Made by a program: the position numbers and the translations under genes. The notes under the pieces are model-generated. The model was not told the origin of the DNA. It did not search any database and saw only the letters and a program-made list of their open reading frames with translations. This document shows, in pieces, positions 1 to 48,445 of a stretch of DNA of 48,445 nt. The DNA is from a virus. The DNA lies in IMG/VR virus record IMGVR_UViG_3300030419_006812, positions 1 through 48,445 of that record; one strand, written 5' to 3'. The first letter of the stretch is position 1, and every line of letters begins with the position of its first letter.

Positions 1-3000
1 CGTACGTTTCTTGCTGCTTTTTGTTTGCCTCTTTTAGTTTGCTATTGTAATTTACGATGGATTCTTCTAAAGACCCAAGATCGCTTTTCTTACGGGCGCT
101 AACTGCATCGGCTGGTCCCACAGCGGCGTTCTCCAGATTCCCAAGGATGAGCCAATCATCAAACGTATCTTGAGCTAGCTTGGAGCCATCGCCATGGTCG
201 TAGGTCCCTCCTTTGCCTTGGAGCCACATCCCCGCGCCCTTCATCTCCCTCCGAAAGGCTCCCACCATGCCGCTCGTTCTTTTGTCCGAATCTCGATACC
301 CCCAGTCTTCAAAAAGGTCTCCTAATCCATCGGCCCCTGATTTTCTGGTATAGGGCGCAAAATAACTCTTTGCTCCCGGAATGTCCAGATCCTCATACTT
401 CTCTTTAATAGGGCCTGCGAGGGCGTTGGCTATACGCCCCATACTTTTCAAATTAGCTCCTGCATACTTATAAGTCTTCGCGTAATCATCGGTTAATTGA
501 GGGTGGCCCGGCGTTAAGGATTTAGCTTGGGCTCTTATTTCATCCACGGCCTCGGATAGCAGACTATGTGGGGGGGTCTGCCAAGTCGTGTTCAGAAACC
601 AGCCCTGTTTCTCCCCCCAGTGTTTAAGCCCCACTCCGTCCTCGTTAGGAGTAAAGGGATTTGCCGACCACTTCTCCCACGAAGTATTTTTAAGCTTTTC
701 CGCCATTTGAATGTTGCCCTCGACGGATCTCCAGTAATCGCGAAGGCTGGCCACATTCAATACTTCATTTAGATTAATCTCTTTACCATCGGCGGTTTTT
801 ATTACTCCCGCTGTTTTCTTCGCGTTGTCCTGTGCCTCCGTGATAGCCTCCGGCGTGTCCTCATAAATTTTACCAAGAAGCTCCGGAAAAGTGTTGGTGA
901 TGAATTTACGGTCGTCCGCCCCTTGTAGACTGGCGCCCGTTACGCGCGCTGCAAATTTCTTGAGAGCCTCACCCTTATACTCCCCAACTCCCTTAGGATT
1001 CTCATCGGCATAGGTGCTGTATTTCTTCTTAACCTCCTCAGCCACACTTCCCCACATCTGAGAAGCAATAGTGTCAGGATCTAATTCTAGAACCAAGCCC
1101 TTTCTCAATTCCTCCAGAGTGCCCTGTCCTCCCTTGGCCTTTAATTTCTCTAGTGCCTCCTGTATATGTTTCGAGTCAGCCATTTGTTTTTTAGCTTGTT
1201 CTATATCAAACCTGCCGAATTCCTCCTTTGGGCCAATTTGCAGCCGCTTGTTGGCTCCCCACGTCTGTTCTAACTGCAGGGTGTTGGCTACGGGCCCCTT
1301 AACCTTCATAGCCTGCCACGCTAACTGTGCACGACTATTTGGTCCCATCTCCAAAGCGCCGCCAATGCCCGCGCCCACCAGCTCTTCTGCCATACTGGCC
1401 CCCATGGCCCCTTGGAGTAACCCCGGAAACTTCGGAAGTAAAGAGCTTAATCCAAATTTTTCTGCGTCAACCTTAGCGGTCTCAGCGAAACTAAGTTTTT
1501 GCATGACCGGGTCCATTATATTTTTATGTTTCGCTACCGCTCCCGGTGTAGTAAAATAGGGGCTCTTGCCCCACATGATCTGCCCCCCATCCTTCCCAAA
1601 GGCTTGAGAAATAGGATTGACATTATTCAGCGCCCAGCCTAAGTCGTCAAACGAGAGATCTGCCCCGGCTTTGTCTAATGCTTTTTGTAAGTTTTGAGGT
1701 TTCCAAAAATTATCCTTACCAGCTTTAATGGATTCATTTTCTGCATCCGCAGCATTTCGGATTTCCGCCCACTTGCGAAGGTGCGCCATTTTGGCGTTCA
1801 TTTTCTTCATGCCTCCTTTGGGACGCCCTTTTTTCTTGAAATTAGGAATAAAACCCGCGCCCATGGCGCCCTGCATTCTTTTGGAAACAGCGGTGGCCTT
1901 GGAAATCCCCTCCGGATGGTCTCTTACTACTGATGCAAAATTCTTTTGAGTAGCTTCATCGCGCACATAAGGCCCTACCCGAGCATGATAATCCAGCACA
2001 GGCTTGCGCCCCCCCATTCTCTTTTCTGTTTCGACAGCTTGACTCACTGGGGACGGTGCTAAATTAGGAACAAAACCGGCCGCATTAGAAGCATTATCAG
2101 CCGCAGCCGTTACCACGCGCGATTCCAACATCGCAGCCATGGCAGCTCCCATGTCGTCTCCCGCCTGTGACATAATGCGCGAAATTTCCTTTGAAAGTTT
2201 GTCTCCATCAATGCCGCTCTTCTCTTGCTCTTTTTGGTTTTCTTGGCTGATGCGATTCGATTCCTCGATTCCCTCTCGTACGCCTTTTTGTTGCTGGAGT
2301 ACACTGAGCATGTCTTGATTAACTCCTAAAATATTAGACAGGCCGGATACAATAGCAGCGTCTCCTTTACCGATTTCTGTACTTAACGCAAGTAAATTAT
2401 CCCCTGCTCCCGTCTGAAAACCTGCTCCTTGCATCGCGTTTCTCATAGATTCGAACGCTAAGTCACGCATTCCCCCTCTGCCTGTTTCAGCTTTTAAGTC
2501 TTCCCGAGCCTGTAGAGTCCTCAAAATAGCTTCTCCCGTCTCCCGTTCTTCGCCTGTTATTTCATTGCCGCCTGCGTCCCTTCCCAGCGCCAAGAATTCT
2601 TGAAGGCGCGTTTTAAAAGCGGACATTGCCTGATCGGCCGAATCAAACTGGTCGGAGAGAACAGAAGTGTCTCCCGTCAGAGTGCTGACCATATTTCCAA
2701 AGTTGGCAATTTCCTGACTCTCTTCCAATTTCCCTTGTAATTTCATTAAAGCAGGATCATCGGGAACGGCAAACTGCTTTAAATTTCCAACTATCGTTTG
2801 AAGGCTTTTAGCTTGGAAATCAGCGCCGGCTACACTTTTTACTCCCCCTGCTTGGTCCATGCCTTTAATATTCTTAAAACTCTGACCGACTTCGCTTACG
2901 CGTTGGCCGGTCATAATGTTAGCTTCTCGAATACCATTCAAAGTCTCCACCAAGCGCTGACGTTTAGCTTGATCCAGCTGCGCATTCATAATAGCCTCTT

Positions 3001-6000
3001 GAGCCATTAAATTATTGTTTACTTGCTGAATTTCATTAACTAAATTCTTTTCTTCTTCAGATAATTGTGAAAATCCCTTAGCATTAATATCGGCCATGGT
3101 TTGAGCCACAATATTAAAATCTTCCCCTTCTCCCATGTTTTTTACAAATTTACCAAAATCTCCGCTTTTCTCAAGGGTGGGGGCCAGCTCAGCCTCCTTA
3201 GCTCTTTCAGCTTGAAAATTTCTTACCAAACTTTCTATCTCTACTCCCGCTTGAGCTTCACGACTTTCTTTGTCTATTCCTGCCGCAAATTTTTCTTTTT
3301 CTCCTATTCCCATGGGAGAAAATACATCCGCTTCTGCCATAATGGTACTGGCAAAACCGCTAAAAATTTTACTCATGGAACTAAAGGCTGTTTGCATGGT
3401 CTTAACTTCCGAGGCCATCCGTTCTCCCACGCCTTTAAGGGTTTTTTGTAGGGGTTTGGCGTTTTTATTCAAGCCTGCAAAAGCTTTGGCGACCATATCC
3501 GTTACAGCTTTAGTTTGAGCCGTTTTCTTTAATTGCTCCCCAAATTCCTTCATGGCTTTCTCACTTGCCCGAGCGCTCGGTGGAATATCCGCGATGGAAA
3601 GCCCCATCAGCTTCATCATGTCGGCCACATCGTCTGAACTTTGAATACTGATCTTTTTTATTGTTTTCGCATTTCGCTGGGTACGCTTAACATCAATCAT
3701 TCCCCCCATTATTTTACCCGCGTCTTTCGCGGCTTTTTCCATTTCCTTAGCTCCCTTTTCGGGATCTTTTTTCATGGTTAGCGCGGCTGCATCAAAAGCC
3801 AAGCCCATACCCTCTACCGACTGCTCTCTTTGCAGGCTGTCTTGCAGGCCGGCCATTTTCTTGTTTAACTGTTTTGGATCCCCTAAAGAAGCTAACAATC
3901 CCCCCACATCTGCATTGCCGGCATCCCCCAATAACCCAATGGCACCCGTGAGGTTCTCAATGGACTTCACGGTCGCTTCGGCATCTCCGGATTTCAAAGC
4001 TTGACTGTATTGATCAGCAACGGTCCCAAACTGTTGAAGGGCATTAATTTGGTCCGCAATAGCGGAAAGAGAATCTTGGCGAACTTTTATACCCTTTTCC
4101 ATTTCGGCCACTGCATTTTTTTCGGCTTCGCCTGCCAGACTCCATGCGGCGCCAATGGCAGCTCCTATAATAGCTCCTTTGGGACCAAACATCATTCCAA
4201 TTCCCGCCCCCATTCCGGCGGCTCCTAATGCTTCTCCAGTCGCACTTCTTTCTCCTCTTTGAGCGGCTTGTTGTTGCAGCATTTGGCCTCCCATCATCAT
4301 TCCCATACTGCCAAAACCACCTACTCCTGTCCCCATTTTGTTTACTCGTGCCCCCCATTTTTGACCTCTCTCAAACTTCTTTTGTTGTTTCTCGGACATT
4401 TTCTTGAAGTCATCGCTTTCCCTAAAGGTTTGCGCTTGGTCCGCGTCCATTCTAAAACCGCTCATGAACCCGGGAGGTTTAGCGGCTTTTTTATCAAAAA
4501 GAGGTCCTGAAGGCAGAGAAGATCGCTTGGTAAGTTCGGCGCGCCGCATGCCTAGCTCCTGTCGTTCTGTGGCTCCCATTCTAGAGGCTAACCGAGGCGT
4601 TGAAGCGCTTGCGGTTTGAGGCCCTCCTGTAGCAGCTCTCGCGCCTCGTGGGGTGCCCGACGTCATAGGTTGGTCCGCGCCGCCGGCCCTTTTCAGCTGG
4701 GCGCGGACCAATGGGTTATTCGCCGCCACGTCCCTGCCCATTCTCTCTATTCGCTGCGGGGTGACTTTCTTTGACATTCGAGCCGCCTCATTACGCTCTT
4801 TCGGAGTGGCCACACGCTCCTTCTGAGCCTCCTTGTCGAGCTTAACTGGGGATGTCGAGGCGGAAGGTCGAGATCTGGGGGTGGTGCTTCCATCTTCATT
4901 CATCTGCATTTGAGCTCGTACCAGCGGACTACTAGCGTACGTTCGTCGCACGGTCTCGTTGATTGACCTCCGCGTCTCAGTCCTCCTCCTTTCTGTATCA
5001 GCCTCCGCCCTTTGCGTCTCCATACGCGATTCTCGAGTTGAAAACTCTGCCTTTTGCTCTGGGCTGAGCCGACTAACCACCGTAGTCGCGTGGGGAGTGC
5101 GCGTAGTAGTTGAGGGTTTGAGGGTGCGCGGGTCGCGCACATCATCCACCCGGCTAACGTCTCCCCTAGAACTATAGCTTAGCTGCTTGGCGACCAGTGT
5201 GGACTTGCTCGCGGCACCACCCGATCCTGACCTCTCTGTTTTACTCCAGCCTAATCCGGCGAGCTGCGTAGTTTTTGGAAGTGCGGCCTGTCGTGCCTGC
5301 CTGTTTGGGAGTGGAGCTTGGGCACCTCGGCCTTGTGAAGAAACAGTGGCTTCTCTTACTCTGAAGTCTGTACTTGAGCCTCCCGGGTTTCCCTCGATTT
5401 TTAACTTAGGCATTGAAGGATTTTCCCTATTCAACTGCGCTACCCTGCGCTTTGCTGCGTCTATGCGGCCGAGCCTAATATCTCTCTCTATATTCTGTAT
5501 CTGCGCCTTTCTCAGTCCCGGAGGAATCGTATAATTAGGAACAAATCCCTTTACTGCTCCATAAATTTTGGGGTCAACCCCCTCTTTCAAGGCTCGATTA
5601 ACCCCTTGGCTTCCTCCTGCCGGCTCATCGCGAGTATTGGCGACCAAAAGGCCCCGTGGGTTTTGGCTTCCTTTTAAGCGGCTGTCTTGATCCACATAAA
5701 CTCGCGCGGCCGAGCCTTGCTCCTTAAGAGCGGTTTCTTCACGAACTATCGCGTCTTGGAGAGCTCCCATTTCTTGGGCGTAATTGGGAATCAATCCGCC
5801 CGCTGCTGCTTCATAACTTTTTCGCGCGTCTCCCTTAAAATAAGGAGTTAAAACTGAACGACCTATTTCTCCTCTGTATTTTTGGTATTGGCCGCCTAAT
5901 TCAGAACGCGCCGTCGCTTGTTGCGCACTATGACGCAAAGCTAATTTATTAATGAATCCTTTATCATAAGATATGCCTTCCGCTTTCATTGCGGCGACAT

Positions 6001-9000
6001 TGCGTTTAGAGCCTATGGTCGAGAAAAAGGTGCGTAAATTCTCAGGATTACGAGCTCCAAATGATAAGGTGTTAGAATCAAATCTCAACCCTCCCGCCCG
6101 ATTAGTGTTGTACCAGTTTAATATTTCTTTTAATTTCTTTTTCTCGGTAGGTCGAACTTGAACACCTTTGACGGCTTGAGCTTGTTGTTTTTGAAGTCTA
6201 ACTGGGCGTCTGTAATTTGGAATAAAACCAGCCGCGAAAGGAGCCCCCATCTTTGCGTCGCTAGGGTCAAAGGCACTTTTGTTAAGCAAAGCGACTTCTT
6301 GTTCCTTTCCATACTCCTTCTGCATCGCTTTGGACATAAAGGCATCGTCTCCCCCCGCCTTTATCCATTTAGGCATATCAAACCCAATGGGTTTTTTCAT
6401 GGCTTGGCGGAGGTACCACTGAACGGCCTTAGGTTCGCTCCACCCCTTCTTCTTCATTAGAAAATCGATTGTTTTTTGAACAGCTCTGGGGCCGTATATT
6501 CTTTTTTCCGCCATCGTCATCTTCGACATATACCCTTGCTGCGTACCAAAGCCGTACTCGGCTGCCGACCGAGGTTTGGCAAACTCTCGCGCTACACTCT
6601 GTAGTCTAGAACTCGAAACTAATGAACTAGCGAACTTGGCGTGCTGCATTAAATAGTGACTCAAATCAGGAACGCTCGCAATCTCGCTAGCCCTAAAGGT
6701 CCCCCGGTCGCTCTTACGCATTTTAAAAACATCTTTAGCGGTAGGGGCGTCTCCTAACGCTCCCTTCTGAGTAGAAATCCCTCTCCATGTCGTCGCCGCT
6801 TTAAAATTTGGAATAAAACCCCGCGCAGCTTGATTCCGTGCGCTACTAGGGTTCTGGGCGAGCCACTGTTTGCGCCACGTGGCGTTGCTAACCACGTCCC
6901 CATAGGCGCGCCCGAGTCCTTCTTTCCCGGGACTCCAGTAAAACTTCTCATAGCTACCGGTTAAATCCCAATTCTTTAACTTAGCTTTATCAGGATCAAT
7001 CTTAAATTTCTTTCCGATCATGTCGCGCAGTGCCGTTTGAGAATCAGGAGGTAGCTGCGCTCCTGAGCCTGAGAACAGTACAGTACTCTGCTTCCCTTGG
7101 GTCCCTCGGAGTATTTCGGAAAATCCGCTGCCTAAATCCGCCACTCCTCTACTCGCCTTACCGCTAAGAGTCACTTTGTCCGGATTGCCCCGCAAAACCT
7201 TCCCCGCCATTGTCATCATAGGATGAGGTGTCGTGCCCGCAATATCTGCACCAAACCCTTTTCCTTGACCAGCCGCAAAGCCTTGAAGCTTCTTTGCGCC
7301 GGTTTCCCCAAACAACATCTTCATTCCTTTCTGACCCGACCACGTTTGTAAGTTAGGAATATCTAGCGGTTCTCTATCATAGACCGAAGGGAATTTTTTT
7401 CCTAGACCTAACATCGTCGCCACCTTTCGGGGAACTTGGGCAAATTTAGCTATATTTTGAACGATAGCTTCTGTCAGTTGACCTCCCACCATCGTTTTCG
7501 GCCCTCCCCCTCCCAGACCTTTATAGATCTGTTTCATCTCTAGGTAATCGTCTAATATATTTTTGGCGTCTTTTGAGCTGGTGATAAGTGTAGATAAGCT
7601 TTCGCGCCCCAGCTTTTGTTGAGTCTGGGTAAATTTTCCGCGCCCGGTAGCATTAAGCAAATCCATTCTTCCCCTTTCGCTCTGTGCTTGCGCCCAAACC
7701 CTGTCATCAATTGTGCTTCTGGCTCCCAGCCAGCGCTCAAACTCATCGGACGCTTTGTGTTTCCTTTTTAGAGTTTCAGGAGCCAACCAATTGGGTACAG
7801 TACGTGCCGACAGCCCCCCTCCCGCGAGAAGGTTATTGAGTTGTTGGGGGGAGAATCCTTCAAGTTGAGCAGTCCTTAGTTTTCCCAACATACTCCGGCG
7901 AGATGCCGACTGCGCGAAGATTCTTTGAGCGGCGAGGCCCGCAAAATTAGGAATGAAACCACCACCCGCCCCACCGGTCAAGAGCTGCATAACACTGTTT
8001 TTACCCTCGGCTTTGTAATATCCCAATTCTTGCAAACGCTGACCAAACTCCGGATCCCGACCCGCCATTTGCGCAAAAACTTTTTCTGTTTCTTTTCGAA
8101 CTTCAGTTTTATGGTTTTTTACTAAATCATCGATAATAGCGCTTTCCGCCTTTTGTTGGTTAGGGCTTAGCTGCTTAAACCCCTTGGAGGTCTTAATTTC
8201 TTTAGCTATATTATTCACCAAAGGAAAGCCTCCGGGGACTCGCAGATTTTTCATTAATACTGCAAAATCGGTATATTCCCCTGATTTAACTTCAAGAGCT
8301 ATTTTTTCGGCTATGGCATCTGCAGCGTACTGCCCCGAAGCTCCACCCCGACCTCCACCGCCTGTACTATAAACTTGACCTTTTAAATATTGTTGCCCTT
8401 CGGGAGTTTTTGCAAATCGCCTTAAAGCATCCTCCATGATATCTCCCCGTACGGAATTTCGTTTACCCGCCGCAACCTGTCTTAAGGTACCGGTTAGGAC
8501 ATCACTATCGCTTAACGCTTGTTTTCCAGTGAGAGCGTTGGTATTATTATAATCTTTAACCGCCTGCTTTACAAATTTATTAGGAATAAAAGCTCGGGTC
8601 TGCTCCATCGACAAAGAAGACAGTTTATATTCTTTAGCTTTGTTTAATAAAGCATAGATGTGTTCTTCGGCTTGCCCCACTGCGCCCGGCATTGTACGTT
8701 TAGCAATATTGGCCGTTACCTTTTGGCTGAACATAGGCAGTTGGCCTCGGCGCCCCATGCCCGTAGTCAGAGCGAGAGGACTACGCCCTAACATGGCATA
8801 ATTAGGAATCAGCCCCATAGCCGCTGACACTTTGCGTGCACCTTGAGGCATGCCGCCCGCTTGAGCTATCATGTCTTTATTGAAAATTGCCGAACCTTTA
8901 GAGCCTCTATAGTGGGGTATAATTACTTCGTCAGTATTAGCCACCACCGTTTCTTTTCTACCACCCCCTACAGGAAAGTTCTTTAACACTTTGGGCTTGG

Positions 9001-10714
9001 CGGTTTTAGGGTCTGCCCCTCCTACGCCGGCCGCAATAGCTTTTCGTTCTGAGGCAATAGCCCCTTCCAACCCATTTGCATAATTAGGGATAAACCCTTG
9101 AGCTTTCCCCCGAGGCAGGACGGCCCCTCGTACCCCCCTAGAACGCGCCATGCTAGCTATCAACATCTGCTGCTTTTGAAGCTCCGCCGTTTCCATTTTT
9201 AAATGGTTAAGAAGAATTTGTTCTTGTTTGGCGGTATTTCCAGTAGCTGCCAAAATTTGACCATAAAGTTTCGTGTTGCTAGACAGAATCGCGTTTATCT
9301 GTCGCTCAATCTGCTCTGTCTCACGGGTCTTACTATTTATTCTAAAAATTTCTGTAGCTGCTTTTCCCGTTTGCGTCGCAATAAATTGAAACAACTTCAT
9401 AAAAGCGCCGGCAATAATCAAAAGACCGGGACCGGCTATGAAATCTCCTATAGCTCCAAAAAAACTTTTTACTATTAAACTTCCTTTTTCGGGATCGAGA
9501 GCTTTAGAGATGGTAGAAGCTATACTATTAAAAATATCCAAAACCTTCTTTATCGCGGGCATGGCCAGCACCTTAGCTAAAGCGGAACCCAGTTCTTTAG
9601 CGCTATTGATGGTTTCCATCATTAAGGCAGCAGTGGTTTTATTGAGCTCTTTATTTCGGGTGATGGCTTCGTTGGTAGTATTATTGGCAGTTTGGAGAGC
9701 TCGATTATATATACTAAAATCTCCTTTAAGATCAATAATTAAAGCACGCAAGTTATTGATTTGGAAAACCCCTGCAATTAATTGGTCAGTGTAAGCTTTC
9801 TGAGCATCAGAAAGAGTATCGTAAATGCTGGCATAATCCTTGAGTACGGCCATCGCCGAACGAAAGTTACCCGCAACTGTAGTAGTAGCCACTCCTATTG
9901 CTTCTAGCTGTTCACGCACAGAAGAACGTTGTATACGCGTAAATATACTTTTAAACGCATTACCAATAACAGCTCCCCCTCGGGCCGTCTGTTGTTGGAC
10001 ACTGGTAACAGCAGCTAATAATTCATTAAAACTCACCTTAGCTGCCTGAGCCGTAGAGGAGGCACGAGACAAAGCATCCGATAAATCATTAGTACTCACC
10101 GCAAAGGCTGCATCCACATTCGCCAAACGATTAATAACTGTTTCAGCATCAAGAGCAGCCTTCTTAAAACCATTTAAGGCCGCAGTTAAAGTTTCTACAG
10201 ATCGCGCGGAATCCATTCCCGACAAACGAGTTAACACCATGGCCGCATTAATTCGTTTAAGAGTTTCTTCCGCCCCTAACCCTTGCCGTGCTAATTCAGT
10301 AGCGGCAGTGGCTACAGATTCAAAGGTTTGACCGGTATTTTTTGCTACGGCGAAAAGGTCAGCACTAAACTTTCTTAAGTTAGAGGAATTCAGCTGTAAG
10401 ATTACGTTGACATCCTTAAGCTGTTTTTCGACCTCGATAGCCGAAGTAACCATGGCCTTAAAACCCCGGGCAACGCCGCTTAAAACCGCTACAGCCGCGC
10501 CGAAAGAGAGCGTTCGAGCAACCGACGCATCCAAAGACTTTTGGAACTCCGCCATATCTCCCGTAATGCGCCCCAAGGGCTGGCGAAACCCTTTGTCATT
10601 AAGACGGATATTAATAGGTTTGATGCCTTTTTCGGCCGCACGAGCCTGCGCAATAATATCCGCGCGAAAATTGCGCGCCCTAACATCAATCCCTATGTTC
10701 CCTCGCAATGCCAT
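1..10714 (-). CDS. Giant tail tape measure protein (3' end outside window)
   Basis: One frame stays open from the ATG at 10714 to the window edge, giving at least 3,571 residues without a stop; I checked the frame at several points including the last codons. The N-terminal part (residues about 65-260) reads like the TP901-type phage minor tail domain: conserved helices around AVAKNTGQTFESVATAATEL and QGLGAEETLKRINAAM. A hydrophobic stretch lies near 415-450, and a Gly/Met/Ala-rich one near 2165-2200 (MMMGG, AIIGAAIGAAW). Residues 1750-2100 are Arg/Ser/Thr-rich low complexity. From residue 540 on, GFIPN[YF]A-type motifs recur. Role: length ruler and scaffold of the tail tube, possibly DNA ejection. 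A late-type promoter box lies just upstream, and the tail-assembly pair precedes it. Family assignment is firm; the job of the large central and C-terminal regions is unknown. Confidence 0.93.
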   Translation of the reverse strand, partial: MALRGNIGIDVRARNFRADIIAQARAAEKGIKPINIRLNDKGFRQPLGRITGDMAEFQKSLDASVARTLSFGAAVAVLSGVARGFKAMVTSAIEVEKQLKDVNVILQLNSSNLRKFSADLFAVAKNTGQTFESVATAATELARQGLGAEETLKRINAAMVLTRLSGMDSARSVETLTAALNGFKKAALDAETVINRLANVDAAFAVSTNDLSDALSRASSTAQAAKVSFNELLAAVTSVQQQTARGGAVIGNAFKSIFTRIQRSSVREQLEAIGVATTTVAGNFRSAMAVLKDYASIYDTLSDAQKAYTDQLIAGVFQINNLRALIIDLKGDFSIYNRALQTANNTTNEAITRNKELNKTTAALMMETINSAKELGSALAKVLAMPAIKKVLDIFNSIASTISKALDPEKGSLIVKSFFGAIGDFIAGPGLLIIAGAFMKLFQFIATQTGKAATEIFRINSKTRETEQIERQINAILSSNTKLYGQILAATGNTAKQEQILLNHLKMETAELQKQQMLIASMARSRGVRGAVLPRGKAQGFIPNYANGLEGAIASERKAIAAGVGGADPKTAKPKVLKNFPVGGGRKETVVANTDEVIIPHYRGSKGSAIFNKDMIAQAGGMPQGARKVSAAMGLIPNYAMLGRSPLALTTGMGRRGQLPMFSQKVTANIAKRTMPGAVGQAEEHIYALLNKAKEYKLSSLSMEQTRAFIPNKFVKQAVKDYNNTNALTGKQALSDSDVLTGTLRQVAAGKRNSVRGDIMEDALRRFAKTPEGQQYLKGQVYSTGGGGRGGASGQYAADAIAEKIALEVKSGEYTDFAVLMKNLRVPGGFPLVNNIAKEIKTSKGFKQLSPNQQKAESAIIDDLVKNHKTEVRKETEKVFAQMAGRDPEFGQRLQELGYYKAEGKNSVMQLLTGGAGGGFIPNFAGLAAQRIFAQSASRRSMLGKLRTAQLEGFSPQQLNNLLAGGGLSARTVPNWLAPETLKRKHKASDEFERWLGARSTIDDRVWAQAQSERGRMDLLNATGRGKFTQTQQKLGRESLSTLITSSKDAKNILDDYLEMKQIYKGLGGGGPKTMVGGQLTEAIVQNIAKFAQVPRKVATMLGLGKKFPSVYDREPLDIPNLQTWSGQKGMKMLFGETGAKKLQGFAAGQGKGFGADIAGTTPHPMMTMAGKVLRGNPDKVTLSGKASRGVADLGSGFSEILRGTQGKQSTVLFSGSGAQLPPDSQTALRDMIGKKFKIDPDKAKLKNWDLTGSYEKFYWSPGKEGLGRAYGDVVSNATWRKQWLAQNPSSARNQAARGFIPNFKAATTWRGISTQKGALGDAPTAKDVFKMRKSDRGTFRASEIASVPDLSHYLMQHAKFASSLVSSSRLQSVAREFAKPRSAAEYGFGTQQGYMSKMTMAEKRIYGPRAVQKTIDFLMKKKGWSEPKAVQWYLRQAMKKPIGFDMPKWIKAGGDDAFMSKAMQKEYGKEQEVALLNKSAFDPSDAKMGAPFAAGFIPNYRRPVRLQKQQAQAVKGVQVRPTEKKKLKEILNWYNTNRAGGLRFDSNTLSFGARNPENLRTFFSTIGSKRNVAAMKAEGISYDKGFINKLALRHSAQQATARSELGGQYQKYRGEIGRSVLTPYFKGDARKSYEAAAGGLIPNYAQEMGALQDAIVREETALKEQGSAARVYVDQDSRLKGSQNPRGLLVANTRDEPAGGSQGVNRALKEGVDPKIYGAVKGFVPNYTIPPGLRKAQIQNIERDIRLGRIDAAKRRVAQLNRENPSMPKLKIEGNPGGSSTDFRVREATVSSQGRGAQAPLPNRQARQAALPKTTQLAGLGWSKTERSGSGGAASKSTLVAKQLSYSSRGDVSRVDDVRDPRTLKPSTTTRTPHATTVVSRLSPEQKAEFSTRESRMETQRAEADTERRRTETRRSINETVRRTYASSPLVRAQMQMNEDGSTTPRSRPSASTSPVKLDKEAQKERVATPKERNEAARMSKKVTPQRIERMGRDVAANNPLVRAQLKRAGGADQPMTSGTPRGARAATGGPQTASASTPRLASRMGATERQELGMRRAELTKRSSLPSGPLFDKKAAKPPGFMSGFRMDADQAQTFRESDDFKKMSEKQQKKFERGQKWGARVNKMGTGVGGFGSMGMMMGGQMLQQQAAQRGERSATGEALGAAGMGAGIGMMFGPKGAIIGAAIGAAWSLAGEAEKNAVAEMEKGIKVRQDSLSAIADQINALQQFGTVADQYSQALKSGDAEATVKSIENLTGAIGLLGDAGNADVGGLLASLGDPKQLNKKMAGLQDSLQREQSVEGMGLAFDAAALTMKKDPEKGAKEMEKAAKDAGKIMGGMIDVKRTQRNAKTIKKISIQSSDDVADMMKLMGLSIADIPPSARASEKAMKEFGEQLKKTAQTKAVTDMVAKAFAGLNKNAKPLQKTLKGVGERMASEVKTMQTAFSSMSKIFSGFASTIMAEADVFSPMGIGEKEKFAAGIDKESREAQAGVEIESLVRNFQAERAKEAELAPTLEKSGDFGKFVKNMGEGEDFNIVAQTMADINAKGFSQLSEEEKNLVNEIQQVNNNLMAQEAIMNAQLDQAKRQRLVETLNGIREANIMTGQRVSEVGQSFKNIKGMDQAGGVKSVAGADFQAKSLQTIVGNLKQFAVPDDPALMKLQGKLEESQEIANFGNMVSTLTGDTSVLSDQFDSADQAMSAFKTRLQEFLALGRDAGGNEITGEERETGEAILRTLQAREDLKAETGRGGMRDLAFESMRNAMQGAGFQTGAGDNLLALSTEIGKGDAAIVSGLSNILGVNQDMLSVLQQQKGVREGIEESNRISQENQKEQEKSGIDGDKLSKEISRIMSQAGDDMGAAMAAMLESRVVTAAADNASNAAGFVPNLAPSPVSQAVETEKRMGGRKPVLDYHARVGPYVRDEATQKNFASVVRDHPEGISKATAVSKRMQGAMGAGFIPNFKKKGRPKGGMKKMNAKMAHLRKWAEIRNAADAENESIKAGKDNFWKPQNLQKALDKAGADLSFDDLGWALNNVNPISQAFGKDGGQIMWGKSPYFTTPGAVAKHKNIMDPVMQKLSFAETAKVDAEKFGLSSLLPKFPGLLQGAMGASMAEELVGAGIGGALEMGPNSRAQLAWQAMKVKGPVANTLQLEQTWGANKRLQIGPKEEFGRFDIEQAKKQMADSKHIQEALEKLKAKGGQGTLEELRKGLVLELDPDTIASQMWGSVAEEVKKKYSTYADENPKGVGEYKGEALKKFAARVTGASLQGADDRKFITNTFPELLGKIYEDTPEAITEAQDNAKKTAGVIKTADGKEINLNEVLNVASLRDYWRSVEGNIQMAEKLKNTSWEKWSANPFTPNEDGVGLKHWGEKQGWFLNTTWQTPPHSLLSEAVDEIRAQAKSLTPGHPQLTDDYAKTYKYAGANLKSMGRIANALAGPIKEKYEDLDIPGAKSYFAPYTRKSGADGLGDLFEDWGYRDSDKRTSGMVGAFRREMKGAGMWLQGKGGTYDHGDGSKLAQDTFDDWLILGNLENAAVGPADAVSARKKSDLGSLEESIVNYNSKLKEANKKQQETY
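1834..9100 (-). repeat. Interspersed GF[IV]PN[YF]A protein-repeat motifs within the tape measure gene
   Basis: In-frame copies start at residues 540, 634, 708 (AFIPNK), 919, 1299, 1496, 1640, 1723, 2880 and 2954; weaker remnants (TVPNW, DIPNL) lie near 972 and 1112. Three pairs enclose similar 74-94-residue units (540-634, 1640-1723, 2880-2954), with a Glu-rich helix, then a strand such as VANTDEV or VANTRDEP, then the next motif. Similar motifs are known to me from tape measure-like proteins of other large phages; no function is established that I can name. Confidence 0.85.
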
Positions 10715-10720
10715 AAACCG

Positions 10721-10735
10721 TGATTATATATACAC
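10721..10735 (-). promoter_or_regulatory. Late-type promoter box before tape measure gene
   Basis: Minus strand reads GTGTATATATAATCA in the 25-base gap between the preceding stop and the tape measure start. Same box as at several other late gene starts. No -35 element is seen. Confidence 0.55.
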
Positions 10736-10739
10736 TAAA

Positions 10740-11735
10740 TCATGACAAATTGACAAAATCTTCCATTGTAAGTTTTCCTCCTTTCTTGGCGGCGAGGTCA
10801 TGCAAGTTAACTCCTAGCCCATCATCGATCCCCATATCGCGCATTTCTTGCTGACTTGCGCCCATCACACTGTACCCCCCTTTCTCTTGACTTTTCTGTC
10901 TCATCTCGTCCGCTTTAGAAGCGCTACTAGCAAAGTCTAATAACAAATCAGGATCCCCCCTCACATTATCCGGAATATTCTGGGCGTTCTCCAAGATGGA
11001 ATTAAATATCTTCGCATAATTTAATAAATGTAATTGATAAAAAGTATGCTCGGTCAAAGGCTTGCCGAATAATTTATGTATATTTTTAGACCCTAATATA
11101 TTAGCATATAGAGTAAAAAAATCCGATAATGCTAAGTGTTTTATATTCTCGATGCTAATATCTATGGCCACCGCCGAATAAATATCAAATAGCGTTTTTA
11201 ACTCCTCAGTACTTAATTCCTTATATTGTTGATATGAAAATAAACGAGATTTCCCTTCTTTATCTTCATAATAAGAATAATAAATAATCAAATCATTACT
11301 CTTTTTTAACCCATAACTTTCGCATGTTTCCGGAAGTAATCCCCGTTTTTTAATTTCTATTTCTTCTATCTTTTCTTGAGCGTTGGTAATGTCCTTACTA
11401 ATCCCATCTATCTGACTAGGGACTGCCAACTTCTTACGGGTAGCAAGTAAATTATCTAAATAATCTTTATGACCTTGAAGTTCCAGCTCTTCCTCTTTAG
11501 TCCAAATTCCTTGCTCCTCTAGAAATTCATAACAGTCTTTTTCGGTATCAAGACCTTGATTTTTAGCTTTTTCAAAAGCCTCGTGATAAGCTTCTTCAAT
11601 ATGCCCCTGCTCCTCAAAAGTAAAATGCCGAACATAAACCTCTTCTTTCTCGTAGGTTACACTCGAGCTTCCTCGGGCTATTGTGTAAAATAACCGTCGA
11701 AAAAACTGCTCGCTCCTTTCGGGAGCCTTCTCCAT
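10740..11735 (-). CDS. Probable tail assembly chaperone, second member
   Basis: 331 residues, mostly helical and charged, with no domain I recognise. It lies directly before the tape measure gene and starts two bases after the stop of the 311-residue gene, in the -1 frame relative to it. In many phages this place is held by a pair of tail assembly chaperones (lambda G and G-T type), the second made by -1 frameshifting. The end of the first gene has T AAA AAG, a weak slippery heptamer, and an ATG is also available, so separate initiation is as likely. Function is inferred from position only. Confidence 0.6.
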   Translation of the reverse strand: MEKAPERSEQFFRRLFYTIARGSSSVTYEKEEVYVRHFTFEEQGHIEEAYHEAFEKAKNQGLDTEKDCYEFLEEQGIWTKEEELELQGHKDYLDNLLATRKKLAVPSQIDGISKDITNAQEKIEEIEIKKRGLLPETCESYGLKKSNDLIIYYSYYEDKEGKSRLFSYQQYKELSTEELKTLFDIYSAVAIDISIENIKHLALSDFFTLYANILGSKNIHKLFGKPLTEHTFYQLHLLNYAKIFNSILENAQNIPDNVRGDPDLLLDFASSASKADEMRQKSQEKGGYSVMGASQQEMRDMGIDDGLGVNLHDLAAKKGGKLTMEDFVNLS

Positions 11736-11737
11736 AA

Positions 11738-12673
11738 TTAAGAGTCCGCCGATGCCTTTTTAGCTTTGGGCTTGCGTCCGCGTTTAGCTTTAGGTTTGGG
11801 AGCAGGCTCTTCTTCCGGAACCTCTTCCTCTACCTCAGTTTCGGCGTCGGCACCGGGAGCTCCAATAGTGGGCGAGAAAGCATCCGCTTCGTCGTTGATC
11901 TCCTCCAAGACCGCCTCAAAGTCGTCTTGGCTTTGAATGCCGCTCATATACCAAATGGTAATAATAGAACTTAAACGATCAATAGCCAAAGAAAAGATTT
12001 CATCTCCCCCTTCATCCTGCTCTTGGTAGCTGTCATACTTTTCTTCATAATCCAACCCCTCAAACAAAGGAGCTTCTTCAGCAGCACCTTTTTTAAAATA
12101 AGTCAAATGAAGTAAAAACCACGTAATAGCTCTATTGCGCGCTTTTACATCAGCAGTATGATCAAACACTGAAGCTTGAGCCGCTTCGTAATCTGCAATT
12201 TCTTTTCTTACTACAGCTAAATCCGATACCGCTTTATCTAAACGCTCCGCTTCATTTACAGTAAGGTTATCTCTATCTTTGGCGCTATAACGAATCACCT
12301 GTTGTTGTTTTTCATACAGCTTTAAATAAAGACTCGCAAAACGTTGTTTTTCGTCTTGATTTAGAGTTCCTCCTAAATCCACGTGCTGTTTAGCCAACAT
12401 GGAGCGCGTCAACAAACCCATCTTAATAAATTTATTCAGCCAAATACTATAGAACATGTCCCCATCTTCTATCTGAGTACGAGTGGGTTTCTTGACAATA
12501 ATTTTGACAGGAACTTCTTCAGCGACAGTTTTTTCAACAGTCTCTTCAATAGTTTCCATTTTGCCGGTATCTTTATTTTTGCGCCGTACCTTTTTAATAT
12601 CCTCTTTTACAACCTCTTCTTCAATTCGAACCTCAAAGCTGTAAAGTTCTCTGTTTGCTGATTTTTTTGCCAT
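11738..12673 (-). CDS. Probable tail assembly chaperone, first member
   Basis: 311 residues. An N-terminal region rich in Glu/Lys is followed by a helical core (about 85-190: FYSIWLNKFIKMGLLTRSML, then an ITWFLLHLTYFKK helix). The acidic C-terminus ends in a basic Pro/Lys tail with an AT-hook-like KRGRKPK motif. Position before the tape measure gene suggests a tail assembly chaperone that coats the tape measure during tube polymerisation; the AT-hook-like tail is unusual for that role. The start has AAGG four bases upstream. A capsid- or DNA-associated role cannot be excluded. Confidence 0.6.
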   Translation of the reverse strand: MAKKSANRELYSFEVRIEEEVVKEDIKKVRRKNKDTGKMETIEETVEKTVAEEVPVKIIVKKPTRTQIEDGDMFYSIWLNKFIKMGLLTRSMLAKQHVDLGGTLNQDEKQRFASLYLKLYEKQQQVIRYSAKDRDNLTVNEAERLDKAVSDLAVVRKEIADYEAAQASVFDHTADVKARNRAITWFLLHLTYFKKGAAEEAPLFEGLDYEEKYDSYQEQDEGGDEIFSLAIDRLSSIITIWYMSGIQSQDDFEAVLEEINDEADAFSPTIGAPGADAETEVEEEVPEEEPAPKPKAKRGRKPKAKKASADS

Positions 12674-12690
12674 TACCTTAATCCTGTTAA

Positions 12691-12972
12691 TTATATTATA
12701 TGTTCTACTGTGGCGGCGATTTCACGCGCACAATGATTTCCTGAATCTAAAATTCTTTTTCTTAAATGCTCTAACTTTTCTTCGGTTAAATAATCTGCCT
12801 GATCCAAGAGATCATGATAAGTGTCAGGGAATTTATCTTTCAACTTTTGAAAATGCGTTTGGTGTTCATATTCCAAGTCCTCCAACATAATTAAAAAAGA
12901 CTTGTATAAATTAATAATATTTCTATTAACCTGAAACCTCACTATATTCTTAACATCACCTTTAACCTTCAT
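12691..12972 (-). CDS. Small helical phage protein of unknown function
   Basis: 93 residues, predicted largely helical (FLIMLEDLEYEHQTHFQKLK), no recognisable domain. It sits between the tube-like genes and the chaperone pair, preceded on the minus strand by an AT-rich TATAATAATATA stretch that could be a promoter. A tail assembly role is possible from context only. Confidence 0.7.
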   Translation of the reverse strand: MKVKGDVKNIVRFQVNRNIINLYKSFLIMLEDLEYEHQTHFQKLKDKFPDTYHDLLDQADYLTEEKLEHLRKRILDSGNHCAREIAATVEHII

Positions 12973-13011
12973 AGTATATATTATTATACCGCTTTACATA
13001 AACTTTTTCAA

Positions 13012-13785
13012 TTATAAAAATTTGGTTAAATTAACAGAGGAGGATCCCACCTCATTACTGTTTATATCCCAGCCTCTTTCAACACTATAACCTTGCAACG
13101 AAATCGAACCCATGGAAGTGCCATCACAATTAGCAAAAGCGATGGTAATATTGTCTTCTATAGTAGGACAGGGAGAAACCCCGTTCAAAAGAGTGTCTGT
13201 TAACGCATACGCCTCAATAGACGCTGAAGCCTCCCCCTCTCCCCATATGATAGCTGGAGCTGTTGTTTTACCTAGATAATAATACGCATTATAACTTTGG
13301 GATAAGGAATAATCAAACGAACCCACTTCCGTTGAAGCTCCCCCTCCCAAGGAATCATATCCCGTTATGGTAGTTTTTTGAGCTATTGCTGGTTCAATTG
13401 TGCCGACCGGAGCCGTAGCCGCACTACTAGAGCTGCTCCCAAAATATATCCATGAAGTACTTACTTGAATTATGGAGTTAGATGCGGTATTAATGCTTAA
13501 ATCCGTTAAATAAGCGGAGCTGCTTACGTTTCCTCCTATATTAATTTGTTGAGCAGAATTCGAGCGGGTAAGCGCGGTAAAGGTAGTTAGATCGGCACTA
13601 TTGGTAAGGTAAAAAGTAGCTGACGCAGAAGCCTCTACGGCTTTTGTATTAAAACTTCCAGCGCTAGAGCGCACCCCATAACTTTTTAAAGTCTCGAGCC
13701 CAATACTTTCCCCGAAACTGGCCGACGTAGCGTAAACAGCTCTTCCTGCTAAGTTAACCGGTAAATCTTTAAAGTCTGTAGCCAT
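13012..13785 (-). CDS. Tail-tube-like structural protein, paralog 3
   Basis: 257 residues, Ser/Thr/Ala-rich and beta-strand-like. The C-terminal half aligns by eye with the two genes upstream: a Cys-containing strand pair (PCPTIEDNITIAFANCDG), then SISLQGYSVERG, then a closing SSSVNLT strand. The start overlaps the stop of the upstream paralog by one base (TAATG), so the two are translationally coupled. Probably a tail tube or tube-associated subunit that arose by tandem duplication. It lacks most of the N-terminal part of the 377-residue paralog. Confidence 0.75.
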   Translation of the reverse strand: MATDFKDLPVNLAGRAVYATSASFGESIGLETLKSYGVRSSAGSFNTKAVEASASATFYLTNSADLTTFTALTRSNSAQQINIGGNVSSSAYLTDLSINTASNSIIQVSTSWIYFGSSSSSAATAPVGTIEPAIAQKTTITGYDSLGGGASTEVGSFDYSLSQSYNAYYYLGKTTAPAIIWGEGEASASIEAYALTDTLLNGVSPCPTIEDNITIAFANCDGTSMGSISLQGYSVERGWDINSNEVGSSSVNLTKFL

Positions 13786-14642
13786 TAGGAAAAGACAGCA
13801 GCCACGTCTGCCACCGAATTTAAATAAGATTTGTAAGTTACATTAACGGACATATTTTCCCGAATACCAGCGCTCAAGGAAAAAGCGACTGCTTCGCCGC
13901 TCGGCAAACTAAACCCTTGAATTTTAGAGGCGTTACAGTCATTGAGATCAATTGTCAGGGTAGATGAAGTGCCTCCACACAGTACCGTCCTTATGTCGGG
14001 GACTTCATATTCATTCACGGTCATCTCAAAAGATAAAGTAGCTTCCACGGGTAAATTCAAGAGTACTTCCGACGGGGTAAAATTATTCCCTATCGTTGGT
14101 ACCGTGCGTCGCTCCAAAGCTAAATTGAGATCGTAAGATTGAACGGCATTGGAAGAATAACCCGGTACATTAAGGGAGATATTAGCTGGCAAAGGGATGG
14201 AAGGCGCTACCGTATTGGTAGCCAAAGTCCCCCGCGTCCCCGCTCCCATTTCACCGTAAATGCTTAAGCCCAGATCGGCGGTAGGAACATCTCCTATAGA
14301 ACACGAAGAACTATAAGTATTAAGATACCCGGAAGTAAAGATAAAATCTTGCCCATGACTTTGATTAGGGCCGTAGGTTAAAGCTCCTGCTAACGTAGTC
14401 CCAAACCAACTCACTGCCGGATCGGTGCTCGTCACAATCAAGCGATTTACCGAGAGGCTATGGGTTAATTCTCCCTCTAATGCTCTTCCCGCATACCCTT
14501 CCCCTAAAACATTTAAGACGGTTTCGCTCTTATCCCACCCCGGATCTACCCCTTGGACTCCACGCAATTCTTCCAAAGTGCCCCCTTGTGGCCCCAAATA
14601 AAACCTTTGATCCGGAGCAAAATTCCTACCGTAATTAGCCAT
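13785..14642 (-). CDS. Tail-tube-like structural protein, paralog 2
   Basis: 285 residues. It shares with the 377-residue protein a middle strand pattern (SCSIGDVPTADLGLSIYGE against VEAAVGDIPSASCSVEGA), the segment LALERRTVPTIGNNF against VPLSRTPLNRLGNAF, and the Cys-containing strand TLTIDLNDCN. Late-type promoter box and terminator lie between it and the upstream paralog, so it starts its own unit. Likely tail tube subunit or tube-tip component; which paralog forms the main tube is not shown by sequence. Confidence 0.78.
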   Translation of the reverse strand: MANYGRNFAPDQRFYLGPQGGTLEELRGVQGVDPGWDKSETVLNVLGEGYAGRALEGELTHSLSVNRLIVTSTDPAVSWFGTTLAGALTYGPNQSHGQDFIFTSGYLNTYSSSCSIGDVPTADLGLSIYGEMGAGTRGTLATNTVAPSIPLPANISLNVPGYSSNAVQSYDLNLALERRTVPTIGNNFTPSEVLLNLPVEATLSFEMTVNEYEVPDIRTVLCGGTSSTLTIDLNDCNASKIQGFSLPSGEAVAFSLSAGIRENMSVNVTYKSYLNSVADVAAVFS

Positions 14643-14649
14643 ACCTAAG

Positions 14650-14660
14650 TATTTTTACAC
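14650..14660 (-). promoter_or_regulatory. Late-type promoter box GTGTAAAAATA
   Basis: Lies 8 bases before the ATG of the 285-residue tube-like gene, directly after the terminator of the upstream gene. The resulting mRNA would have almost no leader. Confidence 0.5.
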
Positions 14661-14694
14661 AAAAAACCCTCCGGCGGGAAGCCGGAGGGTTTTT
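14661..14694 (-). terminator. Rho-independent terminator after 377-residue tube-like gene
   Basis: Perfect 9-bp stem (CCCTCCGGC / GCCGGAGGG, loop GGGAA) flanked by A6 on the left and T5 on the right, so it can work in both directions. It ends the unit of the tube-like gene, as expected for a highly expressed virion protein. Confidence 0.92.
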
Positions 14695-14715
14695 GAAGCA
14701 ATTAAACTTTATCTA

Positions 14716-15849
14716 TTAAGCTTTTCCTGAGAGGAAAACTCCCTGATCTCGAGCTTGTCCCACCGGAACACTAAACGTGAGGTCAACGGTTTTGTTATCA
14801 CCAATAGTCGACGACATGTTTTGACTATCCAAGCTAGCCCCTTTAAGGGTGATAAGGAAAGCTCTCGCGTCGGTATCAGTGCCGCAACGAGTATTCATTG
14901 CGATAGTAATATCCCGAGACCCTTCGCTACAAATCAAATCACTCAGCATACCGGTCTGCGTATCGGTCAATTGAGCCGAAACGGACAGGGTAGCCGTGAT
15001 AGGCGTATCAATAGTGCGAGCGTAACTGAAGGCGTTGCCCAAACGATTCAACGGCGTGCGAGAAAGAGGAACTTCCAAGCTTACGCTTTGAACGTTGGAA
15101 ACAGTACCGTTACTAGCACCGGGCAGAATAGCTCCACCCATATCAATCCGTGAACTGCCGAAGTCCAGAGTCACATCACCGGGACGCAGAGCCATAGCTT
15201 GCAACGTACCAGTGGTAACGCAACCAGTAAGGTTTACTCCGGACCCTCCAACAGTACCATTTTGTTGGATAGTATGAGCCGGAATGTTCGCAACACTGTT
15301 ATGAAATAAAATATTAGCGCCCTCTACAGAACAACTAGCAGAAGGAATATCGCCTACAGCAGCTTCTACGCTATATGAAGTAAGACCCCCATTGCCGATG
15401 GCAATGACGTTCTTGTCGCCGGCGCCTGAAGCCCAACACTCGCTACCGGGACCTTGAGCAGCATCTTCACCTTCGGGAGTAGTAGCAATATACCAGCTTT
15501 GGATGTCTTTCTCGGAATTCTGCTTTAGAATCCCCGACAAGCAAGACTCGGGAGTAGTAAGGCCGTGACCTTGAACACTAAGACCCAGTCCGCTAGCTTC
15601 GTTATAGCCATCAACTACATAGTAGGTAAAATCCAACCCAACGGTTGGTGCTTCGATGATTTCTCGACTTAATGCAGCCAAACGGTCAAACTCTAGAATA
15701 TCGGTCCGCGTAACATCCACACTGTGACTAATGTCTTGAACTCGGTGGAGCTGAATAGCGGGCATTCCGTTCTGAAGAACTGTATTACCGCCGCCGCTAG
15801 GCCCCGAAAAGAGAGCCTCACTTTGATAGATTATTCGTTTTCTTGCCAT
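14716..15849 (-). CDS. Probable major tail tube protein, paralog 1
   Basis: 377 residues, beta-rich with many Gly/Ser/Thr. It is the longest of three tandem paralogs and the only one with both its own promoter-like box and an immediate strong terminator, the layout also seen at the major capsid gene. That suggests high expression, so I take it as the main tube protein. Shared motifs: VPLSRTPLNRLGNAF near 255, ICSEGSRDITIAMNTRCG near 305-322, and a closing strand VDLTFSVPVG. Tube identity is inferred from position between the neck genes and the tape measure gene. Confidence 0.75.
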   Translation of the reverse strand: MARKRIIYQSEALFSGPSGGGNTVLQNGMPAIQLHRVQDISHSVDVTRTDILEFDRLAALSREIIEAPTVGLDFTYYVVDGYNEASGLGLSVQGHGLTTPESCLSGILKQNSEKDIQSWYIATTPEGEDAAQGPGSECWASGAGDKNVIAIGNGGLTSYSVEAAVGDIPSASCSVEGANILFHNSVANIPAHTIQQNGTVGGSGVNLTGCVTTGTLQAMALRPGDVTLDFGSSRIDMGGAILPGASNGTVSNVQSVSLEVPLSRTPLNRLGNAFSYARTIDTPITATLSVSAQLTDTQTGMLSDLICSEGSRDITIAMNTRCGTDTDARAFLITLKGASLDSQNMSSTIGDNKTVDLTFSVPVGQARDQGVFLSGKA

Positions 15850-15860
15850 GATGTAAAAAA

Positions 15861-15876
15861 GTTATTTTTATACTAC
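15861..15876 (-). promoter_or_regulatory. Promoter-like box GTAGTATAAAAATAAC
   Basis: Variant of the late box (GTATAAAAATA) 12 bases upstream of the 377-residue tube gene. No -35 seen. Confidence 0.45.
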
Positions 15877-15918
15877 AATGTAAATTACAGCAAAACATAC
15901 CGAAAGAGAACATTTTTT

Positions 15919-16851
15919 TTAGATTTCACTCCGAGGCACGCGAAAGTTGGATAATTCAAAATCCACAAAGCCTATGCGCATATTCTGCGGGATGTTGGTC
16001 GCGCTGCTTGCGCTATCATATAATTTGGAACAGGTCACCTTTTCCATGAAGCCATAATTTCCCTGCATTCCCGCCGCATACAGCCCGCTATAAGTATAAG
16101 GAGGATTCTTGATATGAAAAAATTCACCAAAGGGAAATTGGGTAAAATCAAACAGCGGCACACAAGTTTCCGTAGAATCTCTAAACAAAGATAATGTAGC
16201 ATCTAATGAATAATTATCATTACAAATAACTACCCCTCTGAATTTACTCACGGTGTCCATAATTCCTCCCATTGCCCATGGTTTATTTACAGAGGAATTA
16301 TAGCTTAAGAACATTGCGGGAACTGTATAATTAGCTTGGCCTAGCCCGGTTATATCCTGCAAAAAGGTCTCATCATCTTTATCTGCCAACACAAAATCCG
16401 TATTAAACAATAATTGTTCTTCGGTTTCATTGGTTATATAGACATTCAAAGTTTTTCTGTCAAAAGCTCCGGTTATCGCTAATTTGCTCGCATCCCCATT
16501 AGTAATACCGGTACCCATTAAAACACGCCCTTGATCAAAATCAATCATTAAACCAGTGGGGTCCGGATTTGCCCCCGTGGTTTGCCCTACAAAAATATAA
16601 TCTTGGGGATTGCCGTCGCCATCCAGTATGCCACTTACCCAGACCCCTGTGGGTACATTTTCCCCGTTGGCCACTAATTGCCTATCGGGACAATAATAAG
16701 CCACCAAATTGGGAGGCACATCAATATTTTCATTAGAATAGTAAAAACGTTGGTTTAAGCCTGTTTCGACTGCATCCGCATAACGAGTTATTCTATCGTC
16801 CGCCCATAAGTATAAACTACTTAGGGCTTTATGGTCATATTGTACCTTCAT
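15919..16851 (-). CDS. Putative tail completion or adaptor protein
   Basis: 310 residues, beta-rich, no family recognised with certainty. It shares one base with the end of the upstream 200-residue gene, within a row of closely packed genes between capsid and tube. The end (RIGFVDFELSNFRVPRSEI) and aromatic-rich middle resemble a structural protein. Neck, tail terminator or tube-associated roles fit its place. Confidence 0.65.
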   Translation of the reverse strand: MKVQYDHKALSSLYLWADDRITRYADAVETGLNQRFYYSNENIDVPPNLVAYYCPDRQLVANGENVPTGVWVSGILDGDGNPQDYIFVGQTTGANPDPTGLMIDFDQGRVLMGTGITNGDASKLAITGAFDRKTLNVYITNETEEQLLFNTDFVLADKDDETFLQDITGLGQANYTVPAMFLSYNSSVNKPWAMGGIMDTVSKFRGVVICNDNYSLDATLSLFRDSTETCVPLFDFTQFPFGEFFHIKNPPYTYSGLYAAGMQGNYGFMEKVTCSKLYDSASSATNIPQNMRIGFVDFELSNFRVPRSEI

Positions 16852-17453
16852 TAAAGTCTTTTTAAACCGGCTTCTACGGAACGGGCCACTCTATCTATTA
16901 TTTGAGAAATGTACGGAGTGGGGCTTGAACTCGTGGCGGAATTGATTTTTGTCTTTACTTGGATAGCCTCTTCCGAACGGCTTTTATCTGTGGAATGGGG
17001 ATGGTATAAATAGTGCCCCAAATTAGAAACTCCATTTTCTATTGCTGCGACCCAACTTTCGGAACTCCACGGAAGGGTAGGGGCGGCTGCTATTGCGCCC
17101 CCTTTAGTGGGTAAAGAAAAATTCATTCTTAACGCTAGTTCGTTACGTTTTTTTCGCATGCTTACTAAATACACCGACCCTCGCAAATAACTACGCACAG
17201 GAGCCACGGGATCGCTTCCCGCCGCAAAACCCAGAAAACTAAAAAGGCTCCCAAAACCGATAACCCCCCCCGTTCCGCCATTAGCCCCCCCTTCTAACGC
17301 GGCGGTTATAGGATTGACCTCAAAATCCTGCATAAGCTCAGTATTTGCGCGGTTAAAAATTCTTTGAACCCGCTCTTCAACTGCCGGCTTAAAAATTTTA
17401 TAACCCTTCATTGCGATCTCCGCATCTAGCCCCTTTACGTTTATTTTAGCCAC
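16851..17453 (-). CDS. Putative neck or tail completion protein
   Basis: 200 residues. A helical N-terminus (VEERVQRIFNRANTELMQDF), a Gly-rich stretch (GGANGGTGGVIGFGS) and a conserved-looking LPWSSESWVAAIENGVSNLGHYLYHP segment; the pattern resembles tail completion or head-tail joining proteins. One-base overlaps with both neighbours show a coupled operon. Confidence 0.6.
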   Translation of the reverse strand: MAKINVKGLDAEIAMKGYKIFKPAVEERVQRIFNRANTELMQDFEVNPITAALEGGANGGTGGVIGFGSLFSFLGFAAGSDPVAPVRSYLRGSVYLVSMRKKRNELALRMNFSLPTKGGAIAAAPTLPWSSESWVAAIENGVSNLGHYLYHPHSTDKSRSEEAIQVKTKINSATSSSPTPYISQIIDRVARSVEAGLKRL

Positions 17454-17899
17454 TAATCAGCTCTCCGTAAATAAAGGGTATAAAATTTTACTACAAAAGG
17501 GCCCACTTTAGAGGCATCACTCACAATCCGAAATGCTTCGCCGTCTATTTCTATGTTAGAAGCTTTTCTAAAAAGATCGTACCCCTCCTGATCTATCTTT
17601 ACGCGGACCACTCCTTCTCCTAAAGGAACATTGACTTGGGCACGCGAGCCGGGCAAGTCTATTTCTCGTTGATTTTGCTCGTATTTAATACGGGCCATTA
17701 CAGTGGTTTGAGTAACTTTAGTACGGGTCGTAGTGGAATTTTTCAAGCGATTATACAAGGCATTATAAGTGCTGTTAGTAGCAACAAAAATTTCATTCTG
17801 CTTCTGGAAAACAGTAACCGCTCTCGCAAAAGTGTCCTGCATGTCATCAAAGACATTTCCTATTGCTATCTTGTCTCCACCTGATATTAGAGAACCCAT
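17453..17899 (-). CDS. Putative head closure or neck protein
   Basis: 148 residues. Helical N-terminal half and beta-rich C-terminal half (VVRVKIDQEGYDLFRKASNIEIDGEAFRI, then VVKFYTLYLRRAD). Size, fold pattern and position two genes after the capsid unit fit a head closure protein; this is an inference from synteny. Confidence 0.6.
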   Translation of the reverse strand: MGSLISGGDKIAIGNVFDDMQDTFARAVTVFQKQNEIFVATNSTYNALYNRLKNSTTTRTKVTQTTVMARIKYEQNQREIDLPGSRAQVNVPLGEGVVRVKIDQEGYDLFRKASNIEIDGEAFRIVSDASKVGPFVVKFYTLYLRRAD

Positions 17900-17904
17900 G
17901 ACGC

Positions 17905-18408
17905 TTAATAAGATTGAGGATAAAAGGGATAACGGTAATAGGCCCCACTACCCGAAATAAACCCACCATCAAAGCCAGCTGTTTGACGAGGCATCGCCTG
18001 ATAGGAATTATAAGCATAGGTAAGTTCTTTTATTTGCTCCGAGGCATCATTCGCCAAACTTCTATAAAGCTTGGAGGTATCTACGCGATTAGAACGTACT
18101 ATGGTAGTGTCGCCCTCACTCAAGCGAACCCAATCCAACGCCCCTGTCCCCGCGCTTATATTTAAAGCCACACGAGCTTGACGCGCATAGTAATCTCGCA
18201 AGTAAAGCTGGGTAAGGATATTTTCCTCTTCTAATTTAAAATTAGCCCCTGATCCAAACTGTGTATAAAGCAGATTGTTTAGTTGGCCTACATTTGCTTC
18301 CAACCAACCGGAAATTTGCTCTATTTTAAAGAGTCTTTCTAGCTCAGTGGGCTGATCGTCAAATTCATTATCATAAATTCGCGTTGCTATTTCTCCTGCC
18401 TGCGCCAT
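17905..18408 (-). CDS. Putative head-tail connector protein
   Basis: 167 residues. Helical body (FKIEQISGWLEANVGQLNNL; YLRDYYARQARVAL) and a Gly/Tyr-rich tail (GGFISGSGAYYRYPFYPQSY). The position right after the capsid block suggests a connector that docks on the portal. No signature motif seen. Confidence 0.6.
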   Translation of the reverse strand: MAQAGEIATRIYDNEFDDQPTELERLFKIEQISGWLEANVGQLNNLLYTQFGSGANFKLEEENILTQLYLRDYYARQARVALNISAGTGALDWVRLSEGDTTIVRSNRVDTSKLYRSLANDASEQIKELTYAYNSYQAMPRQTAGFDGGFISGSGAYYRYPFYPQSY

Positions 18409-18411
18409 TTT

Positions 18412-18948
18412 TTACATGTCTTCGTTGAGTATTTTCAAGATTTTTTTAGCTTCAGGACTGCCGGGATCCACTAAAGGCTTTTGGAAGCCTATGTGGTAAG
18501 CAGCTCCAGCTCCGGGATGACTTTTGAACTGACGTTTGATTTTATTTTTTAAGGAGAGCTTGTTCCCACTCGGAAGAATTCCTATCCTTACAGCCAAAGC
18601 TTGAAGGTCACTTAGTCCCATACCATCCATGTTTTCCTCCAAAACGGCTAGACTAGTCGTGCCGAAAGGATTAGTCTGCTTGACCCCGAGCAAATCTTCG
18701 AGATCTTTCATTTTTTCGATATCGCTCTTTTTCCCATCGGCCACCTCCATTTGATTCTGAACTTCAGAAAAAGGGCGGCGAGCTTCTTTCTGCAGAGCAG
18801 CTGCAGCTTCTTCCTTTTTTCTTTGTTCTTCTTCTAAATTTATAACCCGCGTTACCGGTTTTGGTTTGGGGGTAGCCTTTTTCCGAGTAGAAGCTCTAGC
18901 CTTTTTTGGGGAGCGAGAGCGTTTATTAGTAGTTTTTTTCTTAGTCAT
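18412..18948 (-). CDS. Basic SAP-like structural or DNA-binding protein
   Basis: 178 residues. The first 35 are very basic (Lys/Arg/Ser/Pro), followed by a charged helix. Residues about 110-140 (LSDLQALAVRIGILPSGNKLSLKNKIKRQF) match the helix-turn-helix pattern of SAP or Rho-N-like nucleic acid-binding motifs. The C-terminus has KPLVDPGSPEAKKILKIL. It starts the neck operon, with a late box about 30 bases upstream and AAGG before the start. It may bind packaged DNA or nucleic acid at the portal vertex; function not known. Confidence 0.65.
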   Translation of the reverse strand: MTKKKTTNKRSRSPKKARASTRKKATPKPKPVTRVINLEEEQRKKEEAAAALQKEARRPFSEVQNQMEVADGKKSDIEKMKDLEDLLGVKQTNPFGTTSLAVLEENMDGMGLSDLQALAVRIGILPSGNKLSLKNKIKRQFKSHPGAGAAYHIGFQKPLVDPGSPEAKKILKILNEDM

Positions 18949-18978
18949 GATAGATTATCCTTTTACCTTATTATATCC

Positions 18979-18989
18979 CTTTTATACAC
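18979..18989 (-). promoter_or_regulatory. Late-type promoter box GTGTATAAAAG
   Basis: Lies between the capsid terminator and the neck operon, 31 bases before the start codon of the SAP-like gene. Confidence 0.55.
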
Positions 18990-19012
18990 AAAAATCAACC
19001 CTTTGAGAAAAG

Positions 19013-19043
19013 AAAAAACCCGCTCTCTTGCGAGAGCGGGTTT
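19013..19043 (-). terminator. Rho-independent terminator after major capsid gene
   Basis: Perfect 9-bp stem CCCGCTCTC / GAGAGCGGG with loop TTGC. On the minus strand it is followed by T6; on the plus strand only by TTT. It closes the capsid unit. Confidence 0.92.
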
Positions 19044-19074
19044 CTGTTAAACGCTATAAAACGTTAGGATCTTC

Positions 19075-20196
19075 TTAGTGACCCGCAACAACAACGCCCG
19101 TAAGAACGCGGTTGTCGACAACCATACGGCCTTCTTCAACTGCACCGAACCACCCCAGCTTTTGCTGGCGATTGCTGTACTGATCGTCAGCAATCAAGGT
19201 GAACTCAGCACCAGTTTCAGAATCAGTCGCTACCGCACGAATCAAGGATTCGCGAGAGCGATCAATACCGATCACCAGATCGTCCGAACCTGCTGAAAAG
19301 CCAACCTTGTCGGTCACAGTGGACGCACTTTGGAAGGTGCCAAACAGATTAACGAATTTACGATTTGGTCCTAGTTCGTTAACTTCCATCAACCCAATGC
19401 CATAGAGCTCAGGCACTCCCCCACTGGAGAATACTTGGTCCCTATAACCGTCAGGAGCGGCAATCGAAGTTCCGCCAGTGAGACTGGTAGAATTCTTCGT
19501 ATTTACCGGGTTGTAGGAAAGAGCACGAAGATCTTCCATCGTTTCCGGAGAAATGATGAGATCGGTGATTCCCTTGATGGCCTCGGTAGGAGTTCCACCC
19601 GTCCATGCCGTATTGATACGTTTGGCTCTTGTAACCAACTTGTTAAAGTCAGCCAAGGTGAAACCAAGCGTCTCGGAAGCTTGATCCATAACGTGAGGCA
19701 TGCCATTGGTCTCTGCGTCGGCGAGAGAACCAAGAACAAGATTGGCGGAAGTAGACTCCTGCTTGAGAAGAATTTCTTGCGCCACACGAGTCATGGACTT
19801 GCCAACAACATCCAAACGAGATTGCAAAGCATAGCGACGATCAAAGCTAACCGCACTATCCAAACGATAGGTGGTGAACTTAAGTTCGCTAGCGGTCGGC
19901 AACACTTGGTTGGTGGGAAGGCCCCCGGGAACCGTAGTGCTGTATACCTTAATGTAATCATCAGCATTGATGTCATAGTAAAGATCCAGCGGAAGGCTGG
20001 GGTTACTGTCAGCATTAAACTGAAATGAGCTAAAAAGATTGCTCAGAGTAGGAGCTTGATTGATGACTTCCGCCAGCACAGGACCCATGAATTCAGCCAA
20101 AGCGGCTTGAGCTTCATAAGCAATGTTGCGATCACGAGAGGCCATCGCCTTAATCAACTCTACTTGCTCGTCGGTTCTTTTAAGAGTAATATTCAT
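19075..20196 (-). CDS. Major capsid protein
   Basis: 373 residues with the features of HK97-fold capsid proteins of large phages: helical N-terminal arm, a region rich in small residues around VYSTTVPGGLPTNQVLPT, a long spine helix (VGKSMTRVAQEILLKQESTSANLVLGSL) and a C-terminal P-domain strand set (GFSAGSDDLVIGIDRSRESLIRAVATDSETGAEF). AAGGAGA Shine-Dalgarno upstream, terminator just after, and position after protease, scaffold and decoration genes all fit. No long N-terminal delta domain is present, consistent with scaffolding supplied by the upstream fused protease-scaffold. Confidence 0.9.
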   Translation of the reverse strand: MNITLKRTDEQVELIKAMASRDRNIAYEAQAALAEFMGPVLAEVINQAPTLSNLFSSFQFNADSNPSLPLDLYYDINADDYIKVYSTTVPGGLPTNQVLPTASELKFTTYRLDSAVSFDRRYALQSRLDVVGKSMTRVAQEILLKQESTSANLVLGSLADAETNGMPHVMDQASETLGFTLADFNKLVTRAKRINTAWTGGTPTEAIKGITDLIISPETMEDLRALSYNPVNTKNSTSLTGGTSIAAPDGYRDQVFSSGGVPELYGIGLMEVNELGPNRKFVNLFGTFQSASTVTDKVGFSAGSDDLVIGIDRSRESLIRAVATDSETGAEFTLIADDQYSNRQQKLGWFGAVEEGRMVVDNRVLTGVVVAGH

Positions 20197-20216
20197 TATA
20201 GTAATGTCTCCTTAAA

Positions 20217-20969
20217 TTAGTTACCGCAGTCAATGCGAGCAATGAAGTAGTGACCAGAAGTATTGGCAGAGCCTGTTCCAATGGAAGGTCCTGCAAACTG
20301 ATCCGCAGCTACGCCACGATTCAAGCGAATACCGGTACCAAGCACTTGACCTACAATTTGACGATGAGCCAAACGACTTGTAAGGCTCCCATCGACGCCC
20401 GTGGTTCCATCGACCCAAGCAGCATCGTCTTGTGCCACACCACTGACTTTACCAGCGGTTCCACCGGCCGTGTCATCACTAACAACAAGCCAATCACCCG
20501 GTGCAGGAAGGTCTCCATCAAGAGCATCAGGCAAACCGGCAGCAGCAGGGCTGGCAGCCAAGGTCACAACACCCTTAGTAAGAATAGGAGTAGCCTCTCC
20601 CGAAAGAACAGACTGGGTTTCCAGTTTCTTTTGCGGGTAGTAGAGCAACTTTTCATCGTTCTCATCATATTGAGCAGTCTGCAACAACGTTACGCCAAGA
20701 CAAGCTTGACCTGTAGTGGATGCATTGACTTTTAATGGGACCACTGGGTATTGATCGCGACCAATAAAAGGATAGTCCGTCTTACCAAGGTAAGATTGAG
20801 TCTCATATTGGATTGGATCAAGACTCAAGTCCCCAGCACTGACCTTCACAAAGATGCCCGCATCCCCTGCTCCGATGTCTGTAACTTTATTGTTAGCAGC
20901 ATCATTAGCAAAGAGATTTACAACATCTTCTTCAGCGTACTGACGAAATGGTAATAGTCTAATAGCCAT
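20217..20969 (-). CDS. Head decoration-like protein
   Basis: 250 residues, beta-rich. The N-terminus (MAIRLLPFRQYAEEDVVNLFA) leads into a strand pattern with GDWLVVSDDTAGGTAGKVSGV and a closing GHYFIARIDCGN. Position directly before the capsid gene and a barrel-like composition fit a capsid decoration or stabilising protein. Exact family not recognised. Confidence 0.7.
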   Translation of the reverse strand: MAIRLLPFRQYAEEDVVNLFANDAANNKVTDIGAGDAGIFVKVSAGDLSLDPIQYETQSYLGKTDYPFIGRDQYPVVPLKVNASTTGQACLGVTLLQTAQYDENDEKLLYYPQKKLETQSVLSGEATPILTKGVVTLAASPAAAGLPDALDGDLPAPGDWLVVSDDTAGGTAGKVSGVAQDDAAWVDGTTGVDGSLTSRLAHRQIVGQVLGTGIRLNRGVAADQFAGPSIGTGSANTSGHYFIARIDCGN

Positions 20970-20975
20970 AATTTT

Positions 20976-22598
20976 TTAGTATTTAACAGTAACATTTTCT
21001 TTTGAAAAAGCTTGAGAAAATTGCTCGCGCAACGAAGCTTCTTCAGCCGACGCTTCTTCGTTATTATTGAGAAGCGCAGCCGTCGATTCTTCTTCAGCAC
21101 TGTCGAGAATTTCTTCAACCGTTTCTTCGGAAGCTTGCGTTTCGGAAGCCACACTTTCGTTTAGTTCGGCCAATTTTTCCTCAACAGCTTCGTTGAGTTT
21201 TTCGGCAAACTGCTTTTCCTGCTCTTCAATAAAGGCTTTTGTCTTGTGAGACCACATGACAGCCAACTTTTCTTGGTAAGAGGAAAAAGCTTCTTCTTCA
21301 GCGGGTAATTCGCTAACTTCAGAAGCCACGATTTTAAGATCTTCTTCGCCCAACTCGAAACCTTCAGTAACTGAAGCCATGCGTTGGTTAAAGAGATCCT
21401 TAGCTTCACGGAGGCGCTTCGCTTCGGCCAGTTCTTCAAGTTGACTTTGCGTATCAGCAAGCGTTTGCTTCACTTCTTCCAGTTCAGTCGCAAGAGATTC
21501 TTGAGCCTGAGCGGCTTCAGCCAAAAGAGCGTCTTTGGCTTCCCTGTCGGCCTGCCATTGTTCGTCCTTTTGCTTGATAGCTTCCATCATTACCTTGGAG
21601 ACACTAGCAGCTGCTTCTTCGACATGCTGGCTATCACCAACTTTCTCAGAAAGCATACCTTCGATTTTTTCTAGTAGATCTTTAGTATCCATAGTTAATG
21701 CGTTTTCCTTGTTTACAGTTTCTGTTTCAAAAAGGGAACTATTTTTTTCTGCAGCAGCATTTTTAATATAGTTTTCACAATTACAAACTTCTATTTTTTC
21801 TTGTGCGGCCTGAGGGGCTTCGCTGATTTCGTCAGGGTTGATTTTAACTCTTTTTTCGTTTTCTACAATCACCCCTTCTACATCAGCAGCGGGATTCGCG
21901 GTAAACCCAATGCCGAGAGGATAAATCTCTCCCACCACCAAACGGTTTACAATGGTCCCATCATCCATCTCTCCATCCCCGTCATAAGCTTTTAAATATT
22001 TACTTAATTCTTTTATTTGACTTTTTTCGGTAATAACTTCCGCTTCGCTAAGGTCTTTACTCCCTACTGCAATATAATAGTCATTAAAGCCAATTTCCCA
22101 ACTTGCTGATACCACATTTTCAAATTCCTCTCCGGCCCCCGTTTGTTCGAGCATCCGGGCGAACGCTGGATTTACTACTTTATATACTAATGCTCCCAAA
22201 GCAATATTAAAAGGGCCCTCGGAACCTCGGACCATTTCATCCGTAATTAATTCATTCTCACCAAAAGAACTAAAAGAGGCGGAAATTATATGACCTACAA
22301 TATTTTGTTTATTATGTTCTATATTTGTAGGTTTATTAATAAAATAATCTTTAATGGCAATAGCGGTATCAGTATCAATACCATCTCCATTTTTATTAAA
22401 TCGATTAACAACCGCCCCATTAAAAGCAACTCCCAATAAATCAATATTTTTGGATAAATCGACTTCGGGAGGCAACAAAGGCCTCAAATTATCCAGCGAT
22501 GCTTCGCTAATTCCCCATCGCTGACACGAACCTTCAGCACAGGAAGCTTTTACAGAACTCTGGAATTTACTAGTATATTTAAAAGGTGTATCGCTCAT
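20976..22598 (-). CDS. Prohead protease fused to scaffolding core
   Basis: 540 residues in two parts. Residues 50-250 look like a prohead maturation protease: NKPTNIEHNKQNIVGHI with His95, and VVSASWEIGF with candidate catalytic Ser164/Ser166, matching the His/Ser pattern of herpes-type (T4 gp21-like) protease folds. From about 290 to the end is a long Glu/Ala-rich coiled coil with the look of a scaffold, ending in SFSKENVTVKY. Fusion of protease and scaffold is known in other phages. It would drive prohead assembly and then digest itself. A late box lies immediately before the start. Confidence 0.82.
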   Translation of the reverse strand: MSDTPFKYTSKFQSSVKASCAEGSCQRWGISEASLDNLRPLLPPEVDLSKNIDLLGVAFNGAVVNRFNKNGDGIDTDTAIAIKDYFINKPTNIEHNKQNIVGHIISASFSSFGENELITDEMVRGSEGPFNIALGALVYKVVNPAFARMLEQTGAGEEFENVVSASWEIGFNDYYIAVGSKDLSEAEVITEKSQIKELSKYLKAYDGDGEMDDGTIVNRLVVGEIYPLGIGFTANPAADVEGVIVENEKRVKINPDEISEAPQAAQEKIEVCNCENYIKNAAAEKNSSLFETETVNKENALTMDTKDLLEKIEGMLSEKVGDSQHVEEAAASVSKVMMEAIKQKDEQWQADREAKDALLAEAAQAQESLATELEEVKQTLADTQSQLEELAEAKRLREAKDLFNQRMASVTEGFELGEEDLKIVASEVSELPAEEEAFSSYQEKLAVMWSHKTKAFIEEQEKQFAEKLNEAVEEKLAELNESVASETQASEETVEEILDSAEEESTAALLNNNEEASAEEASLREQFSQAFSKENVTVKY

Positions 22599-22600
22599 AC

Positions 22601-22612
22601 GCTTATATACAC
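22601..22612 (-). promoter_or_regulatory. Late-type promoter box GTGTATATAAGC
   Basis: Ends three bases before the ATG of the protease-scaffold gene, implying an mRNA with little or no leader. No Shine-Dalgarno is visible there. Confidence 0.55.
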
Positions 22613-22626
22613 CAACTTCTACTAAT

Positions 22627-23838
22627 TTAGTAACAAGTCGGACAATTCAGAGGGGCGGTGCTTTTCTTCATTTCACTTTTTACGTCCCCTTCGTCCTCTT
22701 TTTTGTCTTTTTTGAGGTCAGAGATTTCTTTTTCTAAATTTTTAATAGCATCTTTATGATGCTTTATTTTTTCGCGTAAAGACTCGTGGTCGATTTCGTC
22801 TTTATCTTGACGATCCTCATCTCTGTCCATTCTTTCATGGCGCTCACGATCCGTTTCAGCGGTATCTACCACAATGTCTTGTTTTTCCATATCGAGATTG
22901 TTGATAGGCGCCCGCGTAAGGTAGTCTCCGGGAGCAAGGTCGGGAATTCCGGCGTCAGCTTCTTTTTTCTTGTCTTTGTCGTCGTCCTTGTCTTCGTCTT
23001 TTTTGTCCCCACCTTTCTTTTTCCGAATCATTTCAAGAAACTTCTCTTTGGCTGCTTTTTGTTTGTCGGTAGCGGCCTCCGCTTCTTTCTTCTTGTCGTA
23101 CTTAATATCTTTTTTGAGATCATGAATCTCAACGCTTTTCTTTTCGGACGGTTTGCCCTTTTTAAGCTTCTTTATTTTATCCTCGTCATCTTCGACGGCA
23201 TCTTTATGATGCTCTTTCTTTTCTTTTTTATCATCCCTTTTAAGCTCCTTGGTGTCAATCTTCTCCCAATCTTTAGCCGAAGATTCATCCTTCCATGTTT
23301 TAGGCAACGAGCTTTCGCACCCTAATTTCTTGGCTCGTGCAGTAAGTTTGCGTTTGAACTCTTCAAAACTCATGGAACCTTTATACATTCCCCACGTACT
23401 TACAGCGGCCCGCACATTCTTACAGGAAACTACTGGAAAAGAGCGCCGCTTAGGATCTAAAAATGCACTATCCGGCAATTCACTTCTTTTTTTGCCGTCA
23501 AAACGCTCGGCGCCCAATGCCGCTTCTTCCGAAACTTCTATATTAGCTTGGTGGGCACGTGCTTTTATTTTAATAAAACTTTCCGCTTTAGCCTCGGAAG
23601 GAAGTGAGGATTTTCCTAAATCTTCGACCGAACGCTTAATATGGAGATCAGTCCATAAGGGAAATTGACGTAAAGAGCGCGGAACAGTGCGATCTGTTTC
23701 ATCTTTGCTTCCTCCCGCTTTAATGTAAGCAAAATCTGCATCGGGACGATTATGCGTCTCTTTACGCTCTTTCTCTTCAGCTAGCAGCTCAGCAAGCTTT
23801 TCCGAGTTCTTGACCTGTTTAGAAAAATCGAATTCCAT
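22627..23838 (-). CDS. Charged scaffold-like protein with a capsid-associated N-terminal domain
   Basis: 403 residues. Residues about 121-173 contain LPDSAFLDPKRRSFPV, NVRAAVSTW and a KLTARAKKLG helix, a pattern I associate with a domain often found in phage prohead genes (DUF6582-like). After residue 180 the protein is almost entirely Lys/Asp/Glu with predicted coiled coils, and it ends in CPTCY. It lies between portal and protease genes. A second scaffold or internal head protein is likely; the role is inferred. Confidence 0.65.
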   Translation of the reverse strand: MEFDFSKQVKNSEKLAELLAEEKERKETHNRPDADFAYIKAGGSKDETDRTVPRSLRQFPLWTDLHIKRSVEDLGKSSLPSEAKAESFIKIKARAHQANIEVSEEAALGAERFDGKKRSELPDSAFLDPKRRSFPVVSCKNVRAAVSTWGMYKGSMSFEEFKRKLTARAKKLGCESSLPKTWKDESSAKDWEKIDTKELKRDDKKEKKEHHKDAVEDDEDKIKKLKKGKPSEKKSVEIHDLKKDIKYDKKKEAEAATDKQKAAKEKFLEMIRKKKGGDKKDEDKDDDKDKKKEADAGIPDLAPGDYLTRAPINNLDMEKQDIVVDTAETDRERHERMDRDEDRQDKDEIDHESLREKIKHHKDAIKNLEKEISDLKKDKKEDEGDVKSEMKKSTAPLNCPTCY

Positions 23839-23850
23839 AATAATAAAAAG

Positions 23851-25998
23851 TTACTTATTCTTCTTTACACTCCTTTTTGTGGTTTGTGAATTTTTTTCTT
23901 GACTCTGAGCGTGATACACTAATGCCGCCGGATATATTTCCAATTGGTGCTCAACGGAAGCCTCAAGAACCCCAATCAAGGGGTCTAAAGTTTCGATAGC
24001 ACTAAAATCAGAAATGCATTCTTTTATCTGGGGCTCCCATTCATGTTTTTCTCGAGCCATGATGACATTTTTGCATAAGTTGTCAAGAAGGCCTTTTTTC
24101 TCGGCGGATAATCTTTTTATTTTATGAGAAGCTTTCATCTCATCTCTCGCATAAGAAAATAAACTCTCTACATCGTGCACAATCGTGGCTACATCTTGGG
24201 TAGACAACACGTCCGAAGCAAAGGCGGGGCGCCCGTGTTTAGTGGTACCACTAGGCCTTCCTCTTTCGGTAGGAACATTTTTCCGAGGGGTCCCTACAGT
24301 AACGGGGCCCGGCCCCGGCTCGACCCTTTCATCGTCTACTACATTTTGTACGACAGGCGTTTTGTCTTCAGGTTGGTTGGTCTTCGTGGGTTGGCCTTTA
24401 TCGCCTTCTTCTCCCACGTCGGGCATCAACGGTTGACCCCCTACTAGAGGTGTATAATAGCCCTTTTGACGCTCGTCAATATAAGCTTCCTGCTTTCGGT
24501 CCAATTCATCCGTTTCCGGATAAAGTCCCGTTTTGATTGTTTGAATGCCTTGTTCTGGAGTAAGAATGCCTAGCTCCATCAAACGAGTCGTTACGCGTTG
24601 AAGCTGTACCTCGTCTTTAATATCTATTTCTTGGAATTTAATATAAGGATACTTTCTGAAACCTAAATTCTGACAAACTAATTTTACCTGAGGTTGTAAA
24701 AAATCATTCAAGAATGCATTTCTGGCTTCTTTAAGTCTCTCTAAAAATATTTGAGCTTTTACTTGAGTATTACTATAACGTTCATGTCCTACTACCACAT
24801 TCTGCAAAGCTTCTTTAATGTCTTGATCTACAATTTTATATTTTTCTGGACCCAATACTCTATTTAAATCAGGAATAATAAATTCCGCTTTAGTGGTATA
24901 ATCACTGACCAATACTCGACCTATGCTCTCGTTCTGAAATAAAGTCTGCATAGCCTTGAGATTGTGTGGGTTTATTCCCCCTTTGTCAGGAGTATTGCCC
25001 ATAGTGATTAATAGAATTACATTCTCGATGGTGCGCGTAATGGCTTGGTCCACCTTTTTTAACTCTAACTTCCAATTAAGATCATCCAGCACCGGAAAAC
25101 CAAAAGGAATAGCAAAAGGCTCATAGTCTTGTTTTTTGTAAAAAGAAAAAGTTAGCTTATCAGGATCCAACTCCATGGAAATGCCATCATACCCATACCC
25201 TCCCTTTTTAATAAGCTCTTGGGTTTTTTTAGGAAACCCCTTTAGCACCTCTTTGTCGTAAGGGGTTTTAGGATCTTGCAACCGCTCTAACTCAAACTCC
25301 GATAAGACTTTTCGATATACTTGGCCTTGAAAATTAGTATTGCGTACAGTAGCTATGTCATAAGGATTAAGAAATATATACTTAATGGGAACCTCTCCCG
25401 GTTTTATATACTCAGATCCATAAATCGTGGAAAGCTTGGCAAAATCTTCAGTAGTAAACTTACTATCTATACGGTAAATAAAAACATTTCCACTCCGGTA
25501 ATATTCTCTAAAATATTGATCCTTGAGATTCCAAATTTTTATTTTCTGCATCCACTTATCAATAAAGTTTCGCGACTTCTCCGTGCCTCCTTCGATGTAA
25601 AGTTCGGTATTGGCAAACTCGGCCATTATATCAATGACATTACGAAAAATAGCTATATTCGCATAGGCTTTTTGGCATAAGACGATAGCATTCCGAATAT
25701 CTGCTCCCCCTTTGTAATAATTAAAAGGCAGCGGCCCTTCCCAAATATTCGCGTACTTCCAGAGTTTCGGGACAATGGTAGCTGCATTCATTCGCGTTTG
25801 AGTCCGCTGAACGCTTCCTGTCTCACCCGACCCACTGCGGTTATAAGCTTTAGATTCTCTCGTGTAAAAAGCATCCCCTGCTGTTGCAGGCTCCCACTCG
25901 GGCTTAATGCCCTGAGTTTCTCGCATAAGTTCGTCTACGCTTTTATTCTTAAATTTATCCCAGTATGGGGACTTCTTGGTATATTTACGTTTAGGCAT
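23851..25998 (-). CDS. Portal protein
   Basis: 715 residues, a normal size for a large-phage portal. The N-terminal wing region (FRNVIDIMAEFANTELYIEGG; YFREYYRSGNVFIYRID), a stem helix region near 330-430 (VDQAITRTIENVILLITMGN), and a disordered Pro/Gly linker near 545-610 before a helical C-terminus. It sits directly after the terminase gene as usual. It forms the dodecameric DNA channel at one capsid vertex. A late box with good GGGAG Shine-Dalgarno precedes it. Confidence 0.9.
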   Translation of the reverse strand: MPKRKYTKKSPYWDKFKNKSVDELMRETQGIKPEWEPATAGDAFYTRESKAYNRSGSGETGSVQRTQTRMNAATIVPKLWKYANIWEGPLPFNYYKGGADIRNAIVLCQKAYANIAIFRNVIDIMAEFANTELYIEGGTEKSRNFIDKWMQKIKIWNLKDQYFREYYRSGNVFIYRIDSKFTTEDFAKLSTIYGSEYIKPGEVPIKYIFLNPYDIATVRNTNFQGQVYRKVLSEFELERLQDPKTPYDKEVLKGFPKKTQELIKKGGYGYDGISMELDPDKLTFSFYKKQDYEPFAIPFGFPVLDDLNWKLELKKVDQAITRTIENVILLITMGNTPDKGGINPHNLKAMQTLFQNESIGRVLVSDYTTKAEFIIPDLNRVLGPEKYKIVDQDIKEALQNVVVGHERYSNTQVKAQIFLERLKEARNAFLNDFLQPQVKLVCQNLGFRKYPYIKFQEIDIKDEVQLQRVTTRLMELGILTPEQGIQTIKTGLYPETDELDRKQEAYIDERQKGYYTPLVGGQPLMPDVGEEGDKGQPTKTNQPEDKTPVVQNVVDDERVEPGPGPVTVGTPRKNVPTERGRPSGTTKHGRPAFASDVLSTQDVATIVHDVESLFSYARDEMKASHKIKRLSAEKKGLLDNLCKNVIMAREKHEWEPQIKECISDFSAIETLDPLIGVLEASVEHQLEIYPAALVYHAQSQEKNSQTTKRSVKKNK

Positions 25999-26000
25999 CT

Positions 26001-26015
26001 CCCTTTATAATACAC
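26001..26015 (-). promoter_or_regulatory. Late-type promoter box and ribosome site before portal gene
   Basis: GTGTATTATAAAGGG on the minus strand: the GTGTA box runs directly into an AAAGGGAG Shine-Dalgarno four bases before... the ATG region, leaving a very short leader. Confidence 0.5.
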
Positions 26016-26060
26016 TAAAGAAAATTAAAAGTCTAACAAAAGTTAAAAGTCAACTTTAAC

Positions 26061-27938
26061 TTATGCTATGAACATTGGCGCAAAGGTGGCTTGAAGATCT
26101 TCCGCTTGTAGATTGCTAAAGTCGTAATATATCTTTACCATCCAATTACCCAAAACCAAAGCTGAATAAGAGTCTTTACGTACTTTGTCGGGCCCGGTTT
26201 GCCTTTTTAGATTAGGGGGTAGGTTAAAAGTTTGAGTACCTTGGGGAGAAGTTGTGATTTGAATAAGCGCGCACTCTGTTTTGGTTAATTCAAGAGTATC
26301 GTATTGATGCTCGATAAAATCAATCATTTTAGCTCCCGCATCTTTTTCTCCCAATAAGTCTCCGGTCCGCAAAAAGTTTAACTTTGAAATAGGGATCTTT
26401 TTAGATCGTTGGATTTTATAATTATCATTCACTGCTCTCGACGCAAAAAATATTTTACGGTGGTCAAAATTAGCTTGAAGTAATTCATTAGCAGTTCTAA
26501 TCCATTGAGAGGTAGGCTTTCTCAAAATACATATTCTTTGAGAGTTTAAATCATATTGAGATTTAGCTTCTTTCAAAGCCTTTTGATAATCTTCAGGATT
26601 ATCGAAATTGGTGTCAATAGTTTTGATATTAATGTTATTTTTCTTAAAAAGCGCGCTTTCGTTGCAAGCGCTCAAAAACTGCACTCCACCATTGTAATCT
26701 CCTACCATAGCGACGATATTAAAATGCTTTAAAAGGTAATGAAAGTAAAAGATATGATCTTTCATTCGGGCGCCGGGAACTGCGTAGCTATGTACCACGG
26801 TTCCTATACCTGTCTCATCATGGAGTTTAAAAACTTGGATAGCAAAATTATCACTACTCTCACTTTCGGCCCAACTGGGGTCAAAAGCTAACAAGTATTT
26901 ATCGTCGGGGTCTCCAGCCACCTCCACACAAGGGGAATCTCCATCGGCTACCGTACAGGCCGCCATTTTGGAAATCTTAAAGTAGCCCGAACTATCATCA
27001 GTAAAAACAGCCCCAAACTCTCGATCAAACTGGCTTTGGCTCATGCTGGCCTTTGCTTGGTTTATGAGGTTTTGGTCATAAAGCTGCTTTGGAGCACAAT
27101 CGTAACTAAAATGCATGATGGTCCGATGAGCCGTACTATCCTTTTCTACCTCATGGCCCCCTATTAACCCCTCGAATTTCTCATACAATTTGTACATGTA
27201 CTCAAATTTATAAGAAGCGGAGGACAACATAATGAGTTTATTGTTGGGCCACTTATAGCGGTCCTCCTCTCGCATCTCGCCTCTAGCGATCAACTCGGTT
27301 TCGAGGTTATAAATATCCTCGCGTTCCGTAGGGTTTTCTACTACCGACAAGAAAGGCACTATAACTTCATTATATATTTTCTCCGGCATTAGCAAAAACT
27401 CATCAATAATAATTCGATGAAAACGAAAACCACGCAGCTTTTCACCATCGCCCAAGGGCAACGCATGAATTTTACTAGTGCCAAACTCCATCGTCCACTG
27501 ATCGTTGTTTTTGGCTTTACGGGTCATGCATTGAGCCAATAAGGCTGCTTCGGGCTTTGCCATGATATCTTCTATTTTACGAAATATCATTTTAGCTTGG
27601 CGGAATGATTTAGAAAGAATTCCTATTTCTACTCCTTGATGCAAAATTGCATCCATAAAGGCAAAGATGCCAGTCGTAAACGATTTAGACATTCCCCGAG
27701 ACCATACCCCCATAAAATAGTCCGTTTCGAACATAGCTTTAATTGCCATATGTTGAAAAGGAAATAATTTAATACCACTTAAAGTATCCACTCCAAAAGT
27801 AATATTATTACGAAGAAATTTATATAATAATATTTTCGCTTCCCGTTCCTCTAGAAATCCTTTTTTATTTAAGATTTCTTGATTAATCGCGGATGAATAA
27901 TTATCACGGATTTCTTGGGTACCATCAATCCATGTCAT
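26061..27938 (-). CDS. Terminase large subunit
   Basis: 625 residues. ATPase domain: adenine-binding FPFQHM near 59-64, Walker A WSRGMSKS (79-86), Walker B RIIIDE (175-180), coupling motif LSSAS near 238-242. RNase H-like nuclease: Asp353 in LLAFDPSWAE and Asp414 in MVGDYNGG. It pumps DNA through the portal and cuts it. The start overlaps the end of the zinc-finger/ERCC4 gene by 14 bases. No convincing small subunit was found in the window. Confidence 0.95.
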   Translation of the reverse strand: MTWIDGTQEIRDNYSSAINQEILNKKGFLEEREAKILLYKFLRNNITFGVDTLSGIKLFPFQHMAIKAMFETDYFMGVWSRGMSKSFTTGIFAFMDAILHQGVEIGILSKSFRQAKMIFRKIEDIMAKPEAALLAQCMTRKAKNNDQWTMEFGTSKIHALPLGDGEKLRGFRFHRIIIDEFLLMPEKIYNEVIVPFLSVVENPTEREDIYNLETELIARGEMREEDRYKWPNNKLIMLSSASYKFEYMYKLYEKFEGLIGGHEVEKDSTAHRTIMHFSYDCAPKQLYDQNLINQAKASMSQSQFDREFGAVFTDDSSGYFKISKMAACTVADGDSPCVEVAGDPDDKYLLAFDPSWAESESSDNFAIQVFKLHDETGIGTVVHSYAVPGARMKDHIFYFHYLLKHFNIVAMVGDYNGGVQFLSACNESALFKKNNINIKTIDTNFDNPEDYQKALKEAKSQYDLNSQRICILRKPTSQWIRTANELLQANFDHRKIFFASRAVNDNYKIQRSKKIPISKLNFLRTGDLLGEKDAGAKMIDFIEHQYDTLELTKTECALIQITTSPQGTQTFNLPPNLKRQTGPDKVRKDSYSALVLGNWMVKIYYDFSNLQAEDLQATFAPMFIA

Positions 27939-28863
27939 GATTATCTAAATAATATTGTAAATCTACATTCCACAATTTGGGGCCATGATATAATAATTTA
28001 GGAATTAATCGGGCTGAATTAATTCTTCCACCAGTAAAAATAAATTGGCAAGAACCTTTATATTTATGAGTAAACTCTCGCATATTATGCCATATATAAG
28101 GAAGATTAGATTTGTAAGAACCAAAGTTATTGTTTTTCTTTATATTGCTTATGCTGCTCTCGACAACCACATATAAGAAAGCATTGAATCGTCTAGCTCT
28201 TTTTAATTCCCGCTCAAAACGGCTTTTCCCGCCCCCTAGAGTGCCCTTAAAGTCGCTTTCGCTCTTTCGGTCAACATAGGTATAGTTATAGTGTTCTCCT
28301 CCCATTGTATAGTCTCCAAAGTCGAGCTTGAGCCCAGAGGACTTCTTGAAGCTCAAGGGCTTCTGTTCCCGAGTGTCTACAAATATTTCTATATCTTCCA
28401 GATATTCTTCTTCTTGAGGAAAAGCTTTTAACATTGGTTGGCTGAACAAAGGTCTTATGTTCAGCATTTCGCAGGCCGCGAAATAACTCCCAAACATCTT
28501 TTGATATAATTTAATAGGTGGTAATTTATTTAATTCTATTTCTAGATGATTAGGTGCATACTTTAATTGTTTTCTTTCTATTCTATTCTCTAGTTGTTTT
28601 AGTATATATTCTTTTACTTCTGCCTTAGGAGCTTTATCACACCATTTAAGCATTTGACCTCTGGTTGAAAAGTCATTATTAAAATAATCCTCTTTATTTT
28701 TAAAAGGTAATAATTCTTGAGTCCATTTGTTTTTACGGGGATAGTGAGTGGTATAATACTCGCCCATAGTCATATTGTGGGCCTTCAGGTGTTTATGCAA
28801 GCCGTTGTCTGATTTAAACTGTTGGTTGCATTCCATACAAGTAACTTGAGTGTCTGAACCCAT
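27925..28863 (-). CDS. C2H2 zinc finger plus ERCC4-type nuclease
   Basis: 312 residues. Cys9, Cys12, His25 and His29 form a C2H2 finger, followed by a conserved-looking MTMGEYYTTHYPRKN segment. Residues 158-225 carry the ERCC4/XPF nuclease pattern: FVDTREQKPLSF (Asp163), FGDYTMG (183-187) and VDRKS (197-201). The gene overlaps the terminase start, and similar genes are common next to terminases in large phages. It probably cuts branched or specific DNA during packaging or replication; a homing-type role is an alternative. Confidence 0.82.
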   Translation of the reverse strand: MGSDTQVTCMECNQQFKSDNGLHKHLKAHNMTMGEYYTTHYPRKNKWTQELLPFKNKEDYFNNDFSTRGQMLKWCDKAPKAEVKEYILKQLENRIERKQLKYAPNHLEIELNKLPPIKLYQKMFGSYFAACEMLNIRPLFSQPMLKAFPQEEEYLEDIEIFVDTREQKPLSFKKSSGLKLDFGDYTMGGEHYNYTYVDRKSESDFKGTLGGGKSRFERELKRARRFNAFLYVVVESSISNIKKNNNFGSYKSNLPYIWHNMREFTHKYKGSCQFIFTGGRINSARLIPKLLYHGPKLWNVDLQYYLDNHDMD

Positions 28864-28868
28864 AATTT

Positions 28869-29684
28869 TTAAATCTGAAGTAGGTCATCTCCTCGCTCCA
28901 GCGCGTCTTTATAGTTTTTTTGAAGTTTGCTCCTGAAGCTCCCCCCGTTCCCCGCGCTTACCCCAGCAAATATATTTTTTAAATGATCATAATGACTGGA
29001 CTGCAACAGATCTTTAGCAAAACCGGGATACCCTTTCCATATGTGATTTCCATGAATAAGAGAATCCTCATCCTCTTCACTAAAATCTTTTAAGGTTTTT
29101 TGTATTTTAGTATTAGTGTCCCTATTGGTTTCATGCTCTAAAAAAATACGAGTTTCCACAGGGATTTCAATATTAAAGAACTTTTCAAACTCATTATATA
29201 TATAAGAATAACTAAAAAAGAATTTCTCGTAGTCTAATACCAAAAGCTTTCCCACGTAGTTTTGTTTAAGCCATTCTACATAATTTAATTGATTCATGAG
29301 AGTGTTTAGCCATCTTTGGGCTTTGTCGTTAGCCGCTTGAGTCTCGGGAGTTACCTCCCCATTAATCATCTTTAAAAAATCCTTTTCCGAACCAGTAAAG
29401 TTACAGCGCAACAAAGAAATATAGGAATCCACGGGATCTCTTTCTGGCACGACGCAGTAAGTGGGAACCGCCTCAAACCCCCGAGGGGCTTCTACTTGCT
29501 GATTAACTCCATTAATGCTTACAGTAGCAGCCTGATTAAACATCATCTCAGGCCAATGCGCCTTGGCCACTTTTACGAATATATGGCGCAAACATTGCCA
29601 TATTAGGGTCGTACCCGTTCGAGGCGCGCCGAAGCACACCACGGGGTGGGGAGTATCGTATTTTACCAAATTATTGTTCTTCAC
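28869..29684 (-). CDS. Sulfotransferase-like protein
   Basis: 271 residues. CFGAPRTGTTLIW (17-29) is the 5'-phosphosulfate-binding loop of PAPS sulfotransferases, and VPERDPVDSYISLLR (79-93) fits the 3'-phosphate-binding motif with Arg82 and a downstream Ser. The fold family transfers sulfate from PAPS to hydroxyl or amino groups. It sits between fibre and terminase genes, so a cell-surface glycan, a virion protein or a host metabolite could be the target; the sequence does not say which. Confidence 0.8.
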   Translation of the reverse strand: MKNNNLVKYDTPHPVVCFGAPRTGTTLIWQCLRHIFVKVAKAHWPEMMFNQAATVSINGVNQQVEAPRGFEAVPTYCVVPERDPVDSYISLLRCNFTGSEKDFLKMINGEVTPETQAANDKAQRWLNTLMNQLNYVEWLKQNYVGKLLVLDYEKFFFSYSYIYNEFEKFFNIEIPVETRIFLEHETNRDTNTKIQKTLKDFSEEDEDSLIHGNHIWKGYPGFAKDLLQSSHYDHLKNIFAGVSAGNGGSFRSKLQKNYKDALERGDDLLQI

Positions 29685-29736
29685 CTCAAAATTATTATAT
29701 AAAATTCTGAGGGTTTTTAAAGTTAAGGAATCCAGT

Positions 29737-29904
29737 TTATTCCTTTAATGAGTCTATTTGAGCCTGTATCTCTATAATCTTTTGGTTATACTCTTCTTCT
29801 TGAGCCTCGGAGAGACCGCCCTCTTCCACTTTGTCTTTTAAACTATCTCGTCTTACGGCTAAGCGAAAAATCGCATCACGTGGTTCTATCTTTAATTCAC
29901 TCAT
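29737..29904 (-). CDS. Small coiled-coil protein (55 aa)
   Basis: Starts with MSELKIEPRDAIFRLAVRR and ends IIEIQAQIDSLKE; highly charged and helical. It fills the gap between the beta-helical fibre gene (stop three bases upstream) and the sulfotransferase gene. Codon layout and tight packing support a real gene; function unknown, perhaps a fibre assembly factor. Confidence 0.72.
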   Translation of the reverse strand: MSELKIEPRDAIFRLAVRRDSLKDKVEEGGLSEAQEEEYNQKIIEIQAQIDSLKE

Positions 29905-29907
29905 AAT

Positions 29908-31497
29908 TTAACTATTAAAGGTGTAATCAGCGGCCGTTAGGGCATCGGTTGAATTGCTTAGCCTACTACTCAAAGTCGTACCGTCGGTATAAAGGGTAGC
30001 ATTGGGGGTTCCCACAACGGTGGTGGTGTCGTAGTCAAAGTAACTAAACGAGGTGGCGTGATACTCCCCTATGATGCATACCTTGTAGGCTGAATCTCCG
30101 CCTCCAGCATATATTACCCCCCCTGATTTTATCCTAACCGAGGAGCCGGCATTTGAATCATTACCGGAAAGTCGATTGGTTCCGTCGCAAGCGGTTTCTT
30201 GAAATATTGGACTATCCGCCTCATTCGCAAAGATCGTCACACGAGCACCATTCAGGAGCTGGCAAGTTGAAACCGACACGGGACTCGCAATACTGCGCCC
30301 CACAACTACTTTATCAGTGGCGCCGGTTACGGGATTTATAAAGCACGTAGCCGAATTGCGAACCTCCAGTAGGCACACCTCCATAGTAGTCGCATTATCA
30401 AATTGAAAGTCTACATTAAGTAAATAAAGGAGAGTCCCCTCCGTCCCACAAAGGACTCCAGCGTCAATCTGATCCATATCATACGCATTTCCCACTCCCC
30501 CCGGGGCAAAAGTGAATTTGGCAGTATAGTATCCTACTATACAACGTCCTTGAGAACTCTGCAGGACCCGTGCAATCGCAACGTCTCCTGTCTCTCCCGA
30601 ATGAGGCACGAATTTAATTTCCACGCTATTAACCCAACAATCACCGGACTGAATATCCAGCCATGTTGCATGCGTAGCGGCTTGCATACCTACCGTCAAG
30701 GTAGGACGCAAGCGCATATTCTTAGTGCCGCTTTGAGGGTCTACGGCGGTAGGGTCTCGGAGTTTGTAAATACTAAAGGTACCGGAGCCCACTCCTGTAA
30801 TATTTACAGCGCTTCCTCCCTCGGTTAAAGATAATTGAATATTATCGCCGCTTTTATTGACCACGTAATATTTAGTATAAGCCGTGACCCCTGTTAAATC
30901 ACTGCCGTCAGACCAATAGCCTACTGCATCCCCATTTACAAAATCATTATCTGTTACGGTAATGACATTAGTTCCCGTGTTTACGTCACCACTTTCAAAT
31001 TCAAAATGTGCTCCGCTGGTGCTGATTCGATTTAGAGCCCCGTTAAACGCGCCCGCAATACCTACCTCCTTAAAAGAAGCAGTTCTATAAGATCCAGCCG
31101 CCTCGGGCCACCAGTCTGCGTCATCAAATAATACAAGACAAATTCTAGCCCCTTGCAAATTATTCTCCGCCCATTCCAGAGCTTTTCCCACGTGTACCCA
31201 TGAAGTCTGAGGAACAAAGACCTGCCATGGAGCATTGGGTTTGTACCATGCATACTCGTCCGGATACAGGGCAGTGAAAGACCTATCTGCCCCGCCGTCA
31301 TCGGAAGGTGTACAAGCTACTCCATTAGGTCCGGTAGTGGCTCCAATCCATAGCTCATAAGATGCTCCTCCGCCACCAACTTGCCCTTCAGGAGAGTGGT
31401 AAGGATTAAGGCTGTTAACCTTCGTTCTTATCTCATCAACTCCTACCGGATTGGGATTAGCTGGCAAGTCGGGAATGTCAGTAATTGTATCAGCCAT
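29908..31497 (-). CDS. Tail fibre or adsorption protein, beta-helical
   Basis: 529 residues, beta-rich with a repetitive strand pattern like a parallel beta-helix. Residues about 160-240 hold an inserted domain (NVITVTDNDFVNGDAV; TKYYVVNKSGDNIQLSLTEGG) that is widespread in phage fibres. N-terminus Pro/Asn-rich, fitting a virion attachment end. It follows the S74 fibre gene by three bases. Confidence 0.75.
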   Translation of the reverse strand: MADTITDIPDLPANPNPVGVDEIRTKVNSLNPYHSPEGQVGGGGASYELWIGATTGPNGVACTPSDDGGADRSFTALYPDEYAWYKPNAPWQVFVPQTSWVHVGKALEWAENNLQGARICLVLFDDADWWPEAAGSYRTASFKEVGIAGAFNGALNRISTSGAHFEFESGDVNTGTNVITVTDNDFVNGDAVGYWSDGSDLTGVTAYTKYYVVNKSGDNIQLSLTEGGSAVNITGVGSGTFSIYKLRDPTAVDPQSGTKNMRLRPTLTVGMQAATHATWLDIQSGDCWVNSVEIKFVPHSGETGDVAIARVLQSSQGRCIVGYYTAKFTFAPGGVGNAYDMDQIDAGVLCGTEGTLLYLLNVDFQFDNATTMEVCLLEVRNSATCFINPVTGATDKVVVGRSIASPVSVSTCQLLNGARVTIFANEADSPIFQETACDGTNRLSGNDSNAGSSVRIKSGGVIYAGGGDSAYKVCIIGEYHATSFSYFDYDTTTVVGTPNATLYTDGTTLSSRLSNSTDALTAADYTFNS

Positions 31498-31500
31498 TTC

Positions 31501-33573
31501 TTAGTCCTTTAGTTTTTCCTCAAGGGCGGAAATTCTTTTCTCTTGCTCCTTGAAGCCCTCGATGAGGAGGGGGATTATTTTTTCATACTTGACCGCTTTG
31601 TAGCCGTCATCACGGGTCGTTACGGCCTCAGGAAGGACAGCCTCGATCTCTTGAGCTATAACTCCGACATCATGCCCCTCTAAGTGGCTATAGGCTTTTT
31701 TATTCCAATCAAACTCCACACCTGCAATTTGAGAAATCTTGTTCAGAGAATCGGGGATAGGGGTAATATTGTCCTTCAAGCGCTCGTCGGAGCTGGAGAA
31801 GGAAATAATGTCATTGGTCGCGACAATGCTTCCTACGGTTCCCGAAGGCTGGGTAAGACCTACGGCTAGCGCCCCTTCAAATATTCCACTACCTTTTCCG
31901 CTCAAACAAATACCATCCCCATCGGCGTTAGAAGGTAGCGTGATGAACGGATTCCCCACGTCATTCATCACTGCCACCTTACCAAAACCATTGGCGTCTT
32001 GTCCCATGATAGCCGAATACTGTCCCGCGCCATCCCACACGATGATATCCGCATCTGTTCCGGAGCTATAGATATTTTTAAAGACAACATCGTCCGCCAC
32101 ATTTAAATCCTGATCCATTGAGTAGCCATTGTCCAAGTTGGAGGTTGTTACCCACGGTGGAGATGACAAATTCACACCGTTAACGGTCAAGAAGCTGACT
32201 GCATCAGTCGTACGAAGGTTTTGGTCAATAGTATAGCCATTGTCCAAGTTGGAAGAGGTTGCGCCGCCACCCGCCCCACTGAGTTGCATCCAATTGCCGT
32301 CGGCGCCCGTAACGTAAGCCCGCTCCAAATACGCAGCCCCACTAACTGAAAGTAAATTCGTGGGAGTCGTAGTACCGATTCCGATGTTGCCACCGCTTGT
32401 AATTACCATCTTCTCAGTATGGGAGACGCCGTTATCGGTACTGAAGTAAAGGTCTCCTCTGCAAGACCCATCAACGCCTTTAAAATTAACCGTAGCCCCC
32501 GCATTTTCATTTCCATGATAAAAAGCTAGAGCCGAATCCGTGCTGCTTGCTGTGGCGCCTCCACTGCCTCGTAAATGTATGCGCGTTTGATAAGCGCTAG
32601 CTGAGGAACCGGAAATATCCAGCCCAAAATAGGTAGGTTCGCCATTTAAGGGATCACTCGTTCCAATCCCCACCTTACCGTTACTGTCAATTCTAAATTT
32701 TTCGGAGTATGCTGACGCAGCCGTACGATTCCCTACGACAAAGGGGCCACTATAGGCTGGAGCTCCACCCCCGTCATTTTGCGAGCCGGCGTTCCCGACA
32801 TACCATGTAGAAACCGTAGCTCGATCATACCACCCCATTAAGGCAGCGCCAGCCGTAACGTTTTGATTGTCGCCAAAGAAGAGAATCCCGCTTGGGTAAG
32901 TAGAGGTGGCTGAACTAGGAACATAATTGGTAAGCTCATCACTCCTAGCCTGCAACCTAAAGGAGGGAGTGTCCGTACCAATACCTACCTTTTCTCCCGA
33001 CGCCGTAAAATAAGTAGACCCGTCAGCTTTATTAATTTGAAGATATCCGGAACCTCCCCCGTCTTCTCCCAAATGAGCTAAATAAGATCCCCCATCCGAG
33101 GCTTGAAGGACTATTTGGTTTCCTACTCCCTGACCGCTTACATGCAAAGGAGTAAGAGGGGTTCCTTTTCCCACCATTACTTTGTCATTAGCCAAAAGGT
33201 TTTTTACCTTTAGGTCTTGATAAGCCGAAATAGTAAGGTTCCCTTTTAGGCTAGAATCATCGGTGGTAGAAATTAGAGCAAAGTGATCAGAGCTTTCATC
33301 CCATATGCTCGCCACATTGATGTTGGATCCGCGATCTCCTAGCCACCCTAGGTCATGGGTATTGGGGACGCCGGGATCCACTCCACTATTAAGCCCAATC
33401 AAAGGGTCTCCAATAAAGAGGTCAACGGGATGCTCTACAAACCCGGTCCCTGTAACATACAAGGTTCCAATCCTTACGCTGCCGGGAAAAGTAACGTCCG
33501 TGCAATGAGATAAATCGCTACAATTAAAAGAGGTACTACCCTCTAGACGGCATGCGTGAGAATCATGAGACAT
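31501..33573 (-). CDS. Tail fibre with C-terminal S74 intramolecular chaperone
   Basis: 690 residues. Repeated segments of the type GIGTxxPxxxLxVSG (near 200, 300 and 400) form the shaft. Residues about 593-690 are a peptidase S74 domain: SSSDERLKDNI with the self-cleaving Ser and the Ser-Lys pair, then VGVIAQEIEAVLPEAV and a final coiled coil. The domain trimerises the fibre and then cuts itself off. A host recognition role is likely. Confidence 0.9.
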   Translation of the reverse strand: MSHDSHACRLEGSTSFNCSDLSHCTDVTFPGSVRIGTLYVTGTGFVEHPVDLFIGDPLIGLNSGVDPGVPNTHDLGWLGDRGSNINVASIWDESSDHFALISTTDDSSLKGNLTISAYQDLKVKNLLANDKVMVGKGTPLTPLHVSGQGVGNQIVLQASDGGSYLAHLGEDGGGSGYLQINKADGSTYFTASGEKVGIGTDTPSFRLQARSDELTNYVPSSATSTYPSGILFFGDNQNVTAGAALMGWYDRATVSTWYVGNAGSQNDGGGAPAYSGPFVVGNRTAASAYSEKFRIDSNGKVGIGTSDPLNGEPTYFGLDISGSSASAYQTRIHLRGSGGATASSTDSALAFYHGNENAGATVNFKGVDGSCRGDLYFSTDNGVSHTEKMVITSGGNIGIGTTTPTNLLSVSGAAYLERAYVTGADGNWMQLSGAGGGATSSNLDNGYTIDQNLRTTDAVSFLTVNGVNLSSPPWVTTSNLDNGYSMDQDLNVADDVVFKNIYSSGTDADIIVWDGAGQYSAIMGQDANGFGKVAVMNDVGNPFITLPSNADGDGICLSGKGSGIFEGALAVGLTQPSGTVGSIVATNDIISFSSSDERLKDNITPIPDSLNKISQIAGVEFDWNKKAYSHLEGHDVGVIAQEIEAVLPEAVTTRDDGYKAVKYEKIIPLLIEGFKEQEKRISALEEKLKD

Positions 33574-33578
33574 AGCAC

Positions 33579-33926
33579 TTAAGCCAAGTGGCGCTCGTTA
33601 ATTAAAAACTCACCAGCAGAGCCCGTCAACACCGCTCGGGCATAAGCGAAACCCCAGTTGTCTGAGTAAGCGACTCCTGTCGCGGTATCTATGGTAGGAC
33701 TTGAGTAAATGCACGTATAGTTAATATTATCATTAGAAATCTCAATATTGAATTTTCCATCCCATGGTCCATCCCCGCAGGGTACCACTTGATAAGTATG
33801 GGTATGATAATCTTGGGTAAAAACCGCCTCACCCGTTAACCACGCTTCCCCGCTAGTTTGAATCGTGTGAGTCCCCACGTCCGCGCGGTCTTGAGCGTTT
33901 CTTAAACGTCTATAAGTAGATCTCAT
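33579..33926 (-). CDS. Small beta-rich structural protein
   Basis: 115 residues. Strand-rich with DGKFNIEISNDNINYTCIYSS and a WGFAYARAVLTGSAGEF close, a pattern like small virion ornament or fibre-base proteins. First gene of the fibre operon, late box upstream. Function not recognised. Confidence 0.7.
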   Translation of the reverse strand: MRSTYRRLRNAQDRADVGTHTIQTSGEAWLTGEAVFTQDYHTHTYQVVPCGDGPWDGKFNIEISNDNINYTCIYSSPTIDTATGVAYSDNWGFAYARAVLTGSAGEFLINERHLA

Positions 33927-33950
33927 AATAAAAATATTGGCGGGTTAGTA

Positions 33951-33973
33951 TGCACTTATTATTATATATACAC
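33951..33973 (-). promoter_or_regulatory. Late-type promoter box before the fibre operon
   Basis: Minus strand: GTGTATATATAATAATAAG then TGCATAC. It stands alone in a 55-base gap and lies about 25 bases upstream of the ATG, so this unit has a leader. Confidence 0.6.
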
Positions 33974-33981
33974 GTAAATTC

Positions 33982-35046
33982 TTAAATCAAGTCCTCTTTT
34001 CTCAAACCTAAAACCCTAGCTTTCCAATCCGGCATGGATTCTAAGTTTTCAGCCTCTTCGCTTACTAGTTGTTTTTGCATCTCTGCAATCTTAACCATTA
34101 CGCTCCTTTCCTCTTCTTCTTGGAAGATTTGCACTAAATTTAAAATAGACGCATTTTGTTGATGTTTGTTTTGTACTCTTTTAGCTCTGTCCCCATTTAA
34201 ACGCGTCACCAAACTCTCCATACGCTTTTCGCATTGATTGTATTCCTCACTCTTGGTTTTAAGAAGTTCCGCAAGGCGGACAGTCATCTCTCGCTGATCT
34301 TCGCAGGAATCAAACATGTGGTTGAGCTTATCCATCGCTTTTTGGATATTTTTTAAATTAATATAATCAATACAAACATTAATATATAAATTTACTTCAT
34401 CCGATGTTAAATCCGATTTATCCCATGTTGCTCTAATAAATTCTGCTTCAAAAAGTTTTCGGTCATTAATATCGGTATAATTTTCCACCACTTGTTTTAA
34501 GCGCGGCGACTGAAGGAATATCATGAGCATCTCTAAACCTTTTCGTACTCCAACGCTTAATTTTTCCTTCTTGAATTTTTGGCCCGCAAATTCATTCACC
34601 TTCGCAATAATGTCTTCCATCTCCGTCGGTACCTCATATCCTTTGTTCAACCCCGTATCTTTAGGATGCACCATCTCCGGTTGATTGTCGCTAATATATT
34701 TAGCTACCTCCAGCGACTCCTTGCTTAAAGGCGTGATGTTACGTTTATCAGGAAATAAGACCACGGCAATCTCAAAGGCCTTCATTCCCGCTGCGTTTTC
34801 TAAAATAAATTCTTTTTGCTGTTCTGTTAGTTTTATTTTTTTAGCTGCGGGGCGTTTGGTGGTTTGGTAAGCATATTGTTTCTCACTCATATACTTTCGT
34901 ACCGCTCGCCCCTCTTTAGTACGTCCATCTAAAGCGTCGTTCATAAACGCTTGACGAGTCAATTCCTGAATATCAGGAGTTTCTTGGTAATTAGCATCAA
35001 TAAACGCCTTTTGCTCATCTGTTAATTTAAAATTAGCCATTGCCAA
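33982..35046 (-). CDS. Protein with duplicated N-terminal helical module
   Basis: 354 residues. Residues 5-60 (FKLTDEQKAFIDANYQETP...VRKYMSEKQ) and 70-125 (IKLTEQQKEFILENAAGMK...VAKYISDNQ) are two copies of one helical module. The rest is helical with a coiled coil near 240-345. The start overlaps the sigma-factor gene by 14 bases, so the two are coupled; a role with the sigma factor, or in DNA binding or packaging, is possible. Family not recognised. Confidence 0.7.
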   Translation of the reverse strand: MAMANFKLTDEQKAFIDANYQETPDIQELTRQAFMNDALDGRTKEGRAVRKYMSEKQYAYQTTKRPAAKKIKLTEQQKEFILENAAGMKAFEIAVVLFPDKRNITPLSKESLEVAKYISDNQPEMVHPKDTGLNKGYEVPTEMEDIIAKVNEFAGQKFKKEKLSVGVRKGLEMLMIFLQSPRLKQVVENYTDINDRKLFEAEFIRATWDKSDLTSDEVNLYINVCIDYINLKNIQKAMDKLNHMFDSCEDQREMTVRLAELLKTKSEEYNQCEKRMESLVTRLNGDRAKRVQNKHQQNASILNLVQIFQEEEERSVMVKIAEMQKQLVSEEAENLESMPDWKARVLGLRKEDLI

Positions 35047-35749
35047 AAATATCTTTGTTTTTTAAAATTGAAATTGCTTTTGTTTTAAATTGTTTCTTTA
35101 AATTTTTAATTTGCTTGTAACCTGCCTTTCTTCCTTTTTCTGTTGTTTTATATCCCATTTTTTTTGCTACCTCTGCATCCGAGGTATTTTCAATAAATAA
35201 TAATTGATAAAGACTAAATTGGCGCTCGTTCAACACCTTTTTCATTTCCGCATGTAATTTATCTTCCGCGTGTTCTATTTGATAAGGAGCTGTGTTATCC
35301 GCAATAGGCATGTCGGCGGGGCGACTATCTAAAGAAAAAGGCATCTTGATGTCATAAGCTGCTTTTTTAGTCTTTTCCCATTTTGAATACAAGGGGCAAG
35401 TCGAATCCTGAAGCCCCGTAGAAGTGAAGCCACACAAAGCATCCTTCCCATCTTCCATATGACTGCTTTGATTGAAGGGACAGCTCAAGCAGGGCCGTAC
35501 GAAATTACTATAATAATTCCGTAAAATGTTTTTTAACTGATTACTAATTAAGCGATTCAGCCATGGTTTCAACGGACGCTCTTGGTCCCATTGATCCCAT
35601 TTTTTAAAGATGTGCGCTCTAATAATTTGAGATACATCGTCAAAGTCTATCCATGCCAAGGAATTTAAAAACCACTTTCCTCGGCGTTTTTTTAATTCTT
35701 CGTCAATTATCAGAGCTTGATCTTCGTAAGTTAGTTTCTTTTTACTCAC
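35033..35749 (-). CDS. Divergent phage RNA polymerase sigma factor (late sigma-like)
   Basis: 238 residues. Region 2 is recognisable in FDDVSQIIRAHIFKKWDQWD and RPLKPWLNRLISNQLKNILR (36-78), close to T4 gp55-type and sigma-70 region 2. A Cys-rich insert follows (Cys87, Cys90, Cys106, Cys118), probably binding zinc. A helix-turn-helix like region 4 lies at 172-225 (LNERQFSLYQLLF; TSDAEVAKKMGY). It would direct host RNA polymerase to late promoters, for which the GTGTAtAtATAA boxes are the obvious candidates. Confidence 0.82.
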   Translation of the reverse strand: MSKKKLTYEDQALIIDEELKKRRGKWFLNSLAWIDFDDVSQIIRAHIFKKWDQWDQERPLKPWLNRLISNQLKNILRNYYSNFVRPCLSCPFNQSSHMEDGKDALCGFTSTGLQDSTCPLYSKWEKTKKAAYDIKMPFSLDSRPADMPIADNTAPYQIEHAEDKLHAEMKKVLNERQFSLYQLLFIENTSDAEVAKKMGYKTTEKGRKAGYKQIKNLKKQFKTKAISILKNKDIFGNG

Positions 35750-36116
35750 TTACGTCTTTAGGCTCCCGGGCGGATTGACATTCTTTTAAAATTTGCTTTT
35801 GGACATCATATCCTTTAGGTGGAGTTACTTTAGGGCGCCCACCCAGAGGATTATATTCTTTATTGGGATCCTGAGCAGCTTGACTCACTAAATCTCCAAA
35901 AGTTACTGTAGGACCGGATCGTTGGATCTCATATTCTAATTTGGAGATACGGGAAATAGTAGGGGGAGATTCCACTTCCTTCTCCGAGCTAACCACGGGC
36001 TGCTGTGTCGCCTGAGCTTCTTCAGACAACTTGCCACCACAAGAGCTGCAAAAATTTGGCTTTTTGAGGCTGTACTGGTATTGAGTACCGCACTCCATGC
36101 AAAATTCAGTGTTCAT
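35742..36116 (-). CDS. Zinc-ribbon protein
   Basis: 124 residues. N-terminal ribbon with Cys6, Cys9, Cys23 and Cys26 (CMEC...CSSC), then a Pro/Ser-rich linker and a short KYNPLGGRPKV-like segment near 85-100. The end overlaps the sigma-factor start by 8 bases, so it may act with it in transcription. Function unproven. Confidence 0.7.
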   Translation of the reverse strand: MNTEFCMECGTQYQYSLKKPNFCSSCGGKLSEEAQATQQPVVSSEKEVESPPTISRISKLEYEIQRSGPTVTFGDLVSQAAQDPNKEYNPLGGRPKVTPPKGYDVQKQILKECQSAREPKDVSE

Positions 36117-36131
36117 ACACTTATTTTACAC
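36117..36131 (-). promoter_or_regulatory. Late-type promoter box GTGTAAAATAAGTGT
   Basis: The box runs directly into the ATG of the zinc-ribbon gene; the AT-rich hexamer TAAAAT ends seven bases from the start codon, so the transcript would begin at or near ATG. Confidence 0.5.
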
Positions 36132-36156
36132 GTAATACAAAAAAAATTCAATTATT

Positions 36157-36738
36157 TTATAAAAGATAGCCCGTCATTATACGAGCTTGGCGACGCATAA
36201 ACTCCAAAGTCCCTTCTTTGAAGAGATGTGAAGACTTAACGTAATCTACTCCAAGTATACCAATCACTTTTCCATTTAAGGTTTTCAATGGAACATTAAA
36301 AATGCTCGCCACCCCTTTGTCCTTTAATAAAGCTTTAAAAGCCGTGTCTGGAATATCAGCAATCTTACTATAAGCAAAACTTCCGTCGTTTACCACCTCG
36401 CTAATATAATGATGAAAATTAGAAATACGATGATTTTGGGAATTTCCAAACTCTGCGCTAATTCCGCTCTTTACTACTTCATAAGTACAACTAAATTTCT
36501 GCTGCCCTCGTCCCGAGAAATAATGTTCGCCATTATGAAATTCCATAATATAAGCTCTGTCACCTCCGGATTCTCCCAAGAGATACTCAAGCGCCGTATA
36601 AACATTAGCGTTCTGAATAGTCTCATCAACAATAGCATCTCTTTTTTTGCGATGTATTATTTTTCGCGTCAACCAAACGCTGGTAATAGTTGCCGTTGCC
36701 GAAATAACAGCTGCCAGTATAGTATATAAGCCATCCAT
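36157..36738 (-). CDS. Membrane-anchored GAF-like sensor protein
   Basis: 193 residues. One membrane helix at 3-22 (LYTILAAVISATATITSVWL) followed by basic residues, so the rest is cytoplasmic. Residues 55-190 have a GAF-like pattern: RAYIMEFHNGEHYFSG, then VASIFNVPLKTLNGKVIGILGVDYV. GAF domains bind small ligands; no output domain is fused. GTGTAATTAAGTG precedes the start but overlaps the PhoH stop codon, so that box may be chance. Confidence 0.75.
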   Translation of the reverse strand: MDGLYTILAAVISATATITSVWLTRKIIHRKKRDAIVDETIQNANVYTALEYLLGESGGDRAYIMEFHNGEHYFSGRGQQKFSCTYEVVKSGISAEFGNSQNHRISNFHHYISEVVNDGSFAYSKIADIPDTAFKALLKDKGVASIFNVPLKTLNGKVIGILGVDYVKSSHLFKEGTLEFMRRQARIMTGYLL

Positions 36739-36746
36739 GCACTTAA

Positions 36747-37451
36747 TTACACTATTTCTTTTTCTAGTTTTCCTATTATAAACTTTTGCAAAGGGCTCCT
36801 CATGATATCTTCCTTAGTAAATGAGAAAGAATGAATGCCTTTCTTGCGGCTTTCTTCATCATTAAAGGTATTAAACATTTTTTTATACCCCGATTTCCCA
36901 TTAATGTCGCTTTGCATGAAATCACCACATATAAATAACTTACTGTTTTTTCCTAATCGAGTTATTAATGTAGTCAATTCTTTAAAACTAAAATTTTGCG
37001 CTTCATCCGCTACTACTATTTTATCTGTCCAATTTGCTCCCCTTAAATAATTAATCGGCATAGCTTGAATACGCCCCGCGTCAAACATCTCAGCTTTTGC
37101 CGTATTTGTTTTAGGAAGCATCTCAGTTAATTTGTCTTCCAATGGCATCAAGTAAGGATTAAACTTCTCATCTATATCTCCCGGTAAAGCTCCCAATCCT
37201 TTTTCCGCACTTTCAATTACAGTACGCACATATAATAAATCCAACGCCTCTTCCGAACTCAAATAGCGCAATGCTGCATATACAGCCATGTACGTTTTGG
37301 TAGATCCCGCTGGACCACTCACAAACATAATGTTCGTCTTGGGGTCTAGAGCTAGAGAGAGAAAAAGCTTCTGCTTTTCAGTTAGTCGAAGACTGTTTAC
37401 TCTGAAAGTCAGCTTTAATTGAGGGATCTCAATTTTACGGGTTTTTGGCAT
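36747..37451 (-). CDS. phoH: PhoH-like ATPase
   Basis: 234 residues. Walker A GPAGSTKT (46-53), Walker B IVVADEAQN (145-153), and TRLGKNSKLFICGD sensor region (164-177), the usual PhoH order. A common phage auxiliary ATPase/RNA-metabolism gene whose exact role in infection is unsettled. Start codon lies in a divergent intergenic region with the plus-strand pair. Confidence 0.9.
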   Translation of the reverse strand: MPKTRKIEIPQLKLTFRVNSLRLTEKQKLFLSLALDPKTNIMFVSGPAGSTKTYMAVYAALRYLSSEEALDLLYVRTVIESAEKGLGALPGDIDEKFNPYLMPLEDKLTEMLPKTNTAKAEMFDAGRIQAMPINYLRGANWTDKIVVADEAQNFSFKELTTLITRLGKNSKLFICGDFMQSDINGKSGYKKMFNTFNDEESRKKGIHSFSFTKEDIMRSPLQKFIIGKLEKEIV

Positions 37452-37467
37452 TCTTTCTATTCTACTT

Positions 37468-37500
37468 ATGTATATACACGAAATTTTAGTGTATATATTA
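37468..37500. promoter_or_regulatory. Divergent late-type promoter pair within an inverted repeat
   Basis: Minus strand GTGTATATACAT faces PhoH; plus strand GTGTATATATTA faces the plus-strand pair. Together they make a perfect 8-bp dyad ATATACAC-N9-GTGTATAT at 37472-37496. It may be two back-to-back late promoters, an operator, or both. Confidence 0.6.
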
Positions 37501-37502
37501 CC

Positions 37503-37766
37503 GTGACGAAGAAAATACAGAAAAGTTCAATCAAAAAAACTTCCGATAATATCGAGGTAATTATTGGGGAAGTCCCTCTTACCAAATATGAAGTCATGAA
37601 CGCCATAGCGAAAACCCATAGTATTTATGGGGCCACCGTGTGGCTCAACACACCTCTTCAAGAACATGAAGATAAAACCCCCGCCGAACTTATGCGCGAG
37701 GGTAAAATGAAAACCGTTTCTTCGTTGGTAGAGGCAGTTCTTAAAGAACACAAAAAGAAAGAGTAA
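37503..37766 (+). CDS. MbcA/ParS/Xre antitoxin-like small protein
   Basis: 87 residues from GTG at 37503; an upstream ATG at 37419 would run across the promoter region, so I prefer GTG. The C-terminal part (ATVWLNTPLQEHEDKTPAELMREGKMKTVSSLVEAVL) matches the toxin-binding domain of MbcA/ParS/Xre (DUF2384) antitoxins, especially WLNTP and TPAELMREG. The first twenty residues are basic. The usual RES toxin partner is not present. It is one of only two plus-strand genes. Confidence 0.68.
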   Translation: MTKKIQKSSIKKTSDNIEVIIGEVPLTKYEVMNAIAKTHSIYGATVWLNTPLQEHEDKTPAELMREGKMKTVSSLVEAVLKEHKKKE

Positions 37767-37768
37767 TA

Positions 37769-37999
37769 ATGGGGTCACCGGCCAGAAGGCTTCTATGGGA
37801 GTTCTGCCATGAAGTCGTGGAGTCCAAGCAGCCCTTTGATGCCAATAACCCTGCGTGGTTTATAGTTAACCTCGATGAGCGCTTTTTATTCCATGTCTGT
37901 CATTTTTTATTACCACTCGAATATAGATGCACCTCCACCACCCATCATGGATTATCTGGAGTAATCGCGCGCTTCGAACATAACTTAGTCCTTTCTTAA
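37769..37999 (+). CDS. Small protein paired with antitoxin-like gene
   Basis: 76 residues, starting two bases after the upstream stop, with GAAAGAG as weak ribosome site. Contains PFDANNPAWFIVNLDERFLFHVCHFLL and CTSTTHHG; no family recognised and no RES, PIN or RelE signature. A candidate partner of the antitoxin-like protein by gene order only. Confidence 0.6.
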   Translation: MGSPARRLLWEFCHEVVESKQPFDANNPAWFIVNLDERFLFHVCHFLLPLEYRCTSTTHHGLSGVIARFEHNLVLS

Positions 38000-38004
38000 A
38001 TAAT

Positions 38005-38036
38005 AAAAAGGAGCCCCCGTGTGCACCGGAGGCTCC
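38005..38036 (-). terminator. Terminator closing the early region
   Basis: Stem GGAGCC / GGCTCC (38010-38015, 38031-38036) with an inner CCG/CGG pair; on the minus strand it is followed by T5. It would stop leftward early transcription before the plus-strand pair. Confidence 0.7.
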
Positions 38037-38040
38037 CTCG

Positions 38041-38318
38041 GGACAATGTCCCATTATACTTTACCCCAAAGTATATTCTATTATATGCCTCTTTCTTTGT
38101 TTTTTCAAACATCTGGAAAAAATAGGGTCCGGATTTTTTTTTGATTACGCCGTTTTTTCAAATGACTATATTGAATTTTGATATTGAAAAAAAGTACCCC
38201 CCCCTCCGCTCGAAAAAAAATCTCTCGCGTTAAATTTAAAAAAACGGGAGGGGGTGCAACCAAAATTCCCCGAAGGTGTCAAGCTAATTTGTTAAAAGAA
38301 AAATAAACTGGCAATTTT
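38041..38318. other. Non-coding strand-switch region with G/C-tract inverted repeat
   Basis: No ORF is credible. Between A/T runs lies a long C tract (38197-38206, ACCCCCCCCTCC) mirrored by CGGGAGGGGGT at 38245-38255, able to form an 11-bp stem around an A/T-rich loop. It lies where leftward and rightward transcription converge. A replication origin or a termination zone is possible; neither is shown. Confidence 0.5.
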
Positions 38319-38390
38319 TTAAGAATTCAAACCTTTCCAGAAACTCCAGACAATGGTTAGAAACGCCACGGCACATGCTAGTAGAATCAT
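38319..38390 (-). CDS. Tiny membrane protein (23 aa)
   Basis: MILLACAVAFLTIVWSFWKGLNS: one hydrophobic helix with a basic end. The start overlaps the upstream stop (TGATG), so translation is coupled. Length alone is no proof; the repeated pairing of such ORFs with early genes supports it. Confidence 0.45.
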   Translation of the reverse strand: MILLACAVAFLTIVWSFWKGLNS

Positions 38391-38479
38391 CAGATATGCT
38401 TGCTAATCCAGTAAGCTAATCCTATAAGATACAGCACAACAAAAGCTTGAACTCCTAAAACTAATAGTATATCCAACAT
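38390..38479 (-). CDS. Tiny membrane protein (29 aa)
   Basis: Starts MLDILLVLGVQAFVVLY and ends AYWISKHI: a single hydrophobic helix. It begins one base after the stop of the 139-residue gene (TAAAATG) with AAGGG eight bases upstream. Probably inner-membrane; function unknown. Confidence 0.5.
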   Translation of the reverse strand: MLDILLVLGVQAFVVLYLIGLAYWISKHI

Positions 38480-38480
38480 T

Positions 38481-38900
38481 TTAAACCCTTTCTAATAATT
38501 CTTCTTCGAGTACGAGATCAGCGTCTAGCGTATCAATGAACAAACGCCATTCTTTGGGAAGGTCAAGAAACTTACCTTGCCAAACTAGATGATCGTTTTC
38601 GTCTGTAATAGAAACGAAATCGGGATCAATAATTACTTCCCTATCGCAAAGCTCTAGATATAAGGCAACAGATGCTTGCGTTGACTTACCATCTTGAGAA
38701 TGGAAGAAAAAAGAAACTTCTGCATAAGCCTCTCGGTTTGCGTAGACTTCAGGCATGAAGAGTTCGTCGTACTTGTCCCAATCATCGACTCTCTGCGTCT
38801 TGTACATGCAAGCGGCAAAGTAATTGCCGTCTAAGTCGACTTGATCAGTAAAGGAAACTTCTTTAATGTTTCCAAGGATTTCGTTTAGTTTTTCCATCAT
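38481..38900 (-). CDS. Acidic early protein of unknown function
   Basis: 139 residues, acidic and beta-strand-rich (AYAEVSFFFHSQDGKSTQASVALYLELCDREVIID). Two ATGs stand together at the start; the first follows the CAAAAAACATG junction motif. Own sigma-70 promoter upstream with about 30 bases of leader. No family recognised. Confidence 0.75.
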   Translation of the reverse strand: MMEKLNEILGNIKEVSFTDQVDLDGNYFAACMYKTQRVDDWDKYDELFMPEVYANREAYAEVSFFFHSQDGKSTQASVALYLELCDREVIIDPDFVSITDENDHLVWQGKFLDLPKEWRLFIDTLDADLVLEEELLERV

Positions 38901-38935
38901 GTTTTTTGGTTAGTTGTTTTGAATAATATAATACT

Positions 38936-38964
38936 AAACTAAGCGATAAACGCGGTTCTGTCAA
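38936..38964 (-). promoter_or_regulatory. Sigma-70 promoter for the 139-residue gene
   Basis: TTGACA-N17-TAGTTT. Unlike most early promoters here it leaves a leader of about 30 bases. Confidence 0.6.
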
Positions 38965-39112
38965 GCCTCCCAAGCAAGTTTTTTGAAAAAAGTTTTTCAT
39001 GCAGTTAAGTAGTTTGACTACTGCGTGCAAATGGTTAGAAAATGTTTTTTGTAATTTTTTGGTTGACAAATGTTTTTCTGGCGTTAAGGTAATCAGCTAT
39101 ACTCTGAAAGTT

Positions 39113-39183
39113 GCGTAAGGCGTTGACTATCAAGGGTTTGCGCGGGCCGGCCTCCCTAAGTCGTTGACTAGCAACGACTTACG
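39113..39183. repeat. 71-bp double-hairpin element, copy 1
   Basis: Two hairpin halves of about 26 bases flank the GC-rich core CGCGGGCCGGCC. The right half is a near-perfect dyad, AAGTCGTTGA-N3-CAACGACTT. It overlaps the stop of the 22-residue ORF. Confidence 0.85.
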
Positions 39184-39247
39184 AAAGAAACCAGACGACC
39201 ACGCAAGGAAGCAGTAAGGGTGAAAAAGCTATAAATAGTTCAATCAT
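39179..39247 (-). CDS. Tiny membrane protein (22 aa)
   Basis: MIELFIAFSPLLLPCVVVWF with LS at the end: one hydrophobic helix. The start carries the AAAAAACATG junction motif; the stop lies inside double-hairpin copy 1. Confidence 0.45.
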   Translation of the reverse strand: MIELFIAFSPLLLPCVVVWFLS

Positions 39248-39278
39248 GTTTTTTGGTTAAAAAATGTTTTTTTGATTC

Positions 39279-39527
39279 TCAATAAGGGGGTTCAAATTCC
39301 CACGAAATATCTTCTTCTCCCGCATCTTCTTCTAAAGCGGGCTTTACGCATCGCTCCCATTCGTTGACTTCGAGAAGTCGAGCGTTGGAGTGATTCACTT
39401 GCCACGCGTCCAAAACATTCTCGGCATGAACGCGAGAAGTAAACTTGAATGCGTTTTCTTGGCTTGCAAGCTGTTCGCAAGCTTTGCCTACAAAATGATA
39501 ATCGTTTAAGCGTATAAGGTAATACAT
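39279..39527 (-). CDS. Small early protein (82 aa)
   Basis: Begins MYYLIRLNDYHFVGKACEQL, acidic end (EEDAGEEDISWEFEPPY). ATG follows AAAAAAC, the shared junction motif; it lies 12 bases after the 73-residue gene, in one operon. Function unknown. Confidence 0.7.
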   Translation of the reverse strand: MYYLIRLNDYHFVGKACEQLASQENAFKFTSRVHAENVLDAWQVNHSNARLLEVNEWERCVKPALEEDAGEEDISWEFEPPY

Positions 39528-39539
39528 GTTTTTTGTGTT

Positions 39540-39761
39540 TTACTGGTTGTCGTTTAATTCAAATTCCAAAAGCTTGGCTTGCTCAAGGTGCTTTTGTGCG
39601 TGGGCATTGCGTTCTGTTTGGGAAAGCAAAGTGCGAGCCATGCCAGCACAACGCAACCAAAAGCTTGCACGCTCTTGATGAAAGGCAATCGTTTCGGCAA
39701 TCCGCAAAGGGCGATTGAATGGGGAATGTTCTGCAACTCGGTTTTGTTCGTTTTGTATCAT
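39540..39761 (-). CDS. Small helical early protein (73 aa)
   Basis: Helical (RIAETIAFHQERASFWLRC; AHAQKHLEQAKLLEFEL). First gene of a three-gene unit. Its ATG is exactly at the predicted transcription start of the promoter upstream, so it appears leaderless. Confidence 0.7.
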   Translation of the reverse strand: MIQNEQNRVAEHSPFNRPLRIAETIAFHQERASFWLRCAGMARTLLSQTERNAHAQKHLEQAKLLEFELNDNQ

Positions 39762-39767
39762 GCCTTA

Positions 39768-39796
39768 AATCTAGTTTAAAGATGGGTTTGAGTCAA
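39768..39796 (-). promoter_or_regulatory. Sigma-70 promoter, leaderless type
   Basis: TTGACT-N17-TAGATT; the A of the ATG at 39761 is the seventh base after the -10 box. Confidence 0.75.
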
Positions 39797-39804
39797 GCTT
39801 TTCC

Positions 39805-39957
39805 TCAACTTTTTTTGAGCTTCGCAAGCTCGTTGCGGATATGGTTTGCGTGCATGGCACGCATCGACGCAAGCGAAGGCTTACGAGAGCGGTTCAGCTT
39901 GGCTTCCCACCAAGCGAGGTCTTTTTCTAGTTTTGCGATTTTTTCTTGTTTTGTCAT
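39805..39957 (-). CDS. 50-aa coiled-coil family protein, copy 1
   Basis: MTKQEKIAKLEKDLAWWEAK, then a KLNRSRKPSLASMRAMHANH segment. It is nearly identical to the gene at 41884-42036 and related to 42504-42653. A short amphipathic helix pair with a basic middle; nucleic acid or protein binding is possible. Second gene after 40000-40230, with two junction motifs between them. Confidence 0.75.
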   Translation of the reverse strand: MTKQEKIAKLEKDLAWWEAKLNRSRKPSLASMRAMHANHIRNELAKLKKS

Positions 39958-39999
39958 AATGGTTAAAAAATGTTTTTTGGTTAAGAAATGTTTTTTTGC

Positions 40000-40230
40000 C
40001 TATCGGCTGTGGAAGCCGAAATGGGTTTGGCTACTGCCGCAAGCCAAAGGGCGTTTGCCCTCGTCTATGTGCTTGCATAGACCGCCAAAATAAGCAACGG
40101 CTTTTTCAAGCTCAAGCTTTTGCTCAAGCTCGGCAATCTGCCGATAGATTGACTGCCGCTCGGCAGGAGTGAGGACGGAGTCCACAAGGACTTCCCGAAG
40201 GATGGAGATCTCTTTCTTAATCTTAATCAT
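40000..40230 (-). CDS. Small coiled-coil early protein (76 aa)
   Basis: MIKIKKEISILREVLVDSVL start, then a heptad-like IYRQIAELEQKLELEKAVAYF. Start codon lies at the predicted +1 of its promoter. Function unknown. Confidence 0.7.
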   Translation of the reverse strand: MIKIKKEISILREVLVDSVLTPAERQSIYRQIAELEQKLELEKAVAYFGGLCKHIDEGKRPLACGSSQTHFGFHSR

Positions 40231-40236
40231 ACCTAT

Positions 40237-40264
40237 ATAATGACAGAAATTCCCTAAAACGCAA
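40237..40264 (-). promoter_or_regulatory. Sigma-70 promoter, leaderless type
   Basis: TTGCGT-N16-CATTAT preceded by CTGT; ATG at 40230 is at +1. The 40265-40469 stretch upstream is non-coding and carries hairpin remnants and the AAGTTCGACTTTTTTT block. Confidence 0.75.
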
Positions 40265-40469
40265 ACTTTTTTTCATAAAGTAATCTTTTGATGCGTAAGT
40301 GCTTAATGATCAACGAAATAAAAATGTTATCTTTTTTTACTTTTTTTTGCGACTCGCAAAGGTTTTCGCAAGTTCGACTTTTTTTGTGGCGTAAGTGGTT
40401 GAGTTGTAATGACTTACGTAGAAAATGAACTGCTCAAAAACAGATTGGCACGCAATGTGTCCGTGAGTT

Positions 40470-40540
40470 GCGTAAGTGCTTGACTATCAACAGGTTGCGC
40501 GGGCCGGGCCGCCTAAGTCGTTGACTGTCAACTACTTACG
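40470..40540. repeat. 71-bp double-hairpin element, copy 2
   Basis: Core CGCGGGCCGGGCCGCC; flanking halves GCGTAAGTGCTTGACTATC... and TAAGTCGTTGACTGTC..., each able to fold on itself. Single-hairpin relatives lie at 40290-40317 and 40389-40419. Confidence 0.88.
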
Positions 40541-40647
40541 AATCTAATCCAATCCATTAGCACGATGCTGACAATGTATAAGCTGAGCGAATAGGCTACG
40601 GCTTTGACGGGCTTGGCGAGAATTTCTAATCGTTCGATAATGTTCAT
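40528..40647 (-). CDS. Small membrane protein (39 aa)
   Basis: An amphipathic MNIIERLEILAKPVKAVAY is followed by a hydrophobic helix SLSLYIVSIVLMDWI. Last gene of the 41495-40528 unit; its end lies inside double-hairpin copy 2. Confidence 0.5.
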   Translation of the reverse strand: MNIIERLEILAKPVKAVAYSLSLYIVSIVLMDWIRFVSS

Positions 40648-40693
40648 TGTGTTTACTTGGTTAGTTTGTGTTTATGTGGTGAGAAAATGTTTT

Positions 40694-41005
40694 TTAGTAG
40701 GGAAAAGAATCTTGAGCTTGCCCGACAAGCAAATCACCCGCTTGTCCTGTTTGAGTGTTGGCACAAGTATAGACTGCGACAACCTTGACACATTGACGCT
40801 TCCAAGTGTCGTTGCCATCAAGCCCACGATACCAACGCTTGACCGCATCGACTGGGGTCTTACCATACGCTTGTACCCTGCCGCTGTGGTCACCAGTGCG
40901 ATTCTGGTAATATAGCACATAGCAATTGCCGCTTGTGTAAGCGTCCCACTTGGCTTGGTTACGCTTGCAACGCCCTGCATAATCCCTATCCTTTACGGCA
41001 TTCAT
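40694..41005 (-). CDS. Small basic early protein (103 aa)
   Basis: Contains GRVQAYGKTPVDAVKRWYRGLDGNDTWKRQ, with an aromatic, basic character. Three bases separate it from the stop of the 34-residue ORF. No family recognised. Confidence 0.68.
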   Translation of the reverse strand: MNAVKDRDYAGRCKRNQAKWDAYTSGNCYVLYYQNRTGDHSGRVQAYGKTPVDAVKRWYRGLDGNDTWKRQCVKVVAVYTCANTQTGQAGDLLVGQAQDSFPY

Positions 41006-41008
41006 GGT

Positions 41009-41113
41009 TCAATAATGTTTTTTGTGTTTGTTCTTACGACTGTACTTGGTCTTGACCTTGTGAGGGCGTGACTTAGTGAAAACGAAAGGGATTCTGACTT
41101 TTGGCTGTCTCAT
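41009..41113 (-). CDS. Tiny very basic protein (34 aa)
   Basis: MRQPKVRIPFVFTKSRPHKV, then mostly Lys/Arg/His. ATGA overlap with the upstream gene and a three-base gap to the next support coding. Nucleic acid binding is likely by charge. Confidence 0.55.
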   Translation of the reverse strand: MRQPKVRIPFVFTKSRPHKVKTKYSRKNKHKKHY

Positions 41114-41259
41114 GCCTTGACAAGTCGAAAGCGACGATTGCCAGTCGAGTTCGCCAAGCGAACCCGAATGAGCTTGTCGGCCTTTGCCTGTGGCATTGGC
41201 AGGGTTTCAGTTTGCCAAACTGCGTTGGCGTGGTTTGCGATGGATTGCAGTATATACAT
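41110..41259 (-). CDS. Small early protein (49 aa)
   Basis: MYILQSIANHANAVWQTETL, then basic VRLANSTGNRRFRLVKA. Good AAGGA site before the ATG and tight coupling to both neighbours. Function unknown. Confidence 0.65.
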   Translation of the reverse strand: MYILQSIANHANAVWQTETLPMPQAKADKLIRVRLANSTGNRRFRLVKA

Positions 41260-41270
41260 AATTGTTTTCC

Positions 41271-41495
41271 TTAGCTGAAGATTGCTTTGAGTTCGGGACT
41301 TACAGCGTCCATATCAACGAGGTTCTCGTCTTGGTCGAAATCGACTTCCTCGGCTGGAGTCCAGCCGTTGACTTCGTCCTCGATGTCCTCGGTGGAAGCG
41401 TGAACAACGCTTTCCAGTTCGGTGTCGCCCTTTTCAGCTAGGGCAACGGCGTGAGCCTTGCGGATGAGTTCTATTCTTGAAGCTTTTTCTATCAT
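41271..41495 (-). CDS. Acidic 74-aa family protein, copy 1
   Basis: RIELIRKAHAVALAEKG start and EEVDFDQDENLVDMDAVSP end match the 74-residue gene at 44915-45139. Very acidic C-terminus, possibly a DNA mimic or a protein-binding tail. First gene of a five-gene unit, leaderless. Confidence 0.75.
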   Translation of the reverse strand: MIEKASRIELIRKAHAVALAEKGDTELESVVHASTEDIEDEVNGWTPAEEVDFDQDENLVDMDAVSPELKAIFS

Positions 41496-41501
41496 GCCTC
41501 T

Positions 41502-41529
41502 ATAATAGACTAATATAGAAAAACAGCAA
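41502..41529 (-). promoter_or_regulatory. Sigma-70 promoter, leaderless type
   Basis: TTGCTG-N16-TATTAT; ATG at 41495 is at +1. From 41530 to 41727 is non-coding, with hairpin remnants (41558-41582, 41665-41697) and the AAGTTCGACTTTTTTT block at 41647. Confidence 0.65.
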
Positions 41530-41727
41530 CAACATTCGTATGCAGTTAACTTTCAGATGCGTAAGGCATTGATAATCAAAGAGAAAAGAATGAATTTTTT
41601 TTGTCTTTTTCTTCATCTCCTTCGGGGCAAAAATCGACTTTTCGTGAAGTTCGACTTTTTTTCGTGCATAAGTTGCTGACGCTCAATAAGTTACGCAGAA
41701 ATTCAACCGCTCAAAAACAAATTGTTT

Positions 41728-41798
41728 TCGTAAGTCGTTGACTATCAAGGGTTTACGCGGCCCGGGCCACCTAAGTCGTTGACTAACAACAACTTATG
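41728..41798. repeat. 71-bp double-hairpin element, copy 3
   Basis: Core CGCGGCCCGGGCCACC between two hairpin halves. It lies just past the terminator of the 50-aa family gene. Confidence 0.88.
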
Positions 41799-41812
41799 AA
41801 TCTTCCCCTCGT

Positions 41813-41867
41813 AAAAAAAACCGCTCTCGGTGCTCGCCTAGCCTCAGCGAGCCTTACCCGAAAGCGG
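41813..41867 (-). terminator. Long two-stem terminator, copy 1
   Basis: Outer stem CCGCTCTCGG / CCGAAAGCGG and inner stem GCTCGC / GCGAGC; on the minus strand followed by T8. The copy at 42433 has matching changes on both sides of the outer stem. Confidence 0.85.
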
Positions 41868-41883
41868 TTAGAAAATGTTTTTC

Positions 41884-42036
41884 TCACTCAGCCTTGAGCT
41901 TGGCAAGCTCATTGCGGATGTGGTTTGCGTGCATGGCACGCATCGACGCAAGCGAAGGCTTACGGGAACGGTTGAGCTTGGCTTCCCACCAAGCGAGATC
42001 TCTTTCGAGCTTTTTGATTTTTTCTTGTTTTGTCAT
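41884..42036 (-). CDS. 50-aa coiled-coil family protein, copy 2
   Basis: MTKQEKIKKLERDLAWWEAK start by agreement with the other two copies; an in-frame ATG 12 codons earlier falls in the leader hairpin and is not used by the paralogs. It has its own promoter with a leader of about 90 bases and its own terminator. Confidence 0.75.
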   Translation of the reverse strand: MTKQEKIKKLERDLAWWEAKLNRSRKPSLASMRAMHANHIRNELAKLKAE

Positions 42037-42047
42037 ACTGTCTTTGA

Positions 42048-42082
42048 AATCGTTGGGGGAGCCACTGCCCATTTACGGCTCT
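42048..42082 (-). ncRNA. Leader hairpin of 50-aa family gene, copy 1
   Basis: GAGCC-N13-GGCTC followed by CCCCAACGATTT in the 5' leader. Two relatives at 42673-42709 and 42737-42772 keep the stem while changing its bases. Confidence 0.55.
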
Positions 42083-42131
42083 TAGTGTGGGATTTTCATT
42101 TTCATTGCCTTTCTCGATTGTTTATAAATAC

Positions 42132-42159
42132 ATTATGACAGGTTTTTTCAAAAAGACAA
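42132..42159 (-). promoter_or_regulatory. Sigma-70 promoter with long leader
   Basis: TTGTCT-N16-CATAAT. The region 42160-42347 upstream is non-coding, with an A-rich stretch, hairpin remnants and the AAGTTCGACTTTTTTT block at 42267. Confidence 0.7.
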
Positions 42160-42347
42160 ACTAATTCGTTTTCAGCTAACTTTTTGTTTCATAACTTGCT
42201 GATAATCAAAGAAATAAAAAAGAAGAAAAAAATATCTGTCTGCGGAGCAAAATCTGAGTTTTTGGTAAGTTCGACTTTTTTTCATGCATAAGTCATTGAG
42301 GCTTAAAGAGTTACGCCAAAAATTAGCATGTCAAAAACGGATTCTTT

Positions 42348-42418
42348 TCGTAAATCGTTGAATATCAAGGGTTTACGCGGCCCGGGCTACCTAAGTCGTT
42401 GACCATCAAGGACTTACA
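42348..42418. repeat. 71-bp double-hairpin element, copy 4
   Basis: Core CGCGGCCCGGGCTACC; halves are slightly degenerate (TAAATCGTTGAATATCAAGG, TAAGTCGTTGACCATCAAGG). Confidence 0.85.
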
Positions 42419-42432
42419 AAACTTCCCCTCGT

Positions 42433-42487
42433 AAAAAAAACCACTCTCGGCGCTCGCCTAGCCTCAGCGAGCCTTACCCGAAAGTGG
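42433..42487 (-). terminator. Long two-stem terminator, copy 2
   Basis: Outer stem CCACTCTCGG / CCGAAAGTGG, inner stem GCTCGC / GCGAGC, T8 on the minus strand. The G-to-A and C-to-T differences from copy 1 keep the pairing. Confidence 0.85.
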
Positions 42488-42503
42488 TTAAAAAATGTTT
42501 TTC

Positions 42504-42653
42504 TTAACCAGTGAGCTTGGCAAGCTCATTGCGTGCATGGTTGAGATGCAAGGCTCTGATGGAAATCAGAGACTGCTTCCGTGAGCGGTTCAGTTTGTCT
42601 TGCCAAAAGGCAATGTCCTTTTGGAGTTTTTCGATTTTTTGTTGTTTTGTCAT
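42504..42653 (-). CDS. 50-aa coiled-coil family protein, copy 3
   Basis: 49 residues, MTKQQKIEKLQKDIAFWQDK start, KLNRSRKQSLISIRALHLNH and NELAKLTG end. The most divergent copy, but layout (leader hairpins, terminator, double hairpin) is kept. Confidence 0.72.
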   Translation of the reverse strand: MTKQQKIEKLQKDIAFWQDKLNRSRKQSLISIRALHLNHARNELAKLTG

Positions 42654-42672
42654 AATGTCTTAAAAGTCTTTT

Positions 42673-42772
42673 GGAATCGTTGGGTGGGCTAAGTCCCTTC
42701 AAAGCCCTTGATTGGGTGTTTTTGTTTTCATTGTCAGAATCGTTGGGGGAGCCACTGCCCAGTTACGGCTCT
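42673..42772 (-). ncRNA. Two tandem leader hairpins of 50-aa family gene
   Basis: 42737-42772 repeats GAGCC/GGCTC; 42673-42709 has GGGCT/AGCCC instead, a compensated change. Both are followed by CCAACGATTC. They lie in the leader of about 145 bases; no ORF is seen between. Confidence 0.55.
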
Positions 42773-42804
42773 TAATTCAGTGCTTTTCTCATTCTCATAT
42801 ATAC

Positions 42805-42832
42805 ATAATGACAGGTTTTTGCAAAAAGACAA
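42805..42832 (-). promoter_or_regulatory. Sigma-70 promoter with long leader
   Basis: TTGTCT-N16-CATTAT preceded by CTGT. Upstream 42833-43028 is non-coding, with hairpin remnants (42861-42891, 42966-42996) and the AAGTTCGACTTTTTTT block at 42949. Confidence 0.7.
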
Positions 42833-43028
42833 ACTCTTTCTTTTCAACTAGCTTTTCTGTTGCGTAAGGTGTTGACGACTAGACCTTTACGAAAAAAACT
42901 TTTTTTTAAGAAAAGTCGATTTTCTCGGAGAGTTTCGGCAGTTTTTGCAAGTTCGACTTTTTTTGATGCGTAAGTCGTTAAGGCTCAAAGAGTTACGCCA
43001 AAAATTAGCGTGTCGATGTGCGCAAGTT

Positions 43029-43099
43029 TCGTAAGTGCTTGACTATCAACAGGTTACGCGGGCCGGGCCGCCTAAGTCGTTGACTAACAACGACTTACG
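43029..43099. repeat. 71-bp double-hairpin element, copy 5
   Basis: Core CGCGGGCCGGGCCGCC; the second half contains TAAGTCGTTGA and CAACGACTTA around a short loop. Confidence 0.88.
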
Positions 43100-43115
43100 A
43101 AACAAACGAGAGCCC

Positions 43116-43143
43116 AAAAAGCCCTCGCGGTGGCAACGAGGGC
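43116..43143 (-). terminator. Terminator after the 95-aa gene and its tiny ORF
   Basis: Stem GCCCTCG / CGAGGGC, followed by T5 on the minus strand. Confidence 0.85.
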
Positions 43144-43168
43144 ATTTGGTTAAAAAATGTTTTTTTGG

Positions 43169-43240
43169 TTAGGTTATCATGCCTTTGCCGAAATGCCACG
43201 CAATGTTAAAAATCACAAAGAAAACAATTGCAGTAATCAT
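43169..43240 (-). CDS. Tiny membrane protein (23 aa)
   Basis: MITAIVFFVIFNIAWHFGKG then MIT: a single hydrophobic helix. It begins one base after the stop of the 95-residue gene (TAAAATG), the same junction as at 38479. Confidence 0.5.
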   Translation of the reverse strand: MITAIVFFVIFNIAWHFGKGMIT

Positions 43241-43241
43241 T

Positions 43242-43529
43242 TTAAGCTATGTTGTTGAGAGCTTTTTCTTGCTCGGTTTCATTTTCTGCGAGCGAATTAT
43301 TAACCAACAGCGTAGCCGCATCATTGGCTAGGGTGGCAAGTTCCTCCATCCACCCTGCAATGCTTTCAGCGTAAACTTTAGCAAACTCGCCATCTTCATC
43401 GACTTGTTTTTGTGCCATGTTGCCAATCGACTTTGCATTGCGGCAAATGTCGAGGAGCTTGTCGCCCACTTTGAAGTTCTCGCCCAGTCGAGCGTCTATC
43501 AGGTCTACAATATCAATTTTTTTATTCAT
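43242..43529 (-). CDS. Small acidic helical protein (95 aa)
   Basis: MNKKIDIVDLIDARLGENFK start, helical body (AESIAGWMEELATLANDAATLL). Leaderless start. No family recognised. Confidence 0.75.
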   Translation of the reverse strand: MNKKIDIVDLIDARLGENFKVGDKLLDICRNAKSIGNMAQKQVDEDGEFAKVYAESIAGWMEELATLANDAATLLVNNSLAENETEQEKALNNIA

Positions 43530-43535
43530 AATAAG

Positions 43536-43564
43536 ATTTTCTCAAATTTTGCGTTAACTGTCAA
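43536..43564 (-). promoter_or_regulatory. Sigma-70 promoter, leaderless type
   Basis: TTGACA-N17-GAAAAT; ATG at 43529 is the seventh base after the -10 box. Confidence 0.75.
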
Positions 43565-43579
43565 GCGTTTTTGTTAAAT

Positions 43580-43813
43580 TTATTCTTCCACTAGTGGAGC
43601 GATTTCGTACCAACGGAGAGAGCCAAACATTCCTGCGTTTTCTCTCTCGATGCGAGTCTTTAAGCCCAACTCTTTAAAGTGTTTTTGTTCCTCACGAAAA
43701 ATCCTACGGAAGTGTGACAGACTGCTCGCAGTCCGTACTCGTGGAAATTCACCGCCTTCGAAAATCTTGACGGAGATGGAAGTGGTCAGTTCTTTAATAA
43801 GTATCGTAATCAT
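43580..43813 (-). CDS. Small early protein (77 aa)
   Basis: MITILIKELTTSISVKIFEG start. An ATG three codons earlier (43822) lies inside the -10 box, so the start at 43813, which coincides with +1, is preferred. It has a basic middle (SHFRRIFREEQKHFKELG). Function unknown. Confidence 0.7.
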   Translation of the reverse strand: MITILIKELTTSISVKIFEGGEFPRVRTASSLSHFRRIFREEQKHFKELGLKTRIERENAGMFGSLRWYEIAPLVEE

Positions 43814-43819
43814 AAATAC

Positions 43820-43848
43820 CATTGTGCAGAAAAAGGTCTTTGAGTCAA
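43820..43848 (-). promoter_or_regulatory. Sigma-70 promoter, leaderless type
   Basis: TTGACT-N17-ACAATG, which is a weak -10; the spacing to ATG 43813 matches the other leaderless units. Confidence 0.6.
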
Positions 43849-43960
43849 TCCCTAAGTGAATTTTTTTAAAGTTTTTACCGAAAACTTTTCTGGTTAGTTT
43901 CTAACCAAAAATGTTTTTTTAACCCAAACGAGAATTGGCATGAGGTTTGTACACTTGTTT

Positions 43961-44141
43961 TATAAGTCGTTGACTATCAACAGGTTGCGCGGGCCGGCCT
44001 GCGTAAGTCGTTGACTGACAAGGACTTACGAAACAAGGCGGTAAGTCATTGACTATCAAGGAGTTACAAAAGTTCCCTAAGCTGTTGGCTGACAACCACT
44101 TACGACTTTTGCATAAGTCGCTGGCTATCAAGCACTTACAT
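43961..44141. repeat. Double-hairpin element copy 6 plus three single hairpins
   Basis: 43961-44030 is a full element with core CGCGGGCCGGCCTGCG. Single hairpin relatives follow at 44041-44068, 44076-44104 and 44111-44141. The cluster fills a gap of almost 400 bases (43860-44256) without a credible gene. Confidence 0.85.
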
Positions 44142-44154
44142 AATTCAAAAGCTA

Positions 44155-44170
44155 GACCCCCCTCGGGGTC
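44155..44170. terminator. Short GC hairpin, possible terminator
   Basis: GACCCC-CCTC-GGGGTC lies after the 110-residue gene; no T run follows closely, so terminator function is uncertain. Confidence 0.4.
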
Positions 44171-44175
44171 ACTCA

Positions 44176-44245
44176 CTATTTGTCTATTTGTACGCGTGCG
44201 GGCATGCGGCCTATTTGTCTATTTGTACGCGTGCGGGCATGCGGC
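44176..44245. repeat. Perfect 35-bp tandem duplication
   Basis: Two identical 35-base units, each with CTATTTGTCTATTTG and TACGCGTGCGGGCATGCGGC, followed by a further CTATTT. Each unit has an internal CTATTTG repeat. Confidence 0.95.
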
Positions 44246-44256
44246 CTATTTAAAAA

Positions 44257-44589
44257 TTAGTAATCTTCCCCACCAAAGCAACCATAATCCTCATCAGTCC
44301 CGAAGCCCGCAGAGGTCATAGCAGAGTCAAAATCTCCGTCCATGCTTTCGTCCATGTCATCACCATAGTCAGGAAGATCAAATTCATGCACCAACTCACA
44401 CCTAACAATCTTGCCACAGGCATCGTAAGTGATAAATTGAATTTCCAATTGCCACAGCTCATCAAAGCTTCCTTCGTGGTCAACAAGCACCTGCTCGGCT
44501 TGTTGGTAGGCTTGCTCTAGCCCTGTGCTGTTTTTCTCGAACCAGTCGAGGCAGATTCCGTTTTGGATTAGTTCGTATCTTTTTTTCAT
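44257..44589 (-). CDS. Acidic early protein (110 aa)
   Basis: MKKRYELIQNGICLDWFEKN start, DYGDDMDESMDGDFDSAM near the end. The acidic tail suggests protein binding or DNA mimicry. Leaderless. No family recognised. Confidence 0.78.
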   Translation of the reverse strand: MKKRYELIQNGICLDWFEKNSTGLEQAYQQAEQVLVDHEGSFDELWQLEIQFITYDACGKIVRCELVHEFDLPDYGDDMDESMDGDFDSAMTSAGFGTDEDYGCFGGEDY

Positions 44590-44596
44590 AATACTA

Positions 44597-44625
44597 AGTA
44601 TGGCAGATTAAAGGTTAATTGTCAA
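44597..44625 (-). promoter_or_regulatory. Sigma-70 promoter, leaderless type
   Basis: TTGACA-N17-CATACT, one of the strongest here; ATG at 44589 is the eighth base after the -10 box. Confidence 0.8.
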
Positions 44626-44632
44626 GGTTTTT

Positions 44633-44788
44633 TTAACGAATAACAATCCAATTGGGCTGCATGTCGGCCACGAAATCATCCGCATCCGATTGGGATGGAG
44701 CGTCCACCTTAGCGAACTGAATGCGACCAGTCACCCGATGGACAGCCACGACTTGAAAACTTTGGAGAGAGTTAATTTGATTGTTCAT
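44633..44788 (-). CDS. Small early protein (51 aa)
   Basis: MNNQINSLQSFQVVAVHRVT start; ends FVADMQPNWIVIR. Own leaderless promoter. Likely real because promoter, start and stop are all tightly placed; function unknown. Confidence 0.65.
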   Translation of the reverse strand: MNNQINSLQSFQVVAVHRVTGRIQFAKVDAPSQSDADDFVADMQPNWIVIR

Positions 44789-44794
44789 AATAAT

Positions 44795-44823
44795 ACATTA
44801 AGTTAAGTCGCCCATAAAGTCAA
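44795..44823 (-). promoter_or_regulatory. Sigma-70 promoter, leaderless type
   Basis: TTGACT-N17-TAATGT; ATG at 44788 is at +1. Confidence 0.72.
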
Positions 44824-44841
44824 CCCCTAAATGAAAATAGT

Positions 44842-44912
44842 TGTAAGTCGTTGGCTATCAACGACTTGCGCGGCAGGGGCCGCCTAACCCGTTGACTATC
44901 AACTACTTAGGA
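44842..44912. repeat. 71-bp double-hairpin element, copy 7
   Basis: The core is altered to CGCGGCAGGGGCCGCC. It touches the stop of the acidic 74-residue gene. Confidence 0.82.
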
Positions 44913-44914
44913 AC

Positions 44915-45139
44915 CTAATTGAACAACGACCTCATTTGTGGTGAGATTGCGTTCATGTCAACCTCGTTCTCGTCTTGGTCGAAGTCAATTGCTTCGACAC
45001 GCCCAAGAGCATCAAGATGGGAGGACTCGTCCTCAACATCTTCTTTGGTGGGAGGCAAAAGCTCGGCAATGAAAGTTCCTTGTTCATTAAGGGCTTTGGC
45101 GTGAGCTTCACGGATTAGTTGTATTCTGTCTGTAGTCAT
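44915..45139 (-). CDS. Acidic 74-aa family protein, copy 2
   Basis: RIQLIREAHAKALNEQG and AIDFDQDENEVDMNAISP match the gene at 41271-41495 closely at both ends; the middle differs. Last gene of a four-gene overlapping operon (45746-44915). Confidence 0.75.
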   Translation of the reverse strand: MTTDRIQLIREAHAKALNEQGTFIAELLPPTKEDVEDESSHLDALGRVEAIDFDQDENEVDMNAISPQMRSLFN

Positions 45140-45350
45140 ATGTTTCTCCCATTAGGTCTGAGGTTAAAATAAATGTTCTTCTATCATCACCACTACTTTC
45201 CAAGGGGGTAAAAGTTCCTTGGCTTACATTACGAGAAACGCAATCTCTACTAATATAATATTCCCCTTGTTTGCGGTTTTCTTGTGGGGCTACTTCCACA
45301 ATACCCACCATGTTTCCGTAGATAGTTTTTAAAATAAATTTATTCTGCAC
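45108..45350 (-). CDS. Small early protein (80 aa)
   Basis: MQNKFILKTIYGNMVGIVEV start, beta-rich. It overlaps the next gene by 32 bases and the previous one by 11, so it depends on coupled translation. Function unknown. Confidence 0.65.
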   Translation of the reverse strand: MQNKFILKTIYGNMVGIVEVAPQENRKQGEYYISRDCVSRNVSQGTFTPLESSGDDRRTFILTSDLMGETYDYRQNTTNP

Positions 45351-45570
45351 TTAGTATCCTTTCCCACGTATTCCAAATTTCCTCGTCCCTTCGGTCTTGT
45401 GGTGAAAGACTGGCGTTGAAATCATCAATCGCTTGACTTTTGCTTATTCTTTCCACGAGTTCACGATTCGCCTCCTTCTCAGCTTTGAGCCACTTAGGAG
45501 CGGTTAGCTTTGGTTTAAGAAAAGATTTAAGAAATGCATCTAAGGCAGGATCTTTACTTGCTACTTTCAT
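45340..45570 (-). CDS. Small basic-helical early protein (76 aa)
   Basis: MKVASKDPALDAFLKSFLKP start; Lys/Ala-rich helix, then SPQDRRDEEIWNTWERIL. ATGA overlap with the upstream gene. Confidence 0.7.
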   Translation of the reverse strand: MKVASKDPALDAFLKSFLKPKLTAPKWLKAEKEANRELVERISKSQAIDDFNASLSPQDRRDEEIWNTWERILSAE

Positions 45571-45746
45571 TTTACAGCTATAAGTTGGTTTTTGTGATTG
45601 ATGATGTGAGATTGGTGATTCTCCTCGGCGATTTCCTTGGCAATATGTAATGCCTTGGCTCGCCCTTGCACTTGTTCAATAAAACGCCCAAACGCAAAGA
45701 TGTTGAAGATTCCCCCGAAGTTTTCGTTCTTTTCAATTTTAATCAT
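45567..45746 (-). CDS. Small early protein (59 aa)
   Basis: MIKIEKNENFGGIFNIFAFG start, then a helix RAKALHIAKEIAEEN. First gene of the four-gene operon. Start is at +1 of a strong promoter. Function unknown. Confidence 0.7.
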   Translation of the reverse strand: MIKIEKNENFGGIFNIFAFGRFIEQVQGRAKALHIAKEIAEENHQSHIINHKNQLIAVK

Positions 45747-45752
45747 AGCTCA

Positions 45753-45780
45753 ATTATGCAGTTTTTGGGTATTCTGTCAA
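45753..45780 (-). promoter_or_regulatory. Sigma-70 promoter, leaderless type
   Basis: TTGACA-N16-CATAAT; ATG at 45746 is the seventh base after the -10 box. Confidence 0.82.
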
Positions 45781-45783
45781 GGG

Positions 45784-46068
45784 TTAAAGTATAGCTTCAG
45801 AATCAAATTGATTCAACTCCTCTTGGAGCTTGGCAACTTGTGCCAAGTGTTTGCGGTAAGTGTGGTCTGTATACTTTTTGTAATACTCACGCTCGGAGTC
45901 GGTATACTTTTCCTTGTTATAATACAATTCAAGGAAGTAATGCAACTGGTGCTGATGATGCATCAACCGCTTTACTTTCTTGCCGTAGTTGTCCTTATCT
46001 TTGGGATAAGTAACTGCGTTTTCGTCGGTGGCGATTCCTTCAATATCTTCTTTTGTTATCTTAATCAT
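45784..46068 (-). CDS. Small charged early protein (94 aa)
   Basis: MIKITKEDIEGIATDENAVT start at +1. An in-frame ATG at 46116 would put the promoter inside the gene, so it is rejected. Contains LMHHQHQLHYFLELYYNKEKY and a helical end. Function unknown. Confidence 0.73.
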   Translation of the reverse strand: MIKITKEDIEGIATDENAVTYPKDKDNYGKKVKRLMHHQHQLHYFLELYYNKEKYTDSEREYYKKYTDHTYRKHLAQVAKLQEELNQFDSEAIL

Positions 46069-46074
46069 AGGAAT

Positions 46075-46103
46075 ACAATAAGCGAAAAAACCCATTCTGT
46101 CAA
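46075..46103 (-). promoter_or_regulatory. Sigma-70 promoter, leaderless type
   Basis: TTGACA-N17-TATTGT; ATG at 46068 is at +1. Confidence 0.78.
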
Positions 46104-46130
46104 ACTTTTTCTTCAATTAAATGCAAGTTT

Positions 46131-46202
46131 TCGTAAGTCGTTGACTGTCAAGGAGTTGCGCGGGCCGGGCCACCTAAGTCGTTGAGCATCAACTACTTAG
46201 AC
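46131..46202. repeat. 71-bp double-hairpin element, copy 8
   Basis: Core CGCGGGCCGGGCCACC; the second half overlaps the last codons of the 83-residue gene. Confidence 0.87.
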
Positions 46203-46448
46203 ATCTGAAGCTGAGTTTTCCTCGAATTGTTGAATGTCTTTGTCTAGTTGCTGGAAGTGTGCTTCGTATGCTTGCCAGTCATCACCGAAGCCCGCCTCGT
46301 ATACCTTTTGCATATACTCTTGCTCGTAAGCATATTGTGCGTCATCGGCTCTTAGGTCTGCCAACTCGGAAGCATAGCGTTCTCGGACATCATCGTATTG
46401 TGCCCCGAATACATGGTCTGCGTGTTCTTGTGCCTGTGAATAATACAT
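46197..46448 (-). CDS. Small acidic early protein (83 aa)
   Basis: MYYSQAQEHADHVFGAQYDD start, Tyr/Asp/Gln-rich, with FGDDWQAYEAHFQQLDKDI. The partial gene at the right edge has a similar YGDDWQKEIAVLQELIKE segment. Second gene of a two-gene unit. Confidence 0.7.
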   Translation of the reverse strand: MYYSQAQEHADHVFGAQYDDVRERYASELADLRADDAQYAYEQEYMQKVYEAGFGDDWQAYEAHFQQLDKDIQQFEENSASDV

Positions 46449-46452
46449 AACT

Positions 46453-46659
46453 TTAGAATTTTAAGGATTGAATGCGGGTGTTCTTTTTAAGCCAACGCCT
46501 TAATGGGTGAAATGCTTTTGCTGACAAATGTGCTAGATACTGCTGTCCATTGGTGGCAAGAATCATGTGACCACTTGCTAACTGCCGAATCTCCTTGATG
46601 TCAGGACATTTCTTCAGTTGTTTCATTACTTTGCGTGTTCCGCTTTCTGAGTGTTTCAT
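46453..46659 (-). CDS. Small basic early protein (68 aa)
   Basis: MKHSESGTRKVMKQLKKCPD start and HPLRRWLKKNTRIQSLKF end; basic, perhaps nucleic acid-binding. Leaderless start. Confidence 0.68.
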   Translation of the reverse strand: MKHSESGTRKVMKQLKKCPDIKEIRQLASGHMILATNGQQYLAHLSAKAFHPLRRWLKKNTRIQSLKF

Positions 46660-46665
46660 AGTATA

Positions 46666-46694
46666 TAGTTTGACAGATTATGGTGTGAAGTCAA
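46666..46694 (-). promoter_or_regulatory. Sigma-70 promoter, leaderless type
   Basis: TTGACT followed at 17-18 bases by AAACTA or AACTAT; ATG at 46659 is at +1 with the first choice. Confidence 0.6.
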
Positions 46695-46791
46695 GTGTTT
46701 TGTTGTGTCCCTATTCCTCTCTCCCTTTCGGGTTGTAGGCGTGGATTCAGACGCCTCGTTGTTCAATGCTTTCGCATCTACAGGAAAATGC

Positions 46792-46917
46792 TGGGCTTGA
46801 CAGGACTCGAACCTGCGACCTCTTGTTTGCTCCACGGGTAATTAAGCCGTTCGCTAATTTATCTAGAATTTTCACGATGAAGGAGGACAAGGCTCTAACC
46901 AACTGAGCTACAAGCCC
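46792..46917 (-). tRNA. tRNA-like gene with about 50 extra bases in the anticodon region
   Basis: Acceptor GGGCTTG pairs with CAAGCCC, D arm GCTC-AGTTGGTTA-GAGC, T arm GCAGG-TTCGAGT-CCTGT, variable loop AGGTC. CTTGT and ACAAG can form the anticodon stem, but about 58 bases lie between them instead of 7. The insert can extend the stem (CTCC/GGAG) and holds hairpins (TTCA/TGAA, ACGG/CCGT). Total 126 bases against about 74 normally. The anticodon cannot be assigned. CCA is not encoded (GCA follows). Intron, novel insertion or pseudogene remain open. Confidence 0.75.
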
Positions 46918-46945
46918 ACAACTAAACTTTAAAGAACTGAATACA

Positions 46946-46973
46946 ATTATGACAGCTTGTCAACTAAACGCAA
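46946..46973 (-). promoter_or_regulatory. Sigma-70 promoter for the tRNA-like gene
   Basis: TTGCGT-N16-CATAAT preceded by CTGT; about 20 bases of leader before the tRNA 5' end. Confidence 0.72.
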
Positions 46974-47001
46974 GCTTTTTTTTGCCTCATAGGCATTTTA
47001 T

Positions 47002-47073
47002 TCATAAACCCTTGATAGTCAACGGGTTGCGCGGGCCGGGCGCCCCAAGTGGTTGATAGTCAACGACTTAGCG
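47002..47073. repeat. 71-bp double-hairpin element, copy 9
   Basis: Core CGCGGGCCGGGCGCCC. The first half has changed to AACCCTTGA...TCAACGGGTT, keeping the pairing with new bases. Confidence 0.85.
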
Positions 47074-47082
47074 AACGAATCA

Positions 47083-47119
47083 GAAAAAGAAAAACCCCCG
47101 CCTTTCCGAAGGGCGAGGG
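47083..47119 (-). terminator. Rho-independent terminator after 86-aa gene unit
   Basis: Stem CCCTCGCC / GGCGGGGG (one G-T pair) on the minus strand, followed by a T-rich tail. Confidence 0.82.
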
Positions 47120-47142
47120 CTTTCCTTAATAACAGCAACCAA

Positions 47143-47208
47143 TCAACCAAAAAAGATAATTGCGTACATTAAGACCCACGGCAAAAGGAGCAGAAGTTCC
47201 CAACTCAT
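47143..47208 (-). CDS. Tiny membrane protein (21 aa)
   Basis: MSWELLLLLPWVLMYAIIFF plus Gly: one hydrophobic helix. ATGA overlap with the 86-residue gene. Confidence 0.5.
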   Translation of the reverse strand: MSWELLLLLPWVLMYAIIFFG

Positions 47209-47465
47209 TTTCCCAACGCTCCCTCTATTACGGGGCGAGCAACCAAATTGCGAACAGCATAACCGCTCTTGCCGTATTGCTTGCCTTTAATGACTGACTT
47301 AAACGAACGAGTCGGAAAGTCATAATAAGCAGGAACAGCCGACCCTGCCTTGTTTAAATAAGTGAACCAAAGTTTTTTGCCAACACGCTCTAGCCCTTGA
47401 GGCTCGTACTTGGCGACTTTAGTCACGGCGTTTGCTTTTTCTTCGAATGAGAATTCTGTTTGCAT
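47205..47465 (-). CDS. Small basic early protein (86 aa)
   Basis: MQTEFSFEEKANAVTKVAKY start, with YLNKAGSAVPAYYDFPTRSFKSV. Two bases after the upstream stop, same operon. Function unknown. Confidence 0.7.
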   Translation of the reverse strand: MQTEFSFEEKANAVTKVAKYEPQGLERVGKKLWFTYLNKAGSAVPAYYDFPTRSFKSVIKGKQYGKSGYAVRNLVARPVIEGALGK

Positions 47466-47467
47466 AA

Positions 47468-47623
47468 TTATATCCTTGTGATTGTGTATGGTGAGTGTTG
47501 GGTTAGTCGGTCAAGTTTCTGCTCAAGTATCCTAATCGCCTGAACGCAGGACTCAAGAGTCATCGCAGGCGAAACTGCTTTGCCGTTACAGAGAACTTTA
47601 TAATTGTTTAATTGAGTATCCAT
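47468..47623 (-). CDS. Small early protein (51 aa)
   Basis: MDTQLNNYKVLCNGKAVSPA start, then a helix SCVQAIRILEQKLDRL. An in-frame ATG at 47659 lies in the -35 box and is rejected; 47623 fits +1. Confidence 0.7.
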   Translation of the reverse strand: MDTQLNNYKVLCNGKAVSPAMTLESCVQAIRILEQKLDRLTQHSPYTITRI

Positions 47624-47630
47624 GTTTAGT

Positions 47631-47659
47631 ATTCTCTCAGTTTTGGTGTGGATTGTCAA
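47631..47659 (-). promoter_or_regulatory. Sigma-70 promoter, leaderless type
   Basis: TTGACA-N17-GAGAAT; ATG at 47623 is the eighth base after the -10 box. It overlaps the end of the upstream gene. Confidence 0.7.
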
Positions 47660-48014
47660 GCATCAAATCTGACCTAGCGTCACTTCTATCAAGATGCATT
47701 TGGGAGATGACGGCATGAATATCTTTAGGGTCACCTTGGAGACTTGTCATTAGCTCGTCCAAGTCATCCTCGGTTTGCCAACCAAGAACATCATCGAAAG
47801 GCGAAAGCGGAAGCATTGAGTCATTGTGGAACACGGCAACTTCATAAGTACCTGCGGAGGCATTACCATAAAGACCTCCATACTGCGTGAGCCCATTTCT
47901 CATGGCTACTACGGAAATCTCGATGTTGTTGCCCAAGTCAAGCCTTGCGTGAATGCCATCGGGATTGTGGGCGTGGTCGGTGAAAACTAAGTCGTTGAAG
48001 TTTTTGATTGTCAT
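47637..48014 (-). CDS. Early protein (125 aa)
   Basis: MTIKNFNDLVFTDHAHNPDG start; strand-rich (RLDLGNNIEISVVAMRNG; YGNASAGTYEVAVFHND), acidic end. Resembles no family I can name. Leaderless start. Confidence 0.76.
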   Translation of the reverse strand: MTIKNFNDLVFTDHAHNPDGIHARLDLGNNIEISVVAMRNGLTQYGGLYGNASAGTYEVAVFHNDSMLPLSPFDDVLGWQTEDDLDELMTSLQGDPKDIHAVISQMHLDRSDARSDLMLDNPHQN

Positions 48015-48021
48015 ACCTATG

Positions 48022-48049
48022 AGTATGACAGAATCCTAGTAGATTGCAA
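48022..48049 (-). promoter_or_regulatory. Sigma-70 promoter, leaderless type
   Basis: TTGCAA-N16-CATACT preceded by CTGT; ATG at 48014 is the eighth base after the -10 box. Confidence 0.75.
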
Positions 48050-48077
48050 GCTTTTTTTTACTTTTTTTTATTAGATT

Positions 48078-48147
48078 CTCAAGTCCTTGATAATCAATGG
48101 TTTACGCAGGCCCGGCCTCCACAAGTCGTTGACTATCAATAACTTAG
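48078..48147. repeat. 71-bp double-hairpin element, copy 10
   Basis: Core CGCAGGCCCGGCCTCC; the second half CAAGTCGTTGACTATC overlaps the stop of the 70-residue gene. Confidence 0.85.
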
Positions 48148-48356
48148 AGATATTCGTCGGTGAAAGTATAGCTCGCCTCGTGGAGCAAGTCAACGAATTG
48201 CAAGTAATGCTCGATCTGTGAAAAGCGGATATGTTTTTGCATTAAGTGGGGAAAGGTACGCGGATTCTCACTTTTTACACTGAGGCAATAAGTAATATCA
48301 TAAAAATGCTTGCCGTCTTCGAATCCCTCGGTAACTGCATAAGTTTTTGTTTTCAT
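48144..48356 (-). CDS. Small early protein (70 aa)
   Basis: MKTKTYAVTEGFEDGKHFYD start, strand-rich, ends HEASYTFTDEYL. One-base overlap with the upstream partial gene. Function unknown. Confidence 0.7.
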   Translation of the reverse strand: MKTKTYAVTEGFEDGKHFYDITYCLSVKSENPRTFPHLMQKHIRFSQIEHYLQFVDLLHEASYTFTDEYL

Positions 48357-48445
48357 TATGAGTTTTTCTTTTCTTTTATAAGTTCTTGCAAAACGGCAAT
48401 TTCCTTTTGCCAGTCGTCGCCATACTGCTCGTTTTCCTCTAGGAA
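48356..48445 (-). CDS. Partial small acidic protein (start outside window)
   Basis: Visible end: NEQYGDDWQKEIAVLQELIK then Glu/Lys. It recalls FGDDWQAYEAHFQQLDKD of the 83-residue gene at 46197. Cut by the window edge. Confidence 0.6.
   Translation of the reverse strand, partial: FLEENEQYGDDWQKEIAVLQELIKEKKNS

Follow-up and report, generated by a model that had tools for sequence, protein, structure and literature searches.

The locus analysed here, IMG/VR virus record IMGVR_UViG_3300030419_006812 (48,445 nucleotides, hereafter the window), raises two questions: what marks the start of a late gene in this phage, and which factor reads that mark. The phage belongs to a common and sizeable but uncultured group of large phages, with hundreds of contigs in IMG/VR. 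The features on which the argument draws are as follows, in window positions.

1..10714, minus: tape measure gene, late and box-led, cut by the window end (phrog_4211 in PHROGs, E 4.8e-44; PF10145, E 2.8e-26)
10724..10735, minus: late box GTGTATATATAA, at -21 from the tape measure ATG
14656..14660, minus: GTGTA core, at -18 from gene 13785-14642, immediately behind a terminator hairpin and T-run
18985..18989, minus: GTGTA core, at -41 from gene 18412-18948
22608..22612, minus: GTGTA core, at -14 from gene 20976-22598, present in 47 of 60 relatives
23851..25998, minus: portal protein gene, box-led (Bacillus phage portal proteins matched in tblastn, E 2e-6)
23866..23870, minus: GTGTA core, at -32 from gene 22627-23838, within the 3' end of the portal gene, present in 12 of 12 relatives
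26011..26015, minus: GTGTA core, at -17 from the portal gene, present in 45 of 45 relatives
31501..33573: S74 fibre gene, in the fibre operon headed by gene 33579-33926
33962..33973, minus: late box GTGTATATATAA, at -47 from gene 33579-33926
35033..35749, minus: sigma factor A, candidate reader of the box, with ECF-like domains 2 and 4 and a four-cysteine insert (C87, C90, C106, C118)
36127..36131, minus: GTGTA core, at -15 from the zinc-ribbon gene (35742-36116) that heads the sigma operon
36748..36752, minus: GTGTA core, at -14 from gene 36157-36738, overlapping the PhoH stop codon, present in 30 of 65 relatives
37475..37479, minus: GTGTA core, at -28 from the PhoH gene 36747-37451, present in 33 of 45 relatives
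37489..37500, plus: late box GTGTATATATTA, diverging from the PhoH box, its core at -14 relative to the GTG start codon at 37503
46044..46103, minus: early sigma-70 promoter, TTGACA ... TATTGT, with TTGACA starting 35 nt before the ATG, predicted leaderless

The full 12-mer GTGTATATATAA occurred exactly at only two sites in the window, 10724-10735 and 33962-33973, both on the minus strand, while up to two mismatches gave 13 matches compared with 3.4 ± 1.9 in shuffles. The true core of the late box is not this whole 12-mer but GTGTA followed by A or T. Across 29 late gene starts, comprising 28 minus-strand genes and the plus-strand gene at 37503, GTGTA lay within 50 nt upstream of 11, against 1.5 expected by composition and 0.6 from random sense windows, and the reversed word ATGTG was found at none. 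The first-pass annotation, which had placed a shared box before the late genes, was right for these 11 starts but not for the gene at 14716, where TAGTATAAAAATAA stands in place of the core. Its proposal that the box always follows the coding orientation was borne out, in that non-coding DNA of the late half, 877 bases in total, contained eight minus-strand copies of GTGTA and one plus-strand copy (37489), all oriented toward the gene they precede. The plus-strand gene most likely starts at the GTG at 37503, immediately 3' of its box. Recoded stop codons as the cause of the short ORFs at 1-10.7 kb were ruled out because the tape measure gene fills the minus strand there as one frame in the standard code, over 3,570 codons long.

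Relatives carried the box ahead of tape measure, fibre, and portal genes, while genes inside operons had almost none. All 45 distinct relative sequences had GTGTA upstream of the portal gene, and in 32 of them it started exactly at -14 from the ATG. Coding sequence dominated the result when whole 100-nt upstreams were searched for motifs, which limiting the search to non-coding upstreams resolved. When 5-mers were ranked by position, unsupervised, in 369 upstreams from seven phages, the top two were TTGAC at -35 and GTGTA at -14. In the same set, GTGTA starting at -18 to -14 was observed 41 times compared with 1.2 in dinucleotide shuffles, and not once at -13 to -5, where 3.3 were expected; 611 additional distinct late-region upstreams yielded 98 copies compared with 3.1. 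On sequence evidence, then, the box is genuine in its position, its gene set, and its conservation. Upstreams with neither motif gave no clear sign of a further promoter class, and a literature search for GTGTATAAT returned no relevant phage paper.

Promoters of the sigma-70 -35/-10 type, previously assigned to the early half of the window, are indeed present there, and at three of them (46103, 44823, and 39796, all minus) the ATG follows the start of TTGAC by 35 nt. The early consensus was CTTGACA-17-TGnTAtaaT, with a strong -35, and TTGAC-led genes included those for rIIA, rIIB, a DnaB-type helicase, ribonucleotide reductase, and an endonuclease. GTGTA and TTGAC never occurred together in upstreams with at least 50 non-coding bases (0 vs 7.0 expected, P 2.6e-4). 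These comparisons support GTGTA as a late-gene promoter element separate from the host-type early promoters. The box had been described as lacking a -35, which was mostly the case in the window, but the box of gene 18412-18948 falls within the spacer of TTGATT-17-TATAAT and that of the zinc-ribbon gene overlaps TTGAAT-17-TAAAAT. Among 47 boxes from three relatives, a weak TTGACA-like match was enriched at exactly 17-bp spacing (10 vs 2.4 ± 1.5 expected). Since orthologous portal upstreams exaggerate this signal, it was tested again with the boxes of individual genomes. The view that there is no -35 at all was rejected once this weak, phased signal appeared.

The fixed distance of -14 or -15 between box and start codon is the main feature of the system, and it was missed in the first-pass annotation. 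A core starting at -14 places the T of GTGTA at -11, as in TA-led leaderless bacterial genes, which have a -10-type signal ~10 to 12 bp before the start codon and no Shine-Dalgarno site (PMC3160421). Shine-Dalgarno sites were found at 1 of 39 genes with a near box compared with 6 of 28 with a far box, and early promoters behaved likewise (2/55 near, 8/26 far). Given the fixed distance, transcription would be expected to begin at the start codon and late mRNAs to be leaderless. We infer that both promoter classes, early and late, should yield leaderless mRNAs.

As judged from homologue profiles and a structure model, the product of 35033-35749 is, as had been proposed, a genuine sigma factor; it is ECF-like, with recognizable regions 2 and 4. 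Sigma70_r2 matched 44 of 44 homologues (best E 1.9e-6) and Sigma70_r4_2 matched 13 of 44; the window frame itself scored 24.2 bits against Sigma70_r2 in a six-frame search (curated cut-off 24) and 21.8 in hmmscan, just below. The structure model was of moderate confidence (pLDDT 73.9, pTM 0.37), and its 50 best PDB fold matches were nearly all sigma factors or sigma domains, with residues 3-89 superposing on ECF region 2 at 2.8 to 3.1 Å and residues 157-235 on sigma region 4 at 2.1 to 2.9 Å. The four-cysteine insert and the ECF-like domains 2 and 4 were conserved throughout. A divergent sigma A group (~50% identity) retained GTGTA, and no natural variant uncoupling either this sigma or a second one, sigma B, from the box was found in the relatives examined. 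A phage RNA polymerase as reader of the box was rejected, as no match to an RNA polymerase beta subunit was found in 8 records.

Taken as a whole, the sequence data make it probable that GTGTA with the A/T run behind it is a late promoter read by a phage sigma, most likely sigma A, on the host core enzyme, the phages appearing to encode no polymerase of their own. The identity of the sigma is the weakest part of this model. Early genes would be transcribed first by host sigma-70, from promoters whose distance to the start codon matches a leaderless layout. The sigma operon has a sigma-70-like promoter, overlapping GTGTA in some phages, which would let the sigma be produced ahead of the switch and afterwards maintain its own synthesis. 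Host core RNA polymerase loaded with the phage sigma would bind GTGTA at about -14 to -10 and melt the adjoining A/T run, and RNA synthesis would begin ~14 bases past the first G, on the start codon or immediately ahead of it. Many late mRNAs would then be leaderless, while genes with a far box would have short leaders, some of which include a Shine-Dalgarno site.

Sigma B, encoded in the other genome half, is the main competitor as reader, in which case sigma A would serve another promoter set or step. Unrelated to sigma A, it occurred in all four relatives of at least 184 kb and in one of 122 kb; the window itself is a fragment. It was never box-led (0 of 57), lying mostly inside operons, but in 7 of 57 cases it stood directly behind an early TTGAC-type promoter and would therefore be made early enough to act as reader; the genome half that encodes sigma B also showed the box at equal strength (41 vs 2 expected). 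We nevertheless regard this reading as unlikely, given that sigma A was present in every record examined and sits in the late gene block, that its ECF-like domain 2 is presumably the kind with which phiEco32 recognizes a lone TGTATA-like box, and that region 2 of sigma B appears nearer the primary sigma group.

Still less likely is a reading in which the box serves host sigma-70 as an extended -10 (GTG-TAtaaT), perhaps aided by a phage activator or by remodelling of the sigma, and the phage sigmas have other tasks. The weak TTGACA-like signal at 17-bp spacing, the residual TAnnnT character of the boxes, the two window boxes overlapping good sigma-70-like promoters, and the TATcAT retained by portal boxes would all fit, and the first two suggest that host sigma-70 may act at some boxes. 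However, the last T of the -10 was present in only 52% of boxes compared with 92% of early promoters, the early promoters carry TGn rather than GTG as their extension along with their strong -35, and GTGTA and TTGAC do not occur together and mark different gene classes. The very tight distance from GTGTA to the start codon would also suit an RNA or translation-initiation signal that is no promoter, which we consider highly improbable: far-upstream boxes also exist, with Shine-Dalgarno sites reappearing, boxes sit immediately behind intrinsic terminators, and early genes swap the box for a canonical sigma-70 promoter at a matching distance. The one MAG with a phage contig of the group (C4), from Halobacteriovorax, also has a contig with a sigma B homologue (C1); a host assignment from this MAG was not accepted, its main contig using Shine-Dalgarno sites and having neither the GTGTA nor the TTGAC signal.

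The preferred reading, a late promoter served by a phage sigma, can be extended, tentatively, to a sigma cascade from host sigma-70 to phage sigmas A and B, or to one of them, both undescribed until now and one bearing a cysteine insert. In each temporal class the promoter-led genes would be predominantly leaderless, terminator, promoter, and start codon could be fused within ~40 to 50 bases, and GTGTA would be the promoter of a new sigma class that starts RNA exactly at the start codon. The two motifs provide a readable punctuation code by which early and late genes of the group could be told apart in the sequence itself, and they connect a conserved orphan sigma factor with a probable promoter. 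Should 5' ends bear out the layout, the late structural genes of this phage would be leaderless, and one would have to ask how virion protein is produced in such amounts when Shine-Dalgarno sites are lacking, and what the host ribosomes favour.

A few phages are known to switch to late genes through a sigma of their own, but neither GTGTA nor the leaderless layout is known from these systems. The giant phage AR9 likewise is large and has separate early and late promoter motifs, but it encodes its own multisubunit RNA polymerases and has leaders of 26 to 491 nt (PMC5312081), unlike the 8 records here, in which no beta subunit was found. TA-led genes use the host TAnnnT -10, whereas the phage group has two temporal classes, one with a dedicated non-sigma-70 box. 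The analogy first drawn, with T4 gp55, is reasonable in function: both systems have a lone A/T-rich -10-type box, no strong -35, and a divergent phage sigma, predicted here to read the box on the host core as gp55 does. T4 late promoters, however, are TATAAATA at -13 to -6, read with gp55, gp33, and gp45 (PMC1524935), whereas in this group GTGTA plus A/T forms the core, sigma A includes a domain 4, and the mRNAs are predicted to be leaderless. No T4-type clamp was found, in that neither PF02916 nor PF02767 (gp45-type or beta-type) matched in 8 records, none of them known to be complete. One-sequence HHalign comparisons showed no similarity of sigma A to gp55 (probability 0.3) or to phiEco32 gp36 (0.1), although remote kinship may escape a comparison of this kind.

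The closest system is that of phiEco32 gp36, nearer than T4 gp55 in box sequence and in the control of the sigma operon. This ECF sigma reads tAATGTATAtA 6 to 8 nt upstream of the RNA start (PMC4281155), and phiEco32, like 7-11 and SU10, has tAATGTAtA middle/late promoters, with its sigma and middle genes under host-type and phage-type promoters (PMC4331800, PMC4281155). The flanking bases differ, a G preceding TGTA here in place of the full tAATGTAtA, and the sigma A system also differs in its four-cysteine insert and in the second sigma of relatives. Unlike phiEco32, whose boxes lie 35 to 60 nt before the start codon and provide a leader with a Shine-Dalgarno site, the group studied here has its boxes at 14 to 15 nt and is predicted to be leaderless. 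Common to both are a phage ECF-like sigma (predicted here to act on the host core), one short box built on a TGTATA core, early promoters of the host sigma-70 type, sigma genes under both promoter types, and structural genes that are late.

The core GTGTA, followed by A or T, is probably a phage late promoter read by a phage sigma factor. In the window, 11 of the 29 gene starts had it no more than 50 nt away (1.5 expected), bearing out the first-pass annotation's claim of a box before late genes. All non-coding copies in the late half point along the gene they precede, again as proposed. The 12-mer originally put forward has two exact copies in the window, yet the general signal is the shorter core, and one gene listed as box-led (14716-15849) lacks it.

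The window is the entire 48,445-base IMG/VR virus record, classed as linear, and represents part of the genome of a large tailed phage without a close cultured relative. Its terminase shares at most about 26% identity with any phage record (50,697 compared). The late half is a single minus-strand block, and the right part carries small genes. Late-half features are:

1-37.5 kb, minus strand: portal, terminase, S74 fibre, sigma factor (sigma A, 35033-35749) and PhoH
within the late half, minus strand: tape measure, >3,570 codons

Scans with the terminase and sigma protein returned 325 and >550 confirmed candidate relatives, respectively. Full-length reading of relatives included contigs of 104-211 kb, and none of the records examined is known to be a complete genome. 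Two relatives carry phage tmRNA genes that clear the Rfam cut-off by a wide margin (L171:15016-15391 in G002 and L167:18398-18798 in G004, both minus). The Halobacteriovorax MAG PBIO01 (G008) includes one contig (C4) bearing this group's terminase block and another with a homologue of a second sigma factor, sigma B (C1). Both have higher G+C than the bacterial contigs and may therefore be parts of one phage; their binning with this MAG is no proof of host.

Genes were called in the window and six relatives using a simple purpose-made caller for gene starts, and 369 non-coding sense upstreams were taken. With positions given as the distance of a word's first base from the start codon, unseeded ranking placed TTGAC at -35 (23 versus 0.3 expected) and GTGTA at -14 (20 versus 0.4) as the top two word-position pairs. 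Between -18 and -14, GTGTA occurred 41 times compared with 1.2 after dinucleotide shuffling (at most 5 in any of 300 shuffles), and TTGAC at -39 to -34 occurred 55 times compared with 1.7. Between -13 and -5 these 369 upstreams presented a hard wall, with no GTGTA against 3.3 expected. Another 611 distinct upstreams, from late regions, held 98 copies versus 3.1. By orthologue, a test independent of the caller, the box preceded the portal gene in 45/45 cases (exactly at -14 in 32), gene 16 (22627-23838) in 12/12, gene 15 (20976-22598) in 47/60, PhoH in 33/45 and gene 27 (36157-36738) in 30/65, and the operon-internal genes 18, 19, 24 and 25 in 2/332. The box was kept even where sigma A had diverged to about 50% identity. 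Conserved ACTTTT repeats 5' of the portal box, present in the window (26015-26065, minus) and in its relatives, end about -12 relative to the box and look like a putative gene-specific binding or bending site.

TTGAC-led genes include rIIA, rIIB, DnaB-type helicase, ribonucleotide reductase and endonuclease, and box-led genes include portal, fibres and tape measures. Within the tested windows, no upstream with at least 50 non-coding bases carried both words (0 versus 7.0 expected, P 2.6e-4). Early-class upstreams show A/T-rich DNA, CTTGACA, 17 nt of spacer and TGnTAtaaT, whose final T reaches 92%. Early and late genes were clearly segregated along the genomes of G003, G004 and G007; segregation did not reach significance in G001, G002 or the window.

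The first-pass view that the box acts without a -35 fits the late class, which has no strong -35 column, but two window boxes overlap sigma-70-like promoters. In three genomes, taking boxes that were not orthologous to one another within a genome, TTGACA-like matches (at least 4/6) were enriched at exactly 17-bp spacing (10 versus 2.4 +/- 1.5), which suggests either a weak -35-like component or overlap of some boxes with sigma-70 promoters. At the window's sigma operon the box overlaps a sigma-70-like TTGAAT-17-TAAAAT, and in relatives this operon has T[TA]GA[AT] with TAnnnT 14-20 nt on in 71/74.

Both motifs are placed as if the start codon were +1, with the -35 hexamer at -35 and the T of GTGTA at -11. 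In phiEco32, RNA begins 6-8 nt downstream of the comparable motif (PMC4281155); by this rule, RNA is predicted to start at the start codon or within 1-2 bases. Shine-Dalgarno words, used as a check on this layout, accompanied 1/39 near and 6/28 far signals in the late class (Fisher P 0.018), and 2/55 near and 8/26 far in the early class (Fisher P 0.0013). Directly after the T-run of an intrinsic terminator lay 4/67 boxes (strict scan; folds were also computed).

Sigma70_r2 matched 44/44 sigma A homologues and r4 matched 13. Both domains of sigma A's AlphaFold model (pLDDT 73.9, pTM 0.37) match those of ECF sigma factors, at ~3 A for region 2 and 2-3 A for region 4, and four invariant cysteines lie between them. 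One-sequence HHalign, a weak test, gave no similarity to T4 gp55 or phiEco32 gp36. Sigma B, unrelated to sigma A, was encoded by all four relatives of at least 184 kb and one of 122 kb (G001, G002, G009, G010 and G011; e.g., G002:133960-134583) and had no match among sequenced phages. It was never box-led and in some cases sat directly behind an early promoter. Both are candidate readers of the box. Sigma A is favoured because it occurs in every record examined, is located in the late block and has an ECF-like domain 2, the type reading a TGTATA-type box in phiEco32. In nearly all relatives, sigma A is predicted to be cotranscribed with two others, a zinc-ribbon protein (window 35742-36116, minus) and one that is conserved but of unknown function (window 33982-35046, minus), both possible late-transcription cofactors. 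Single relatives encode more ECF-type sigma factors (G001:23256-23441 and G004:60254-60454, minus), and hence some of these phages have three sigmas.

In the relative G006 (IMGVR_UViG_3300021958_000045; L186-L189), positions 14087-45775 (minus) hold one uninterrupted reading frame, about 10,560 codons long, behind a box at -18. At its N-terminus the product matches tape measure (phrog_4211, E 7e-53); further in, a match to tRNA nucleotidyltransferase/poly(A) polymerase spans about residues 1572-1884 (phrog_2244, E 7e-64; PF01743, E 1.6e-19). It would be uncommon for a tape measure to include a CCA-adding-type enzyme domain. G007 has a frame of similar size (37378-68691).

By mode of action, the closest known case is phiEco32 gp36, which has the box tAATGTAtA and is itself under host and phage promoters (PMC4331800, PMC4281155); T4 gp55 (TATAAATA) is a looser analogue (PMC1524935). 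Unlike the boxes of the window's group, those of phiEco32 are followed by Shine-Dalgarno leaders, and the geometry of the group's promoters is shared with TA-led leaderless genes of bacteria (PMC3160421). What sets this probable late promoter apart is its predicted leaderless layout, together with a core and sigma families that are new.

Follow-up and report, generated by a model that had tools for sequence, protein, structure and literature searches.

A composite DNA element, repeated along the early region of an uncultured phage, probably marks the boundaries of mobile early-gene cassettes that recombine by homology, much as promoter-early stem-loop (PeSL) cassettes work in T4-type phages. 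The window, meaning the whole viral record of 48,445 bp that was analysed, ends in 10 kb of short minus-strand genes and ten copies of the element. Each copy, of about 66-72 bp, consists of a 25-bp palindrome (A), a GC-rich core of 16-17 bp, and a second 25-bp palindrome (B). The palindrome consensus is TAAGTCGTTGA-n3-TCAACGACTTA and mean column identity is 85%. All ten copies claimed in a preliminary description of the sequence are present, together with seven further half-copies (Table 1). With up to two mismatches allowed, the arm TAAGTCGTTGA has 60 matches, compared with 12.9 expected, and none of 100 shuffles gave as many. Similarly, there are 15 paired half-sites in the window and none in a shuffled copy. 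Several genes of the array have sigma-70-like promoters, with a leader that is short or absent.

Table 1. Coordinates of the element copies, and of associated features, in the window.
Feature	Position	Strand	Remarks
C2H2 zinc finger + XPF/Hef-type nuclease gene	27925..28863	(-)	adjoins TerL
Early-gene cassette array	38481..48356	(-)	short genes; 1-4 between adjacent elements
Element e1 (palindrome A, core, palindrome B)	39116..39181	.	centre-to-centre spacing 41
Single half-element	40392..40416	.	81 nt from e2
Element e2	40473..40538	.	spacing 41; orthologous to G017 copies with 23-nt cores
Single half-element	41669..41693	.	62 nt from e3
Element e3	41731..41796	.	spacing 41; beyond T-tailed hairpin of upstream unit
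Single half-element	42289..42313	.	62 nt from e4
Element e4	42351..42416	.	spacing 41; shares 272-nt duplication with e3
Single half-element	42971..42995	.	61 nt from e5
Element e5	43032..43097	.	spacing 41; beyond terminator 43143-43121
Element e6	43963..44028	.	spacing 41; then three more single palindromes
Three extra half-elements after e6	44042..44138	.	44042-44066, 44078-44102, 44114-44138
Element e7	44844..44909	.	spacing 41; 5 nt from stop codon of gene 44915-45139(-)
Element e8	46134..46199	.	spacing 41; own TAA is stop of gene 46197-46448(-)
Element e9	47005..47070	.	spacing 41; beyond terminator 47112-47095
Element e10	48080..48146	.	spacing 42; own TAA is stop of gene 48144-48356(-)

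The element is not confined to the window. Dozens of related IMG/VR contigs carry it, in each case within a single early-gene block of about 10 kb. The relatives compared are metagenomic contigs throughout. A strict pattern found 30 stretches; of 29 contigs tested, 25 encode a protein related to the window's TerL (38-78% identity). A profile scan identified 238 double elements (doubles). Two wider scans added 92 loci with at least two doubles; 84 of these are from contigs unused before, with 395 doubles, and in 65 of the 92 there is also a gene already known from in or near the block. In full contigs, even records of 144, 170, and 194 kb, a single block of about 10 kb holds every double of a phage. 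For example, it occupies 183.7-192.7 kb of 194.5 kb in G027 and 105-116 of 170 kb in G021. The block is present in most TerL relatives whose contigs reach this region. Spacing between palindrome centres is constant within a phage (the modal value accounts for 96% of doubles) but varies between phages from about 40 to 60. Against cultured phages, neither megablast of the block nor a sensitive search with one element as query returned anything convincing. The best match of the window's TerL to any cultured phage is 26%, with distantly related sequences in phages of Bacillus and Clostridioides. When 84,980 genomes were scanned with a pattern, there were 65 matches, nearly all single palindromes; many of these lie at tRNA genes or gene ends, as ordinary terminator-like hairpins would. 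The double element was detected only twice in that scan (L173 and L129), in short contigs binned in MAGs. A literature search, confined to open-licence papers, found no description of such an element.

Border classes were counted where homology-supported genes flank both sides of an element. Of 92 borders classified in this way, 64 are tandem, 20 convergent, and 8 divergent. There are 146 gene tails that face an element. The stop codon is no more than 30 nt away in 52 of these, often in the element's own TAA. For the 94 more distant tails, a T-tailed terminator stands between stop codon and element in 53 cases, compared with 8% of random intervals. Gene heads facing an element have such a terminator between in 1 of 110 cases. 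Within the window, T-tailed terminators precede e5 and e9. Elements e3 and e4 come after a longer minus-strand hairpin with eight T's (at about 41880-41820 and 42490-42430), and at e7, e8, and e10 a stop codon abuts the element or falls inside it. No U-tract follows the element. These positions agree with the preliminary description, in which the copies lay beyond a T-tailed terminator where one exists and were probably not terminators themselves. At five convergent pairs, both stop codons abut the element, and hence there is no room for another terminator. Because terminators often precede elements at gene tails, and tandem, convergent, and divergent borders are all occupied, we conclude that the element marks a unit border whichever way the genes are oriented.

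Two further observations concern position. The occurrence of the element between convergent or divergent genes, in relatives, was missed in the preliminary description. In addition, the interval between element edge and start codon measures 65 or 66 nt in 43 of 255 cases from a first set of relatives, and in 23 of 448 from a second. This spacing rule is strong in the former and weak in the latter. In the window, exactly 65 nt separate the low edge of e10 from the start codon (ATG) of gene 47637-48014(-). The 65-66-nt spacing goes with sequence resembling a sigma-70 promoter, in which only a few bases separate the -10 box from the ATG. Such promoter-like sequence is found beside many copies; none is expected at convergent borders.

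Gene exchanges with breakpoints at the element, which the preliminary description proposed to look for, are seen among relatives. Phages G014 and G016 have a cassette of about 415 bp between two elements where G013 has a single element (flanks 89-93%). Similarly, G026 has a 282-bp cassette where G027 has a single element (flanks 81% and 92%). The G027 element is a hybrid: its arm A1 is of the left-element type (11/11, compared with 7/11), while A2, core, B1, and B2 are of the right-element type (11/11, 26/28, 11/11, and 11/11). Hence, the crossover was inside palindrome A. This is the only cleanly resolved junction. Cassettes that are 87-97% identical stand in a different order in G014, G016, and G003, and some of the matches are inverted. 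Synteny-break gaps hold an element in 46 of 76 cases, compared with 16.9 expected under random placement, a figure that is supportive rather than decisive because elements were masked in the alignments, which favours gaps at elements (all 12 collinear gaps also hold them). Movement of cassettes at the element is well supported.

The core behaves differently from the arms that surround it. Cores are 84.5% G+C, and have a self-symmetry of 0.556, compared with 0.383 for shuffled sequence. A core is closer to the reverse complement of cores from the same phage than to its own reverse complement. Cores occur in both orientations, and orientation follows no consistent rule, gene direction included. 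Core length is fixed within a phage and different between phages. We compared 34 ortholog pairs, defined as elements with homologous flanks on both sides. Core identity was 0.67 to the ortholog and 0.79 to same-phage paralogs (p=1.5e-5). The core was also closer to paralogs in the 16 pairs with flanks of at least 80% (p=0.017). Arms of the 34 pairs scored 0.78 to the ortholog and 0.78 to paralogs; since they are no closer to the ortholog, the arms too have been mixed among copies. Where flanks are at least 80%, arms are weakly closer to the ortholog (0.82 versus 0.78, p=0.1). In the clearest case, involving G014 at 30572 and G016 at 12134, flanks are 95-97% identical, palindrome A 96%, and palindrome B 100%. 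The cores, respectively CGGCGGCCCGGCCCGCC and CGGCGCGGGGGCGCCG, are each of their own phage's type. One G014/G022 pair has core lengths of 17 and 28 nt and an identical palindrome B. In these comparisons, cores follow the phage and not the cassette. Copying of core tracts between elements of one genome, by gene conversion, explains such phage-typed cores. Selection for a phage-specific core would explain them too. The core, as a phage-specific module evolving in concert, had gone unnoticed in the preliminary description.

The same description read each copy as a double hairpin, with some arms that change while staying paired. Among 218 non-redundant doubles, from the scan that gave 238, the share of variable positions that pair is 54.2% in A and 60.8% in B. 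Redistributing arms at random among the copies of each phage gives 54.8% and 62.0%. Hence, stem covariation is without support in this set (z=-0.7 for A, z=-1.6 for B) and likewise in the independent set (z=0.2 and -1.8). Across the window's ten copies, no pair has changed in both of its bases, and pairing occurs in 84.5% of cells, compared with 85.9% after shuffling. Copy 9, previously offered as a paired variant, pairs only in a shifted, bulged register. In palindrome A, position 7 is mismatched with position 19 in most copies. Since stem base-pairing is not kept by compensation, in either set of relatives or in the window, we set aside a conserved RNA hairpin, and the symmetry is best read as that of a DNA site. 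Near-invariant positions are TAA and TTG with their complements, which is compatible with double-strand recognition. Most likely, the element is a site on double-stranded DNA, dyad-symmetric and made up of three modules. Its two dyad-symmetric half-elements, potential targets of a dimeric protein, flank a lineage-specific symmetric core. Compared with mononucleotide shuffles, element RNA folds better (mean z -3.7), and so an RNA role is still conceivable. Complementarity between inner arms A2 and B1 is rarer than expected in both sets (z=-5.8 and -6.3), probably because elements occur in both orientations. In the first set, positions 5 and 8 show fewer double changes than expected; the second set lacks this deficit, and it is not claimed.

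We propose that each cassette spans from element to element, with its own gene or genes, usually a promoter of its own, and in some cases a terminator as well. When two elements recombine, whole cassettes would be deleted, inserted, reordered, or inverted, and the genes left intact. Such recombination would most likely be homologous, via a RecA-like protein of the phage or that of the host. Exchange tracts would copy the core between elements inside a genome, by which each phage would keep its own core sequence and length. A RecA-like gene is found in 5 of 21 records searched, all five of 79-194 kb. In 33 records, which may be fragments, we detected neither the tyrosine recombinase domain PF00589 (14 of 14 controls positive) nor the serine resolvase domain PF00239 (control genomes positive). 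Similarly, Y1_Tnp (PF01797) was not detected in 21 records, with control genomes positive. Given that recombinase domains were not found, and a RecA-like gene was, homologous exchange would be the simplest mechanism, allowing for fragmentary records. We infer the recombination enzyme, protein binding, and binding or insulation as the reason that the sequence is kept.

In the window and in 18 of the compared phages, TerL is adjoined by a gene for a C2H2 zinc finger and XPF/Hef-type protein, a candidate branched-DNA nuclease. Speculatively, the core might be a phage identity tag. A phage factor that recognises the element, or cuts around it, would then make incoming cassettes adopt the resident core by cleavage-driven gene conversion, and the zinc-finger XPF-type nuclease is one possible agent. 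We attach little probability to this idea. If true, a phage could capture foreign early genes while its own element tags stay.

Recombination at elements could also be incidental, the repeats having been maintained for some other purpose. Were the element a transcription insulator, or bidirectional terminator, a bound protein or RNA hairpins would stop or process transcripts at cassette ends, with shuffling as a side effect. The gene tails that stop within 30 nt, the five convergent pairs that abut both sides, and the folding of element RNA are consistent with this. However, many distant tails have a T-tailed terminator of their own, which often makes the element superfluous in that role. Furthermore, there is no U-tract, stem pairing is not preserved through compensation, and some elements lie between divergent genes, where transcripts do not end. 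We consider this account unlikely. Regulation offers a different account, in which a phage regulator binds both palindromes and switches early promoters. A precedent is the SPbeta repeated element (SPBRE), a motif of 15 bp that is found in promoter regions and to which the repressor MrpR binds (PMC10516654). Like SPBRE, our element is repeated in intergenic regions of a phage, and its dyad-symmetric half-sites, their fixed spacing within a phage, and the 65-66-nt distance to short-leader start codons are what an operator might have. Yet it is a composite of about 70 bp, and 20 of 92 classified copies are flanked by two gene tails and have no adjacent promoter, whereas SPBRE is located at regulated promoters. 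The distance rule holds only weakly in the independent set, centre spacing differs between phages, and we identified no candidate regulator or known repressor. An operator role is thus quite improbable. The stoperators of mycobacteriophage L5 also exist as multiple copies in one phage genome, but these are asymmetric sites spread across the genome (PMC4557955). Our element has dyad symmetry, and all its copies in a genome fall in a single block of about 10 kb, as in G027 and G021.

The architecture of the element also invites comparison with sites of dedicated enzymes. In a site-specific system, integron-like or Xer-like, the palindromes would be recombinase sites and the core a spacer. Integron attC sites have two dyad sites round a variable symmetric centre, occur in tandem arrays of small-gene cassettes, and are alike within a genome. 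The element shares all of these properties, and the G027 crossover inside one palindrome would also fit. Conversely, attC sites go with an IntI-type tyrosine recombinase, and no PF00589 or PF00239 domain was found in the 33 records, where controls were positive. The half-sites of our element conserve sequence rather than folded structure, the opposite of attC with its conserved structure and variable sequence. Finally, element cassettes carry their own promoters, and core homogenisation is not readily explained by site-specific exchange. We consider this account very unlikely. An autonomous repeat of the REPIN/BIME kind, spread by a Y1 transposase, would account for many paired palindromes per genome. 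Set against this, no RAYT (Y1) transposase was detected in 21 records and the copies are confined to one block, at gene borders. Such an origin is hardly credible.

The preferred reading, that the element bounds early-gene cassettes moving by homologous recombination, brings us back to PeSLs. As summarised in PMC4503421, which cites Arbiol 2010 and Comeau 2014, PeSL cassettes shuffle genes in T4-type phages. So far as that summary describes them, the likeness is a repeated boundary near early promoters, where small accessory genes are shuffled modularly by recombination between repeats. Cassette shuffling between related phages is what we observe here. The differences are in form. Our element has two 25-bp palindromes round a phage-specific core, is also found at convergent and divergent borders, and has no U-tailed stem-loop terminator, judging from the missing U-tract, absent covariation, and separate terminators. 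Its carriers are not T4-like: G027 encodes a DNA_pol3_alpha-type polymerase, of the bacterial DNA polymerase III kind, and a DnaB-type helicase, G021 has the same polymerase type, and TerL is remote from that of any cultured phage. On sequence grounds, with neither a U-tailed stem-loop nor a T4-type carrier, the element is not a PeSL by definition. The PeSL analogy, made in the preliminary description, consequently holds for function and not for sequence.

Shuffling at repeated boundaries would thus extend beyond T4-type phages, to an unrelated, widespread, uncultured lineage with a different element. In this element, a conserved outer part is cleanly separated from an inner core, whose copies in any one phage evolve in concert. 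The copies provide natural junctions for study of gain and loss of small early genes in phages, among which host-takeover and anti-defence genes are often found. They could also serve as a sequence signature for recognising such cassette arrays in metagenomes. Two relatives have reduced forms: G030 has a core of the AAATCG-n5-CGATTT type plus degenerate arms, and G033 retains only this core-like palindrome.

The array of short early genes has evidently undergone internal duplication. Between 39815 and 42657, a small gene is present in triplicate (see the table), its diverged copies being 75-91% identical and, additionally, a 272-nt duplication takes in one of the double-palindrome elements (e3/e4). 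Together, these repeats show duplication within the array. Many early genes, in the window (38481-48356) and in relatives, seemingly start only a few nt past a -10 box. Hence, the sequence suggests that their messages are leaderless, or nearly so.

Related contig G033 has array genes in common with element-bearing phages (41.1-49.3 kb; L275:1095-9276). In this array, the repeated core palindrome AAATCG-n5-CGATTT is retained and the element arms are not recognisable. Separately, palindromes of type TAAGTnnTTGATAATCAAnnACTTA occur on many contigs of Microscillaceae MAG Prado074, and one occurs in a Saprospiraceae MAG (match loci L121, L144, L156, L169, and L183). We regard these as a host repeat, whose likeness to the phage half-element may or may not be coincidental.

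Features of the window within and outside the array
Feature	Position	Strand	Remark
tRNA	46792-46917	-	Rfam, 49.7 bits
C2H2 zinc finger + XPF/Hef-type nuclease	27925-28863	-	adjoins TerL
Small gene (147 nt), three diverged copies	39815-42657		within neighbouring cassettes
Small conserved protein	37596-37766	+	beside array
Candidate phage sigma factor	35033-35749	-	weak sigma-70 region 2 match

The tRNA, for which ARAGORN made no call, has 59 nt in place of a short anticodon-loop segment. This insert is near-identical in related phages G010 and G030, while the flanking tRNA sequence differs, and an exact 22-nt piece is present in four IMG/VR stretches. Judged by these comparisons, the insert is conserved more strongly than the tRNA carrying it.

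Elsewhere, the nuclease gene, with motif GDY...DRKS..D, is kept in 18 phages of the group. The small plus-strand protein is conserved in 13 phages, and its motif may resemble the toxin-binding domain of Xre/MbcA/ParS-type antitoxins. Finally, the gene matching sigma-70 region 2 at 21.8 bits, below the cut-off, possibly encodes a phage sigma factor; it is conserved in 20 contigs.
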